In this document: positions 1 to 52,904 of the stretch, piece after piece
Layout: each line of letters begins with the position of its first letter
How positions within the stretch are numbered: position 1 is the first letter of the stretch
Assembly: GCA_005880615.1 (NCBI GenBank)
Contig: VBID01000119.1
Location: forward strand, 1 to 52,904
Source: Chloroflexota bacterium
Lineage (GTDB): Bacteria > Chloroflexota > Dormibacteria > CF-121
Direction of reading: 5' to 3'
Length of the DNA stretch: 52,904 nt
The notes under the pieces: model-generated
Told to the model about the DNA's origin: nothing
Database searches by the model: none
Seen by the model: the letters and a program-made list of their open reading frames with translations, nothing else
Made by a program: the position numbers and the translations under genes

Positions 1-2
1 CG

Positions 3-326
3 CGCCGGGTGTATGTGCTGGACTGCGGCTATGCCGGGCGGCTGGCCGCGCCGCTGGGCTCGATGAACGCGGTCGTCGACCACGCGTTCCAGATCGCGGC
101 GCAGCACCGGACGCGGTGGACCATGGAACGGCTCGGGCGGAAGGCTGAGATCGTGCACCTGCGGCCGTCGGTGGGCTTCCTCAAGCAGTCGATGGATTTC
201 GGATACACCCAGTCCTACATCGACGAGGGATACCGCTACGCTCGGGAGGCGTTGAGCCGGCAAGGGCGGGGCCGTACCGGCTGGAGCTCGCAGCGGCCGG
301 TGGCACCAGCGGAGGCGCCGATTTAG
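3..326 (+). CDS. Patatin-like phospholipase, C-terminal fragment (cut by window edge)
   Basis: The reading frame is open to the left edge, so only the last ~108 residues are visible. The segment LDCGYAG...LGSMNAVVDHAF, followed by an HLRPSVGFLKQSMDFG stretch and a YIDEGYRYARE end, resembles the C-terminal part of bacterial patatin-like (RssA-type) lipid acyl hydrolases, after the GxSxG and D-G/A catalytic blocks, which would lie outside the window. The last ~20 residues are Pro/Arg/Ala rich and probably disordered. A GTG at position 9 could be mistaken for the start, but it sits inside conserved sequence. The gene converges on the leftward gene ending at 459. Family assignment comes from recalled C-terminal similarity only, since no catalytic residue can be checked. 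Confidence 0.6.
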   Translation, partial: RRVYVLDCGYAGRLAAPLGSMNAVVDHAFQIAAQHRTRWTMERLGRKAEIVHLRPSVGFLKQSMDFGYTQSYIDEGYRYAREALSRQGRGRTGWSSQRPVAPAEAPI

Positions 327-458
327 CGGACCCCCCACGCTGTCGCGGGCACCCAGGGCACGTGGAGAGGTATCTGCAGGTAAACGCTTTGACCCTCCCC
401 ACGAGAGGAAGCCATAAGCCTGGATCGACCGATTTGCCGACCACCCGGCGCCGGGTTT

Positions 459-1283
459 CTACAGGGGCGTGAGCGAGACGTTGATTTGGTCGGTGTGGCC
501 CGACTTGACACCGATCGTCTGGCTGTAGGGCTGGTAACCGGCCGCCGTGACCGTCAGCGTGTAGGTGCCGGCCGTCACGCTCGCGAATCCGTAATAGCCA
601 GTGCCGTCGGTGACCGTTGCCATCGAGCCCGGCGTGAGGGTCACCACCGCCCCCGGCACCGCCTTTCCGGTCGCGCTACCCTTCACCACTCCCTGGACGG
701 ATCCGCCCCCAGTGGTACTGACCAGGTGCAGGTTGAGGTTGGCGTTGTGGTCGGCGGTGACCGTGACCGTCGCCCGTCCCGGCTCGTATCCGGGGGCACT
801 GGCACTGACGGCGTAGGTGCCCGCCGGCAACGTCGGGAAGCCGAAGGCTCCGTTGGAGCTGGTGAGCGTCGACAGGCCGCCGGGACTGAGCGCCACCAGC
901 GCGTTGGCGATTCCCACGGCCGTCTGGCTATCCTGGACCGTCCCCGTGATGGAGCCGGCGGCGGCGCTTGGGAGGATGGCTGACGGCGGCGGGGATCCGG
1001 TCGGAGCGGTTGTCGGCACGGGCCCAGGCCCGGCCCCGGGAGCTGACCCACCTGCAGTGGGTGTGGGCAAGGCGAGCGCATCGCGGTTGGCGTCGTCGAC
1101 CACCTGATTCGAGAGTGGGGCCAGGTGTGTCGCGGCATCGTGGTAATCGCCCAGCGCGATGCCCTCCACCCGCAGGACCATCAGCGGCGAGACGGCGGAG
1201 CTCACCTGCCCCGCCGCCAGGAACAGCAGCGCGATGGCGACGGCCACGCCCGCCCAGCGGAAAAGCTGTCGGACGTGCCTCAT
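459..1283 (-). CDS. Secreted or anchored protein with two carboxypeptidase-regulatory-like domains
   Basis: 274 residues. One hydrophobic segment near residues 9-30 (VAVAIALLFLAAG) acts as a signal anchor or signal peptide. A Pro/Gly/Ala/Thr-rich linker (about 75-110) follows, then two beta-sandwich repeats of the CarboxypepD_reg type (about 112-188 and 195-272), each with the G-x-V...G...V.L.PG...T.T...G.Y.F..L.AGTY.V...A.GY pattern. Such domains are structural and common in extracytoplasmic proteins; no catalytic motif is visible. The start overlaps the stop of the HD-GYP gene by 4 nt (positions 1280-1283), so the two are cotranscribed and probably translationally coupled, and this protein may be an envelope partner of that sensor. 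The ligand or role is unknown. Confidence 0.75.
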   Translation of the reverse strand: MRHVRQLFRWAGVAVAIALLFLAAGQVSSAVSPLMVLRVEGIALGDYHDAATHLAPLSNQVVDDANRDALALPTPTAGGSAPGAGPGPVPTTAPTGSPPPSAILPSAAAGSITGTVQDSQTAVGIANALVALSPGGLSTLTSSNGAFGFPTLPAGTYAVSASAPGYEPGRATVTVTADHNANLNLHLVSTTGGGSVQGVVKGSATGKAVPGAVVTLTPGSMATVTDGTGYYGFASVTAGTYTLTVTAAGYQPYSQTIGVKSGHTDQINVSLTPL

Positions 1284-3121
1284 CCCGCTTCCTGCAGCCG
1301 GACGACCTCAGCTGGATCTGGGTCCGACCGGTCCCCCATCCGCCACAGATCAAGGATCGCGTCCGCCCGCTGCTGGAATGCCTCGACAACGGCCGGATCG
1401 AACTGCGTCCCGGCGCCCGCGATGATCACCTGACTGGCGGCCTGGAATGACCGGCGAGCTTTGTATGGACGCTTCGAGCTCACCGCGTCGAAGACATCGG
1501 CCAGGCTCAGGATCCGGACCAGCTCGGGAATGGCCTCCCCCTTCAACCGATCGGGGTAGCCCGTGCCGTCCCAGCGTTCATGATGGTGGCGGACGCCGGT
1601 CAAGCTGTGCTGGAGGAACGGCAGGCCCTTGAGCATGTCATACCCGGTCAGCGGATGCTCTCGTACCTGCACCATTTCCGTCCGGTTGAGCCCGCCAGCC
1701 TTCTGCAGGATCCGGTCATCGACCCCGATCTTGCCGATGTCGTGGAGCAGCGCCGCCCGGCGGAGGGCCTGTCGTTCGGAAGGGGTGAGACGCATTGCGT
1801 CCGCGATCTCCAGGCTGATCGCCGCCACCCGAGCCGAGTGCCCGAAGGTCGATGGGTCCCGCGCGTCGATGGCGCGCGCCAAAGCCTCCATGCTGGCGAA
1901 GTAGCTCTCCTCCAGGGCCTGGGTCTTGGCCTCCAGGCTGGCCGTCATGTCGTTGAACGAGTTCGCCAGGTATCCGATCTCGTCCCGTCCGCTGACCCGC
2001 GCCCGGTGGCTCAGGTCGCCGGCGGCCACTGACCTGGTGGAGGCCACCAGCCGCTCGATCGGCCGGCTGATCCGCCGCGCCAGGACTCCGCCGAGGAGCA
2101 GGGTGAGGAGAGCGGCGATGACGAACACCAGGATCAGGAGGGCTTTGATCTGGTTCAGTGAGGTCTCCAGGCGATCCGCCGGCAGGGCCACCGCGAGGTA
2201 CCCGAGCTGCGTGTTGCGCAAGGTCCAGTCCGTGAAGAGCACGCCGTATCGATGGCCGGACAGGGGCTGCATGGAGCGGACAGCCTGCCTGTCGGCGACC
2301 AGTCCCCGCACGGTCTGGGGCAGCGGCGGCGTGACGGGCAACGAAGAGATCAGCGCCTCGCCGTCCGGCGCGTAGAAGGCCAGCGCGCTGGACTGCGAGT
2401 CCTGCCCGGCCTCGGCCTGGAGGATCCCCTGGGTGATATCGGCCAGCGACTGGCCGAGCAGGACCGCCCCCACGACCAGCCCGCCCGACCCCCGAATGGG
2501 GCCCGCCCAGTACACCATCGGCCCCGCGGGTTCCGTGGCGAGGAAGACGTACCGGTCGCCAAGGCCATCGGCGGCGCCGGCCAAGACACGCTTCACCGTG
2601 CTGTTCGCCGCGTAGTCCAGTTGGCTCGATTCCGCGGCCCGGTCCGCCCACAGCTGCGGGAGGGCGAGCAATTCATTCCCCCCTGTGTCCAGTACGCGCA
2701 TGACGATCCTGGCCGGCTTCGCGTTGGCCTGGATCGGCTGCAGAAGATTGTCCAGCCTGGCATGGCCAGGGGCGGTCACCGCATCGGCCACGCCGACGGT
2801 GTCGGTCGCGGCCCGAAGCTCGGCCAGACGCTCTGTTTCCAGCAGCGCCAGGTGGTCGTTTGCCAGCAAATTCGCCCGCAGCAGGCTGCTGTCGAACTCC
2901 GCCGCCGCCGTGTTACTGGCCTGCCGCATCACCACGCTGGTGCCGAACACCCCAATGAACAGGACCACCACGATGAACGGCGCGATGATCTTGTGCCGGA
3001 TGGAGCCGCGCGGCCCCGGCATGGCTCGCAGGTCGGGGGCTGGACCCCGAATTCTGGGGTTCACTACTCTGTCAAACGGATGCCGGGCGAGGCTCAGCTG
3101 GGCCGATCGGGCTATTGTCAA
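1280..3121 (-). CDS. Membrane HD-GYP domain phosphodiesterase with HAMP (c-di-GMP signalling)
   Basis: Up to 613 residues. Order: transmembrane segment near residues 42-65, a periplasmic sensing region of ~270 residues (Cache-like layout), a second transmembrane segment near 325-345, a HAMP linker (~345-400, with RRISRPIERL and DEIGYLANSFNDM), then an HD-GYP domain. Metal and signature motifs are intact: LLHDIGKIG near 460 and HHERWDGTGYP near 515, so cyclic-di-GMP hydrolysis is likely. The first start is a TTG at 3121 with a weak ribosome site; an ATG at 3022, giving 580 residues and beginning just before the first membrane helix, is a reasonable alternative. It overlaps the downstream beta-sandwich gene by 4 nt. 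The signal sensed is unknown. Confidence 0.88.
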   Translation of the reverse strand: MTIARSAQLSLARHPFDRVVNPRIRGPAPDLRAMPGPRGSIRHKIIAPFIVVVLFIGVFGTSVVMRQASNTAAAEFDSSLLRANLLANDHLALLETERLAELRAATDTVGVADAVTAPGHARLDNLLQPIQANAKPARIVMRVLDTGGNELLALPQLWADRAAESSQLDYAANSTVKRVLAGAADGLGDRYVFLATEPAGPMVYWAGPIRGSGGLVVGAVLLGQSLADITQGILQAEAGQDSQSSALAFYAPDGEALISSLPVTPPLPQTVRGLVADRQAVRSMQPLSGHRYGVLFTDWTLRNTQLGYLAVALPADRLETSLNQIKALLILVFVIAALLTLLLGGVLARRISRPIERLVASTRSVAAGDLSHRARVSGRDEIGYLANSFNDMTASLEAKTQALEESYFASMEALARAIDARDPSTFGHSARVAAISLEIADAMRLTPSERQALRRAALLHDIGKIGVDDRILQKAGGLNRTEMVQVREHPLTGYDMLKGLPFLQHSLTGVRHHHERWDGTGYPDRLKGEAIPELVRILSLADVFDAVSSKRPYKARRSFQAASQVIIAGAGTQFDPAVVEAFQQRADAILDLWRMGDRSDPDPAEVVRLQEAG

Positions 3122-3438
3122 TGGGCCCTGGTGACCGAACTCGTGTGAATCGCGATGTCTTGATGGGTGCTAATCACCTGAGTGACTATCACAAAGTCTT
3201 ATACTTCCTGCCGCCGGCCTGAGCGGGCTGTCCGGCCCGGGTAGCCCATTGCACCGGACGCTTTCGCTCGCCATCCCGCTGCTGACGCTGCTCTTCGTGC
3301 TTGCGGTGGGCGCCAGCAAGCTGCCCCCGGCCGCATCTCTAACCCCCTCAGCTCAGGGTGAGGGACATTATGGCCTTGACCCTCCCCCCAAGGAGGACGC
3401 GACATCGCTGGGAAGGAGATTCCTTCTACACTCTCGGC
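3122..3438. other. Intergenic region without a recognisable gene
   Basis: 317 bases between the HD-GYP gene and the small membrane ORF. The only ORFs are short and of poor composition. A short perfect dyad GTGA-CTA-TCAC lies at 3182-3192, and a TTATAC hexamer at 3199-3204 could be a -10 box, but no well-spaced -35 partner is seen. C-rich and G-rich tracts near 3340-3395 resemble the pyrimidine-rich hairpin element seen at 50047-50067. Nothing more can be supported. Confidence 0.4.
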
Positions 3439-3618
3439 GTGAGAGAACGCTCTATCGGCATCGGCCTCATCGCGCTACTCGCCGCCGTGCTCAACCCGCA
3501 GAACATCGGGATCGTGATCATGCTGGGCGTGATCGCGATCTTGCTGGATGAGCGGTGGCACCCGGCGCCAACCGAGCCGAGTCAGCCGACGCGACGGACG
3601 GCTGACAAGAAAACTTAG
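3439..3618 (+). CDS. Small hypothetical membrane protein
   Basis: 59 residues from a GTG at 3439. A long hydrophobic stretch (IGIGLIALLAAVLNPQNIGI and IVIMLGVIAILL, about residues 7-38), possibly two short helices, is followed by a polar, Pro/Thr/Lys-rich tail. The frame stays open upstream to about 3358 with an ATG at 3370, but that extra stretch is Arg/Pro rich and looks non-coding. An AAGGAGA at 3413-3419 is far from the GTG (19 nt), so the start is not settled. It stands alone between a divergent signalling gene and the convergent NadC-like gene. No family is recognised. Confidence 0.4.
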   Translation: MRERSIGIGLIALLAAVLNPQNIGIVIMLGVIAILLDERWHPAPTEPSQPTRRTADKKT

Positions 3619-3794
3619 CCCGAATCCACCGAAACACACTCGCATCTTGGGCGCGGATGCGAGCGATCCGTGCGTTGGCTCCTGCGCGCGCTCAGTTACG
3701 CACCGACGGGTGCGCGCCTTCGCGTGCTCGTCGCCGCCTTCGGCTCATCTCGCCCCGCATCCCAATCTGCTTCGTCTGCTCGGTGGATCCGGGC

Positions 3795-4799
3795 TTAGCG
3801 AGAAATCCGAAGGCTGAGGTCGAACGCCTTCACCGACTGGGTGAGCTGGCTGACCGAGATGTAGTCGACGCCAGCCAGCGCGTAGGCGCGGGCATTGTCC
3901 AGGCCGACCTTGCCAGAGACCTCAACCTTGGCCCGGCCCTGGATGAGGGCGATGGCCTGCCGAACCTGGCCGGGCGGGAAGTTGTCCAGCATCACCATGT
4001 TGACCCGGGCCAGCAGGGCCTGCTCCAGCTCGTTCATGTTGGTCACGGTCAGCTCGATGCGTTTGCCAGGATGGGCTTTCTTGAGGGTCCGTACGATGCT
4101 GGCCACCCCGTCGCTGAGCGCCAGGTGCGCCTCAGTCCCCACCAAGCGGTCGGCCAACGTCCGCTGATGGCTCATCCCGCCGCCCACCTCGACCGCGTAC
4201 TTCTCCAGGAAGCGCATGCCCGGAGTCGTCCGGCGGGTGTCCAAGATGCGGGTCTTGGTGCCCTTGACGGCGTTGGCGAACTTGGCGGTCTGGGTGGCGA
4301 TACCCGAGAGGTGCTGGATGAAGTTCAGCGCGGTCCGCTCCGCCAGCAGCACGCTGAGCGCCGGGCCGGAGACGCGGGCCACCAGCTGACCCCCGGCCAG
4401 CGCCATGCCGTCGGTGGCGCGAGCTTCGAAGGTGATGTTCTTGTCGACCAGCTCCAGGACCCGCTTGAACACCGGCAGGCCGGCCAGCACCCCGTCCTCG
4501 TTGGCGACCAGCTTGGCGCGGGCTTTCAGGCGGGGCGGGAACAGCGCCTGGCTGGTGGGGTCGCCCTCGGCGATGTCCTCGGCCAGCGCCTCCTTGATCA
4601 GCTTGTCGAGTTGCGCCTGCGGAAACCGGAAGGTGACCACCGGAGCGGGCTTGGGCGGCGCCGCCGGGGGCGGCGGGGGCGGCGGCGGGGCGCCGAACCC
4701 GGGCCGAGGCGGGATGCCGAAGCGGGCGCCGGTCCGGGGTGGAAACGACGCGCTGGGCCCGGCCGATCTGAGTGGCTGGAGGGCGGGGCTCACCGGCAT
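3795..4799 (-). CDS. nadC: NadC-like (quinolinate phosphoribosyltransferase family) protein with altered active site
   Basis: 334 residues from the ATG at 4799. Residues ~58-334 match the quinolinate phosphoribosyltransferase fold: SGPALSVLLAERTALNFIQHLSGIAT, DTRRTTPG, EKYAVEVGGG, MLDNF and GVDYISV...LTQSVKAFDLSLRI are all family landmarks. NadC makes nicotinate mononucleotide from quinolinate and PRPP. Several residues that are near-invariant in the family differ: DTRK reads DTRR, the NHR of NHRxGLxD reads SHQ, and the IKDNH block reads GTEAH, losing a substrate-binding Lys. The N-terminal ~55 residues are Pro/Ala-rich with a run of eight prolines. The frame remains open for another 90 codons upstream to the panC stop (separate entry). 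It is last in the DUF2520-panB-panC operon. It may be a divergent NadC or a paralogue with another role. Confidence 0.75.
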   Translation of the reverse strand: MPVSPALQPLRSAGPSASFPPRTGARFGIPPRPGFGAPPPPPPPPAAPPKPAPVVTFRFPQAQLDKLIKEALAEDIAEGDPTSQALFPPRLKARAKLVANEDGVLAGLPVFKRVLELVDKNITFEARATDGMALAGGQLVARVSGPALSVLLAERTALNFIQHLSGIATQTAKFANAVKGTKTRILDTRRTTPGMRFLEKYAVEVGGGMSHQRTLADRLVGTEAHLALSDGVASIVRTLKKAHPGKRIELTVTNMNELEQALLARVNMVMLDNFPPGQVRQAIALIQGRAKVEVSGKVGLDNARAYALAGVDYISVSQLTQSVKAFDLSLRISR

Positions 4800-5069
4800 C
4801 TGGGCGGCCGTCGGCGCTGCCAGAATCCCCGGGTGCGGACTGGGAGCGGTGGCCGGCGGGACCGGGCGGGCAGCCGAGCGCCCGTCGTTCGAGGGGGTTA
4901 TGCCAGCCGCCGGGCGCTCACGCCTGGGTGAGGCAGGCTTGCGGGCGTGGACCGTCTTCCGGGCGACCTTGACCCGGGACGCGATCCGGGTGGTTGGCCT
5001 CTTCTTCTTGGCGGCCTTGGATTTTTGAGCCGAGGCGGACGGCTTCCCTTTGGACGAACGTGACTTCAG
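4800..5069 (-). other. In-frame basic N-terminal extension of the NadC-like gene with a candidate CTG start
   Basis: The frame of the NadC-like gene is open without ATG, GTG or TTG from its ATG at 4799 back to a stop at 5094-5096. The encoded 90 residues are strikingly coding-like: Lys/Arg-rich first (AAKKKRPTTRIASRVKVARK), then Pro/Ala-rich, which continues smoothly into the Pro/Ala tract after the ATG. A CTG at 5069-5067 overlaps the panC stop as CTGA, in the same geometry as the ATGA overlaps elsewhere in this operon, with a G-rich stretch (GGGGGCGGGAAG) just upstream. The extension therefore looks translated, either from CTG by coupling or by frameshifting from panC. This is inference. 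Confidence 0.5.
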
Positions 5070-5920
5070 TCGCTTCCCGCCCCCAGCACGACGTTATCGA
5101 TCAATCTTGTGGATCCCAGTTTAACAGCGGTCGCCAATATATTGCCCGCGGCGGCCCTGGCCGGCCGCTGCAGGCCGATCTCGTCGAAGCAGGCAACGTA
5201 TTCCACCGCCAGCCCGGGCGCCGCGGCCATCCGATCGCGGGCCAGCTGTTCCAGGCGCTCGGCGTCGCGCTCGCCCGTCCGGAAGGCTGCTTCGGCCGCC
5301 CGGAGGGCCGCAAAGATCACGGGCGCGTGCTGCCGCTGCTCGGCAGTCAGGTAAACATTACGGGAGCTGAGGGCCAGCCCGTCAGGCTCCCGAACGGTGG
5401 GACAGGCGACCACGTGCACCGGCAGCGCGAAGTCCCGCCCCAGCTGGCGAACCAGCAGCAGCTGCTGGATGTCCTTCTGACCGAAGTAGGCGCGCTTGGG
5501 CTGGGCCAGCTCGAACAGCTTCAGCACCGCGGTCAGGACCCCTCGGAAGTGCCCCGGGCGAGCCTGACCCTCCAGTCGGTCGCCCAGGGGGCCAGGGTCC
5601 ACCGCCGACTTGAAGCTGCGCGGGAACAGCTGGTCGACCGAGGGATGGAACAGGGCGTCCACTTGCAGCGCCGTCAGGCGCCCAGCGTCCTGATCGAACG
5701 GCCGGGGGTAGCGGGCGAAGTCCTCGTCGGGGCCGAACTGGAGCGGGTTGACGAAGATGCTGACGACCACCCGGGCGTTCTCCCGCCGGGCGCGGGTCAC
5801 CAGGCTCTCATGACCGGCGTGGAGCGCCCCCATGGTGGGCACCAGCCCGATCTCCTCGCCCGCCTGCCGCCAGGCCAGCGCCTGCTGCTGCAGCAGGTAG
5901 GGGTCTTCGTAAATCCTCAC
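5066..5920 (-). CDS. panC: Pantothenate synthetase
   Basis: 284 residues, normal length. The enzyme joins pantoate and beta-alanine with ATP to give pantothenate, AMP and PPi in the cytosol. The HIGH-like nucleotide motif is MGALHAGH at residues 30-37; other landmarks are SIFVNPLQFGPDEDFARYPR, the RPGHFRGVLTAVLKLF block, YFGQKDIQQ and LALSSRN (KMSKS-like region). The ATG at 5920 overlaps the panB stop by 4 nt, so the operon is translationally coupled. The C-terminus ends LGAGSD, and its stop codon overlaps the possible CTG start of the NadC-like gene. No aspartate decarboxylase (panD) is seen in the window, so the beta-alanine supply must come from elsewhere. Confidence 0.95.
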   Translation of the reverse strand: MRIYEDPYLLQQQALAWRQAGEEIGLVPTMGALHAGHESLVTRARRENARVVVSIFVNPLQFGPDEDFARYPRPFDQDAGRLTALQVDALFHPSVDQLFPRSFKSAVDPGPLGDRLEGQARPGHFRGVLTAVLKLFELAQPKRAYFGQKDIQQLLLVRQLGRDFALPVHVVACPTVREPDGLALSSRNVYLTAEQRQHAPVIFAALRAAEAAFRTGERDAERLEQLARDRMAAAPGLAVEYVACFDEIGLQRPARAAAGNILATAVKLGSTRLIDNVVLGAGSD

Positions 5921-6729
5921 GCGGTGGGTTTGCTGGCGTACTCGTGCGCCGGGTCGGGGAAGGCGCCGCTGCGGACCTCCTCGTCAAACCGGCGCACCGC
6001 CCGCTCGATCTCTGGTCCAAGCTGCGCGTAGGCCTTCACAAACTTGGCCACGTGGTCAGGGGTCAGGCCGAGAACGTCTTGGATGACCAGCACCTGGGCA
6101 TCGGTGTGCGGACCGGCTCCGATGCCGATGGTGGGGATGGCCAGCGCCTCCGTCACTCGCTTGCCGAGCGGGCTGGGAATGCCTTCCAGCACGATGCTAA
6201 ATGCCCCGGCGATCTCCAGGGCCTGGGCGTCGGCCAGGATCCGCTCGGCCGCCTCGTCGCTGCGGCCCTGCACCTTCCAGCCGCCGAACTGATTCAGGAA
6301 CTGGGGGGTCAGGCCGAGGTGGCCCATGACGGGGATGCCCATGCCGGTCAGCGCCCGCGTGTACTCGATCACCCGGCCGCCGCCTTCCATCTTGACGGCG
6401 TGCACCCCCGCCTCCTGGAGGAAGCGGCCGGCATTGCGGACCGTGTCCTCGAGCGATGCGTGATAGGCCATGAACGGCATGTCACCCACGATCAGGGCAT
6501 TGGGCGCCCCCCGAACCACCGTTTTGGCGTGGTGGACCATGTCGTCCATGGTCACGCTCAGCGTGTCGGGGTAGCCCAGCATGGTCATGCCCAAGCTGTC
6601 TCCTACCAGCAAGACGGGGATCTGGGCCCGGTCCAGCCATCGGGCGGTCGTGTAGTCGTACGCCGTCAGCATGGTGAAGCGCTTCCGCTCCGCCTTCCAC
6701 TTGCGCAGGTCGGCGATGGTGATGCTCAT
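5917..6729 (-). CDS. panB: 3-methyl-2-oxobutanoate hydroxymethyltransferase
   Basis: 270 residues, normal length. PanB transfers a hydroxymethyl group from 5,10-methylene-THF to 2-oxoisovalerate, forming ketopantoate. Visible landmarks: MLTAYDYTTARWLD, LLVGDSLGMTMLGYPDTL (metal-binding Asp of DSLG), VGDMPFMAYH, KMEGG, GHLGLTPQ, LEGIP and IGIGAGPHTDAQVLVIQDVLGL. It lies between a DUF2520 dehydrogenase gene (4-nt overlap at its start) and panC (4-nt overlap at its end), giving three consecutive pantothenate steps if the DUF2520 protein is the reductase. It consumes the same C1 cofactor that the corrinoid module further right could replenish. Confidence 0.96.
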   Translation of the reverse strand: MSITIADLRKWKAERKRFTMLTAYDYTTARWLDRAQIPVLLVGDSLGMTMLGYPDTLSVTMDDMVHHAKTVVRGAPNALIVGDMPFMAYHASLEDTVRNAGRFLQEAGVHAVKMEGGGRVIEYTRALTGMGIPVMGHLGLTPQFLNQFGGWKVQGRSDEAAERILADAQALEIAGAFSIVLEGIPSPLGKRVTEALAIPTIGIGAGPHTDAQVLVIQDVLGLTPDHVAKFVKAYAQLGPEIERAVRRFDEEVRSGAFPDPAHEYASKPTA

Positions 6730-7601
6730 ATGGCCTCCAGAAGGGTGGTTCGCAGCCCGTTCGCCTGGACCTGGGTCAGGCGGCCGGACTTGACGGCAAG
6801 GGCGAGCGTGCGGTCGGCCAAGCGACGATAGAGCTGCTGCAGCTCGGGATCATCGCGGAGGACTGCCAGGTGGCGCTGAATCGTGCGCCCGTCGCCCCGG
6901 ACCGCCGGGCCGGTGAGCGCGTCTTCGGGGTCGCCGCCGTTCAGGTTGTTGAGAGTCCCGCGCAGCAGTTGTACCAGGGCGCGCTGGGCGGTGGGAGCGG
7001 AAACGCCGGACTGCTCCATCAGCCTGCGGGCCTCGGCCAGCAGGGTGATCGGATAGTTGGCGACGAAGACCGCGGCGGCGTGATAGCGGGCACGGTCGAC
7101 GCCGCGCAGGTCGAAGGGCTCGCCGCCGAGGGCGATGGCCATGGCCTGCAGGGCGCCCGCCAGGGGCTCGTCGGCGTCGATGCCGAACAGCGTGCCGGGA
7201 ATGTTGCGAACGGTGTCCGCACCGGTCTTGAAAGTCTGGACCGCATGGAAGACGCCCGTGCGCAGCCCAGCCTGTTGCAGGGGAAGGAGCGGGGTGCGAT
7301 CCTGAGCGCCGCTGAGGTGGACGACGGCCCTCCCGGCGCCGGCGCACTGGGCGCCAGCCAGGTCGCCGGCCAGCGGTCCGATCACGTCGTCGGGGACGGC
7401 CAGAATGGTCAGGTCGGCCAGGTCCAGGGCGCCTTCGGGCGTCCGGGTCAGCCGCGCGCCTAGCTCAGCGGCCAGCAGCTGGCCGCGCTCGGGCCGGCGG
7501 GCGAAGATGGCCGCGATGGCATAGCCGGCGCCGTGCAGCGCCCGTCCGAGGGCGGACCCGGCGCGGCCGGGGCCGATGATGGCGATGGTTGGTTTCTGCA
7601 T
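6726..7601 (-). CDS. Rossmann-fold/DUF2520 dehydrogenase, probable ketopantoate reductase
   Basis: 291 residues. An N-terminal NAD(P)-binding Rossmann fold begins TIAIIGPGRAGSALG (GxGxxG-type, residues ~5-19) and a C-terminal helical DUF2520 domain contains FHAVQTF, PGTLFGIDAD, YHAAAVFVANY and LLRGTLNNL. The ATG at 7601 starts the operon, and the gene overlaps panB by 4 nt. Ketopantoate reductase (PanE) is the step between PanB and PanC and is otherwise absent here. As I recall, the Francisella reductase PanG is a non-homologous replacement of PanE and belongs to this family; that comparison rests on memory. The biochemical assignment is therefore family plus context, not proof. Confidence 0.8.
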   Translation of the reverse strand: MQKPTIAIIGPGRAGSALGRALHGAGYAIAAIFARRPERGQLLAAELGARLTRTPEGALDLADLTILAVPDDVIGPLAGDLAGAQCAGAGRAVVHLSGAQDRTPLLPLQQAGLRTGVFHAVQTFKTGADTVRNIPGTLFGIDADEPLAGALQAMAIALGGEPFDLRGVDRARYHAAAVFVANYPITLLAEARRLMEQSGVSAPTAQRALVQLLRGTLNNLNGGDPEDALTGPAVRGDGRTIQRHLAVLRDDPELQQLYRRLADRTLALAVKSGRLTQVQANGLRTTLLEAI

Positions 7602-7714
7602 GCGTACCGTCTCGGTCTGTCAGGATCCAAGCGGACTCGCCATGTCGATCGCGTCGAACGGGTCAAACGGGTCGCGGGCTCGCGCTCCGCGCCCGCGCTG
7701 ATTCTACCCCGATC

Positions 7715-8644
7715 TCAGCCCAACCACTCGTCCAGGACCGCGGTCTCTGTAGCCTCCAGGGCGGCCTTCAGCCGCTCCAGAAAGGCGCGCCGCCAGGCAT
7801 TGCGCCGGGGCCGCTGCAGCCCGTCGGTCAGGCGTCCGCCAGCCAGCGCCTCGACCAGGTTCATCTGGCAGCGGGAGGCGTAGCGAACCCGGGTCCCGCC
7901 GGGCGCCGGCTCGAAGGTCCAGATCGATCGGTTGGCCTGCAGCGCGTCCGGCAGGCCGATGGCCAGCCGGCGGGGGCGGTCGTACTCAAGAATCTCCTCC
8001 ACGGCGTGGCTGTCGTCCCAGTGGTGGACCCGAACGCGCGACCCGATGTGCGGAGAGCCGAGGGTGAGTTGCTCCACCGACTCGACCTCGGCGACATAGT
8101 GGGGTTGATTGCGGGCGTCGCTCACAAAGTCGAAGGCGCGCTCCGGCCGGCAGGTGACGATCAGGGCGACTCCACTCTCCACCCGGCGCATGGCCGGGGG
8201 CAGCCAGAGGAGCGTCCAGAGTGACGTGGTAGCCACCAGCACCAGGCTGAACAGCGGGTCGATAATCCACACGCCGACCGCGGTAATAGCGATGACCAGA
8301 CCGAGCTTGGTGAGTTCGGAGCGCAGGGCGCGATTGACGTCGCGGCCCCACTGGGTGATGTCGGCCGACCGCTGGCCAAGCTTCTGGTCCAGGCGGTCGG
8401 CCAAAGTTTCGGAGACGACGGTCGAGATGACATAGATGAAAAGGTGCTGCAAGGTCGGGCGCCACCCGGTCACCAACAGGTAGGCAGCGGCCGTGACGGG
8501 CACCGCGATCATGCAGATGGCCGCCACCGCAGCGATCCGGGACTCCCTGCGCCCTACCAACCGGGCCAGCACCACCAGCGCCGTGATCAGGCACCAGAGC
8601 GGGCCGATCAGCGCGACGTAGCTCAGCCAGTCCCAGGAGGGCAC
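7715..8644 (-). CDS. Membrane protein with C-terminal SRPBCC (polyketide cyclase-like) domain
   Basis: 309 residues from a GTG at 8644. The first ~170 residues hold four or five hydrophobic helices (for example VALIGPLWCLITALVVLA, ICMIAVPVTAAAYLLV, LGLVIAITAVGVWII, FSLVLVATTSLWTLLW). Residues ~175-300 form an SRPBCC helix-grip domain, recognisable from CRPERAFDFVSDARNQPHY, IGSRVRVHHWD, WTFEPAPGGTRVRY and a long C-terminal helix. SRPBCC domains bind hydrophobic small molecules; the ligand here is unknown. A fusion to a membrane domain is less usual than the stand-alone form. It follows ftsH on the same strand after a 42-nt gap and may share its transcript. Confidence 0.65.
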   Translation of the reverse strand: MPSWDWLSYVALIGPLWCLITALVVLARLVGRRESRIAAVAAICMIAVPVTAAAYLLVTGWRPTLQHLFIYVISTVVSETLADRLDQKLGQRSADITQWGRDVNRALRSELTKLGLVIAITAVGVWIIDPLFSLVLVATTSLWTLLWLPPAMRRVESGVALIVTCRPERAFDFVSDARNQPHYVAEVESVEQLTLGSPHIGSRVRVHHWDDSHAVEEILEYDRPRRLAIGLPDALQANRSIWTFEPAPGGTRVRYASRCQMNLVEALAGGRLTDGLQRPRRNAWRRAFLERLKAALEATETAVLDEWLG

Positions 8645-8686
8645 GAGCAGTACATGACCCCCCCGGGAGAGGTCTTGCGGTTGGGT

Positions 8687-10621
8687 CTAAGCGGGGGTCG
8701 GCTCCAGCCGGCCGGGGGGAAGTTCGGGGCCGCGCTCCTCGGTCTTGCCCTTGGGCTGCGGCAGCGGGGCGGGTGCCGCCTGCGGCTTCGGCTCATTGAG
8801 GCTGGCCGGGATTTTGCCGTCCGGGGAGTTGAGGATGGCATCCATCTGCCAGCCTTCAATGGTCTCTTCCTGCTTCAGGTACTCGGCCAGCGCGATCAGC
8901 TTGTCGCGCTTCTCAGTCAGGATCTTCTTGGCTCGCTGGTAGGCGGCGTCCACCAGCCGGTGGACCTCCTGGTCGATCTCGCCTGCCACCTCCTCGCTGT
9001 AGTTGCGCTGCTCACCCAGGTCGCGACCCAGGAAGACAAGTTCCTCCTTGTGGCCGAACGTGAGCGGTCCGAGCTTCTCGGACATGCCCCACTCGGTGAC
9101 CATCCGACGGGCCAGCTTGGTGGCCTTGCCGATGTCGTCAGAGGCGCCCGAGGTGATGTCCCCCGCCATCAGCTCCTCGGCCACTCGCCCGCCCATCATC
9201 ACCGCCATGGTGTCGTTCAACTCACTGCGCGACACCAGGTAGCGGTCCTCGGTCGGGAGCTGCATCGTCCAGCCGAGCGCCATGCCGCGGGAGATGATCG
9301 AGACCTTGTGCACGGGGTCGGCATTGGGCAGCGACTTGGCCACCAGCGCGTGGCCAATCTCGTGGTAGGCAATGATGTTCTTTTCTTTCTCGGTGATCAT
9401 GCGTGACTTGCGCTCGGGTCCGGCGATGACGCGCGCGATGGCCTCCTCGAGTTCGGTTTGGCCGATGGCCTTCTTGTTGTTGCGGGCGGCCAAGATGGCC
9501 GCCTCGTTGATCAAGTTGCTGAGATCGGCGCCGCTGAACCCGGGCGTCTGGCGGGCGAGGACCTCGAGGTCGACCTGGCCGTCGAACGGCTTGTTGCGGG
9601 CGTGCACCTCCAGGATGGCGCGCCGGCCGCGGATGTCGGGCCGGTCGAGGGTGACGTGCCGGTCGAAGCGACCGGGCCGCAGCAGTGCCGGGTCCAGGAC
9701 GTCGGGCCGGTTGGTGGCGGCGATGACGATAACGTGGGTGCTGGTTTCGAAACCATCCATTTCCACCAGCAGCTGGTTGAGGGTCTGCTCGCGCTCATCG
9801 TGCCCGCCGCCCAGGCCGGCGCCGCGCTGCCGACCCACGGCATCGATCTCGTCCACGAAGACGATGCACGGCGAGTTCTTCTTCGCCTGGTCGAACAGGT
9901 CGCGCACCCGCGAGGCGCCCACGCCCACGAACATCTCCACGAACTCCGACCCGGAGATGCTAAAGAAGGGCACCCCCGCCTCACCGGCGACGGCCTTGGA
10001 GAGCAACGTCTTGCCGGTGCCGGGCGGCCCGACCATGAGCACGCCCTTGGGGATGCGGGCGCCGAGGGCGGTGAACTTATCCGGATACTTGAGGAACTCG
10101 ACGATTTCGGTGAGCTCCTGCTTGGCCTCCTCGACGCCGGCCACGTCGTTGAAGGTGACGGCCGGCTTGTCGCCGGAGAGCAGGCGGGCGCGGCTGCGGC
10201 CGAAGGAAATGGCCTGATTGTTGCCGCTCTGGGTCTGCCTCAGCATGAACCACATGAAGACGCCGATGATGAGGAACAGGAACAGGTTGGGAACGATGAC
10301 GGACCACAGGACGCTGGACTGGCTGGGCGCCTCGACCTTGTAGGTGACGCCGGCGGCATCCAGCTTCGTCTCCAGCTGGTAGCCCTCGCGGAACGTGGTC
10401 TTGTAGGACTTCTGGTCGGTCCCCTGCCAATCGACCTCGGAGCCGTTGCCCTTGATGGTCGCGGACTGGACCTGTTTCGAATCGACTGCGGCCAGGAATT
10501 CGCTCAGGCTCTTGTCGGTAGGCGAGGATGTGACATTGAAGCTGCGAATACTGGCCAGCACGATGGCCAGCAGGCCGGCGAGCAGAATGAAATAGACAAT
10601 GTTCCGGCGCTGGCCTCTCAT
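8687..10621 (-). CDS. ftsH: ATP-dependent zinc metalloprotease FtsH
   Basis: 644 residues, normal length. Two transmembrane helices (about 8-25 and 108-130) flank an extracytoplasmic FtsH_ext domain. The AAA+ module has Walker A GPPGTGKT near 197-204, Walker [10 protein letters not shown] near 255, and an SRH with [20 protein letters not shown]. The peptidase motif is HEIGH near 420, against HEAGH in most homologues, with the third zinc ligand in the [11 protein letters not shown] segment near 493. The C-terminal tail is Pro/Glu-rich. FtsH degrades membrane and regulatory proteins as a hexamer. It lies directly downstream of tilS on the same strand, a widespread bacterial gene order. Confidence 0.97.
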
Positions 10622-10685
10622 GGCTGTGCCAATTGTAACACCGGTTTCTAAGAAATCTTTTCGACAAATACGTCTCTGTCACGCA

Positions 10686-11906
10686 TTACGACGGCACGAT
10701 TTCGAGATGCAATTGCTGCTTTGACGCCGGAGTGACGCGCCGGGTTTCGGCAACGGTAACCCCTGGAATCCAGACGATGCCGATGGCGTCGCGAACAATA
10801 GGCAGCGTGTCCCGCAGATGCCGAGGGACGTGCGCATCCACCAGGACATCCTGGAGCTTCTTTGGGTAGGGAAAGCCGAGCGGCTGGATGCGCTCACCCG
10901 GAGCGCGGTGCGCGATGGTGAGGGGCGGCACGATGGTGCTGGCATCCACGTGGCCAATGCGATCGCGCGCGTGGAAGGTTGCCGGCTCGCAGGTGCAGGG
11001 GTGCACGGTGAGCGTTTGCCGCGAGGCGGCGGTGGCGGTGGCGTGGTGGCCTGCGTCGATGGCACGCCCGGTGAGAATTTCCCGGCGGAGTGACTCCACG
11101 TGCTCAAAGTCCAGGTCCGGGAAGAGCCGCCGCAGCAGCCGTCGCTGGATGGCCACCGGTTGCGCCGCGAAGGCCGCCTGGTCGCGCAGGGGGTCGGCGA
11201 CGCTTTGCTGCGTTCGGGTGGTGATGTCGTCCGCCAGCTGATCTTCCTCCGCCAGGATGTCGGCGGCGCGGGCGAGTAACCGGCGCGCCTGCGGGTGAAA
11301 CGTCTCGAGTGCCGGGAGGACGACCTGGCGCAGTCGGTTGCGCGCGAAGCGCGGATCTGCGTTAGTCGGGTCGAGTCGAGGCTCGAGCTGGTGGTCGGCC
11401 AGGTAGCGTTTGAGCTCGCTGCGGGTGGTGGCGAGGAGGGGACGGGCGAGGTCGGCGCTCCGGGGACGCATGGCGGCCAGGCCATGGGCCCCCGCGCCGC
11501 GCAGGAGATGAAGCAAAAGCGTTTCGACCTGGTCGTCCTGGGTGTGACCGGTGGCGATGACGCTGCTGGCACTGTCCGTGGCGGCCTGTCGCAAGAATGC
11601 GTAGCGCGCGATGCGGGCGGCATTCTCGGAGTGGGCGAGCGGCGAGCCGGCCTGGCCCATGATCCGCTGATAGCCCCAACGGTCCGCCAGCGCAGCCACG
11701 AATGTCGCGTCCTCTGCGCTGTCGCCACGCCAGCCGTGGTCGAAGTGCGCCACCGTCAGGTGCAGCGGCAGGGTGGGTTGCAGATCCCGAAGGATCGCCA
11801 ACAGGCCGAGCGAATCAGGACCGCCCGAAACGGCCACCAGCACGCGCTCGCCGGGCGTGAAGATGGCGCGGTCGCGGATGTAGGTCGCGACGCGGGAGGA
11901 GAGCAT
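10686..11906 (-). CDS. tilS: tRNA(Ile)-lysidine synthase
   Basis: 406 residues from the ATG at 11906. TilS converts C34 of the CAU-anticodon tRNA-Ile to lysidine, changing its identity from Met to Ile. The ATP pyrophosphatase P-loop SGGPDS is at residues 27-32, followed by HFDHGWRGDSAEDA, ATGHTQDDQVETLLLHLLRGAGAHGLAAM and RPLL, then the TilS C-terminal domains with LGFPYPKKLQDVLVDAHVPRHLRD. The frame stays open 27 codons further upstream, but that stretch is the complement of a tRNA gene, so the internal ATG is preferred although its ribosome site is weak. The gene starts ~20 nt after that tRNA and probably shares its transcript. Confidence 0.94.
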   Translation of the reverse strand: MLSSRVATYIRDRAIFTPGERVLVAVSGGPDSLGLLAILRDLQPTLPLHLTVAHFDHGWRGDSAEDATFVAALADRWGYQRIMGQAGSPLAHSENAARIARYAFLRQAATDSASSVIATGHTQDDQVETLLLHLLRGAGAHGLAAMRPRSADLARPLLATTRSELKRYLADHQLEPRLDPTNADPRFARNRLRQVVLPALETFHPQARRLLARAADILAEEDQLADDITTRTQQSVADPLRDQAAFAAQPVAIQRRLLRRLFPDLDFEHVESLRREILTGRAIDAGHHATATAASRQTLTVHPCTCEPATFHARDRIGHVDASTIVPPLTIAHRAPGERIQPLGFPYPKKLQDVLVDAHVPRHLRDTLPIVRDAIGIVWIPGVTVAETRRVTPASKQQLHLEIVPS

Positions 11907-11926
11907 CTGGTTGGCTCGCTCGTGCT

Positions 11927-12001
11927 TGGTGGCGGAGGCAAGGATCGAACTTGCGACATACCGGGTATGGGCCGGTTGCTCTACCACTGAGCTACTCCGC
12001 C
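11927..12001 (-). tRNA. tRNA with CAU anticodon (elongator Met, possibly Ile2), C33 in the anticodon loop
   Basis: A full cloverleaf is visible on the minus strand: acceptor GGCGGAG/CTCCGCC, D-stem GCTC/GAGC, anticodon stem ACCGG/CCGGT, T-arm GCAAG-TTCGATC-CTTGC and encoded ACCA at the 3' end. The seven-base anticodon loop is CCCATAC, giving CAU at 34-36, but position 33 is C where nearly all tRNAs have U. CAU is read by initiator Met, elongator Met or lysidine-modified Ile2. The lack of a 1-72 mismatch and of three stacked G-C pairs excludes the initiator. Elongator Met is the default; the position immediately ahead of tilS, whose substrate is tRNA-Ile(CAU), makes Ile2 worth considering. Confidence 0.9.
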
Positions 12002-12026
12002 GCGGGCATCGGTTAGTTTAGCAACC

Positions 12027-12779
12027 ATGCCGGGCTTATTTGCCGAGATCGCCGATCGCTATGACGCATTGCGTCCGCTGCAGGCGCGCGATCGCCAGCG
12101 CGTGGTTGCATTGGGGTCTGCGGACTGGTTGCGCCGTGACGACCTGGTGGTCGAGGTCGGGTGCGGCACGGGGCGCATGACGCTGCCGCTGGCCGAGATC
12201 AGTGCCCAGCAGGTGGTGGGCGTGGACCCGGAGGAGCGGATGCTGGAGGTCGCGCGCGGGAAAGACGTCGCCGGCCGGGTTCGGTGGCTGCGGGGGACCG
12301 CCTACCGGCTGCCGCTGACCGATGGCGTGGCCGGCGTGGTGCTGATGAGCATGGTGGTCCACCTGCTCAAGCAGCCGGGCCGCGCCTTCGCCGAGGCCCG
12401 GCGGGTGCTGCGCCCGGAGGGTCGGATGGTGATCTGGACGTTTACGCCGCGGCACGTCCGAGAGTTCTACTTGAACGAATGGTTTCCCAGCATCGCCTGG
12501 ATTGACGGCCAGCGCTTCCCGGCTGGGGACACCCTGGAGGCCGGGCTGCGGCGGGCGGGATTTGCGCCGGTGGCGGTGGACATCGAGGAGGAAACGGGCG
12601 CCCTAGCGGTGGAGGACGTCATCGACCGGGTGCGCGGGCGCTACATCTCGACCCTCAGCCTGGTCCCGCCGCTCGAGTACCGCCTAGGGCTGCAGCGGTT
12701 GGAAGAGTTGCGCACGCTGGATGGGGGGCGCCGGATTCCCTACCGCCTGGAATGGGCGATCGTGACGGCCATCAAGTAG
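12027..12779 (+). CDS. Class I SAM-dependent methyltransferase
   Basis: 250 residues from an ATG at 12027, divergent from the CAU tRNA and tilS. The SAM-binding motif I is VVEVGCGTGRMTLPLAE (about residues 41-57), the acidic motif II is VVGVDPEERML, and later motifs are LPLTDGVAGVVLMSMVVHLLKQPGRAFAEARRVLRPEGRMVIW. This is the Methyltransf_11 type, as in the UbiE/MenG and small-molecule methyltransferase group. The substrate cannot be inferred. The gene is monocistronic and ends in a strong hairpin terminator. Confidence 0.8.
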   Translation: MPGLFAEIADRYDALRPLQARDRQRVVALGSADWLRRDDLVVEVGCGTGRMTLPLAEISAQQVVGVDPEERMLEVARGKDVAGRVRWLRGTAYRLPLTDGVAGVVLMSMVVHLLKQPGRAFAEARRVLRPEGRMVIWTFTPRHVREFYLNEWFPSIAWIDGQRFPAGDTLEAGLRRAGFAPVAVDIEEETGALAVEDVIDRVRGRYISTLSLVPPLEYRLGLQRLEELRTLDGGRRIPYRLEWAIVTAIK

Positions 12780-12784
12780 AAGAG

Positions 12785-12812
12785 AAAGAGGAGCCGGACG
12801 GGGCTCCTCTTT
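12785..12812. terminator. Bidirectional intrinsic terminator
   Basis: Perfect 11-bp inverted repeat AAAGAGGAGCC / GGCTCCTCTTT with a 6-nt loop (12796-12801), starting 5 nt after the methyltransferase stop. The A-rich left edge and T-rich right edge let it act for the rightward methyltransferase and for the leftward initiator tRNA transcript. Confidence 0.8.
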
Positions 12813-12826
12813 CCTGGGTTGATAGT

Positions 12827-12901
12827 TGGTTGCGCGGGCCAGATTCGAACTGGCGACCTTCGGGTTATGAGCCCGACGAGCTTCCACTGCTCCACCGCGC
12901 T
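12827..12901 (-). tRNA. Initiator tRNA-fMet (CAU)
   Basis: Cloverleaf on the minus strand: acceptor AGCGCGG with CCGCGCA, D-stem GAGC/GCTC, anticodon stem CGGG/CCCG around loop CTCATAA, T-arm GCCAG-TTCGAAT-CTGGC and encoded ACCA. Two initiator hallmarks are visible: the mispaired first acceptor position (A1 opposite A72, where C1-A72 is commoner) and the three consecutive G-C pairs next to the anticodon loop. The terminator at 12785-12812 lies immediately downstream. Confidence 0.93.
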
Positions 12902-12981
12902 CGCAGCCCTACGCGGGCGAGGCTGTCATTTTACTCCAACCGCGCCACCGACCGCCAAGGGCGCGCACTCGGGCGCACGGG

Positions 12982-13416
12982 CTACTTGTACTTGCCGCCC
13001 CGCTTGGCTTCCAGGTTGCGCTTGATGTCGAGCAAGCGCTCCTCGCTGCTCTTCAAGAACTTGGAGAGCTTCTCCTCGAACACCGGATCCGCCCCCTCGG
13101 GCAGCTCGCGCTTGCCTCGACCCCAGCGCTTGTACGGCCGCGGGAGCACCGGCATGGTGGCCGCCAATGGGCCCTCCGGCACGGCCGCCTGCTTCAGCGA
13201 CAAGTCGACCTTGCCGTTGGTGGGGTTGACGTTCAGCACCTTGACCTTGACGCGCTCATTCATCTTCAGGTGGTTGTTGACATCGCGCACGTACTCGTTC
13301 GCGATCTCAGAGATATGAATGAGCCCCGTGCCGCCGCCCTCGATTTGAACGAACGCCCCAAAATTCGTGATCCCGACGATGGTCCCTTCGACCAGTGTCC
13401 CCGGCGTTACTGCCAC
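12982..13416 (-). CDS. S1 RNA-binding domain protein
   Basis: 144 residues from a GTG at 13416. A single S1/OB domain occupies residues ~6-77: GTLVEGTIVGITNFGAFVQI, GLIHISEIANEYV, VNNHLKMNERVKVKVLNV and GKVDLSLK. The basic C-terminal half (KRWGRGKRELPEG, then a KLSKFLKSSEERLLDIKRNL helix) resembles the small S1 proteins of the YabR/GSP13 group, which bind ribosomes or RNA. It follows the DivIC/FtsB-like gene after 17 nt, in the same relative order as yabR near divIC in Bacillus, supporting cotranscription. The exact RNA target is not known. Confidence 0.85.
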   Translation of the reverse strand: MAVTPGTLVEGTIVGITNFGAFVQIEGGGTGLIHISEIANEYVRDVNNHLKMNERVKVKVLNVNPTNGKVDLSLKQAAVPEGPLAATMPVLPRPYKRWGRGKRELPEGADPVFEEKLSKFLKSSEERLLDIKRNLEAKRGGKYK

Positions 13417-13433
13417 TTACCCAGCGCTGCCTC

Positions 13434-13868
13434 CTAGTGCCACAGGTTCTTCAACCAGCCTACGACTGCCTGCCACGCGCCGCCGACGCCACCGGCCGCA
13501 CGGGCTTGCGCAGCACCCGCCGGGTGCCCAGCGCCAGCGGTGGCCGCCGGCGACGGGCTGGGCTTCACGATGATATAGACGTTTTCGCTCGGCCGTGCGA
13601 ATCCGTACTTTCGGGCCTCTTCCTCCATGGCGCTGGGGGAGGCTGCGGACGCCAGGTCGCGTTGCGCCTGGGCGTTTTCGGCAGCCAGCTGCGTGTTCTG
13701 CGCTTTCAGCTGGTCGGCTTGATGTCCTAATCGGAGATTCAACACCACCTCAGAGCCAAATGCCCACACGCCCCACAGCAAAATCGCCGCTGTGGCCAGC
13801 CAGATCAAGCGATCGGGCGCCACAAATCGGATCTTCTCGCGGGACGGTCTGGCGGTGGTGTTGCTCAA
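13434..13868 (-). CDS. DivIC/FtsB-family septum formation initiator protein
   Basis: 144 residues from a TTG at 13868. Short cytoplasmic N-terminus, one transmembrane helix (IWLATAAILLWGVWAF, about 21-38), then a coiled coil (LGHQADQLKAQNTQLAAENAQAQRDLAS) and the family end EEEARKYGFARPSENVYIIV. FtsB/DivIC bridges FtsL and FtsQ/DivIB in the divisome. The C-terminal ~45 residues are Ala/Pro/Gly-rich, an extension beyond the typical ~100-residue family length. The TTG has no clear ribosome site, so the start could be slightly off. It lies just upstream of the S1-domain gene. Confidence 0.85.
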   Translation of the reverse strand: MSNTTARPSREKIRFVAPDRLIWLATAAILLWGVWAFGSEVVLNLRLGHQADQLKAQNTQLAAENAQAQRDLASAASPSAMEEEARKYGFARPSENVYIIVKPSPSPAATAGAGHPAGAAQARAAGGVGGAWQAVVGWLKNLWH

Positions 13869-13932
13869 ATGGGATGGTGTGACGCGGCAGGATCGCCGGC
13901 CCGAAAACGGGTTGCATTATAGAGTGAATCCC

Positions 13933-14733
13933 CTACCCGTTGGCAAGATCCGGAGCACGATCGTGACTCTCCGCGGCCTTGGCCGCCTCCCATCGCCGGT
14001 CCAGCTCGTCAAGCGACATGCCCGACAGCGCCACACCCTCCGCCTGGGCGCCCCCCTCCATCAGCCGAAACCGCGCCTCGAAGCGCTGGGCGGCGCTGCG
14101 CAAAGCGTCCTCCGGGTTGATCTCCAGTCGTCGGGCGACGTTGACCAGGGCAAACAGCAGATCGCCGAACTCGGCCTCGCGCTCCTCCATCGTCGACGCC
14201 TGGCGCAACTCGGCGACCTCCTCCCCCACCTTTTCGACGGCGCCCTCGACGTCCGGCCAATCAAAGCCCACCCGCTGGGCACGTTTCTGCAGCGACCAGG
14301 CCCACTGCAGAGCTGGCAGCGATCGCTGCACGCCGTCTAACGCCGAGACCCGCCCATACTCGGCGGCCTTGAGCGCCTCCCAGTTCCGAACCACTTCTTC
14401 CGACCCGGAGACCACGACCGACCCGAACACATGCGGATGCCGCCGCACCAGCTTGTCGCGGACCGCATCCGCCACATCGCCCAGCTCGAACTCCCCCGCC
14501 TGCCGGGCAATCTCGGCATGCATCAACACCTGGAGCAGCACATCACCCAGCTCATCCCGCAGCTCGTCGACGGCACCGCCATCGATGGCGGCCAGCACCT
14601 CATAGGCCTCCTCCAGCAGCGTGGACCGCAACGAGGCATGGGTTTGCTCCCGGTCCCACGGACAGCCATCGGGCCCGCGCAACCGTTCGACGACCGCGAT
14701 CAACTCGCGCAACCGTTGCAGCCGCTCATCCAT
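13933..14733 (-). CDS. mazG: Nucleoside triphosphate pyrophosphohydrolase MazG
   Basis: 266 residues from the ATG at 14733; the frame stays open upstream but that part overlaps the MFS gene and is low-quality. Two MazG domains in tandem: LRGPDGCPWDREQTHASLRSTLLEEAYEVLAAID...ELRDELGDVLLQVLMHAEIA (about 16-75) and VEKVGEEVAELRQA...EAEFGDLLFALVNVARRL (about 165-210), each with the E-x2-E...E-x2-D metal-binding pattern. MazG hydrolyses NTPs to NMP and PPi, for house-cleaning or to lower ppGpp. The DELGD and EEAYEV motifs are intact in the first domain and EFGD in the second. Confidence 0.94.
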   Translation of the reverse strand: MDERLQRLRELIAVVERLRGPDGCPWDREQTHASLRSTLLEEAYEVLAAIDGGAVDELRDELGDVLLQVLMHAEIARQAGEFELGDVADAVRDKLVRRHPHVFGSVVVSGSEEVVRNWEALKAAEYGRVSALDGVQRSLPALQWAWSLQKRAQRVGFDWPDVEGAVEKVGEEVAELRQASTMEEREAEFGDLLFALVNVARRLEINPEDALRSAAQRFEARFRLMEGGAQAEGVALSGMSLDELDRRWEAAKAAESHDRAPDLANG

Positions 14734-14743
14734 CCATCGGATT

Positions 14744-15931
14744 CTAAGCAACCGTCGTGACCATGCCGCCGGCGCGCTGCCCGGCCGCGCGCAGGCTCGG
14801 CACCGCCGCCAGGACCAGGGCGACGCACGCCACCGCCCCGGCCACGAATGGCACGGCGAGCCCGATGGCAAAAAGGGTCCCGGCGAGCAGCGAGCCGATG
14901 GCCATGGCGGCGCTCAAGGCGGTGCCCACGATGCCCTGCGCCTCGCCCCGGCTCTCCGGCACCGCGTCCATCAGGAAGGCATTCATGGCCGGCTCGGCGA
15001 AGGCCCACAGCCCAGCCTCAACCGCGCCCACCGCCATAACCACCGGAATGTTGTGTAGCAATGGATAGAACGGCCCAATCATGGCCGTCAGGCCCACCGA
15101 GGCGGCCGCCAACCAACGCCGGTCCCAGCGGTCTGAGGCCCATCCGGCCAGCGGCGTGACAATCACGAGGGGCAATGCCCACAGTGAGAAGGAGAGGCCG
15201 ATCACCGGGTCGCTGGCTCCAATGGCCCGCATATAGAGACTCCAGATCACGTCGTAGATTCCGGCCAGGAGCCCGACCCCGGCCGTCAGGATGAGGACTC
15301 CGCGGAGGGCCTGCCCTCCCCTCCCCGCTCGCAGACTGAGCACCGGCAAGCCGCGCTGGCCGGCCATGCGGCGCGGCGATGGGCCCAGCGCCACGGCGGC
15401 CACCAGCGCGGCTGCCGCCAGCGCCGCGCCGGTGGTCACGAACACGGTCCAGCGACCGAACACGGCCAGCAACCCGCCCAGAGCCGGCCCCACGATCAGG
15501 CCCGACATGCGGGCGGCCGACACCCACCCATACGCCATCCCCAGTTCCTCGGGTGGCACCACGTCGGCCACGGCGGCCCGCTCGGCCGGCGCGGCGGCCG
15601 CGAACCCCAATCCCTGCACAAACCGCAGCACCACCAGCCAGGCGACCGACAGCGGCAGCACAAACACCAACGACGCCGCCGCCGAAAGCAGCAACCCCGC
15701 CACCATCATTTCCCGCCGGCCTAATCGATCGGCCAGCCAGCCCGCCGGCCACTGCCCTACCGCCTGCGCCACCAGCGCCGCCGCGACCACCACCCCGACC
15801 AGCGCGTACGAGGCTCCCCGCTCGCGCAGGTACAGCGGCAGGATCGGCAGGATGGACCCAATCCCGGTCCCGGACACGAAGACGGCCGCCAGGATCCCCG
15901 CCAGCGCCGTGCGGCGCCGAGCCGGTTGCAT
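14744..15931 (-). CDS. Major facilitator superfamily transporter
   Basis: 395 residues from the ATG at 15931 (preceded by GGAAG); a TTG three codons upstream is also possible. About twelve hydrophobic helices, with the loop 2-3 motif GWLADRLGRREMM (the MFS D-R-x-G-R-R/K signature) near residues 66-78 and a related AGWASDRWDRRW in the second half. This points to an exporter of the drug:H+ antiporter type, but the substrate is unknown. It lies 26 nt after the formate-THF ligase stop on the same strand, so it may be the last gene of the C1 operon, or independent. Confidence 0.85.
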   Translation of the reverse strand: MQPARRRTALAGILAAVFVSGTGIGSILPILPLYLRERGASYALVGVVVAAALVAQAVGQWPAGWLADRLGRREMMVAGLLLSAAASLVFVLPLSVAWLVVLRFVQGLGFAAAAPAERAAVADVVPPEELGMAYGWVSAARMSGLIVGPALGGLLAVFGRWTVFVTTGAALAAAALVAAVALGPSPRRMAGQRGLPVLSLRAGRGGQALRGVLILTAGVGLLAGIYDVIWSLYMRAIGASDPVIGLSFSLWALPLVIVTPLAGWASDRWDRRWLAAASVGLTAMIGPFYPLLHNIPVVMAVGAVEAGLWAFAEPAMNAFLMDAVPESRGEAQGIVGTALSAAMAIGSLLAGTLFAIGLAVPFVAGAVACVALVLAAVPSLRAAGQRAGGMVTTVA

Positions 15932-15966
15932 GGCAGTCAACGCTTCCGCTTAGGCCCGAATCCGGG

Positions 15967-17595
15967 CTAGGCCAGCCCGGTGATGGTCCCCGCGCCGTCG
16001 ATGTCGATCCGGGTGTAGGCGGGCTCCTTGCCCAGGCCGGGCATCAGCTGGATGTCACCCGACAGCGCGACATTGAATCCAGCGCCGACCGACGGATACA
16101 CCGAGCGCACCGGGAAGGTGAACCCGCGCGGCCGCCCCTTCAACGCCGGGTCGTGGGACAGCGAGAGGTGCGTCTTGGACATGCAGACCGGCAGCGTTCC
16201 CATGCCGCGCTCGCTGAGCCAGTCGATCCGCTTCTGGCATTGCGGCAGGAATTCCACCCCACCGGCACCGTACAGGCGGTGGGCCAGGATCTCAATCTGT
16301 TCGCGGATCGGAGTCTGCGGTCCATACAGCGGCCGGAAGCCGTTGGCACCTCGACCCGCCCGGACCACGGCCTGGGCCAGCTCCACTGCCCCCTCGCCGC
16401 CGCGGCCAAAGCCGTCGTGGACGACCGCCTCCTCGGCTCCGTACCCGAGGGCCAGCTCGACCACCCGACCCAACTCCCGGTCGGTATCGGTCGGAAACTT
16501 GTTGACCGCGACCACCGGATGCAGCCCGAAGGCATGCACGATCTCCACGTGGGCGGCCAGGTTTTCGGCGCCGCGCTCCAGCGCATCCGCGTCCTCCACC
16601 TCAAGCTTGGACGCGCCGCCGTGCGCCTTCAGCGCCCGCACCGTGCAGACGACCACCGCGGTCGAGGGCTTCAAGTTCCCATAACGCGCCACGATGTGAC
16701 AGAACTTTTCCAGGCCCAAGTCGGCGCCGAAGCCGGCCTCGGTGACCACGATGTCGCCCAGCTTCAACGCGATCCGATCGGCGAGCAGCGAGTTGTTCCC
16801 ATGGGCGATGTTGCCGAACGGGCCCGCGTGCACGAGCGCGGGCTGCCCCTCCATGGTCTGCACCAGGTTTGGCAGGAGCGCATCCTTCAGCACCACGGTC
16901 ATCGCCCCCGCCACCCGCAAGTCGTCGGGCGTCACGATCGACCCATCGCGACGCTCCGCCACCAGGAGCCGGCCCAGCCGGGCCCGCAGGTCGGCCCGGT
17001 CGTGCGCCAGCGCCAGGATGGCCATGATCTCCGAGGCCGCGGCAATGATGAAGCTCGACTCCTGGGGCACGCCGTGCTCTGCCCCGCCGAGCCCGGTGAC
17101 GATGTGCCGGAGGGATCGGTCGTTCATGTCCAACGTGCGGGGCCAGCGCAGCGTCTTGGGCTCGATTCCCAGCGGATTGCCGTGAAAGATCGAGGCATCC
17201 ACCGCGGCCGCCAGCAGGTTGTGGGCGCTTTCGACGGCGTGGATGTCGCCGTTGAAGTGCAGGTTGATGTCTTCCATCGGCACCACCTGCGACCGTCCGC
17301 CGCCGGTGCCCCCGCCCTTGATCCCAAACAGTGGGCCCATGGACGGCTGCCGCAGGGCCAGCACCACCTTCTGGCCGATCCGGCCCAGCCCCTGCGTGAG
17401 CGCGATGGCGGAGGTGGTCTTGCCTTCCCCCGCGCGGGTCGGCGTCACCGCGGTCACCACCACCAGCTGCCCGTCGGGCCGGTCGCTCAGCCGGTCGATC
17501 GCCTCCAGCGAGACCTTGGCCTTGTACGGACCGTAGGAGATGATCTCCGAGGGCTTCAGTCCCAGCTCCGCGCCGACCTCGAGGATGGGCTTCAT
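15967..17595 (-). CDS. fhs: Formate-tetrahydrofolate ligase
   Basis: 542 residues, close to the ~556 norm. Fhs interconverts formate + ATP + THF with 10-formyl-THF; run backwards it yields ATP and formate. Landmarks: VTPTRAGEGKTTSAIALTQGL (P-loop, with two residues more than the usual TPAGEGKTT), LRQPSMGPLFGIKGGGTGGG, DINLHFNGDIHAV, LDMNDRSLR, GPFGNIAHGNNSLLAD, VVTEAGFGADLGLEKF, VVAVNKFPTDT and MSKTHLSLSHDP. It begins at 17595, overlapping the small protein gene by 4 nt, and is the last enzyme of the leftward corrinoid operon. In that context it would release C1 units as formate while conserving ATP, provided a FolD elsewhere supplies 10-formyl-THF. Confidence 0.97.
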   Translation of the reverse strand: MKPILEVGAELGLKPSEIISYGPYKAKVSLEAIDRLSDRPDGQLVVVTAVTPTRAGEGKTTSAIALTQGLGRIGQKVVLALRQPSMGPLFGIKGGGTGGGRSQVVPMEDINLHFNGDIHAVESAHNLLAAAVDASIFHGNPLGIEPKTLRWPRTLDMNDRSLRHIVTGLGGAEHGVPQESSFIIAAASEIMAILALAHDRADLRARLGRLLVAERRDGSIVTPDDLRVAGAMTVVLKDALLPNLVQTMEGQPALVHAGPFGNIAHGNNSLLADRIALKLGDIVVTEAGFGADLGLEKFCHIVARYGNLKPSTAVVVCTVRALKAHGGASKLEVEDADALERGAENLAAHVEIVHAFGLHPVVAVNKFPTDTDRELGRVVELALGYGAEEAVVHDGFGRGGEGAVELAQAVVRAGRGANGFRPLYGPQTPIREQIEILAHRLYGAGGVEFLPQCQKRIDWLSERGMGTLPVCMSKTHLSLSHDPALKGRPRGFTFPVRSVYPSVGAGFNVALSGDIQLMPGLGKEPAYTRIDIDGAGTITGLA

Positions 17596-17870
17596 GGCTT
17601 TTCCATCAAGCGAGAGCGGGGGTACGCCTGGTCCAGCTCTGTCACCAGGGCCTCGGCGACGTCCGCCGCGGATCCGGCGCGCTCCGCCTGCGGACTCCAG
17701 CGCCAGCCATCCAGATAGGCGTCCATCTCGGTTGACCCCTCCCGCATGGCATACGCATCGATCGCCGTCATGAACCGGTCGGGCAGCATCCGCTTCACCT
17801 CTCCCGTCTCATCCCACACCTTGACCTGCGAGGGAATGTGCTTCCAGTACATCACCTGATATCGCGCCAT
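17592..17870 (-). CDS. Small 'virulence factor' family protein (Virulence_fact domain)
   Basis: 92 residues. The sequence YWKHIPSQVKVWDETGEVKRMLPDRFMTAIDAYAMREG resembles the small Pfam family called Virulence_fact, whose name is historical and does not describe a function. I recall such genes beside DUF1638 and ASKHA activator genes in alphaproteobacterial demethylation clusters, and the same neighbours are present here. The protein is acidic at its C-terminus, without membrane segment or cysteine. Its start overlaps the DUF1638 stop by 1 nt and its stop overlaps fhs by 4 nt. A role in corrinoid protein handling is inference from context only. Confidence 0.7.
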   Translation of the reverse strand: MARYQVMYWKHIPSQVKVWDETGEVKRMLPDRFMTAIDAYAMREGSTEMDAYLDGWRWSPQAERAGSAADVAEALVTELDQAYPRSRLMEKP

Positions 17871-18466
17871 CAGGCAGCAGGGCGCTCCACCAGCTCGGCC
17901 AACCGGGTCTCCAGCTCCCCGAACCCGACCCGGCGAACCTGAAGCGGCAGTCCGAGAAACGACGCAATCTCGTGCGCCTTGGCGCGAAGCCGTCCATCCG
18001 GAACCTGCTGCAGATACAGGACGCCAGCGTAATTCCTGAAGTAGGTGTGCTTCAAGTCGGGATACCGGTCGAGTCCCAGCCCGCGCACCACCGCCCGCTC
18101 GAAGTTACGGACCAGCCAGTCGGTCAGGAAGAACGTGCCCGGCTGATCATCCGTCAGCCGCTCGAACTCGCGAGCCCCCGCGAACATCTCGTAGCAATGA
18201 GGCCCGCGCAGCGACACGGCGCCGTAGCGGGCCAGCACGGGCTCCAGGGCGCCCGCCGTGCCGCAATCGCCATACACGACCACCACCCGCGCATAGCGCG
18301 GGCTCAACTCGGCCAGCCGGCGCTCCACCGCCTCCACGATCTTCTTCGGATAGAAGTGGAGCATCGCCGGCACGCCGTACACGTCCACCTCCCATCCATG
18401 TCCATCCACGATCGCCTTCACCTCTCGACCCAGCGCCCCGCAGATGAGCAGCGCCACCGGCTTCAT
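17870..18466 (-). CDS. DUF1638 protein
   Basis: 198 residues. DUF1638 landmarks: LLICGALGREVKAIV at the start, a central YGDCGTAGALEPVL and a GPHCYEMFAG with adjacent Cys/His residues, and FFLTDWLVRNFERAVVRGLGLD. The conserved Cys and His residues could bind a metal or a cobalt ligand, but no activity is known to me. The gene overlaps the reductive activator upstream and the Virulence_fact gene downstream by 4 and 1 nt, so its stoichiometry is tied to the activator. I recall DUF1638 in archaeal and bacterial methylamine clusters. A role as corrinoid chaperone or activation partner is speculation. Confidence 0.82.
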   Translation of the reverse strand: MKPVALLICGALGREVKAIVDGHGWEVDVYGVPAMLHFYPKKIVEAVERRLAELSPRYARVVVVYGDCGTAGALEPVLARYGAVSLRGPHCYEMFAGAREFERLTDDQPGTFFLTDWLVRNFERAVVRGLGLDRYPDLKHTYFRNYAGVLYLQQVPDGRLRAKAHEIASFLGLPLQVRRVGFGELETRLAELVERPAA

Positions 18467-20292
18467 GCCACCGCCCCCAGCTCAGGAAACCCCAGCACCG
18501 ACACGAACGAATCGTTGAAGTCGGTGCGCCCGGACAGCTCGACGTACTCGATCGCCGCCGGCAGCTCGAAGGCGACCTGGCGCTCCCGGAACGACAGCAG
18601 GGTCATCTTGGCCCCCTCGCCGGCCGTGTTCCCCACCGAGAGGATGCGGTCCACGTCCACGGCGGGCACCAGCCCGATGATCTTGGCGCTCTCCGGGTTG
18701 AGGTACGAGCCGAACGATCCGCCAAGCAGCACCTCGTCCAGGTCGGCCGCGGTCACGCCCAGGATGTCCATCAGGACTTTGATCCCGGTCGCGATCGACC
18801 CCTTGGCGAACTGCAGCTCGCGGATGTCGCGCTGGGTCAAATAGATGCCGTCCGCCAGCAGAAACGCCCGCACCCCGTCGACCACGATCAGGCAATCAGA
18901 CAGCGGGTGTTCGGGCGCTTCCTCCCGGCTCTTCATCTTTCCCGAGGCGTCCACCAGCCCGACCACCCGCAGCTGGGCGACGATGTCGACCAGGCCGGAG
19001 CCGCAAATCCCGGTGGGCGCCACGTCGCCTCCGATCACTTGCAGCTCCACCCGGCCGGCGGTCAGCGTGACACCCTCGATGGCGCCCTCGGTGGCGCGCA
19101 TGCCGCACTTGATCTGGCTGCCCTCGAAGGCCGGTCCGGCGGGCGCCGCGGTGGCCAGCAGCCGGCGCGACGACCCGACCGCGATCTCGCCGTTGGTGCC
19201 CACGTCCACGAACACGCGCAGCTTCTCCTCTCGGGCCAGGCCGGTGGCCACGATGCCGCCCACGATGTCGGCGCCCACGTAGGCGCCCAGGATGGGCAGC
19301 GTCTGGATGCGCCCGTTCTCGTGGATCTCCAGGCCGATCTCGCGGGCCGGCAGGTAGAGCGGGTCGCGAAAGGCCGGGGTGAACGGCACCACGCCGATGG
19401 GCGCCGGGTCGATCCCCAGCAACAGGTGCAGCATAGTGGCGTTGCCAACGATCACCGTCTCATAGACACGGTCGCGCGACACGCCGGCCATCTCGTACAG
19501 CTCGCGCAGGATGCCGTTCATGGTGGCCAGCACGGCCGCCTGCAGCTCGGCAAGGGCCGCCGACCCGCTCATGGCATGGCTGATGCGCGAAATGACGTCC
19601 GCCCCAAAGGGCGCCTGGCCGTTCAGCGTCGAGCGCACGGCCTCCGCCATCCCGGTGCGCAGGTTCATCAGGGTGCCGACCAGCGTGGTGGTGCCCAGGT
19701 CGAAGGCCACGCCATAACTCTCGTCCCGCGTGTCGCCCGGCTCGACCGAGATCAGCTGGTCGCCGCCCAGCACCGCCGTCACCTTGAAGCCGGCCGCTCG
19801 CAGCACGGTCGGCAGGGTCGACAGCACGGCCAGGTCGGCCTTCATGTCGTGGCCCTCCGCAGTCAGCGCATCCTGCAGCCGTTCGACGTCGCTGCGCTGG
19901 TCTTCCAGGCTCGGCTCCGCCAGCTCGACGTACGCCTTGCGCACATTCGGGTCGAGCAGCACCAGGCGGTTGACGCCCATCGTGGCCGCCTTCGGCACCC
20001 GCAGCAGCTGCGGCACCAGGCAGATCGTGTCCTGGTAGACCTTGGCCTGGCAGGACAACCGCCAACCGGCCTCCAGCTCCGCGGCCGTCAGCTCCTTGCG
20101 GTCCGCGATGGTGACCTCTTTGGCCCCCTCGATCACCTGCACCTTGCACTTGCCGCAGGTGCCCCGCCCGCCGCAGGTCGAGTCGATGGGCAGCCCGATC
20201 CAGTGAGCCGCGCTGAACAGCGTGGTCCCGGATGGCACCCGGGTCGCCTTGTCGAAGGGGCGGTAGGTGACCTCCAGCTTCTTCTGGATCAT
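18463..20292 (-). CDS. Reductive activator of corrinoid proteins ([2Fe-2S] plus ASKHA/DUF4445)
   Basis: 609 residues. The N-terminus is a plant-type [2Fe-2S] ferredoxin domain with C40-x5-C46-x2-C49 and a fourth Cys at 81. The C-terminal ~400 residues are an ASKHA ATPase-like domain (DUF4445): YGVAFDLGTTTLVGTL, VIVGNATMLHLLLG, VFVDVGTNGEIAVG, TAAPAGPAFEGSQI, GICGSGLVDIVAQL and LLGGSFGSYLNPE. This is the layout of bacterial RACo rather than archaeal RamA, which has C-terminal 4Fe-4S clusters. Such proteins use ATP to reduce inactive Co(II) corrinoid to Co(I). The target here would be the corrinoid protein at 22614-23330. The start lies 4 nt after a long inverted repeat and has only a poor ribosome site. 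Confidence 0.93.
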   Translation of the reverse strand: MIQKKLEVTYRPFDKATRVPSGTTLFSAAHWIGLPIDSTCGGRGTCGKCKVQVIEGAKEVTIADRKELTAAELEAGWRLSCQAKVYQDTICLVPQLLRVPKAATMGVNRLVLLDPNVRKAYVELAEPSLEDQRSDVERLQDALTAEGHDMKADLAVLSTLPTVLRAAGFKVTAVLGGDQLISVEPGDTRDESYGVAFDLGTTTLVGTLMNLRTGMAEAVRSTLNGQAPFGADVISRISHAMSGSAALAELQAAVLATMNGILRELYEMAGVSRDRVYETVIVGNATMLHLLLGIDPAPIGVVPFTPAFRDPLYLPAREIGLEIHENGRIQTLPILGAYVGADIVGGIVATGLAREEKLRVFVDVGTNGEIAVGSSRRLLATAAPAGPAFEGSQIKCGMRATEGAIEGVTLTAGRVELQVIGGDVAPTGICGSGLVDIVAQLRVVGLVDASGKMKSREEAPEHPLSDCLIVVDGVRAFLLADGIYLTQRDIRELQFAKGSIATGIKVLMDILGVTAADLDEVLLGGSFGSYLNPESAKIIGLVPAVDVDRILSVGNTAGEGAKMTLLSFRERQVAFELPAAIEYVELSGRTDFNDSFVSVLGFPELGAVA

Positions 20293-20296
20293 GCGC

Positions 20297-20442
20297 AGTG
20301 TCCCGAGTCGGAGGTTCGGTCAGAAAGTCGCGGCCTCGGCGGCCGGTGCCAAGGCAGGGGCCCCCTAACGCCGGCATCAGCGCCAGAGGCGCCCGGCCGC
20401 CCAGGCCGATGAATTTCCAACGAATTTCTGACTTGGGACACT
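20297..20442. repeat. 146-bp inverted-repeat element between methyltransferase and activator genes
   Basis: Outer arms of 22 nt, at 20297-20318 and 20421-20442, are inverted copies matching at 18 of 22 positions (AGTGTCCC outermost on both sides). After a 12-nt unpaired stretch on each side, a second pair matches 15 of 16 (CGGCCTCGGCGGCCGG against CGGCCTGGGCGGCCGG, read on opposite strands). The element therefore folds into one long interrupted hairpin. It carries the stop codon of the upstream methyltransferase gene and ends 4 nt before the activator start codon. It may be a MITE-like insertion or a cis-acting RNA structure limiting activator translation. No clear target-site duplication is seen. 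Confidence 0.6.
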
Positions 20443-21304
20443 AAACCGCCGCCACCTTCTTCTGTTGCTCGCGAAAGTCGGCGATCCAGCGCATGGCGTA
20501 CTCGTCGTGGCCCAGCAGCAGGTCGCCGGCCATCACGGCCTTGCGAACGGCGGGCTCCAGCGCATTGGTCACCCCGCAGGTCAGTCCGGCATCCATGGCC
20601 AGCGGCAGGAAGGCCGCGTTGACGATCGGCCGGTCGGGAAGCCCAAACGACACGTTGGAGGCTCCGCAGGTCATGTTGTTACCCAGCGCATCGCGAATCA
20701 GCCGCATGGTGCGCAGCGTGATCACGCCTGCCTGTGGGTCGGCCGCCACGGTCATGGCGATCGGGTCGATGATCACGTCCTCGGCCGGGATCCCGTAATA
20801 GGCGGCTCGCTCCACGATCTTCCGAGCAATCTGGAGCCGCTCCTCGGGCACCATGGTGATGCCGGTTTCGTCGTTGGCCATCCCAATGACCGCGGCGCCG
20901 TACTTCTTCACCAGTGGCAGGATCCGATCCAGCCGCTCGTCCTCGGCGGTGACGGAGTTGACGAGCGCCTTGCCCTCATAGACCGGCAGGGCAGCCTCCA
21001 GCGCCTCGACCACCGAGGAGTCGATGCAGATCGGGACGTCGACCACCTCCTGGACGGATCGGATGGCCAGGACCAGCAGGGCCGGCTCGTCGATTCCCGG
21101 CACGCCGGCGTTGACGTCGAGCAATTGGGCCCCCGCCTGTACCTGGGCGATGGCGTCGGCCTTGACCCGGTCCATCTTGCCCGCCTTCATCTCGGCGGCC
21201 AGCACCTTGCGCCCGGTGGGATTGATCCGCTCCCCGATCATCACGAAGGGCCGCTCCCCCGAGATGACGACCTCCTTCGTGCGCGACCGAACCACGGTGT
21301 TCAC
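20441..21304 (-). CDS. Methyltetrahydrofolate:corrinoid methyltransferase (pterin-binding)
   Basis: 287 residues from a GTG at 21304, which overlaps the MetF-like stop as GTGA; the frame is open further but into metF. TIM-barrel pterin-binding domain: FVMIGERINPTGRKVL, GAQLLDVNAGVPG, PICIDSSVVEALEAAL, ALVNSVTAEDERL, GMANDETGI, IIDPIAMTV and TCGASNVSFGLPDRPIVNAAFL. These are landmarks of the AcsE/MtgA/MtvA group, which moves a methyl group between a corrinoid protein and THF. There is no cobalamin domain, so the partner is the separate corrinoid protein upstream. In catabolism the direction would be methyl-Co to THF. The stop codon lies inside the inverted-repeat element. Confidence 0.93.
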   Translation of the reverse strand: MNTVVRSRTKEVVISGERPFVMIGERINPTGRKVLAAEMKAGKMDRVKADAIAQVQAGAQLLDVNAGVPGIDEPALLVLAIRSVQEVVDVPICIDSSVVEALEAALPVYEGKALVNSVTAEDERLDRILPLVKKYGAAVIGMANDETGITMVPEERLQIARKIVERAAYYGIPAEDVIIDPIAMTVAADPQAGVITLRTMRLIRDALGNNMTCGASNVSFGLPDRPIVNAAFLPLAMDAGLTCGVTNALEPAVRKAVMAGDLLLGHDEYAMRWIADFREQQKKVAAV

Positions 21305-22242
21305 GCGGGAATCCCCACCACGCTGGGCCGGGGCAGCAGCCGGGCCTCCTCGATCACCCGCATCACGCCTTCCTCCCACTTGATGGCGATCACGTGCACC
21401 CCAGCCACGCCCGGGATCTGGCGCAGCTCGGCCACGATCTCGGTCGCGATCTTGATCCCCTCGGCACTCTGGTGCCCCGTCGGGACGCCCTCCAGGCGTC
21501 GCACGATCGCCTCCGGGACCGACACCCCGGGCACCTTGTCCTTCATGAAGCGGGCGGCGCGAGCCGACCGAGCCACTCCCACGGACGGCAGGATGAACAC
21601 CTGCTGGATGAGGCCCAGATCCCGCACCCGGGCCATGAACTCCCGGAAGCGCGGCACGTCGAAGACCAGCTGCGTCTGGATGAACTCGGCGCCGGCGGCC
21701 ACCTTCTTGCCCAGCCGCAGAGGCCGGAAGTCGAGGGGCGGGGCGAACGGGTTCTCCACGGCTCCAATAAAGAAGGATGGCGCCGCCTCCAGCTTCCGAC
21801 CGGACAGATACTCGCCTCGATCGCGCAGCCCGCGGGCGACCTCGATCAGCTGCAAGGAATCGATGTCGTAGATCGAGCGCGCCTGCGGGTGATCCCCCGC
21901 CGAGACGTCATCGCCGCTCATCAGCAGCACGTTGCGCACGCCCAGCGCGGCGGCGCCCATCAGGTCGGCCTGCAGGGCGAGCCGGTTCCGGTCGCGGGTG
22001 GCCAGCTGCATGATCGGCTCCACTCCCCGATCGATCAGGAGGCGGGCGGCCGCCAGCGACGACAGGTGCACGTGCGCGCCGGTGTTGTCGGTGCAGTTGA
22101 CGGCGTCCACGTGATCGCGCAGCGGGTCGACCTTCCGGAAGACCGCCCCCGGGTCGGCCGAATCCACCGCCGAGAGCTCGGCCGTGACCACGAACTGGCC
22201 CCGGCGCAGCAGCCCGGCCAGCCGGCTAGGCGCTCGGTCCAT
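21301..22242 (-). CDS. metF: Methylenetetrahydrofolate reductase-like protein (MetF family)
   Basis: 313 residues. FAD-dependent TIM barrel with VVTAELSAVDSADP (active-site region near the N-terminus), VDAVNCTDNTGAHVHLSSL, PIMQLATRDRNRLALQADLMGAAALGVRNVLLMSGDD, AAPSFFIGAVENPF, KKVAAGAEFIQTQLVFDV and VFILPSVGV. It would oxidise methyl-THF to methylene-THF in the demethylation direction. The neighbouring MetV-like gene overlaps by 17 nt, and the MetF+MetV pairing is known from acetogens and related bacteria, where the reductase is a complex. The electron acceptor cannot be judged. It is translationally coupled at both ends. Confidence 0.92.
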   Translation of the reverse strand: MDRAPSRLAGLLRRGQFVVTAELSAVDSADPGAVFRKVDPLRDHVDAVNCTDNTGAHVHLSSLAAARLLIDRGVEPIMQLATRDRNRLALQADLMGAAALGVRNVLLMSGDDVSAGDHPQARSIYDIDSLQLIEVARGLRDRGEYLSGRKLEAAPSFFIGAVENPFAPPLDFRPLRLGKKVAAGAEFIQTQLVFDVPRFREFMARVRDLGLIQQVFILPSVGVARSARAARFMKDKVPGVSVPEAIVRRLEGVPTGHQSAEGIKIATEIVAELRQIPGVAGVHVIAIKWEEGVMRVIEEARLLPRPSVVGIPA

Positions 22243-22609
22243 GCGCAGCCTGCCACCCCCTCGGGGTGGCCCGATCGCGTCCCGTCACCAGGTTGATCCA
22301 GGAGGACGACCCCTGGAGCCGCCAGTCGACGGGGGCGTTCACGTGGAACATGTGCTCGCGGTACACCGGGAGCTGGCGCGAGCGCTCCCAAGCCTGCACC
22401 CAGACGCAGGGTTTGTCCGGATAGACCTCGCACTTCCCGTCGGCGCGCACGCCGCCGCAGGGACCGTTGCGCAAATTCTTGGGACAGCGCATGGGGCAGG
22501 TCAGCCCCGTCGAGTGCAGGATGCACTGGCCGCACATCCGGCAGTCGAACATGGCCTCTTTGAGAGGCTTCTCCACGGAGACAACCGCCTTCTCGAGCAG
22601 GGTGGTCAC
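22226..22609 (-). CDS. metV: MetV-like zinc-binding partner of methylene-THF reductase (MTHFR C-terminal domain)
   Basis: 127 residues from a GTG at 22609, 4 nt after the corrinoid gene stop. Cys-rich core: C23-x2-C26-x2-C29, C38-x3-C42 and C51, within FDCRMCGQCILHSTGLTCPMRC and NGPCGG, then VYPDKPCVWVQAWERS. This is the methylene-tetrahydrofolate reductase C-terminal (MTHFR_C) family found as MetV in acetogens, which bridges MetF to electron-transfer partners. The C-terminus after ~105 is Arg/Ala-rich and overlaps the metF start by 17 nt. Stand-alone length is shorter than the ~200 residues of acetogen MetV, so only the metal-binding core is kept. Confidence 0.85.
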   Translation of the reverse strand: MTTLLEKAVVSVEKPLKEAMFDCRMCGQCILHSTGLTCPMRCPKNLRNGPCGGVRADGKCEVYPDKPCVWVQAWERSRQLPVYREHMFHVNAPVDWRLQGSSSWINLVTGRDRATPRGWQAAHGPSA

Positions 22610-22613
22610 CGGC

Positions 22614-23330
22614 CTATCCCTTTCGCAGCGTCTCGTCGATCAGCTTGACCGCCTGTTCCAGCGCGGCGCTCTGCGGCGCGTCTGCGGCGCCCAGGATCTC
22701 CTTCGCCTTGCGCGTCGCGAAGGAGGCATCCGGGGCATACCAGTCGGCGCCGGCCAGCTTCGCGTACTCCTCGGTGACCGGCGCGCCGCCGACCATCACC
22801 ACCACTTTCTCGCGCAGCCCGGCCTTCTTGAGGGCCTCGATGTTGACCTTGAACATGGGCATGGTGGTGGTCAGGAAGGCGGAGAAGCCGACGATGTGCG
22901 GTTCGTGCTGGCGGACCGCGTCCACGAACTTCTCGGGGGGCGTGTTCACGCCGAGGTCCACCACGTCGAAGCCCGCTCCCTCCAGCATGATGATCACCAG
23001 GTTCTTGCCGATGTCGTGGATATCGCCCTTGACCGTGCCGATCACGTACTTGCCGATGGGCTTGGCGCCGGTCTCGGCGATCAACGGGCGCAGGATGACC
23101 AGCGCCCCCTGCATGGCGCGCGCCGCGATCAGCATCTCCGGCACGAAGAAGTCGCCCTTCTCGAAGCGGCGTCCCACTTCCTCCAGGGACGGGATGAGCG
23201 CCTTGAACAGGATGTCCATCGGGTCCATGCCGAGCCTCAACCCTTCTTCGGTGAGCGCCTTCACCTCGGGCGCGTGCCCGTTGAGCGTGTGATCGAAGAG
23301 CTCCTGCCGAATCTCCTCCTCGCGGCTCAT
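22614..23330 (-). CDS. Corrinoid (methyl-carrier) protein of a methyltransferase system
   Basis: 238 residues. An N-terminal helical cap (about 1-90, with LIPSLEEVGRRFEKGDFFVPEMLIAARAM) and a C-terminal B12-binding Rossmann domain with D103-x-H105-x2-G108 (KGDIHDIGKN), giving base-off/His-on cobalt ligation. Further landmarks are GFDVVDLGVNTPPEKFV, GFSAFLTTTMPMF and VMVGGAPVTEEYAKLAGADWYAPDA. Members of the MttC/MtgC/MtvC group accept a methyl from an MttB-family enzyme and pass it to a THF methyltransferase; both partners are in this locus. A good AGGAGGAG site precedes the ATG, inside the end of the IclR gene (4-nt overlap). Confidence 0.95.
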   Translation of the reverse strand: MSREEEIRQELFDHTLNGHAPEVKALTEEGLRLGMDPMDILFKALIPSLEEVGRRFEKGDFFVPEMLIAARAMQGALVILRPLIAETGAKPIGKYVIGTVKGDIHDIGKNLVIIMLEGAGFDVVDLGVNTPPEKFVDAVRQHEPHIVGFSAFLTTTMPMFKVNIEALKKAGLREKVVVMVGGAPVTEEYAKLAGADWYAPDASFATRKAKEILGAADAPQSAALEQAVKLIDETLRKG

Positions 23331-24130
23331 GCCTTGCCTCCTCCTGTTGGGGATGGGATGAACCCCATCCGGCGTGAGATCGCCTCCGCCGCCTCGTGCG
23401 TCATTTCGCCCAGCTCACTCAGTCGTTGGGGCGAGACCCGGTAGGACGGTCCGGAAACGCTAACGGCCGCGATCACCTCGCCCCGTGAATCGCGCACCGG
23501 CGCCGCCACCGCATTCAACCCCACCTCGAGCTCCTCGAGCGTGAAGGCGTATCCGTCCTCGCGCACCCGCTGCAGCTGCTTCTCCAGGGTGGCCCGTTCG
23601 GTGATGGTTCGGGGCGTCAGCCGTGGCAGCGGCTTGCTCAGCAACCGGCGCCGATCGTCAGGGGACAGGAATGCCAGCAGCACCTTGCCAGTGGACGTGC
23701 AATGCATCGGGTTCTGCTTCCCGACCCAGTTGACGTTGACCACCAGGTGGGGCGCCGAGATCTGGTCGATGTTGACCACCTGGTCACCCTGGAGGAGGGC
23801 CAGGTTCACGGTCTCGCGCGTCCGGTCGGCCAGTTCCTGCATGACCGTCCGGGCGGCCCGGGCCAGATCTAGCTCTGCCACCACGGCCCCGGCCAGCCGC
23901 ACCAACCCGTAGCCCAGCCGGTACTTCTCCGAGGCCGGGTTCTGCTCGACCAGCCCGTGCTCCTGCAAGGTCGCCAGCAGCCGGGAGGCCGTCGATTTGT
24001 GCACCTCCAGCCGCCGGGCCAGCTCCGTGACCCCCAGCTCCCCGCCGGCATTGGCCAGCAGGTCCAGCATCTCCAAAGCGCGCCCGAGGGACTGAATCCG
24101 GTTGTTGCGCAGTGCAAAACCGGTGCTCAT
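23327..24130 (-). CDS. IclR family transcriptional regulator
   Basis: 267 residues. Winged helix-turn-helix at the N-terminus (ELGVTELARRLEVHKSTASRLLATLQEHGLVEQ, about 31-63) and an IclR effector-binding domain with CTSTGKVLLAFL, YAFTLEELEVGLNAVAAPVRDSRGEVIAAVSVSGP and EAAEAISRRMGF. It is the first gene of the leftward C1 operon and overlaps the corrinoid gene by 4 nt, so it probably controls its own operon in response to a substrate or product. It faces a divergent GntR gene across 144 bp, where operator sites are expected. The ATG at 24130 follows a poor ribosome site. Confidence 0.93.
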   Translation of the reverse strand: MSTGFALRNNRIQSLGRALEMLDLLANAGGELGVTELARRLEVHKSTASRLLATLQEHGLVEQNPASEKYRLGYGLVRLAGAVVAELDLARAARTVMQELADRTRETVNLALLQGDQVVNIDQISAPHLVVNVNWVGKQNPMHCTSTGKVLLAFLSPDDRRRLLSKPLPRLTPRTITERATLEKQLQRVREDGYAFTLEELEVGLNAVAAPVRDSRGEVIAAVSVSGPSYRVSPQRLSELGEMTHEAAEAISRRMGFIPSPTGGGKA

Positions 24131-24223
24131 GGCACAACACTAGCGAAGTGTGCGGCAAAAGGCAAGAGGGCGGGGCGACGACCCCTTGACGGTCCTCCGA
24201 AGCGGTGCTAGCGTTCGCCCGAG

Positions 24224-24256
24224 CCGATATATCAGCGTCATACGAGCGATATACGG
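24224..24256. promoter_or_regulatory. Inverted repeat upstream of the GntR gene, candidate operator
   Basis: CCGATATATC (24224-24233) and GATATACGG (24248-24256) are inverted copies differing by one extra base, separated by 14 nt, and are unusually AT-rich for this region. The site lies between the divergent IclR and GntR genes, 19 nt before the GTG of the GntR gene. A TTGACG hexamer is at 24186-24191. It may bind one of the two regulators or overlap the promoter. No experimental basis. Confidence 0.45.
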
Positions 24257-24274
24257 CGAGGAGGGAGGAGCGTC

Positions 24275-24973
24275 GTGCGCAGCCCGGCCGGGGTCGCGCG
24301 GGGGATGGCGGAATCATCACCGCTGCGCACTGTGGTGCTCGACGGCGCCGCCGCCCGGTCGCAGAGCGAACGGGCCTATCTCCTGATCCGGGACCAGATC
24401 GTCACCCTCAAGCTGCGGCCGGGCGCGGTCATCGAGGACAGCCGCCTGCGCCAGGAGCTGCACCTGGGCCGGACCCCGATTCGGGAAGCCTTGCAGCGGC
24501 TGGCCCACGAGAAGCTGGTCACCTTCGTCCCCCACCGAGGCACCTTCGTCACGGACATCAACGTCACCGACCTGGCCCGCCTCACCGAGGTCCGGGTCGA
24601 GCTGGAGGGCTACGCGGCCCGCCTGGCCACCGAACGGGCGGCGCCCCAGGAGCAGGAGGCGATGCAGGTCCTCACCCGCGAGCTGAGTGCCCTGGACGGC
24701 GATCCGGAGGCACTCATCCATCTCGACCAGCGCATTCACCGGCTCGTCTATCGGGCCAGCCACAACCGCTTCCTGGAAGACGTCTGCGAGCGCTACTTCA
24801 ACCTCAGCCTGCGCGTGTGGTTCCTGGTCCTCCATCGGGTGCCCCTCAAGGAGGCGGTGGAGGAACAGCGCGAGACGCTGGACGCGATGCTGGCGCGCGA
24901 CCCGGTCCGGGCGGAGGCGGCCGTGCGCCGGCACGTCACGGGGTTTGAAGCGCAGGTCCGGAAGGTTCTGTAA
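24275..24973 (+). CDS. GntR family transcriptional regulator (FCD subfamily)
   Basis: 232 residues from a GTG at 24275, preceded by a strong GAGGGAGGAG at 24261-24270. N-terminal winged helix (RAYLLIRDQIVTLKLRPG-type start; SRLRQELHLGRTPIREALQRLAHEKLVTFVPHRGTFV, about 56-95), followed by an all-helical FCD ligand-binding domain with FHRLVYRAS-like HLDQRIHRLVYRASHNRFL and a terminal VRRHVTGFE helix containing metal-binding His positions. FCD regulators usually sense organic acids. It is the first gene of the rightward operon and precedes the metallophosphoesterase by 14 nt, so it likely regulates the transporter and catabolic genes. Confidence 0.92.
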   Translation: MRSPAGVARGMAESSPLRTVVLDGAAARSQSERAYLLIRDQIVTLKLRPGAVIEDSRLRQELHLGRTPIREALQRLAHEKLVTFVPHRGTFVTDINVTDLARLTEVRVELEGYAARLATERAAPQEQEAMQVLTRELSALDGDPEALIHLDQRIHRLVYRASHNRFLEDVCERYFNLSLRVWFLVLHRVPLKEAVEEQRETLDAMLARDPVRAEAAVRRHVTGFEAQVRKVL

Positions 24974-24987
24974 GCGAGGAGGAAAGC

Positions 24988-25920
24988 GTGAAACTCTTCT
25001 ACACGACCGATCTGCACGGATCTGAGGTCTGCTGGCGGAAGTTCCTGAACGCCGCCGCGTTCTACAAGGCCGATGTCCTGATCTGCGGCGGGGACATGAC
25101 GGGGAAGGCCATGATCCCACTGGTCGATGAGGGCGACCACTTCGAGTACGCGCTGTCCGGCCGGCAGCAGCGGGTCTCCCGGGATGAGGTCGCAGACGCC
25201 GAGACCTTGATCCAGCGCAAGGGCTACTACCCGGTACGGATGTCGTCGAGCCAGGTCGCCGAGCTGGCGAAGGATCCCAACAAGGTCCAGACCCTGTTCA
25301 CCCAGCAGATGTGCAAGACGGTTGAGCGCTGGATGGACATGGCCGAAGACAAGCTGGGCAAGAGCCCGGTCCGGATCTTCGTGTCCCCGGGCAATGACGA
25401 TGAGGTCGAGATTGACGAGGTCATCGCCAGAGCCACCAAGGTCGAGCTCGCCGAGGGAAAGTGCATCGACCTGGGCGGTTTCGAAATGATCTCGTCCGGA
25501 TGGGCCAACCCAACGCCCTGGCACACCTACCGCGAGGCGCCGGAGGACGAGCTCGCCAGGCGGATGGAGCCCATGCTCGGCCAGATCAAGGACATGAGCC
25601 GCGCCATCTTCAACTTTCATCCCCCGCCCTATGGAACCAATCTGGACGAGGCACCGGCGCTCGACGAGAACCTCAAAGTGATGCACGGGGGAAAAGCGTT
25701 GCGCCATGTCGGTTCGACAGCGGTCCGCGAAGCAATCGACAAGTATCAGCCGATGCTCTCCCTGCACGGTCACATCCACGAGGGGAAGGGCGTCACCCGG
25801 CTCGGCAAGACGCTGGCGATCAACACGGGGAGCGCGTACGAGGAAGGCATCCTGATGTCGGCCATCCTCGAGCTCGATCAGCGCAAGGGCATCAAGAGTT
25901 ATCAGCTGGTCTCAGGTTAG
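24988..25920 (+). CDS. Metallophosphoesterase (calcineurin-like)
   Basis: 310 residues from a GTG at 24988 with AGGAGG at 24977-24982. The dinuclear-metal motifs are complete: DLHG (residues 8-11, D-x-H), GGDMTG near 34-39 (GD), SPGNDDE near 133 (GND/E), NFHPPP near 208, and LSLHGHIHEGKG near 256-267 (GHxH). The substrate could be a phosphomonoester, diester or nucleotide and cannot be deduced. The position between the GntR gene and the permease, inside the demethylation locus, suggests it processes a phosphorylated form of the substrate or a signalling nucleotide, as in phosphocholine hydrolysis; this is inference. The protein has no signal peptide and is probably cytosolic. Confidence 0.87.
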   Translation: MKLFYTTDLHGSEVCWRKFLNAAAFYKADVLICGGDMTGKAMIPLVDEGDHFEYALSGRQQRVSRDEVADAETLIQRKGYYPVRMSSSQVAELAKDPNKVQTLFTQQMCKTVERWMDMAEDKLGKSPVRIFVSPGNDDEVEIDEVIARATKVELAEGKCIDLGGFEMISSGWANPTPWHTYREAPEDELARRMEPMLGQIKDMSRAIFNFHPPPYGTNLDEAPALDENLKVMHGGKALRHVGSTAVREAIDKYQPMLSLHGHIHEGKGVTRLGKTLAINTGSAYEEGILMSAILELDQRKGIKSYQLVSG

Positions 25921-26007
25921 GAGGTGCAAGGGAAAACAGAACCCGGAAGGGTCGACGGCGACCACGTATCTAACTAGAAAAATACACGCAAGGAGAGTGA
26001 AGCGGTT

Positions 26008-27660
26008 ATGTCGGTCTCTACTCCAACAACGGGCCGGCCAACCCTCTTCCTGAGGAATGCCACCGGGCTCGTCAAGGCGTGGTCCGGCTTCGATGCGTTC
26101 ATTTACTCGTTCATGTCGGTCAGCCTCGTGTCGCTCGGCTTCGGCGCCTTTGGCTTCGTCAGCTTCGTGGCAGGGGGACACATCCTGTCAGCGGTCCTGT
26201 TCAGCGGGGTCTTCGTTTCATTCCTCGTGATCACCTATGCGCTGCTGGTCACCGCCATGCCGCGCGCGGGCGGCGATTACACCTGGCAATCGCGAATCCT
26301 CGGCGGCGGTGCCGCCTTCGTCCTTTCGATGACCGGCTGGTGGTTTATTCTCTGGCACTGGACGCCGATCTACGCCGGCATCCTGAACCAGCAGGTGCTG
26401 GCCCCGCTCGCCGCGACGATCGGCCGGCAGGATTGGGCCGTCCTCTTGCCGGGATCCCTGGTGCCGAATGGCGGCAATGGACTGTTTTTCGCTTCCCTGG
26501 TCGTCGTCGCCTTCGTCTGCATCTACGTGACGCTCGGTATGGAGACGTACGCTCGCATCCAGAAGTTCAGTTTCTATCTGGGTATAGCCGGCCTGGCTGT
26601 GATGGCCGTCATCCTGCTCTTCAGCAGCGGGGACGCGATGCACCAGGCCGTCAACCGCGAGGCCGCCAGCCTTTTCGGCTACACCGGGCCGGACGCATAC
26701 CAGGCCACGATTGACCTGGCCACCAAAAACGGCTACAGTCCATCGTCCTTCAACGCGTTTTCGCTTGGTCCGACGCTGGCGATCGTTCCCTTCCTGATGT
26801 TCTATCTGCTCTGGCCGGTATGGGGGGCGACGCTGTACGGCGAGGTGCGCGGAACGCGCGATTACCGCAGGATCTTCACCAGCATGTTCTGGGGCCTGTG
26901 GGCGACCGTGATCCTCTCCGTCGTCGTGCTGCTGCTGATGGCCAAGACCATCGGGTGGGAGTTCTTCGAGGCTGCGGCCTACAACAACAGCCTCGGGCTC
27001 GCGAACCAACCGATCCCGATCTGGCCGCACCCGGTCATGCTGGCGGGCTGGCTGGTGAACAGCCACGTCTTCCAGTTCATCCTGCTGGCCGTGATGAGCG
27101 TCTGGTTCTGGGGCTGGTCGGGCACCCTGTTCCTCTCCTCGACGCGCGTCATTTTCGCGGCCGCGTTCGACCGGGTCCTTCCCGAGTGGGCCGCCAACAT
27201 CTCCGCCAAGCGGCGCGTTCCCTATGGGGCGCTCGGGCTCATGGTCATCCCCTCCATCGTGGTCAGCGCGATCTACGCCTACGTCAGCGGGTTCGAGGCG
27301 CTCGTCCTCGACGCCACGCTCGTGATTGCGATCACGTTCCTGGGAACCGTGGTGGCCGCCGCTATCCTGCCCTGGCGCCGCGCGACGATCTTCAACAGCT
27401 CGCCCATTTCGAAGCTTCGAGTGGCTGGGGTCCCGGTGATCACACTCGCGGCCGTGGTCACGGGGGCCTTCCTGATCTTTAACCTGGTGAAGTGGTTCAC
27501 CGACTCAACCTACGGCGTCGGCTTCAGCAACCCGAATTCGCTGAAGTACCTGGCCGTCCTGTACGTCCTGGCGTTCGTCGTCTACGTCGGGTTCTTCCTC
27601 TACCGGCGCTCGCAGGGCATCGACCTGCGTGCGATCCACGCGGAGATCCCGGTCGAATAA
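26008..27660 (+). CDS. APC superfamily amino acid/amine permease
   Basis: 550 residues, with about 12 or more transmembrane helices. The ATG at 26008 is preceded by AAGGAG at 25990-25995. N-terminal FLRNATGLVKAWSGFDAFIYSFMSVSLVSLGFGAFGF corresponds to helix 1 with its unwound Gly-rich segment. TAMPRAGGDYTWQSRILGGGAAFVLSMTGWWFILWHW matches helices 2-3 of the APC fold. FLSSTRVIFAAAFDRVLPEWAA is a typical APC loop. It is the only carrier in the demethylation locus and thus the likely importer of the methylated amine or amino acid; betaine importers are more often BCCT or ABC type. The substrate remains unproven. Confidence 0.88.
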   Translation: MSVSTPTTGRPTLFLRNATGLVKAWSGFDAFIYSFMSVSLVSLGFGAFGFVSFVAGGHILSAVLFSGVFVSFLVITYALLVTAMPRAGGDYTWQSRILGGGAAFVLSMTGWWFILWHWTPIYAGILNQQVLAPLAATIGRQDWAVLLPGSLVPNGGNGLFFASLVVVAFVCIYVTLGMETYARIQKFSFYLGIAGLAVMAVILLFSSGDAMHQAVNREAASLFGYTGPDAYQATIDLATKNGYSPSSFNAFSLGPTLAIVPFLMFYLLWPVWGATLYGEVRGTRDYRRIFTSMFWGLWATVILSVVVLLLMAKTIGWEFFEAAAYNNSLGLANQPIPIWPHPVMLAGWLVNSHVFQFILLAVMSVWFWGWSGTLFLSSTRVIFAAAFDRVLPEWAANISAKRRVPYGALGLMVIPSIVVSAIYAYVSGFEALVLDATLVIAITFLGTVVAAAILPWRRATIFNSSPISKLRVAGVPVITLAAVVTGAFLIFNLVKWFTDSTYGVGFSNPNSLKYLAVLYVLAFVVYVGFFLYRRSQGIDLRAIHAEIPVE

Positions 27661-27673
27661 TCGTTGACAGCGC

Positions 27674-27699
27674 GGCGGAGGCCCCCATGGGCCTCCGCC
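27674..27699 (+). terminator. Strong hairpin between permease and alcohol dehydrogenase genes
   Basis: Perfect 11-bp stem GGCGGAGGCCC / GGGCCTCCGCC with a CCAT loop, starting 13 nt after the permease stop and ending 25 nt before the next start codon. There is no T-run after it, so it is more likely a partial attenuator or mRNA 3'-end stabiliser within the operon than a full terminator. Confidence 0.6.
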
Positions 27700-27724
27700 A
27701 ACTTCTTGAAATGGGAGGTCAGGC

Positions 27725-28936
27725 TTGATCCTCGATACCGTCCTGCGGGCATATCAAACCCCCACGCGGATGGTCCACGCTAGTGGCGCGCTCTCCGCGC
27801 TCGGCGACGAAGCGAAGGCGCTTGGTCTGCGGCGCCCCCTGATCGTCACCGACCAGGGCCTGGTCAAGGCCGGCCTCCTGGACGAAGCCAAAAAGCCCCT
27901 CCTGGCGAAGGGCCTCGACGTGGTCGTGTACGCGGAGGTCCGCGCCAATCCGGGCATCGCGCTCGTCGATGCGGGGGCTCGCTACTACAAGTCGGAAAAG
28001 TGCGACGGCCTGATCGCCATCGGCGGCGGCAGCTCGATCGACACGGCCAAGGGCATCGGCGTGGTCGCCGTGCATGGTGGCAGCATCGTCCAGTACGAGT
28101 GGGGCAAGGACCCGATCCACTCCCGCATCCCGCCGCTGATCGCCGTCCCCACCACGGCGGGCACCGGCAGTGAGGTCACGTTGTGGGCGGTGATCACAGA
28201 CCCGGACCGAAAGATCAAGTTCAACGTGGGCGGCACGCCCAACATCGCCGCCTGGGTGGCCCTGGTCGACCCCAACCTGACTCTGAACCTGCCAGCGGGG
28301 GTGACCGCCGGCACCGGCATGGACGCGCTCACCCATGCCGTCGAGTGCTACACCATGGCCTACCACCAGCCCTTCACCGACGCGGTGGCGCTGCTGGCCA
28401 TGGAGTACTGCGGCCGCTACCTGCGGGTGGCCTTCGCGCAGTCGCACAACCTGGAGGCCCGCTACCACATGAGCCTGGCCGCCATGCTGGCCGGCCTGGC
28501 GTACGGCACCGACTCCGCCGGGGCCGCGCACGCCATGAGCCAGACGGCGGGCGGCGTCCATGACGCGCCCCACGGCGCCCTGACCGCCCGCCTGCTGGCG
28601 CCGGTGATGGAGTACAACGTGCCCGGCGAGCCGGAGCGCTTCGCCCGGATCGCCCAGGCGCTGGGGTTGGAGGTGCATGGGAAGTCGGTCTGGAAATCCG
28701 CCGAAGCCTCGGTGGAGTACGTGTACCAGCTGACCGAGGACCTGGAGATCCCCTCGCTCAACGAGCTCGGATTTTCGGAGGACGAGATCCCGCTGCTGAG
28801 CGAAAAGGCCGCCGCCGACTCCCAGACCATCGGCAACCCGCGCGATGTGGACGCCACGAATTACGAGAGAATCTATACCCGGGCCTTCGAAGCCGGGCGG
28901 CATCGGAAAGTGACCCGGGTTCTGACGAGGACATAA
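27725..28936 (+). CDS. Iron-containing alcohol dehydrogenase
   Basis: 403 residues from a TTG at 27725 with GGGAGG at 27713-27718. Type III ADH with GGGSSIDTAKGI for NAD binding (about residues 99-110), PTTAGTGSEVTLWAVITD, and the metal-ligand set in the DALTHAVECY segment and the AAHAMSQTAGGVHDAPHGALTARLLAPVMEYN segment. The family oxidises or reduces small alcohols, aldehydes or lactaldehyde. Together with the aldehyde dehydrogenase at the operon's end it could oxidise an alcohol group of the substrate, such as choline or another amino alcohol, to a carboxylate; this is inference. It ends 2 nt before the MttB-family start. Confidence 0.94.
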   Translation: MILDTVLRAYQTPTRMVHASGALSALGDEAKALGLRRPLIVTDQGLVKAGLLDEAKKPLLAKGLDVVVYAEVRANPGIALVDAGARYYKSEKCDGLIAIGGGSSIDTAKGIGVVAVHGGSIVQYEWGKDPIHSRIPPLIAVPTTAGTGSEVTLWAVITDPDRKIKFNVGGTPNIAAWVALVDPNLTLNLPAGVTAGTGMDALTHAVECYTMAYHQPFTDAVALLAMEYCGRYLRVAFAQSHNLEARYHMSLAAMLAGLAYGTDSAGAAHAMSQTAGGVHDAPHGALTARLLAPVMEYNVPGEPERFARIAQALGLEVHGKSVWKSAEASVEYVYQLTEDLEIPSLNELGFSEDEIPLLSEKAAADSQTIGNPRDVDATNYERIYTRAFEAGRHRKVTRVLTRT

Positions 28937-28938
28937 CC

Positions 28939-30393
28939 ATGTGGAAGAACACGCTGAAGCGATACGAGATTCTCTCTGACGACGACGTGCGCCGCATCCA
29001 CGAGCACGCCATGCTGATCCTCTCCGAGATCGGCGTCGACTTCCTCCACCCGAAGGCGCTGCATCTGCTGAATGAGGCCGGCATGAAGGTCGAAGACCGG
29101 CGGGTCCGCTTCGATCCGGCCTGGGTGATGGCCCAGGTGAAACAGGCGCCCAGCATGTTCGAGGTGCAGGCGCGCAACCCGAAGAAGACCATCACCATCG
29201 GCGGCGACTTCATGGTCAACGCCCCGACCTACGGGCCGCCCTTCATTACCGACCTGGATCGCGGCCGCCGGGGCGCCACCATCGGGGACTTCACCAATTG
29301 GGACAAGATGTGCCAGGCCACGCCCCAGATCCACTGCGCCGGGGGCACCACGGTAGAGCCGGAGGACTTGCCCCTCGATACGCGCCACCTGGACATGGTG
29401 TACTCCCACATCCGCTGGACCGACCTGCCCTACATGGGCAGCGTGATCTCCGCTGACAACGCCCAGGACTCTATCGAGATGACCAGCATCGTCTTCGGCG
29501 GCCGGGACAAGATCGAGAAGACCGCGGGCCTCCTGGGGCTGGTGAACGTCAACAGCCCGCTCCGCTACGACGATCGGATGCTGGGCGCGTTGCTCGAGTA
29601 CGCGGCGGCCAATCAGCCGGTCCTCGTCACCCCATTCCTGATGGCGGGCGCCATGTCGCCCATGGGGCTGGCCGGCACTATCGCCCAGCAAACCGCCGAA
29701 GCGCTGGCCGGCATCGCCCTGATCCAGGTGGTGCGCCCCGGCGCCCCCTGCATCTACGGGTCCTTCCTCACCAATACGGACATGCAATCGGGCAGCCCGT
29801 CCTTTGGGACCCCGGAGTCCGCCCTCGGCATCCTGGCCAGTGCCCAGATGGCGCGCCACTACAAGATCCCCTTCCGCGGCGGCGGCGCCCTGACCTCGTC
29901 GAAGTCGCCGGATGCCCAGGCGGCCTACGAATCGATGATGTGCATGTGGCCCACCGTCTTGGGCGGCGTCCATTTCGTCCTGCACGCGGCCGGCTGGCTG
30001 GAGAGCGCGCTGCTCGCGTCCTACGAGAAATTCATCATCGATGTCGAGGCGCTCCGCATGTTCGAGTGGATCCTGCAGAAAGGTTTCCCGCTGGACGAGG
30101 AGGGGTTCGCCATGGACGCCATCCGCGAGGTGGGGCCGGGCGGGCATTTCCTGGGTGCCGAGCACACCCTGCGCCACTACCGGGATGGCTTCTACCGCCC
30201 GCTGATCTCCTCCACTGAGAATTTCGACCGCTGGAATCGGATGGGCGCCCGCACTGCCGACAAGGTGGCCAACGAGAAGTGGAAGAAGCTGCTGGCCGAC
30301 TACCAGGACCCCGGCATTGACCCGGGCGTTGACGAGGAGTTGAAGCGCTTCATTGCCGTCCGCAAGGAAGCGATCGAGCATGCCGTCGCGTGA
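28939..30393 (+). CDS. MttB-family (non-pyrrolysine) quaternary amine methyltransferase
   Basis: 484 residues. Trimethylamine methyltransferase (MttB) family TIM barrel: N-terminal YEILSDDDVRRIHEHAMLILSEIGVDF, QVKQAPSMFEVQARNP, NAPTYGPPFITDLDRGRR, HCAGGTTVEPEDLPLDTRHLDMVYSHIRWTDLPYMG, CIYGSFLTNTDMQSGSPSFGTPESALGILASAQMARHYKIPFRGGG and AGWLESALLASYEKFIIDVE. The whole frame has no internal stop, so unlike archaeal MttB there is no amber pyrrolysine codon. Such proteins include MtgB (glycine betaine), MtpB (proline betaine) and MtcB (carnitine); the exact substrate is undecided. It hands a methyl group to the corrinoid protein encoded on the other strand. The 3' end overlaps the next gene by 14 nt. 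Confidence 0.93.
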   Translation: MWKNTLKRYEILSDDDVRRIHEHAMLILSEIGVDFLHPKALHLLNEAGMKVEDRRVRFDPAWVMAQVKQAPSMFEVQARNPKKTITIGGDFMVNAPTYGPPFITDLDRGRRGATIGDFTNWDKMCQATPQIHCAGGTTVEPEDLPLDTRHLDMVYSHIRWTDLPYMGSVISADNAQDSIEMTSIVFGGRDKIEKTAGLLGLVNVNSPLRYDDRMLGALLEYAAANQPVLVTPFLMAGAMSPMGLAGTIAQQTAEALAGIALIQVVRPGAPCIYGSFLTNTDMQSGSPSFGTPESALGILASAQMARHYKIPFRGGGALTSSKSPDAQAAYESMMCMWPTVLGGVHFVLHAAGWLESALLASYEKFIIDVEALRMFEWILQKGFPLDEEGFAMDAIREVGPGGHFLGAEHTLRHYRDGFYRPLISSTENFDRWNRMGARTADKVANEKWKKLLADYQDPGIDPGVDEELKRFIAVRKEAIEHAVA

Positions 30394-32923
30394 CGACCTC
30401 CCTGGTGACGCGCGCGTCGTCATCATCGGGGCGGGCATTGTCGGCTGCAGCGCCGCCTACCACCTGACCCGGCTGGGCTGGAAGGACATCGTCGTCCTCG
30501 ACCAGGGCCCGCTTTTCGAGGCCGGCGGTTCGACCTCGCACGCCCCTGGCATGGTCTTCGAGAACAACGCCGCCCGCACCACCTGTCACTTCGCCATGCG
30601 CTCGGTGGACGTCTATCGCGACCTGCGTCTCAACGGCGAGTCGCTTTGGACTGAGGTCGGCAGCCTGGAGGTCGCCACCACGCCCGAGCGCTGGGAGGAG
30701 CTGAAGCGCCGCAACGGCCACGCCACTTCGTGGGGACTGGAGACCCACCTGATCGGACCCGACGAGATCAAGCGAATGGTGCCCATCATGCGCACCGACC
30801 ACCTGTACGGCGCGATTCAGGTGCCCCGTGACGGCACGGTCCGGACCACCCGCGCCTGCGAGGCGCTGGCTCGCTTGGCGGCGCCCAACGGTGCCCGCTT
30901 TTTCGGCCGGACCCGGGTGACCGGCATCGAAGTCCGCAACGGTCGCGTAGAAGCGGTCCTCACGGAGGGCGGCCGCATCCGCTGTGAACAGGTCCTGTGC
31001 GCCGCTGGCATCTGGGGCCCGCTGGTCGGCCGGATGGCCGGCGTCCCCATCCCGCTCCAGCCCATGCAGCACCTCTACGCTATCACCGACCCCCTGCCCG
31101 AGTTCCACGGGGACACAGCCTGGCAGTCGACGCCGCTCGTCCGCCACCAGGACAAGTCGATGTACTTCCGCCAGCACTACCAGGGCTATCTGTTGGGGTC
31201 CTACCGCCATGAGCCCGTCCTGGTCGACGCGGCGGACATCCGGCGCCATGAGGACGATCCGATGATGCCCTCCTGCCTGCCGTTCCGGGACGACCTGTTC
31301 CAGGCCGCGCTGGCCAACGCCCAGGAGCTCTATCCGCCCCTGAGGTCGGCCGAGCTCGTCGAAAAGGTGAACGGGATGTTCTCCTTCACCCCCGATGCCC
31401 ATTCGCTGATTGGTGAGTCGCTAGACGTGCGCGGGTTCTGGGCCTGCGAGGCGGTCTGGCTGACGCACGGCCCGGGCGCCGCCCAGGCCGTCGCGGAGTG
31501 GATGGTGGAGGGCATCCCCAGCCTGGACCTGCGCGAGGAAGACCTCAACCGCTTCTACCCGTACGTCCAGAGCCCCAGCTATGTGCGGGCCCGCGGCGCC
31601 CAGAACTATCGTGAGATCTACGACATCATCCATCCGTTGCAGCCGATGGCCAAGCCCCGCCAGCTCCGCCTCACGCCCTTCTATGACCGGGAGGTTGCCC
31701 TCGGGAGTTTCTTCACCGAGACCGCCGGCTGGGAGCGCCCGCTCTGGTATGAAGCCAACCAGCCGCTGTTAGAAGCGGCTCCCGAGTTTCCGGTCAGGTC
31801 CGGATGGGCGGCCCGCTTCTGGTCTCCCGCCCAGGGGGTTGAGCACCAGGCCGCCCGCGAGCGGGCTGTGCTCTTCGACGCCACGCCCTTCGTCAAGATC
31901 GAGGTCACGGGTCGCGGCGCGCTGGCCTATCTGCAGCGGCTGGCCGCCAACCAGATGGACCACCCGGTGGGAAAGGTGACCTACACCGCCATGCTCAACC
32001 AGCGCGGCGGCATCATGACCGACCTCACCGTGACGCGAATCGATGAGGAGCGGTTCTGGGTGGTCACCGGGGGCGGAGTCGGGATGCACGACCTGGCCTG
32101 GATGCGCAGCCAGCTGCCCATGGATCACTCCGTTCGCCTGGAGAACCTGACCTCGGGCTGGTGCTGCATCGGCGTCTGGGGCCCGCGGGCCCGCGACCTG
32201 GTCCAGCCGCTGGCCCAGGAGGACGTCTCCAATGCCGCCTTCCCCTACCTGACCGGGCAGCCGGTGACCATCGGCAACGTGCCCTGCTACGCCATCCGCA
32301 TCTCGTACGTCGGTGAGCTGGGCTGGGAGGTCTATGCCCCGTCCGAGTACGGGCTCCGGCTGTGGGACACGCTCTGGCAAGCGGGTCAGCAGCAGGGCGT
32401 GATCGCGCTGGGCGGTGGCGCCTTTGACTCGCTGCGCCTGGAGAAGGGCTATCGCAACTGGGGCGTAGACATGTACAGCGAGCACAACCCCTACGAGGTG
32501 GGCATCGGCTTCGCCGTCCGGCTCAACAAGGGCGACTTCATCGGCCGCGACGCGCTCCTCCGGAGCAAGGAGCAGGGGATCACCCGCAAATTGAGCTGCA
32601 TGACCTTGGACGACCCCACCGTGGCGGTCATGGGCAAGGAGCCCATCTTCGTCGACGGGCAGGTGGCCGGCTTCGTCACCAGCGCCAATTACGGCTACAC
32701 CGTCGGTCAAAGCATCGTGTACGGTTACTTGCCGGTGGAGCACGTGGCGGCCGGAACCAAGGTCGAGATCCAGTACTTCGGCAAGCGCTACCCCGCGACC
32801 GTGCGAAAGGAACCGCTGTTCGACCCGGAGATGACGCGACTCAAGGAAACCGTGCCTTCGCTCCCTCTGTCCCAGGGCGAGAGCGGGCGGGGAGTGCGCG
32901 ACAGGGAGACGGCGAGGACATGA
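30380..32923 (+). CDS. FAD-dependent dimethylglycine/sarcosine dehydrogenase-like enzyme with GcvT domain
   Basis: 847 residues from the ATG at 30380. N-terminal DAO domain with the dinucleotide fold VVIIGAGIVGC (17-22 GxGxxG) and GGSTSHAPGM, in which H54 matches the His that covalently binds FAD in dimethylglycine dehydrogenase. The FAO_M linker follows near 375-430. The C-terminal GcvT folate-binding domain (about 440-840) has TPFVKIEVTGRGALAYLQRL, YTAMLNQRGGIMTDLTVTR, SYVGELGWEVYAPSEYGLRLWDTLWQAG and EVGIGFAVRLNKGDFIGRDAL. It oxidatively demethylates N-methyl amino acids and captures formaldehyde as methylene-THF. After DPEMTRLK, the usual family end, there are 26 extra residues derived from a repeat-like sequence. 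Confidence 0.93.
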   Translation: MPSRDDLPGDARVVIIGAGIVGCSAAYHLTRLGWKDIVVLDQGPLFEAGGSTSHAPGMVFENNAARTTCHFAMRSVDVYRDLRLNGESLWTEVGSLEVATTPERWEELKRRNGHATSWGLETHLIGPDEIKRMVPIMRTDHLYGAIQVPRDGTVRTTRACEALARLAAPNGARFFGRTRVTGIEVRNGRVEAVLTEGGRIRCEQVLCAAGIWGPLVGRMAGVPIPLQPMQHLYAITDPLPEFHGDTAWQSTPLVRHQDKSMYFRQHYQGYLLGSYRHEPVLVDAADIRRHEDDPMMPSCLPFRDDLFQAALANAQELYPPLRSAELVEKVNGMFSFTPDAHSLIGESLDVRGFWACEAVWLTHGPGAAQAVAEWMVEGIPSLDLREEDLNRFYPYVQSPSYVRARGAQNYREIYDIIHPLQPMAKPRQLRLTPFYDREVALGSFFTETAGWERPLWYEANQPLLEAAPEFPVRSGWAARFWSPAQGVEHQAARERAVLFDATPFVKIEVTGRGALAYLQRLAANQMDHPVGKVTYTAMLNQRGGIMTDLTVTRIDEERFWVVTGGGVGMHDLAWMRSQLPMDHSVRLENLTSGWCCIGVWGPRARDLVQPLAQEDVSNAAFPYLTGQPVTIGNVPCYAIRISYVGELGWEVYAPSEYGLRLWDTLWQAGQQQGVIALGGGAFDSLRLEKGYRNWGVDMYSEHNPYEVGIGFAVRLNKGDFIGRDALLRSKEQGITRKLSCMTLDDPTVAVMGKEPIFVDGQVAGFVTSANYGYTVGQSIVYGYLPVEHVAAGTKVEIQYFGKRYPATVRKEPLFDPEMTRLKETVPSLPLSQGESGRGVRDRETART
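32852..32895 (+). repeat. Pyrimidine/purine-rich hairpin-like element inside the 3' end of the dehydrogenase gene
   Basis: A CCCTCTGTCCCAGGG stretch followed by CGAGAGCGGGCGGGGAG resembles the degenerate CCCTCTCCC...GGGAGAGGG elements found between genes in many GC-rich genomes, and is similar in character to 50047-50082. It encodes the extra tail of the dehydrogenase-like protein, so the element seems to have displaced the ancestral stop codon. Weak match. Confidence 0.35.
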
Positions 32924-34398
32924 AGGTGGTCGAGCGCGGGACGGCAACCAAAGCTGAGACCCTGAAGATGTTCATCGGCGGCCAGTGGGTCGGGTCCGAG
33001 AGTGGCGAGACCTTCGCCGCCACCAGCCCCGGCAGCGGAGAAACGATCGCCAGCATTCCGAAAGGGACGCGCCAGGATGCCCAACACGCGGTGGAGGCCG
33101 CCCACCGGGCGCGCGAGGCCATGGCCCGGCTGGGCGCTTTCGAACGGGCCAGGCTGCTGCACCGGGTGGGCGATGTGATGGAGCACCGGCGCGACGACCT
33201 GGCGCGCTGGCTGACCCTCGACCAGGGCAAGCCCTACAAGGCGGAGGCCCAGGGCGAGGTGTCGGAGGCCATCGAGTACTTCCGGATCGCCGCCGAAGAC
33301 GTGAAGCGCCTGGAAACCAGCGTCATCCCCTCGATGAGCCCCCAGAAGCTGGTGTTCACCCTGCGGGTGCCGCGCGGCGTCTACGGCATCATCACCCCCT
33401 GGAACTGGCCCCTGACCATGGCCACCGAATTCATCGCGCCGGCGCTGGCCGGCGGGAACACGGTGGTCTGGTCGCCGGCCTCCAGCACCTCGGCCATCTC
33501 GGTAAAGCTGGCCGAGTGCCTGGCCGAGGCCGACCTGCCCCCCGGTGCCTTCAACCTGGTGACCGGCCCCGGTTCGGTGGTCGGCGATGAGATCGCCGGC
33601 CATGCCCAGGTTGCCGGCGTCGGCTTCGTCGGCTCGACCGAGACCGGACACCTGGTGGCCAGGCGGGCGGCCGGGAAGCACACCATGCTCGAGATGGGCG
33701 GCAACGGCCCGATCATCATCTTCAAAGACGCCAACCTGGACAAGGCCGTGGCCGGCACCATCGTCGGCTGTTACCTGTGCGCCGGCCAGAGCTGCACCGC
33801 GGGCGAGCGGATCCTGGTCGAGGCGTCGGCCCAGGACGAGTTCATCGCCAAACTGACGGCGGCCGTGGCTGGGCTCCGCCTGGGCGATCCCTTCGACGAC
33901 GAGACCACGCTGGGGCCGCTGAACAACGAGGAGACCGCCCGCAAGATGGACGAGCACATCGCCGACGCGACGGACCGCGGCGCCAAGATCGTCAGCGGTG
34001 GCAAGCGCGGAGAGAACTTTCCCACGCGGTTGTACTACCAGGCCACCATCCTGCGGGACGTCACCCCGCAGATGCGGGTCAGCCAGGAAGAGACCTTCGG
34101 CCCCATCGCGCCCATCATCCGGTTCGCGACCGAAGACGAGGCCCTGCGGATCGCCAACGACTCCCCCTACGGCCTGCTGGGCGCCGTCTACACGCGCGAT
34201 ATCGCCCGCGCGCTCCGGTTTGCCGAACGGCTGGAGACCGGCTGGGTCAACATCAACGAGTCGTCGAACTACTGGGAAGCCCACATCCCGTTTGGCGGGC
34301 GGGCCGGCAAAGATAGCGGCCTGGGCCGGGTGGGCGGCCACTTCGCCCTCGAGCAGATGACCGATCTGAAAACGGTGATCATCGACAAGGAGGACTGA
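32920..34398 (+). CDS. Aldehyde dehydrogenase (NAD(P)+-dependent family)
   Basis: 492 residues, ordinary length. Landmarks: YGIITPWNWPLTMATEFIAPALAGGNTVVWSPAS (catalytic Asn in PWNWPL), FVGSTETGHLVARRA, LEMGGNGPIIIFKDANLDKAV (general base Glu near 257), GQSCTAGERILVE (catalytic Cys near 291) and EETFGPIAPIIRF. The catalytic Cys-Asn-Glu set is complete. The substrate may be a betaine aldehyde-like, methylated or short-chain aldehyde; formaldehyde or methylmalonate-semialdehyde variants cannot be distinguished. It begins with ATGA overlapping the preceding stop and is the last clear member of the rightward C1 operon. Together with the iron ADH it suggests oxidation of an alcohol-bearing substrate. 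Confidence 0.95.
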   Translation: MKVVERGTATKAETLKMFIGGQWVGSESGETFAATSPGSGETIASIPKGTRQDAQHAVEAAHRAREAMARLGAFERARLLHRVGDVMEHRRDDLARWLTLDQGKPYKAEAQGEVSEAIEYFRIAAEDVKRLETSVIPSMSPQKLVFTLRVPRGVYGIITPWNWPLTMATEFIAPALAGGNTVVWSPASSTSAISVKLAECLAEADLPPGAFNLVTGPGSVVGDEIAGHAQVAGVGFVGSTETGHLVARRAAGKHTMLEMGGNGPIIIFKDANLDKAVAGTIVGCYLCAGQSCTAGERILVEASAQDEFIAKLTAAVAGLRLGDPFDDETTLGPLNNEETARKMDEHIADATDRGAKIVSGGKRGENFPTRLYYQATILRDVTPQMRVSQEETFGPIAPIIRFATEDEALRIANDSPYGLLGAVYTRDIARALRFAERLETGWVNINESSNYWEAHIPFGGRAGKDSGLGRVGGHFALEQMTDLKTVIIDKED

Positions 34399-34403
34399 GC
34401 CTG
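34387..34403 (+). promoter_or_regulatory. Shine-Dalgarno AAGGAGG supporting a CTG start
   Basis: A full AAGGAGG at 34387-34393 lies in the last codons of the aldehyde dehydrogenase gene. The CTG at 34401-34403 is 7 nt downstream, the ideal spacing; another CTG at 34395-34397 overlaps the ALDH stop as CTGA but is too close. No ATG, GTG or TTG is in frame until the GTG at 34494, inside conserved sequence. The site supports CTG initiation of the nucleotidyltransferase-like gene. Confidence 0.6.
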
Positions 34404-35168
34404 ACGGTCAACGGCACCCCCCGCGAGGACATCGTCGATGAAGCCAGGCGGATCGGTGAGGTCGCGGCCGAGCGGCAGGTTGCGGTCAAGCTGGTGGGCG
34501 GCGCGGGTGTCCGCCTCCACTCGGCCAGCGCCGAGCACGCGCCGCTGCGGCGTAAATACGGCGATCTCGACTTCGTGGTCACGTCGAAGCAGCGCGGTGC
34601 GGTCCAGAAGCTGTTCGAGGCACTCGGCTACCAGGGCGACCTGCGCTTCAATACCCTCAACGGCGCCCAGCGCCTCCTCTACCTGGACGCCGAGAACGGC
34701 CGCCAGGTCGACATCTTCGTAGACGTGATGCGCATGTGCCACGTCCTCGACCTCCGAAACCGCCTCGGCGGGGTCGGACCCAGCCTGCTGCCGGCCGACC
34801 TGCTGCTGAGCAAGATGCAGATCTACGAGATCAACCAGAAGGACCTGGTGGACATCGTGGCCCTGCTCATCGACCACGACGTGGCGGATCACGACGACGA
34901 CGCCATCAACGCGACCTACCTGGCGAAGCTCACCGCCGAGGACTGGGGGTTGTACCGGACGCTGCAGCTGAACCACGAGCGGGCCCGCTCCATGGTCAAA
35001 GACATGGCGGTCCCCCAGGACATCATCCTCCAGCGGCTGGACGCGCTCTGGGACCGCATCGAGTCCGCCTCGAAGTCGTTGAAATGGAAACTCCGCGCCC
35101 GCGTGGGCGACCGGATGAACTGGTACGAATTACCCGAAGAAGTCCGCCAGCCCTACCAGCCCGAATAG
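34401..35168 (+). CDS. Nucleotidyltransferase-like protein with CTG start
   Basis: 255 residues if started at the CTG at 34401; the first canonical start (GTG at 34494) would cut off the GG loop. The nucleotidyltransferase pattern is present: GGAG at 33-36, paired acidic residues D55-x-D57 in KYGDLDFVV, and a third Asp in QVDIFVD (residues 104-108), followed by LPADLLLSKMQIYEINQKDLVDIVALL, which is common in MNT-like and AbiEii-type nucleotidyltransferase-fold proteins. The C-terminal part is helical and basic. The reaction and target are unknown; a tRNA or protein NMP-transfer role is possible. It directly follows the ALDH gene and may be translated from the same mRNA. No HEPN partner is adjacent. 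Confidence 0.65.
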   Translation: MTVNGTPREDIVDEARRIGEVAAERQVAVKLVGGAGVRLHSASAEHAPLRRKYGDLDFVVTSKQRGAVQKLFEALGYQGDLRFNTLNGAQRLLYLDAENGRQVDIFVDVMRMCHVLDLRNRLGGVGPSLLPADLLLSKMQIYEINQKDLVDIVALLIDHDVADHDDDAINATYLAKLTAEDWGLYRTLQLNHERARSMVKDMAVPQDIILQRLDALWDRIESASKSLKWKLRARVGDRMNWYELPEEVRQPYQPE

Positions 35169-35283
35169 CCGGGGAGAAGGTCGCTCTCCGCTCCCCTCTC
35201 TACGAGGAAGACGGTCCGGAGAAACGACATCGCCGGCCCAGTCTCTCGGCCCTGATCACCATCGCCGAGATCGGAACTCGACC

Positions 35284-35709
35284 TCAGATTGACAACCAGA
35301 GGAGGACCGGCCTCTCCTGGGCACGGGCGCGGCGGGCGATTGTGCGGATCGCCGTCAGAGCCGTGCTCGCCGCGGCGCGGCTTGGTCCGGGTTCGGCCGC
35401 CCATTCCGGAGTCTCGGCCCAGCGCCGCGCGACCTCGACGCTCGCAGTGTCGGACAGCGCGGCGAGTTGGTCGACCAGGGTGGGAGGGAGCTGAAAGAGC
35501 CAGGGACCTTCTGTTGTCTTCTCCCCGAGCGGCATCATCCGGTCGAAGTCCAGTTCGTGGTCACCCAGGATGGCGTCGAGCTGCAGAACCTTGACAATCT
35601 CGACGCTCTTGAGCTGCGCCGTGGGGAACCTCGAGGCGGGGCCCAGCCGCAAATCCGCCGCCAGGGCCTCCTGCGGGGTGGCGATAAAGAAGTCGGTGAG
35701 GATGCCCAT
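35284..35709 (-). CDS. Hypothetical protein downstream of the pentapeptide-repeat gene
   Basis: 141 residues from the ATG at 35709, 5 nt after the pentapeptide-gene stop; a longer reading from 35754 overlaps that gene. The N-terminus MGILTDFFIATPQEALAADL is followed by QLKSVEIVKVLQLDAILGDHELDFDRM, a short conserved-looking WLFQLPPTLVDQLAALSD and an Ala/Arg-rich helical end. No membrane segment and no Cys. I do not recognise the family. Its place as third gene after the RHS protein suggests a second immunity or accessory protein, by inference. A convergent gene lies 115 nt away. Confidence 0.55.
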   Translation of the reverse strand: MGILTDFFIATPQEALAADLRLGPASRFPTAQLKSVEIVKVLQLDAILGDHELDFDRMMPLGEKTTEGPWLFQLPPTLVDQLAALSDTASVEVARRWAETPEWAAEPGPSRAAASTALTAIRTIARRARAQERPVLLWLSI

Positions 35710-35714
35710 GGCGC

Positions 35715-36485
35715 TCAGCCACCCGGCCGGACTTCGGTACTGAGCATCGCCCAAATTCGCTCCCGGACCTGGGCGGGGACCGTCCCGGGTAGGTCACGGC
35801 GGGTAAAGATCGTCTCTTGCTCATCGTAGCCTCGGATGCTGTAGAACGACAGCATCGATTCCGCCAGGGCCCGTGCGGATGGATCCGGCCACTGTTCGAT
35901 CTCACGCCGCGCGGCCCCGATCCGAGCCGGCGCCTGCGGAACCCGGACGTAGGCATCGTCCTCCGGCATGAGCTGGGCGTCGACATCGATTCCCCGGACA
36001 AACTCGACACCCATCAACTCCGCCGCCCGAAAGTCGTTCCCGTACACGGCGTTTCGACTGCGGCCCAGATCCTCCGTACGAGCAGGCGGGAAGGGCCGGC
36101 CGCTCACGACCATCTCGCGGAGGGGCCCGGCAAAGTGACAGTCGATAAACTCGGTGACAAAACACAACCACCCATCCAGGCGGGCGCCGTCGAACCGGCA
36201 GCCTTCAAAGCGAGCGGCTCCTGGGCGCACGCCGCGGAGATCGGCACCGTCGAAGCGGCATCGAAGATAGGTCGAGGGGGGCGAGGCCAGGCCGAGGTTG
36301 CCGTTGGCCAGGTGAGCCCGGCTGAAGTCGCAGTCGATGAAGCTGGATTGTTCCACCTGCAGGTGCCTGATTCGGAGCCCGCTGAAGTCCACGCTGGTCA
36401 CCGAGGCGCCGCGGAAGATAGCGCCATCATAAGCAGGAGTGAACCGCCCACCACGAAGTTCGGAGGAAATGACTGGCGCCGGCAC
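35715..36485 (-). CDS. Pentapeptide-repeat protein, candidate immunity protein for the RHS toxin
   Basis: 256 residues from a GTG at 36485, only 3 nt after the RHS stop (TGA-TTC-GTG), which implies translational coupling. The N-terminal ~130 residues show pentapeptide-repeat periodicity around central F/L residues (GAIFRGASVTSVDFSGL, SSFIDCDFSRAHLANGNL, CRFDGADLRGV, CRFDGARLDGWL, CHFAG); the C-terminal ~100 residues are acidic and helical (YVRVPQAPARIGAARREIEQWPDPSARALAES). Pentapeptide proteins such as MfpA and Qnr mimic DNA and protect gyrase. Immunity to a DNA-targeting toxin by DNA mimicry would fit this gene's position, but this is inference; it could also be an unrelated repeat protein. 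Confidence 0.7.
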   Translation of the reverse strand: MPAPVISSELRGGRFTPAYDGAIFRGASVTSVDFSGLRIRHLQVEQSSFIDCDFSRAHLANGNLGLASPPSTYLRCRFDGADLRGVRPGAARFEGCRFDGARLDGWLCFVTEFIDCHFAGPLREMVVSGRPFPPARTEDLGRSRNAVYGNDFRAAELMGVEFVRGIDVDAQLMPEDDAYVRVPQAPARIGAARREIEQWPDPSARALAESMLSFYSIRGYDEQETIFTRRDLPGTVPAQVRERIWAMLSTEVRPGG

Positions 36486-36488
36486 GAA

Positions 36489-36880
36489 TCAAAGAACTAG
36501 CAGATACGTCACGATCTCCGCAATCAGGTAGAGCCCCCCTCGGGCCAGGTGGGCCGCGACGGCACCTGGCGTCGTCAGCTCGATGAGCAACTCGCCGATC
36601 GCGAAGTCCGGTCCGATGGTGTTGTAGACAAAGCCGAGCGCTTCGAGGTCGGCCGCCACCGCCCGGTGAATGGCCGTCCCGAGGTACATTCGCTCCAACC
36701 ACGGAGCGCGCTGGAGCGCCTCGAGCTCGCCCTGTCTGAGATAGCCGAGGAGATGCTCCTTCCCCAGGTCGGCGTGCATCTGGCCGAACTGCCGAACCAT
36801 CTGCGCCTCTTCGGAGAGGGCCGATTCCTCGAGCTCCCCCTCGACGACCAGGGTCTCCTCCTCCTCCACCAAGTCCTGGG
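36489..36880 (-). other. C-terminal toxin-like tip of the RHS protein
   Basis: About 130 residues after the DPSG motif. An acidic linker (VEEEETLVVEGELEESALSEE) is followed by helices and the segment GTAIHRAVAADLEALGFVYN, GPDFAIGELLIELTTPGAVAAH and a hydrophobic LYLIAEIVTYLLVL end. The D...E-x-T arrangement after a helix resembles restriction-endonuclease-like toxin tips recalled from other RHS proteins, with PD-(D/E)xK-type residues, so a DNase is plausible. Without structure this is inference. The position after the DPSG site and before a coupled small gene is the usual toxin-immunity layout. Confidence 0.5.
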
Positions 36881-39800
36881 CTCCGGAGGGGTCGCGCCGG
36901 TTGGTCGGATCGTTATCGACATAGGGATAGGGATTCGGATGAAGCACCGGGTCCTCGCTGAGGAAGCGACCCACACGGGGGTCGTAGTAGCGGGCGCGCA
37001 GGTACAGCAAGCCCGCGTGGGCGTCATACTCGCGACCGGTAAATGTGAACGGGTTGGCCACCGCCCCAGTGGAAGCGGTCGGAGCGCCAAACGCGTCGTA
37101 CGCGTAGGTCGCGACCACCGCCCCGGTCTCGTCGGTCAGGGCCGTCGTGCTGTTGAGCCCGTCCTTGAGATAGAAGTAGCGGTGACCGCCCCGCGCCATC
37201 TGCAGGATGTTGTCCTGGGCCAGGCCATTGGTGTACGACGCCACCCGGTTGCCGGCGCCGTCGTATTCGAGGTCGACGGCGTCGCCATCGTAGACAAAGG
37301 CACGCGCGCCGGAGCCATCGGTCACGCCGACACGGCGGCCCAGCGGGTCGTACGCAAAGCGCTCGGTGCTGCCGTCCGGAAGGTGGATAGCCAGCAGCTG
37401 ATGTCGCGCGTTCCAGTCATAGGCGGTCACCGCCCCAGTGGCCCGATTGGTGCGCGTCAGTATGTCGCCCTCGTGGTCGTAGGTGTAGGTGTTCTGTGCG
37501 TCCTGGGCGAGGCGCTCGGCCGCGTCGTACGTGTACCCGCCCGCGGGCGTCGTAGGTGAACTGACGACGTTGCCGCCGGCGTCGTACGCCCAGGTTTGCG
37601 TGTTCCCGCCGGTGCTCGCCGAGACCAGCTGGCCGGCCACGTCGTAGCCGTACGTGGTCGGGCCGGTCGCGCCGTTCGCCGTGGCGCTGGCCCGCAGGCC
37701 GTTCACGGTGTAGGTGTAGGTCACGCCGCCCAGGACGGTGGTGCCCTGGGTCGCGATCCGGCTGGTCAGATCCGAGCCGCTGAAGGTCAGGGTGTCGGTG
37801 ACACCGTTGGGCCGAGCCAGCGTCGTCAGCTGGGAGGCGGCGCTGTAGCCGAAGGTGAACGACCCCTGGGCTGGGTCCGTGATCCCGGTCAGCCGGCCGA
37901 GCCCGTCGTAGCGATAGCTGGTGCTGCCCTCGGGACCGATGAGCTGGGTGCGCAGGCCGAGCTTGTCGTAGGCATACTGCAGCGTCACCGTGGGGATAGG
38001 CGCGATCCCGCTCGAGGTCTGGGCGGTCACCCGACCGGCATCGTCGTATTGCAGCTGCACGATGGCGGTCCCGTTGGTCAGTGAGGTTGGCCGATGCAGG
38101 GGGTCGTAGGTGATGGTGGCGACATCGCTCCCCGGCATCACCATCCTGGCCAGCTTGCCGTCGACGTCGTAGGTGTAGGTGATCTGCCGTCCGTCGCGAT
38201 CCGTCTGGCTATCCAGGCGGCCGGCGGCGTCGTAGTGGTAGGTCCTGGTCTGACCCAGCGGATCGGTCTCGCTCAGCTCGTGACCGAAGGCGTCGTACGT
38301 GAACCGCCGGCTTTGGCCGTTGCCGTCGGTGATGCTGGTCATGTTGCCGGCGGCGTCGTAGGTGAAGCTCGTCGTCGAGGGACGCGCATCGGTGATCCCC
38401 GTCACCTGGCCGGCACTGTTGATCTGGACCGAGGCGGCGTTGCCCGCCGGGTCGACCGTCCCAGACAGGTGTCCCGCCGTGTCGTAGGTCAGGTGCTCGG
38501 TGCGGCCAGAGGGGTCGGTGATCGACGACATGCGGCCGGTGCTGTCGCGCGTATAGCTGAACGAGGTGCCGTCGGCGCGCTGGACCTTGAGCACGTTGCC
38601 GCGGCTGTCCCGGGTGAGCTGCATCAGGAGCGCCCCACCCGGTCCGGAAGCGGCGCTCAGCTGGCCAAAGGTGTCGTACTGGAATGTCGTGGTGTTGCCA
38701 TCGGCGTCGGTCGTCGAGGTCAGGTTGCCGCTGGCGTCGTACGTCGCCGACGACGTGTGCCCGAGCGGGTCGGTCCGGCTGAGCTCGTGGCCCACGGCGT
38801 CGTACGTGAACGTCGTCGTCAGGGTCCGCCCGCCGAAGACCTGGCTCTGTTTGACCAGGTCACCCAGGTCGTCGAAGGTTTCGATGGTGGTCAGGCTCCC
38901 GTTCGGGTCGACGATCGTCTGCGTATGGTTGGCCACGTCGTCGGTGACTTGGGTGACATTGCCGGCGCCGTCGATCACCTGGGACAGCCGCCCGGTGTTG
39001 GGGTCGTAGACCTGTTGTTGCACCGGCCGAGTCGACCCTGGCCCGGTCACGCCCAGCAGGTCGTGGTTGGCGTCGTAGGTCAGCGTGAAAGCGTTGCCGT
39101 TGGCGTCCCGGTAGGTCCCGAGATCGCCGGCACTGGAGTAGGTGTAAGCAAGCCGCTGGCCGCCGGGCCCCGCAATGGCGGTGATCCGGTTCTGGCTGTC
39201 GCGGGTGAAGCTGATGGATGACCCGGTGGACGAGTGCAGCCCGCCGTTATCGACACTCAGCGTGTTGCCGTTGCGGTCGGTCTCCGACACCAATCCGCTG
39301 TCGACGTCGAGCAGGATCTGGCGCCCGTCACGCGTCGTCAGCAGGAAACGGGTCGGGTTGTAGAGGTTGAAGTTGCTGTCGTAGAGGTTGCCGTCGAAGC
39401 CGTAGATGACACTCTGGTCACCGGCCACGGCCAGGGTCGAGGTGATCCCCAGCCCGGCCCGGGCCGTGAAGCCCGAGGTCCCCTCCCAGTAGAAGAGCAC
39501 GCTGCCGCCGGCGGGCGTGAAGTCGAAGATCTCGTCATGGCCGTCGGGGAAGGCGACGGTGACGGAGTGCGGGGCCGAGCTCTTGAACCCGTAATTGCAG
39601 AGCCCGAACACACAGCTGGTCGGGTACTCGGACCAGCCGCCGTCCCCCAGGGCACGGTTACTGCGCAGCTGGAAGTTCGAGACGCTCAGGTGCCAGCCGA
39701 TGCCGAAGTCGCCATTGCTCTTGTCGGCGCTGTCGAAGACGCGGCGGACCTGCATCAGGAAGCCGCTGACGGGCACGTTGAGGTCCAGGTAGGTGCTCAC

Positions 39801-42800
39801 ATAGCGGCCCAGCTTGAGCTGGCCGGCCACGCTCACGGTCGTGGTGACGGTCTGGGTTCCGCCGCCGCTGGCGGTGCCGGAGACAGCGACGAGGTAGGTC
39901 CCGTTGGGCAGCAGCGTGGGATCGAGGGTGGCCAGGGTGGCAGGTGGCGTACCCGTCCCGCTGCCAATGGTCCTCGATGCACCACCGGCCGCCGGCGTCA
40001 CCGTCACGCTCCAGCTGGCGATGCTCTGGCCGGTCGGCGCCGTGAAGCCGGCAGTTACGGGCAGCGGACCGGTCACCACGGTCCCATCAGCTGGTGTGGA
40101 CGGTGCAATCGTCGGAGGGGCCTGGGCAGCCGTGCCGCCGCCGCTGCCCACGACGACCCGGGTCACGGCCGCTGCCGACCCGCCCGTGCTCGAGGTGGCC
40201 GATATGGTGATGGCGTAGGTGCCGCTCGACCGGTTGGCCGGGTTGAAGGTGGCCAGCGGTGCCGGCGGATTCCCGCTCCCGGAGGCTAGCGTCTCCGACG
40301 TCCCGCTGGGGAGCAGCTGGTCCGCCACCGACCAGCTGGCGATGGTCGACCCCGGCGCCGCGGTGATGCTGGCGTTGACCGGCGTGGACGCGGCCACGCT
40401 GGTCCCATCGGCCGGCGACAGGTTGGAGATCGACGGAGGTGATGTGCCCGAGGGCGGGGGCGGCGGTGGCGGCGGCACCGGGATCTTCCAGGTCAGGCTG
40501 AGCTGGTTGGAGACCGCTTGCAACCCGCTGACGAAGGCGATGGCATCGATGGTGTCCGTCCCGGCGTTCAGGCCAACGTAGGACAGCGTCACCACCCCGG
40601 CGCTGTTCGTGGTGCCGTTGACGTGCTGCGTGTTGGCCCCGAACACGCCCAGCGTCACCGCCAGGCTGGGCACCGGTTGGCCAGAGCCGTCCAGGGCCGT
40701 GACGATCAGCCGTTGCGTCTGGCCAACCGTGGCCCCGGGCAGGGTGGTGGGTGCCAGCGAGAGCGCGATGGCGGGCGGCAGCGGAGTATTGATCGCCGCG
40801 CCGCCGCCACCGATTCGGGTCCAGGACTGCGACTCGTTGCCCCGGCAGGCCAGGTCGAACCCGAAGGTGTTCAGGATCTGTCCGGTGTCCTTGAACGTCG
40901 TGGTCACCCCGCCCTGGGTCACGTTCACCGCCGGGATGACCCCGTCGTTGCCGCCACAGCCGCTGAAGTCGGACGTATCGAAGTTGAAGAAGGCGGTCTG
41001 GGTCAAGATCAGGATCTGGTGCGCCGGCAGCACCTGGCCGTGCGGCCAGATGTCGAAATGCGCCTGGCCCGGCAGGTCCACGGTAATACTGTCGAACGTC
41101 ATTGGGGTATCCGAGTTGTTATCGAGACGCAGGGCGCCGGCGTCGAATGGAGCGCCGCTGCCAATGAAGATCACGTTCGGCGACCCCGACCAGGGGAAGG
41201 GGAAGATGCTGCCCGCCGGGCGCAACCCGTCGGCGTAGCCGACGTACACGCTGAGCGGCGAGGTGTCGGGGGTGAAGGTCAGCTCCGTCAGCGTCAGGGA
41301 GAGCGTCCCGCCGCCGCATTCCGCGTAGTCCAGTTCGTATGGATAGGACGCGGCAGCGGGGAAGTGCACCGTCACGGCATGGGTGGCGGGCCCGGCTGGA
41401 GGGGCGGCCTGGTTCCAGGCTCCGACGAGCGGGTAGTTCTTGAACGGCGACGTGTTGGAGGCCGGCGCATTCTCGTAGGCGCCGCTGACCCGGGTCGCCC
41501 CACCCCCGATGCCGAGCAGGAAGGCATCGTCCGCCACCACGCCAAACGTCACGTCACCCGGCTTGGTGATGCTGAGGCTGGCGGTGAACACGGCGTCGAA
41601 GCTGCTCAGGCTGCCGAGGCCCGCCTGGACCCCATTGCCCTGGGCGATGATCGTTCCGGAGAAGTTGCCGACCTGATCCGTGGTGACGTCGGTGAACGGC
41701 CTCGTCGATGGGCCAACGCCCGAGATGTTGTGGTTGACGGTGCCGCTGGGTGGATTGAAGTCGATGGTGGGGAAGGTCTGACCGAATGCCGCCACGTCCC
41801 CGGGCTTGGCGATGACGCTACACGCCGACGCCGGCTCGGCGAAGAAGTTCCCCTCCGCGGGCGTCGTGCTGATGACCGCGACCGGCTTGATCCAGGCTAC
41901 GGTGGCGGTGTTCGAGTGGAGGACGAAGGCGCCATGCATAAAGGTCGCCTGGGCGACGTCGATGCCGGGGTTGGTGCCCAGGATCACGAAACCGGCCACC
42001 CCGTTGGCGTCGGTGGTCGCGGTTGCCGTGAGCGGGTTTGCGCCGCTGATGGCCAGGCTGACCGACTGGTTGGCCATCGGCGCGCCGTGCCGGTCGAACA
42101 ATGTCGCCGTCAACCCCTGGGTGGCGCCCACGAGATCGGGCCCGGCGCTCGCCGGCGCTAGTGTCAGCGTGGACCCGGCGAAGGTGGAAGAGACCTGGGT
42201 GGTGAAGTTGCTCGTGACGGGGCCGTAAGCGTTGTCGTTGGCATCGGTCCAGCTGACCGAGGCCGTATCCGTTAGCCCGCCCTCCGCCTGGCCGACCGGA
42301 ATGGCGAAAGTGGCCGTGGCCGTCGCGCCAGCGGTCGGGCTCAGGGTCGCCGGCACTCCGGTGACGGTCCCGGTGTCGCCACTGGGGACACTGTCCGTGA
42401 CCTGCAGCCCGCTGGCCGGCGCACCGCCACCGTTCTGCAGGGCCAGCGGGTAGGTCTGCGTGGTTCCCGCGTCGGCTTTGGCCGGGCCGCTCTTGGCAAC
42501 CGTGATGATGGGCAGGTGTTCGGTGGTCGCGCTCGCGGTCGTCGGCCCGGCCGTGACGGTTCCGGCCGAGCTGGTGCCGGTCGCCACCGCGGAGGCCACC
42601 AGCTGCAGGCCCTCGACGGCGTGCAGACGAGCCAGGTAATCGGCGTCCGACTCACCCTGCGCCTTGGCGCCGACCACGGGCACACGGTAGAGCGTCAACA
42701 CACTGGCGGAGGTCCCCGGCAGCACGGTGCCGACCGGCAGCCGCACCGTCGTCCCGTTCGGCAGCGAAACGAGGACCGCGACGCTGCCGGCCGTTCCGGA

Positions 42801-43658
42801 TGGAGAAGCGGCGAGGAGTTGCTGGCAGAACTCGACATCGACCATAGGTGGCTGCCCGTTGCCCTGCTGCGACCGCGGGCCCACTTCGGCGTGCAGCGTG
42901 TTGCGGATCCGGGTGACCTGGGCGGGATCCAGAAGGAATGCGGTCTGCGCCGGGGTGAGGCTGATGGTCGCTGTGTAATGCCAGCTGGCCGTCGCCCCAG
43001 GGTCCAGCCGGGTACCCAGGATGAGGTCGCCGGCGGCTGGATACGTGACGCCGTCTGACGGAACAGGCGTCACCATGAGGGAGAGGCCAGCGGCGATGGG
43101 TGGCGCGAGCACCGGGACGTAGCCCGGCTGGCTCGCCGCCGTCGCGGCTAGCGCCGCCCACTGGGCGGTGTCGTGGCCCCGGTTACTGATCGATGAAACG
43201 CAGTGGCCGGTCGAAGTCGTCGAGACGACGTCGAAGTACGACGAGACCGCGGCGGCCGTGGCGTCGGTGTTCTGGGCGGTCAGGTCACCGCTCAGGGCCA
43301 GGGAGGCGCCCGTGTTCGACACGGTCGCCGTATAGGTCAGCCGATCCCCCGGAATGGCGCTCGACTGGTCGACCGCCAGCGCCAGGGCCAGGACCGGCGA
43401 CAGGGTCGCACCAGCCACGGTCTTGTCCAGATGGAGGTTCGCATTCCCGGCGAGCACCGGGATGGAAGCGCGCCCTGGGATGGTCCCGGCGAGCACGGAC
43501 GCGCCGGCCAGAATGGTCAGGACGCGGCGGGCCAGTGGTGGGCGTGGATCCCCTGTTCCTATGCCGAGTCCCCTCCCCGCGCAGCCGCTGGTCCCGCGGA
43601 GGCTGCTCGAAGTCCGCCTCCGTGCCCGCAGTATCGGGTCGTCTTCCTGAGCTGTCAA
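36489..43658 (-). CDS. Giant RHS/YD-repeat protein, polymorphic toxin-like
   Basis: Up to 2,389 residues from a TTG at 43658 (a later start near the membrane segment is possible). Order: hydrophobic signal near residues 45-65; surface-type beta domains (DUF11-like at ~85-250 and ~385-480, Big-like Ig domains at ~490-580 and ~970-1060, a PA14-like region at ~690-790); a proline run and two PADGT Ig-like repeats (~1075-1280); then RHS/YD repeats from ~1280 with dozens of Y-D-x-x-G-R units, the core GREYDAHAGLLYLRARYYDPRVGRFLSEDP (~2208-2236), and a DPSG cleavage-type motif near 2256. The final ~130 residues are a distinct tip (separate entry). It likely forms a toxin-encapsulating shell exported to the surface. 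The extracellular adhesive domains suggest contact-dependent delivery. Confidence 0.9.
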   Translation of the reverse strand: MTAQEDDPILRARRRTSSSLRGTSGCAGRGLGIGTGDPRPPLARRVLTILAGASVLAGTIPGRASIPVLAGNANLHLDKTVAGATLSPVLALALAVDQSSAIPGDRLTYTATVSNTGASLALSGDLTAQNTDATAAAVSSYFDVVSTTSTGHCVSSISNRGHDTAQWAALAATAASQPGYVPVLAPPIAAGLSLMVTPVPSDGVTYPAAGDLILGTRLDPGATASWHYTATISLTPAQTAFLLDPAQVTRIRNTLHAEVGPRSQQGNGQPPMVDVEFCQQLLAASPSGTAGSVAVLVSLPNGTTVRLPVGTVLPGTSASVLTLYRVPVVGAKAQGESDADYLARLHAVEGLQLVASAVATGTSSAGTVTAGPTTASATTEHLPIITVAKSGPAKADAGTTQTYPLALQNGGGAPASGLQVTDSVPSGDTGTVTGVPATLSPTAGATATATFAIPVGQAEGGLTDTASVSWTDANDNAYGPVTSNFTTQVSSTFAGSTLTLAPASAGPDLVGATQGLTATLFDRHGAPMANQSVSLAISGANPLTATATTDANGVAGFVILGTNPGIDVAQATFMHGAFVLHSNTATVAWIKPVAVISTTPAEGNFFAEPASACSVIAKPGDVAAFGQTFPTIDFNPPSGTVNHNISGVGPSTRPFTDVTTDQVGNFSGTIIAQGNGVQAGLGSLSSFDAVFTASLSITKPGDVTFGVVADDAFLLGIGGGATRVSGAYENAPASNTSPFKNYPLVGAWNQAAPPAGPATHAVTVHFPAAASYPYELDYAECGGGTLSLTLTELTFTPDTSPLSVYVGYADGLRPAGSIFPFPWSGSPNVIFIGSGAPFDAGALRLDNNSDTPMTFDSITVDLPGQAHFDIWPHGQVLPAHQILILTQTAFFNFDTSDFSGCGGNDGVIPAVNVTQGGVTTTFKDTGQILNTFGFDLACRGNESQSWTRIGGGGAAINTPLPPAIALSLAPTTLPGATVGQTQRLIVTALDGSGQPVPSLAVTLGVFGANTQHVNGTTNSAGVVTLSYVGLNAGTDTIDAIAFVSGLQAVSNQLSLTWKIPVPPPPPPPPSGTSPPSISNLSPADGTSVAASTPVNASITAAPGSTIASWSVADQLLPSGTSETLASGSGNPPAPLATFNPANRSSGTYAITISATSSTGGSAAAVTRVVVGSGGGTAAQAPPTIAPSTPADGTVVTGPLPVTAGFTAPTGQSIASWSVTVTPAAGGASRTIGSGTGTPPATLATLDPTLLPNGTYLVAVSGTASGGGTQTVTTTVSVAGQLKLGRYVSTYLDLNVPVSGFLMQVRRVFDSADKSNGDFGIGWHLSVSNFQLRSNRALGDGGWSEYPTSCVFGLCNYGFKSSAPHSVTVAFPDGHDEIFDFTPAGGSVLFYWEGTSGFTARAGLGITSTLAVAGDQSVIYGFDGNLYDSNFNLYNPTRFLLTTRDGRQILLDVDSGLVSETDRNGNTLSVDNGGLHSSTGSSISFTRDSQNRITAIAGPGGQRLAYTYSSAGDLGTYRDANGNAFTLTYDANHDLLGVTGPGSTRPVQQQVYDPNTGRLSQVIDGAGNVTQVTDDVANHTQTIVDPNGSLTTIETFDDLGDLVKQSQVFGGRTLTTTFTYDAVGHELSRTDPLGHTSSATYDASGNLTSTTDADGNTTTFQYDTFGQLSAASGPGGALLMQLTRDSRGNVLKVQRADGTSFSYTRDSTGRMSSITDPSGRTEHLTYDTAGHLSGTVDPAGNAASVQINSAGQVTGITDARPSTTSFTYDAAGNMTSITDGNGQSRRFTYDAFGHELSETDPLGQTRTYHYDAAGRLDSQTDRDGRQITYTYDVDGKLARMVMPGSDVATITYDPLHRPTSLTNGTAIVQLQYDDAGRVTAQTSSGIAPIPTVTLQYAYDKLGLRTQLIGPEGSTSYRYDGLGRLTGITDPAQGSFTFGYSAASQLTTLARPNGVTDTLTFSGSDLTSRIATQGTTVLGGVTYTYTVNGLRASATANGATGPTTYGYDVAGQLVSASTGGNTQTWAYDAGGNVVSSPTTPAGGYTYDAAERLAQDAQNTYTYDHEGDILTRTNRATGAVTAYDWNARHQLLAIHLPDGSTERFAYDPLGRRVGVTDGSGARAFVYDGDAVDLEYDGAGNRVASYTNGLAQDNILQMARGGHRYFYLKDGLNSTTALTDETGAVVATYAYDAFGAPTASTGAVANPFTFTGREYDAHAGLLYLRARYYDPRVGRFLSEDPVLHPNPYPYVDNDPTNRRDPSGAQDLVEEEETLVVEGELEESALSEEAQMVRQFGQMHADLGKEHLLGYLRQGELEALQRAPWLERMYLGTAIHRAVAADLEALGFVYNTIGPDFAIGELLIELTTPGAVAAHLARGGLYLIAEIVTYLLVL

Positions 43659-43758
43659 GCATTTTGCGACGCCGGCCGCGCCCGCCGACGGCGAGCGCCG
43701 CGGCTGGCCGGAGAAATTTGCAGCGGATCGCTAACCGCGGACACTACAATGCCGAACA

Positions 43759-44934
43759 ATGCCGTCTAAGCATGAGCCCGTCGCCGACGGCAAGGCGGCC
43801 GCGTTCCGCCGGCAGTTCCCCATCTTCAAGGACAAGATTTACCTGAGCAGCTGTTCCCAGGGAGCCCTGGGGCGACCGGTGGAAGCGGCGCTCCACGAAT
43901 TCATCGAGTCCTGGCATACCTACGGCAATCCCTGGGAGCTCTGGGTGGAGCGGATGGAGACGTTGCGGGCGCAGTTCGCCCGGTTGATCAATGCTCAGCC
44001 CACCGAGATTGCGGTCACATACTCCGTGTCGACCGCCCTCAACTCACTGGCCAGCGCCCTCGACTATTCGGTTCGGCCCAAGGTAGTGACCAGCGACTTC
44101 GATTTCCCGACGATGGGTCACGTGTGGCTCGCCCAGGAGCGGCGCGGGGCACAGGTCGAGTTCGCCCGAGCCGAGGGGCACCGGCTTCCGCTGACATCCT
44201 ATGAGGCCTTGATCGACCGACAGACCGCCCTGGTCGCTACCACCCACGTCTGTTACAAGAACGGCTTCAAGAACAACGTGGCGGCGCTGGCCGAGGTGGC
44301 GCACGCGAGCGACGCCCACCTGCTCATCGATGCCTTCCAGAGCATGGGGACGGAGCCGATGGACGTGAAGGCGCTCGACGTCGACTTCCTCTGCACCGGC
44401 ACCCTCAAATACCTGCTGGGAGCGCCGGGGGTCGCCTTCCTGTACATCCGGCCCGAGCTGATCGAGCGCTTGCAGCCCTCGGACTCGGGGTGGTTCGGGC
44501 AGGCGAATGTCTTCGCCTATGACGTGCATCACCTCGAGTTCGCGAACGCCGCGCGGCGGTTCGAGACGGGTTCGCCTCCCGTCCCGAATATCTACGCGGC
44601 ATCGGCCGCCATCGAATTGATCGCGGACGCCGGGCTCGACGCCATCGGCCGCCATGTGCACGGCCTCGCCGCCCTGCTCATTCGTGGCATTCGGGAGCGC
44701 GGCCTCCGGCTGCTGACCCCCGAGGAACCGGCCGCGCGGGGGCCACTGGTCATGATCGGGTCGACCGACGCCCCGCGGCTGGTGGCGGCGCTGGCCGCCG
44801 AGGGCATCCTCTGCTCGGTGCGCGACGGCTCCCTGCGGATCTCCCTCCACTACTACAACACCGCCGAAGACGTGCAGGCAGTCCTGGGAGCCCTCGACCG
44901 GCATCTCGACCTGGTCGCGCACGCCAGGGATTAG
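43759..44934 (+). CDS. Class V aminotransferase family protein (PLP)
   Basis: 391 residues. Fold-type I PLP enzyme of the class V (NifS/kynureninase-like) group: YLSSCSQGALGRPVEAAL, the N-terminal substrate loop; VTYSVSTALNSLASAL for the phosphate-binding region; ATTHVCYKNGFKNNV; LLIDAFQSMGTEPMDVKALDVDFLCTGTLKYLLGAPGVAFLYIRPELIERLQP, containing the PLP-binding Asp (DAFQ) and the Schiff-base Lys (TLKYLLG); and FETGSPPVPNIYAASAAIELI. It is divergent from the RHS gene and lies 104 nt before the ABC transporter binding protein. The substrate is unknown, but it may act on an amino compound imported by that transporter. Confidence 0.88.
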   Translation: MPSKHEPVADGKAAAFRRQFPIFKDKIYLSSCSQGALGRPVEAALHEFIESWHTYGNPWELWVERMETLRAQFARLINAQPTEIAVTYSVSTALNSLASALDYSVRPKVVTSDFDFPTMGHVWLAQERRGAQVEFARAEGHRLPLTSYEALIDRQTALVATTHVCYKNGFKNNVAALAEVAHASDAHLLIDAFQSMGTEPMDVKALDVDFLCTGTLKYLLGAPGVAFLYIRPELIERLQPSDSGWFGQANVFAYDVHHLEFANAARRFETGSPPVPNIYAASAAIELIADAGLDAIGRHVHGLAALLIRGIRERGLRLLTPEEPAARGPLVMIGSTDAPRLVAALAAEGILCSVRDGSLRISLHYYNTAEDVQAVLGALDRHLDLVAHARD

Positions 44935-45038
44935 CAACTATTAGATGGCCACCGGGTCAGTTGCCCTGCTTTGGGCAACCGTGTATAACAAGCGCACCAT
45001 TTTCGATCAGTCAACGACCGAGAGGAGGTAGGGAACGA

Positions 45039-46235
45039 ATGCGTATACCGAGGGTCATCGTGATGGCCGCGCTGGCGAGTCTTGGGTTGGCCGCCTGCGG
45101 CGGCGGACCGGCTGCCAGTCCGACACCCAACGCGCCGACCAAGGTCCAGATCGCGGCCGAGGGGCCATTCACCGGGGACGAGGCATCAATCGGAGCGGGG
45201 GCGCTCCAGGCCATCCAGCTGGCGGTCAAGGATTGGAACGCCAAAGGCGGGATTAAGGGCACCAAGATTGACCTGCTGATATGGGACGACCAGCACAAGC
45301 CGGACACGGCCGCTACCCTCCAGGCACAGGGAATCTCGGACCCCACCGTCCTGGGCATTGTCGGCCCCATGAACTCCGGCGTGGTACTGGGGACGATCCA
45401 GGGTCTGCAGGGCGCCAACCCTCCGCTGCCGTTCGTGAGTGAATCGGCGTCGAACCCGAAAGTCACCGACCAGGGCAACAGCGTCGCCCACCGGGTCAAC
45501 GCCCGCGACGACGCCCAGGGCCCGGCGGATGCCAAGTTCCTGATCGAGAAGGGCGCCAAGAAGGTCTATCTCCTGGACGCCAGGTCCGACTACTCGACCG
45601 GACTTCGGGACCAGGTCGTGAAGTATCTGCAGGCCAACGCGGCCAGTATCGCGATCAAGACGGACAGCGCCCAGCACGGCCAGACCGACTTCAGCACCAT
45701 CGTCACCAAGATCAAGGCCTTTCAGGCCGACTGGGTCTACTTCGCGGATGAGGGCCCCGAGGTGGCGCCGCTCGTGCTCCAGCTCAAGGGCGCCGGGCTG
45801 ACCATCGGCTCGACCATCAACTTCCTGGGGTCCGATGGGACTCAGGATCCGTCGATCATCAAAGCGTCGCAGAACGCCTACGTAGGCGCCTATGCGACCA
45901 ACGTCACCGCCAGCCCGATCGGGGTGGGGAGCGCGGCTACCTTCGTCACCGAGTTCAAGGCGGCCTATGGCGCGGACTCGGTCCCCAAGGCGGGTCCCTT
46001 CCTCGGCTCGGCCTACGAAGCGACCCAGGTGCTTCTCCAGGCGATCAACAACGCCCCGGTCAACAACGGCAAGATCTCGCGCAATGACGTCATCAGCCAG
46101 CTGGCCAGCGGTTCGTTTGACACCATCTTCGGCCAGGTCAAGTTCGATTCGAAGGGCGACGTGGCGGGTGGCGGCATCTACGTCTACCAGGCCACCGCCG
46201 ACGACATGGTCGTCGTCGAAAAGATCTCCGTCTAA
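45039..46235 (+). CDS. livJ: Branched-chain amino acid-type ABC transporter substrate-binding lipoprotein
   Basis: 398 residues from the ATG at 45039, which has AGAGGAGGTAG just upstream; the frame runs further back but without support. Signal peptide with lipobox (LGLAACGGG, Cys near 23) and a Pro/Thr-rich linker. Periplasmic-binding fold type I: VQIAAEGPFTGDEASIGAGALQAIQLAVKDWNAKGGIKG, DDQHKPDTAATLQAQGI, VLGIVGPMNSGVVLGTI, VSESASNPKVTD, GAKKVYLLDARSDYSTGLRDQVVKYL and GSAYEATQVLLQAINNAP. The ligand may be a branched-chain amino acid, amide, urea or aromatic compound. A hairpin follows 14 nt after the stop, a common way to raise binding-protein level above the permeases. Confidence 0.93.
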   Translation: MRIPRVIVMAALASLGLAACGGGPAASPTPNAPTKVQIAAEGPFTGDEASIGAGALQAIQLAVKDWNAKGGIKGTKIDLLIWDDQHKPDTAATLQAQGISDPTVLGIVGPMNSGVVLGTIQGLQGANPPLPFVSESASNPKVTDQGNSVAHRVNARDDAQGPADAKFLIEKGAKKVYLLDARSDYSTGLRDQVVKYLQANAASIAIKTDSAQHGQTDFSTIVTKIKAFQADWVYFADEGPEVAPLVLQLKGAGLTIGSTINFLGSDGTQDPSIIKASQNAYVGAYATNVTASPIGVGSAATFVTEFKAAYGADSVPKAGPFLGSAYEATQVLLQAINNAPVNNGKISRNDVISQLASGSFDTIFGQVKFDSKGDVAGGGIYVYQATADDMVVVEKISV

Positions 46236-46249
46236 GCGCGCACAATAAG

Positions 46250-46275
46250 GCGGGGCAGCTCGGGGGCTGCCCCGC
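46250..46275 (+). terminator. Hairpin between binding-protein and permease genes
   Basis: Perfect 10-bp stem GCGGGGCAGC / GCTGCCCCGC with a 6-nt loop (46260-46265) and no T-run, 14 nt after livJ and 9 nt before livH. Likely a partial terminator or mRNA stabiliser giving unequal expression within the operon. Confidence 0.65.
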
Positions 46276-46284
46276 TCACCGCCG

Positions 46285-47211
46285 ATGGACTACTTCCTGC
46301 AGAACCTCCCGCAGCAGCTTGTCAACGGGCTGGAAACGGGCAGCCTGTATGCGCTCATCGCGCTCGGCTACACCCTGGTCTACGGCATCCTGGAAATGCT
46401 CAACTTCGCCCACGGCGACGTGTTCATGGTGGGCGCCTTCCTGGGCGCCGGCGTCGCGGGCTACTTCGTCCATAATGGCGTCGCCTCCGCCCCGGGCGCC
46501 CTGGTCGTGATCCTGATGATCGTGATCGGGATGGGTGGGGCCGGCCTGCTGGGGGTCGGGATCGAGCGGTTCGCTTACCGGCCGCTGCGGAACGCGAACC
46601 GGCTGGCGCCCCTGATCACCGCCGTGGGCATGTCCCTGTTCCTGGAAAGCATGGTCCAGTGGCGGATCAGCCCGGCGCCCGTCCTGGTGCCGAACAACGC
46701 GCTGGTTCCGCAGACGGTCATCACCATCGGAAACGTCGCCACTCCCCTGACCGGGGTCACCCTCCTGGTCGTTGCGGCCTTCGTGATGCTTGGGCTCGAC
46801 CGGTTCATCTTCGGCACGCGGTTTGGGACCGCCATGCGGGCGACGGCCCAGGACCGCGAGGCGGCCACCTTCATGGGCATCGATGTGAACCGGGTCATCG
46901 TGGTCACCTTCCTGGTCGGCTCGGTACTGGCCGGCATGGCCGGCATCCTGTACGGCCTGCGCTTCGCCACCGTGGACTTCTTCATGGGCTACCTGCTCGG
47001 CATCAAGGCCTTCACCGCGGCGGTCATCGGAGGGATCGGCAACATCCGCGGTGCCATGGTCGGTGGCCTGCTGCTCGGCGTCCTGGAGAGCCTGGGGGGC
47101 GGCTTCATCAGCACCACCTTCCAGGACACGTTCGCCTTCCTGGCGCTGATCCTGATCCTGATGGTGCGCCCGCAGGGACTGTTTGGCGAGCGCCTCCCGG
47201 ACCGGGCATGA
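46285..47211 (+). CDS. livH: Branched-chain amino acid ABC transporter permease LivH
   Basis: 308 residues with eight or so transmembrane helices. Landmarks of the LivH family: LVNGLETGSLYALIALGYTLVYGILEMLNFAHGDVFMVGAF (GxxYALxALGxxLxYG and NFAHGD), IERFAYRPLRNANRLAPLITAVGMSLFLE, GTAMRATAQDREAATFMGIDVNRVI (the EAA-like coupling helix) and GGIGNIRGAMVGGLLLGVLESLG. It forms the membrane channel with LivM. It overlaps livM by 4 nt. The first start is at 46285 with a weak ribosome site after the hairpin. Confidence 0.95.
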   Translation: MDYFLQNLPQQLVNGLETGSLYALIALGYTLVYGILEMLNFAHGDVFMVGAFLGAGVAGYFVHNGVASAPGALVVILMIVIGMGGAGLLGVGIERFAYRPLRNANRLAPLITAVGMSLFLESMVQWRISPAPVLVPNNALVPQTVITIGNVATPLTGVTLLVVAAFVMLGLDRFIFGTRFGTAMRATAQDREAATFMGIDVNRVIVVTFLVGSVLAGMAGILYGLRFATVDFFMGYLLGIKAFTAAVIGGIGNIRGAMVGGLLLGVLESLGGGFISTTFQDTFAFLALILILMVRPQGLFGERLPDRA

Positions 47212-48473
47212 GCGCGAACACCGAGGCCTTCGACGAGGCGCCGCCACCCCGCCTCAAGCGGCTCTGGCAGGCCGGCCCGTATGGGTGGAACCAGGCGCTC
47301 ACCCGGTGGTACGTCCTCATCCCCTTCTTCGCCATCGCCGCCACCGCTCCCTTCATCACCCAGTACTTCGTCGATACCTTTGGCTGGACGGGTGGCGAGT
47401 ACTGGTTGCGGATCCTGACCACCTCCGTCCAGGCGGCCAGCCTCGCGCTGGCGCTCAACCTCGTGGTCGGCTGGGCCGGACTGCTCAACCTCGGCTTCAT
47501 CGCCTTCTTCGGCATTGGGACCTACGTCTACGCGATGGTGGCGAGTGCGCAACTGCACATCCACCTCCCGATCTGGTCGGCCTTCGCCGTAGTCGTCCTC
47601 GCCTCGATCGGATTCGCGTTGATTGTTGGAATCCCCTCGCTGCGGCTTCGGGGCGACTACCTGGCCATCCTGACCCTGGCGTTCGGGCTGATCACGCGGG
47701 AGCTGGTGCTCGACCTGGACCGGCCGCCCACCCTGGCCGGCCATCAGTTCGGCCCTGACGACCTCAATCTGACGGGCGGAACGGAGGGGATCCACCAGGT
47801 CGACCCGTTCCGCCTCCCGAACGGTGTCCCCCTGATCCACGGCGTCGGCCTCCAAACCCGCACCTACTACTGGATCTTCCTTGGCTTTCTGGCGGTAGTC
47901 ATGTTCTGCCTGCTCCGCTGGCGGAGCACGCGGACCGGTCGGGCCTGGATCGCCATCCGCGAAGATGAGCTGGCCGCCCGCGCCATGGGCGTCAACACGT
48001 TCAAATATCGCTTGCTCGCCTTCACCGCCAGCGCCGTGATCGCCGGCATCGCCGGCATGATCAACGCGGCCCGCTTTCACAACGCCTACCCAGGCAACTT
48101 CGACATCCAGGAAACGGTGCTGATCTTCATCATGGTCATCCTCGGCGGGCTGGGGAGCATCCCGGGATCGATCATCGGGGCCACCTTCGTGACCGTGGTG
48201 CCCTTCGTCCTCCAGGGCCTGCTGACCAAGATCTTCACGCCCGTCCTGGTGTTCGTCGTCTTCAGCCTGATCCTGATCCTGACCATGATCTTCCGGCCCG
48301 AAGGGCTCCTGGGAACCGTGTCCATCCGGCCGCGGCAGATGCTGGGCGGCACCGTCGAGCTGTTTGCCGAGCCCGAGGCCGAACCACTGGCTGCCCAGCC
48401 CCCCGCGGGCGAGACGGTGGCCGATCTGGAAGCCTCCACCGGCTCGATCATTGCCCCAGAGGAAGGTCCATGA
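47208..48473 (+). CDS. livM: Branched-chain amino acid ABC transporter permease LivM
   Basis: 421 residues from the ATG at 47208 (ATGA overlap with livH); the frame continues upstream inside livH but lacks LivM sequence there. About ten transmembrane helices. Landmarks: ALALNLVVGWAGLLNLGFIAFFGIGTYVYAMVA (NLxxGxAGLxNLGxxAFFGxGxY), RLRGDYLAILTLAFG, AWIAIREDELAARAMGVNTFKYRLLAFTASAVIAGIAGMI (coupling helix with ExxAxxMG) and VILGGLGSIPGSIIGATFVTVVP. A Pro/Glu-rich cytoplasmic tail of ~60 residues is longer than usual. It overlaps livG by 4 nt. Confidence 0.95.
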   Translation: MSANTEAFDEAPPPRLKRLWQAGPYGWNQALTRWYVLIPFFAIAATAPFITQYFVDTFGWTGGEYWLRILTTSVQAASLALALNLVVGWAGLLNLGFIAFFGIGTYVYAMVASAQLHIHLPIWSAFAVVVLASIGFALIVGIPSLRLRGDYLAILTLAFGLITRELVLDLDRPPTLAGHQFGPDDLNLTGGTEGIHQVDPFRLPNGVPLIHGVGLQTRTYYWIFLGFLAVVMFCLLRWRSTRTGRAWIAIREDELAARAMGVNTFKYRLLAFTASAVIAGIAGMINAARFHNAYPGNFDIQETVLIFIMVILGGLGSIPGSIIGATFVTVVPFVLQGLLTKIFTPVLVFVVFSLILILTMIFRPEGLLGTVSIRPRQMLGGTVELFAEPEAEPLAAQPPAGETVADLEASTGSIIAPEEGP

Positions 48474-49258
48474 GCGAGCCCCAACCGGTCCTCCAGATCC
48501 GGGGGTTAACCATGCGCTTCGGCGGCCTGACGGCGGTCGATCACTTCGACCTGGAAGTGCGGCAGGGCGAGATCGTCAGCCTCGTGGGTCCCAACGGGGC
48601 GGGGAAGACGACCGTCTTCAACCTGATCTCGGGCGTGCTGCGCGCCTCCGGAGGCAGCATCCGCTTGCTCGGTCGCGAGCTGACCCGGCTGCCCGCCCAC
48701 CGGATCACCCACGCCGGCGTGTCCCGAACGTTTCAGAACGTGCGCGTCTTCCCCCAGATGACGGTCCGGGAGAACATCCTGGTGGGGACCCACCATTGGA
48801 CACCCAGCGGGATGCTGGGGTCGGCCCTCTACTGGCCCGGCACCATTCGGGCGGAGAGGGCTGCCGCGGCGGCCATTGACGATGCCATCGCCCTGTTCCG
48901 CGAACGGCTGGAGCCGCGCCTGGACGATCCGGCCTACAGCCTCTCCTACGCCAACCGTCGGCGGACCGAGATGGCCCGCGCCCTGGCGGCGCGCCCGAAG
49001 CTGCTCCTCCTCGACGAGCCCGCCGCCGGGATGAACCCGTACGAGCGGGTCGAGATCGCCGGCCTGATTCGGGCGATGCGCGACCAGGGGCTCACCATCC
49101 TGCTGATCGAGCACCACATGCCGCTCGTGATGCAGATTTCCGATCGGGTCGCGGTCATGGACCACGGCGTCAAGATTGCCGAGGGGCTGCCACAAGAAGT
49201 GCACAGCAACCCGCGAGTGATCGAGGCCTACCTGGGCCGCCGAGCCGCCACCGCATGA
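48470..49258 (+). CDS. livG: Branched-chain amino acid ABC transporter ATPase LivG
   Basis: 262 residues. ABC ATPase with Walker A GPNGAGKTT near residues 42-50, Q-loop in VSRTFQNVRVFPQMTVREN, the LivG-specific signature region LSYANRRRTEMARALAARPKLLLLDEPAAGMNP (Walker B LLLLDEP, with the normal LSGGQ replaced by SYANRRR, as in the family), and H-loop in LLIEHHMPLVMQISDRVAVMDHG. It ends in the LivG-type SNPRVIEAYLG. The 4-nt overlaps with livM and livF show a single tightly coupled operon. It powers import through LivHM. Confidence 0.95.
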   Translation: MSEPQPVLQIRGLTMRFGGLTAVDHFDLEVRQGEIVSLVGPNGAGKTTVFNLISGVLRASGGSIRLLGRELTRLPAHRITHAGVSRTFQNVRVFPQMTVRENILVGTHHWTPSGMLGSALYWPGTIRAERAAAAAIDDAIALFRERLEPRLDDPAYSLSYANRRRTEMARALAARPKLLLLDEPAAGMNPYERVEIAGLIRAMRDQGLTILLIEHHMPLVMQISDRVAVMDHGVKIAEGLPQEVHSNPRVIEAYLGRRAATA

Positions 49259-49992
49259 GCCAGCCAACGGCGCCCACAGACAGCGTTCTCTTGCGGCTCA
49301 GCGGCGTCGAGGTGCGCTACGGGGCGATCCCGGCCCTGCGCGACGTGAGCATGGAAGTGCGGCGAGGGGAGATCGTCTGCTTGCTGGGTGGGAACGCCTC
49401 CGGCAAGTCCACCACCATGAAGACGGTGATCGGCGCCGTCCGCTGCTCCCGGGGGAGCGTGTGGTTTGACGGCGAAGACATCACCAACTGGCCGACCTCG
49501 AAGCGAGTCGAGCACGGGATCGCCATTGTCCCCGAGGCACGCCGCATTTTCCCCCGGCTGACGGTGCTTCAGAACCTGATGCTGGGCGCCTTTACCCGCT
49601 CGGACAAGGCCGGGGTGGCCGAGGACCTGGAGCGGGTCATGGTCATGTTCCCCCGGCTCAAGGAGCGGCGCTCGCAGAAGGGTGGCACCATGTCGGGGGG
49701 CGAGCAGCAGATGCTGGCCATGGCGCGGGCGCTGATGTCGCGACCCCGGTTCCTCTGCATGGACGAACCATCCATGGGGCTGGCGCCGGTGCTGGTCGAG
49801 CAGCAGTTCGAGACGATTCAGCGCTTGAATGCGACCGGCATCACGATCTTCGTGGTCGAACAAAACGCCGTGATGGCCCTTGGGATCGCCGACCGTGGCT
49901 ACGTCCTGCAGAGCGGCAAGGTCGTCCTCGCAGACAAAGCCGCCGCGCTGCTCGAGAACCCCCAGATGAAGCGCGCCTACCTCGGCATCTAG
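49255..49992 (+). CDS. livF: Branched-chain amino acid ABC transporter ATPase LivF
   Basis: 245 residues. Walker A GGNASGKSTT (the usual GxNGAGKTT with S substitutions), Q-loop region IVPEARRIFPRLTVLQNLMLGAF, signature MSGGEQQMLAMARAL (LSGGQ-like), Walker B FLCMDEPSMGLAP and an H-loop Asn instead of His in FVVEQNAVMAL, as typical for LivF. The LivF ending NPQMKRAYLGI is normal. It pairs with LivG to form the heterodimeric motor. It is the last transporter gene and ends in a convergent terminator region. Confidence 0.95.
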   Translation: MSQPTAPTDSVLLRLSGVEVRYGAIPALRDVSMEVRRGEIVCLLGGNASGKSTTMKTVIGAVRCSRGSVWFDGEDITNWPTSKRVEHGIAIVPEARRIFPRLTVLQNLMLGAFTRSDKAGVAEDLERVMVMFPRLKERRSQKGGTMSGGEQQMLAMARALMSRPRFLCMDEPSMGLAPVLVEQQFETIQRLNATGITIFVVEQNAVMALGIADRGYVLQSGKVVLADKAAALLENPQMKRAYLGI

Positions 49993-50094
49993 AGCCGTAG
50001 GAATCTCCCTCTCAGAAGGTCCCCTCAGTGGTACTGGATTAATCGTCCCCTCCCCCTTGGGGAGGGGCAGGGGAGGGGTTAGGATTCTACGGCT
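49993..50094. terminator. Convergent terminator region with nested inverted repeats
   Basis: Outer arms AGCCGTAGGAATC (49993-50005) and GATTCTACGGCT (50083-50094) are inverted copies with one bulge, and inside them CCCCTCCCC / GGGGAGGGG (50047-50055 and 50059-50067) form a perfect 9-bp stem with a 3-nt loop; a further GGGGAGGGG copy follows. It lies between livF and the leftward cupin gene, whose stop falls in the right arm. It may act as a two-way terminator or be a dispersed repeat. Confidence 0.6.

Positions 50095-52904: not shown

What the first reader, a model, noticed from the sequence alone, without database searches (positions are those of the whole stretch)
15967..34398. Complete divergent corrinoid demethylation and C1-oxidation module in a probably non-acetogenic organism
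Seen: MttB-family enzyme, corrinoid carrier, methyl-THF:corrinoid methyltransferase, RACo-type activator, MetF/MetV pair, formate-THF ligase and a GcvT-fused FAD demethylase in two divergent operons, with permease, alcohol and aldehyde dehydrogenases and two regulators. Known: each family participates in methylamine or betaine demethylation, best described in acetogens, methanogens and a few aerobes. Inferred: this locus couples import, corrinoid demethylation, oxidative demethylation and ATP-yielding release of formate, an unusual full set next to an alcohol/aldehyde oxidation arm.
Basis: partly seen in the sequence, partly recalled or inferred. Interest (0 to 1): 0.75.

Follow-up and report, generated by a model that had tools for sequence, protein, structure and literature searches.

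The report
Soil-bacterium choline and betaine degradation cluster
A gene cluster in an uncultivated soil bacterium appears to oxidise choline to glycine betaine and strip off its methyl groups with a vitamin-B12 protein; the same system was recently shown in marine bacteria, so this is a well-conserved new member in a different phylum rather than a new mechanism.

Summary
In detail: every named gene is present, in two divergent operons (15967-34398). The 'alcohol/aldehyde arm' is best read as choline oxidation: the Fe-ADH passes NCBIfam's curated cutoff for GbsB-type choline dehydrogenase (575 vs 550 bits), and the FAD-GcvT protein is closest to dimethylglycine oxidase (769 bits). The best reading is choline -> betaine aldehyde -> glycine betaine -> (MttB/MtgB plus corrinoid, methyl-THF out) -> dimethylglycine -> sarcosine, with MetFV, FolD, Fhs and formate dehydrogenase oxidising the methyl group. 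FolD and a probable selenocysteine formate dehydrogenase lie elsewhere in the genome; acetyl-CoA synthase was not found. The MttB groups with proteobacterial homologues and D. hafniense MtgB, and keeps all four predicted betaine-site residues. Synteny is strong in related Dormibacterota MAGs. The same core sits on Sinorhizobium, Paracoccus and Azoarcus plasmids. Aerobic MtgBCD demethylation was shown in Ruegeria in 2025 (PMC12478193). This is a new member of a known kind, in a phylum for which my literature searches found no report. The most interesting by-product: 'Virulence_fact' PF13769 looks like part of corrinoid reactivation (fused to RACo in Terrarubrum). No activity has been shown.

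The parts
15967..17595 (-). fhs, formate-THF ligase (only copy in the genome)
   Evidence: PF01268 753.7 bits; sole genome hit
17592..17870 (-). PF13769 'Virulence_fact' protein, predicted corrinoid-reactivation accessory
   Evidence: PF13769 77.8 bits; fused to RACo in Terrarubrum flagellatum L099
17870..18466 (-). DUF1638 protein, predicted corrinoid-reactivation accessory
   Evidence: PF07796 100.8 bits; mutants of the P. inhibens homologue are rescued by methionine (PMC5764234)
18463..20292 (-). RACo/RamA-like corrinoid activator (2Fe-2S + ASKHA)
   Evidence: PF14574, PF17651, PF17650, PF00111; 2Fe-2S cysteines present
20441..21304 (-). methyl-THF:corrinoid methyltransferase (MtgD-like; likely GTG start at 21304)
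   Evidence: PF00809 100.5 bits; NF005719 308.6 vs cutoff 259
21301..22242 (-). MetF, methylene-THF reductase
   Evidence: PF02219 111.6 bits
22226..22609 (-). MetV-like, MetF C-terminal-domain protein with eight cysteines
   Evidence: PF12225 97.5 bits; cysteines
22614..23330 (-). corrinoid protein (MtgC-like)
   Evidence: PF02310 + PF02607; B12 motif DIHDIG
23327..24130 (-). IclR-family regulator, first gene of the minus operon
   Evidence: PF01614, PF09339
24131..24274 (.). 144-bp divergent intergenic region, presumed control region
   Evidence: sequence read; no sigma-70-like site found above chance in the region
24275..24973 (+). GntR/FCD-family regulator, first gene of the plus operon
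   Evidence: PF00392, PF07729
24988..25920 (+). metallophosphoesterase-like protein, role unknown, conserved in the cluster
   Evidence: PF14582 below cutoff, PF00149 at cutoff; 78-86% identical in relatives
26008..27660 (+). APC-superfamily permease, presumed choline/betaine importer
   Evidence: PF13520 52.6 bits
27725..28936 (+). GbsB-type Fe-dependent choline dehydrogenase
   Evidence: NCBIfam NF053866 575 vs cutoff 550; PF00465
28939..30393 (+). non-pyrrolysine MttB-family methyltransferase (MtgB-like)
   Evidence: PF06253 639 bits; betaine-site residues kept; tree
30380..32923 (+). dimethylglycine oxidase-like FAD + GcvT protein
   Evidence: best PDB 1pj5, 769 bits; residues equivalent to H225, Y259, D552 kept
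32920..34398 (+). aldehyde dehydrogenase, presumed betaine aldehyde -> glycine betaine
   Evidence: PF00171 516.6 bits; below the BADH equivalog cutoffs

Best explanation
The two divergent operons encode a choline/glycine-betaine catabolic pathway. Choline (or betaine) enters, probably through the APC permease. A GbsB-type Fe-ADH and the ALDH oxidise choline to glycine betaine. The MttB-family protein (MtgB-like) moves one methyl from glycine betaine to Co(I) on the corrinoid protein, leaving dimethylglycine. The methyl-THF:corrinoid methyltransferase passes the methyl to THF. RACo, with DUF1638 and PF13769 as presumed partners, re-reduces corrinoid that has slipped to Co(II). The dimethylglycine oxidase-like protein takes the second methyl as methylene-THF, giving sarcosine, and sarcosine oxidase genes elsewhere make glycine. 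MetF-MetV run in reverse, then FolD, Fhs and a selenocysteine formate dehydrogenase oxidise the C1 units to formate/CO2, probably with ATP at Fhs. Shown: gene content, motifs, synteny, family membership. Inferred: substrate, direction of flux, transport specificity, energy gain.
For: Fe-ADH passes the curated choline dehydrogenase (GbsB) model, and GbsB is the B. subtilis choline-oxidising enzyme (PMC6207618). MttB keeps Y94, N199, R309 and H345, the predicted betaine-site residues of DhMtgB (PMC6855144), and forms a 100/99 group with proteobacterial homologues and DhMtgB. The FAD/GcvT protein is closest to dimethylglycine oxidase with catalytic residues kept. In sibling genus G017 the same cluster also holds ETF alpha/beta beside another DMG-dehydrogenase-like gene, and SoxA/SoxB sarcosine oxidase. 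Azoarcus carries the same corrinoid core with betaine ABC transporters, ETF, purU, and betA, betB and MttB about 20 kb away. FolD, FDH and tRNA-Sec are in the genome. In Ruegeria, mtgC and mtgD mutants cannot grow on glycine betaine (PMC12478193). MttB and DUF1638 occur together in 6 of 6 and are absent together in 9 of 9 class members sampled in both searches (p = 0.0002).
Against: No biochemical or growth data exist for this lineage. The ALDH is below both betaine-aldehyde dehydrogenase equivalog cutoffs and scores better as a succinate-semialdehyde/lactaldehyde-type enzyme. The permease has no subfamily assignment and is not a BCCT or Opu type. DhMtgB F353 is Ala here, though proteobacterial homologues also lack it. 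In family f3 relatives a 74-78% identical MttB has no choline genes beside it, so the link to choline is not universal.
Confidence: 0.8

Rival explanations
1. Same corrinoid machinery, but the methyl donor is a different quaternary amine (carnitine, gamma-butyrobetaine, proline betaine), and the Fe-ADH and ALDH act on its carbon chain.
For: MttB-family members differ in substrate (MtpB, MtcB, MtyB; PMC8604678). The ALDH is nearer to succinate-semialdehyde-type enzymes. A Rhodobacter relative lies in the same neighbourhood as hpbA, an N-methyl-L-proline demethylase gene.
Against: GbsB equivalog passed; the FAD/GcvT protein is dimethylglycine-oxidase-like, which would have no obvious substrate if the product were norcarnitine or N-methylproline; all four DhMtgB site residues are kept.
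Confidence: 0.1
2. Phosphocholine route as in Eubacterium limosum MthK/MthB: choline is phosphorylated, demethylated as phosphocholine, dephosphorylated by the metallophosphoesterase, and the dimethylethanolamine is then oxidised to dimethylglycine by the Fe-ADH and ALDH.
For: Sibling genomes have a choline-kinase-family gene (PF01633, 87 bits) between the permease and Fe-ADH genes; the metallophosphoesterase gene is conserved in the operon; precedent in PMC12155760.
Against: The window itself has no kinase in the operon (the nearest relative found in this genome is on contig 58, 39% identical); the MttB keeps the predicted site residues of glycine-betaine-specific MtgB; the kinase scores best on a GntI-like model, not a proven choline kinase.
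Confidence: 0.06
3. The corrinoid protein and methyltransferase serve mainly as a split methionine synthase, as MtgC and MtgD do in Phaeobacter and Ruegeria.
For: The only PF00809 proteins in the genome are this methyltransferase and DHPS, so no canonical MetH was found. Homocysteine methyltransferase-family genes exist on C204, C63 and C162. The dual role is shown in Ruegeria (PMC12478193).
Against: MetE-family genes are present. The C63 and C162 proteins are only 26-28% identical to S. meliloti Bmt/MtgE. The linked MttB, dimethylglycine oxidase and choline genes point to catabolism. The assembly is about 90% complete, so absence of MetH is not certain.
Confidence: 0.04

Closest known systems
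Aerobic MtgBCD glycine betaine demethylation system of Ruegeria pomeroyi (PMC12478193) and the homologous loci of Sinorhizobium meliloti pSymB (L062) and Paracoccus aminovorans plasmid IV (L061)
   Same: Non-Pyl MttB, separate corrinoid protein, methyl-THF:corrinoid methyltransferase, RACo/RamA, DUF1638, MetF (with MetV on the plasmids), and in L061 and L062 the same divergent layout with MttB facing away from the corrinoid operon.
   Different: The window adds a GbsB-type choline dehydrogenase, ALDH, dimethylglycine oxidase and Fhs in the same unit. MttB identity to L061/L062 is only about 46%, and the organism belongs to another phylum.
Desulfitobacterium hafniense MtgB (PDB 2qne, 9yce) anaerobic glycine betaine methyltransferase
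   Same: 46% identical; predicted betaine-site residues Y94, N199, R309, H345 kept; grouped with 100/99 support.
   Different: F353 is Ala and I349 is Trp, close to the proteobacterial pattern (Trp349, mostly Gly353); the corrinoid protein is below the NCBIfam MtgC cutoffs.
Bacillus subtilis GbsAB choline-to-glycine-betaine pathway
   Same: Type III Fe-ADH passing the GbsB equivalog cutoff, with an aldehyde dehydrogenase in the same operon.
   Different: In Bacillus it makes an osmoprotectant; here it would feed degradation. The ALDH is not a clear GbsA/BetB orthologue.
Arthrobacter globiformis dimethylglycine oxidase (PDB 1pj5)
   Same: Full-length match, 769 bits, with H225, Y259 and D552 equivalents.
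   Different: Whether it reduces O2 or an electron-transfer flavoprotein is unknown here.
Eubacterium limosum MthK/MthB/MthC/MthA choline demethylation
   Same: Choline-derived methyl to corrinoid to THF; sibling genomes carry a choline-kinase-family gene.
   Different: The window lacks the kinase in the cluster and has oxidative genes for making glycine betaine instead.

Membership tests
Aerobic MtgBCD glycine betaine demethylation system | Non-pyrrolysine pfam06253 methyltransferase (MtgB) | tested here: met
   PF06253 639 bits with an uninterrupted frame; tree groups it with DhMtgB and S. meliloti 4yyc at 100/99
Aerobic MtgBCD glycine betaine demethylation system | Predicted glycine betaine site residues of DhMtgB | tested here: met
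   Y94, N199, R309, H345 kept; F353 not kept, as in proteobacteria
Aerobic MtgBCD glycine betaine demethylation system | Separate corrinoid protein and methyl-THF:corrinoid methyltransferase | tested here: met
   47-51% identical to L061/L062 partners
Aerobic MtgBCD glycine betaine demethylation system | RamA/RACo activator and DUF1638 | tested here: met
Aerobic MtgBCD glycine betaine demethylation system | Glycine betaine:corrinoid methyl transfer activity | not testable with these tools
   needs purified proteins
Aerobic MtgBCD glycine betaine demethylation system | Dual role in methionine synthesis with an MtgE protein | tested here: inconclusive
   no MetH found, but MetE-family genes present and only 26-28% matches to S. 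meliloti Bmt among the standalone homologues
GbsB-type choline dehydrogenase (NF053866) | Passes curated equivalog score | tested here: met
   575 vs 550 bits
Betaine-aldehyde dehydrogenase (TIGR01804, PRK13252) | Passes curated equivalog score | tested here: not met
   396 vs 668.6 and 378 vs 593 bits; filed only as ALDH superfamily, substrate by context
Dimethylglycine oxidase/dehydrogenase | DAO + GcvT architecture with active-site residues | tested here: met
   full-length match to 1pj5, H225/Y259/D552 equivalents present
Pyrrolysine trimethylamine methyltransferase MttB (TIGR02369) | Equivalog score and in-frame UAG (pyrrolysine) | tested here: not met
   300.7 vs 525 bits; no internal stop
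Anaerobic-type MtgC (NF047995, NF047996) | Passes curated score | tested here: not met
   151 vs 310 and 194 vs 370 bits
Acetogenic Wood-Ljungdahl pathway | Acetyl-CoA synthase (CdhC/AcsB) | tested here: not met
   no PF03598 in the genome; assembly 90.5% complete
E. limosum MthK/MthB choline system | Choline kinase gene adjacent to the MttB-family gene | tested here: not met
   absent in the window; present in sibling loci L003, L085, L086

The most novel reading that the evidence does not exclude
The misnamed 'Virulence_fact' family PF13769 and DUF1638 are dedicated partners of RACo that keep corrinoid demethylation running in aerobic bacteria, forming a three-part reactivation system shared by Dormibacterota and Proteobacteria. 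Support: PF13769 lies directly between DUF1638 and Fhs here, lies in corrinoid operons of Azoarcus, Sinorhizobium and a Gemmatimonadota plasmid (L101), and is fused to RACo in one Terrarubrum protein. I found no paper on PF13769 in the library searched.
Probability: 0.45. Interest if true: 0.55.

Novelty: new member of a known kind. Interest (0 to 1): 0.4.

Why it matters
It extends aerobic B12-dependent betaine demethylation from marine Proteobacteria to an uncultivated, soil-dwelling phylum, and predicts that these bacteria can live on choline and betaine from plants and membranes. It also gives a testable role to two poorly described families, one of which is labelled 'virulence factor' and probably is not.

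Tried and rejected
Pyrrolysine MttB: rejected (no in-frame stop; equivalog score not reached). Acetogenesis: rejected (no CdhC domain). Anaerobic-type MtgC by NCBIfam: cutoffs not met. A purely methionine-synthesis role: held as a minor or secondary role only. Placing MttB in a tree with MtpB, MtcB and MtyB: not possible, sequences not in the collections available; an identity table and a tree with DhMtgB, 4yyc and plasmid homologues were made instead. Structure predictions of DUF1638 (pLDDT 88.9) and PF13769 (pLDDT 93.5) found no useful solved relative: TM-scores of the top hits at or below about 0.4, sequence profiles nothing. Sigma-70 promoter and terminator scan: nothing above chance. In-frame TAG reports in distant Chloroflexota MttB genes looked like possible pyrrolysine; a quick check found no internal-TAG MttB frame and no tRNA in those stretches. 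Cobalamin synthesis genes were not checked.
Full report
WHAT IS THERE. The window is contig 16 of a 3.59-Mb, 241-contig genome estimated 90.5% complete. Its nearest relatives are soil MAGs labelled Chloroflexi CF_* or Candidatus Dormibacteraeota/Dormiibacterota, so I call it Dormibacterota-like. Two operons diverge from a 144-bp gap at 24131-24274. Minus strand, in order of transcription: iclR, corrinoid protein, metV, metF, methyl-THF:corrinoid methyltransferase, RACo, DUF1638, Virulence_fact (PF13769), fhs. Plus strand: gntR, metallophosphoesterase-like, APC permease, Fe-ADH, MttB, FAD/GcvT, ALDH. All families except the metallophosphoesterase-like one are assigned by Pfam with scores clearly above cutoff; start and end codons mostly overlap or nearly touch, as in translationally coupled operons. 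Cofactor motifs are intact.

WHAT THE ALCOHOL/ALDEHYDE ARM IS. The Fe-ADH passes the NCBIfam choline dehydrogenase equivalog model for Bacillus GbsB, 575 against a cutoff of 550. GbsB is the type III alcohol dehydrogenase that oxidises choline to betaine aldehyde in B. subtilis (PMC6207618). The Fe-ADH stop and the MttB start are 2 bases apart, and the pair is conserved in the loci most like the window (L003-L012 and family f1). The ALDH does not reach the betaine-aldehyde dehydrogenase cutoffs, so its substrate rests on context. The FAD/GcvT protein matches Arthrobacter dimethylglycine oxidase over its whole length at 769 bits; the residues aligned with H225, Y259 and D552 (catalytic roles from my knowledge of the published enzyme; letters verified here) are identical. 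Together these give choline, betaine aldehyde, glycine betaine, dimethylglycine, sarcosine, with MttB at the one step that needs a corrinoid.

THE METHYLTRANSFERASE. Best solved relatives are S. meliloti 4yyc and D. hafniense MtgB 2qne/9yce. Identity to DhMtgB is 46.0%. The four residues proposed for glycine betaine binding from modelling and docking (Y94, N199, R309, H345; PMC6855144) are all kept in the window and nine Dormibacterota relatives, while more distant family members have others. F353 is Ala, with Trp at 349, a pattern close to that of the proteobacterial proteins (Trp349, mostly Gly353). In a maximum-likelihood tree the Dormibacterota proteins are one clade, sister to the proteobacterial clade with 100/99 support, and DhMtgB joins next with 100/99. 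It is not a pyrrolysine enzyme.

THE REST OF THE PATHWAY IN THIS GENOME. FolD is on C178. A formate dehydrogenase alpha subunit on C75 scores 638 bits (cutoff 666; the match starts at model position 52) with one TGA in the context NSCNRT-U-HAPS, the usual selenocysteine site of FdhA, and a tRNA-Sec above its gathering score is on C83. The window's Fhs is the only one. SoxA- and SoxB-like sarcosine oxidase genes lie on C190. No CdhC/acetyl-CoA synthase domain was found. So the methyl group can in principle be taken to CO2 and the organism is not an acetogen by this test. Direction of MetF and Fhs is inference, supported by induction of MetF2 on betaine in Ruegeria (PMC12478193).

CONSERVATION. 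In G017 of the same family the whole nine-gene minus operon is conserved at 70-90% identity, and in G129, G103 and G138 as far as the contigs reach. In L012 and G103 it diverges from the transport/choline operon as in the window. In G017 the cluster is larger: between the two operons lie another DMG-dehydrogenase-like gene and ETF beta/alpha genes, and beyond fhs lie SoxA/SoxB. Several siblings (L003, L085, L086) have a second FAD/GcvT gene and a choline-kinase-family gene between the permease and Fe-ADH. In another family of the class (f3), a 74-78% identical MttB faces corrinoid-MT-RACo-DUF1638-PF13769 without metFV, fhs or choline genes. Among 15 class members sampled in both searches, MttB and DUF1638 occur together in 6 and are both absent in 9 (p = 0.0002, ignoring relatedness).

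COMPARISON WITH WHAT IS KNOWN. The 2018 genetics of Phaeobacter linked DUF1638 and a RamA-like protein to B12 reactivation (PMC5764234). In 2025 Mausz and colleagues showed that mtgC and mtgD of the aerobe Ruegeria are needed both for glycine betaine use and methionine synthesis, with MtgB, RamA, DUF1638 and MetF2 induced, and reported co-located genes in many marine bacteria and S. meliloti (PMC12478193). The plasmids of S. meliloti and P. aminovorans carry the core divergent from MttB, and Azoarcus carries it beside betaine transport, ETF and purU genes, with betA, betB, folD and MttB about 20 kb away. The window is therefore a member of this known kind. What is new is the phylum (my two searches found no report), the pairing with a GbsB-type rather than BetA-type choline dehydrogenase, and Fhs inside the operon.

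A BY-PRODUCT. PF13769 'Virulence_fact' is annotated as a virulence factor, yet here and on the plasmids examined it belongs to corrinoid-related operons, and in Terrarubrum flagellatum one 760-residue protein joins PF13769 to a complete RACo, directly after corrinoid and DUF1638 genes. This gene fusion is good evidence of a shared function in corrinoid reactivation. Predicted structures are confident but resemble no solved protein well, so the chemistry is open. DUF1638 has invariant C9, H37, C68, H90 and C91 in the Dormibacterota alignment, which could bind a metal or cofactor (inference).

WHAT REMAINS UNCERTAIN. No substrate, activity or growth has been shown. The ALDH and permease assignments rest on context. 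A role in methionine synthesis is possible because no MetH was found, though MetE-family genes are present. Aerobic life of this organism was not tested here. The MAG is incomplete, so absences are provisional.

Noticed in passing
L099 9001-11283 (Terrarubrum flagellatum plasmid): PF13769 'Virulence_fact' domain fused to a complete RACo corrinoid activator in one 760-aa protein, following corrinoid and DUF1638 genes; the family name is probably misleading.
   Followed up: partly
L067 / L091 1483-3384 (own genome C75) and L076 (C83): Formate dehydrogenase alpha subunit with an in-frame TGA at the usual selenocysteine site, plus a tRNA-Sec above its gathering score: selenoprotein synthesis in a Dormibacterota-like genome.
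   Followed up: partly
L093 2369-7704 (own genome C58): Second cluster with a permease, a choline-kinase-like protein (39% to the sibling loci) and a DMG-dehydrogenase-like FAD/GcvT protein; possibly the missing half of the sibling clusters.
   Followed up: partly
L088 4179-5246 and L089/L045 (own genome C63, C162): Two homocysteine/betaine-homocysteine methyltransferase-family genes, each near FAD oxidoreductase genes (C63 also near a SoxA-like gene); function unclear.
   Followed up: partly
L002 1441-2346 (own genome C31): Second, contig-truncated MttB-family gene, 30% identical to the window's, lacking the betaine-site residues at the positions covered.
   Followed up: no
window 36489-43658 (-): 2389-aa protein rich in YD/RHS-type repeats with an RHS-core-like C-terminus, next to the cluster but apparently unrelated to it (read by eye, not searched).
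   Followed up: no
L003 7772-8698: Choline-kinase-family gene inside sibling clusters that scores best on the GntI model (pre-guanitoxin N-oxide kinase, below its cutoff); its substrate would decide whether a phosphocholine step exists.
   Followed up: partly
window 24988-25920: Weakly assigned metallophosphoesterase-like protein conserved at 78-86% identity in the family-f1-type clusters reached, role unknown.
   Followed up: partly
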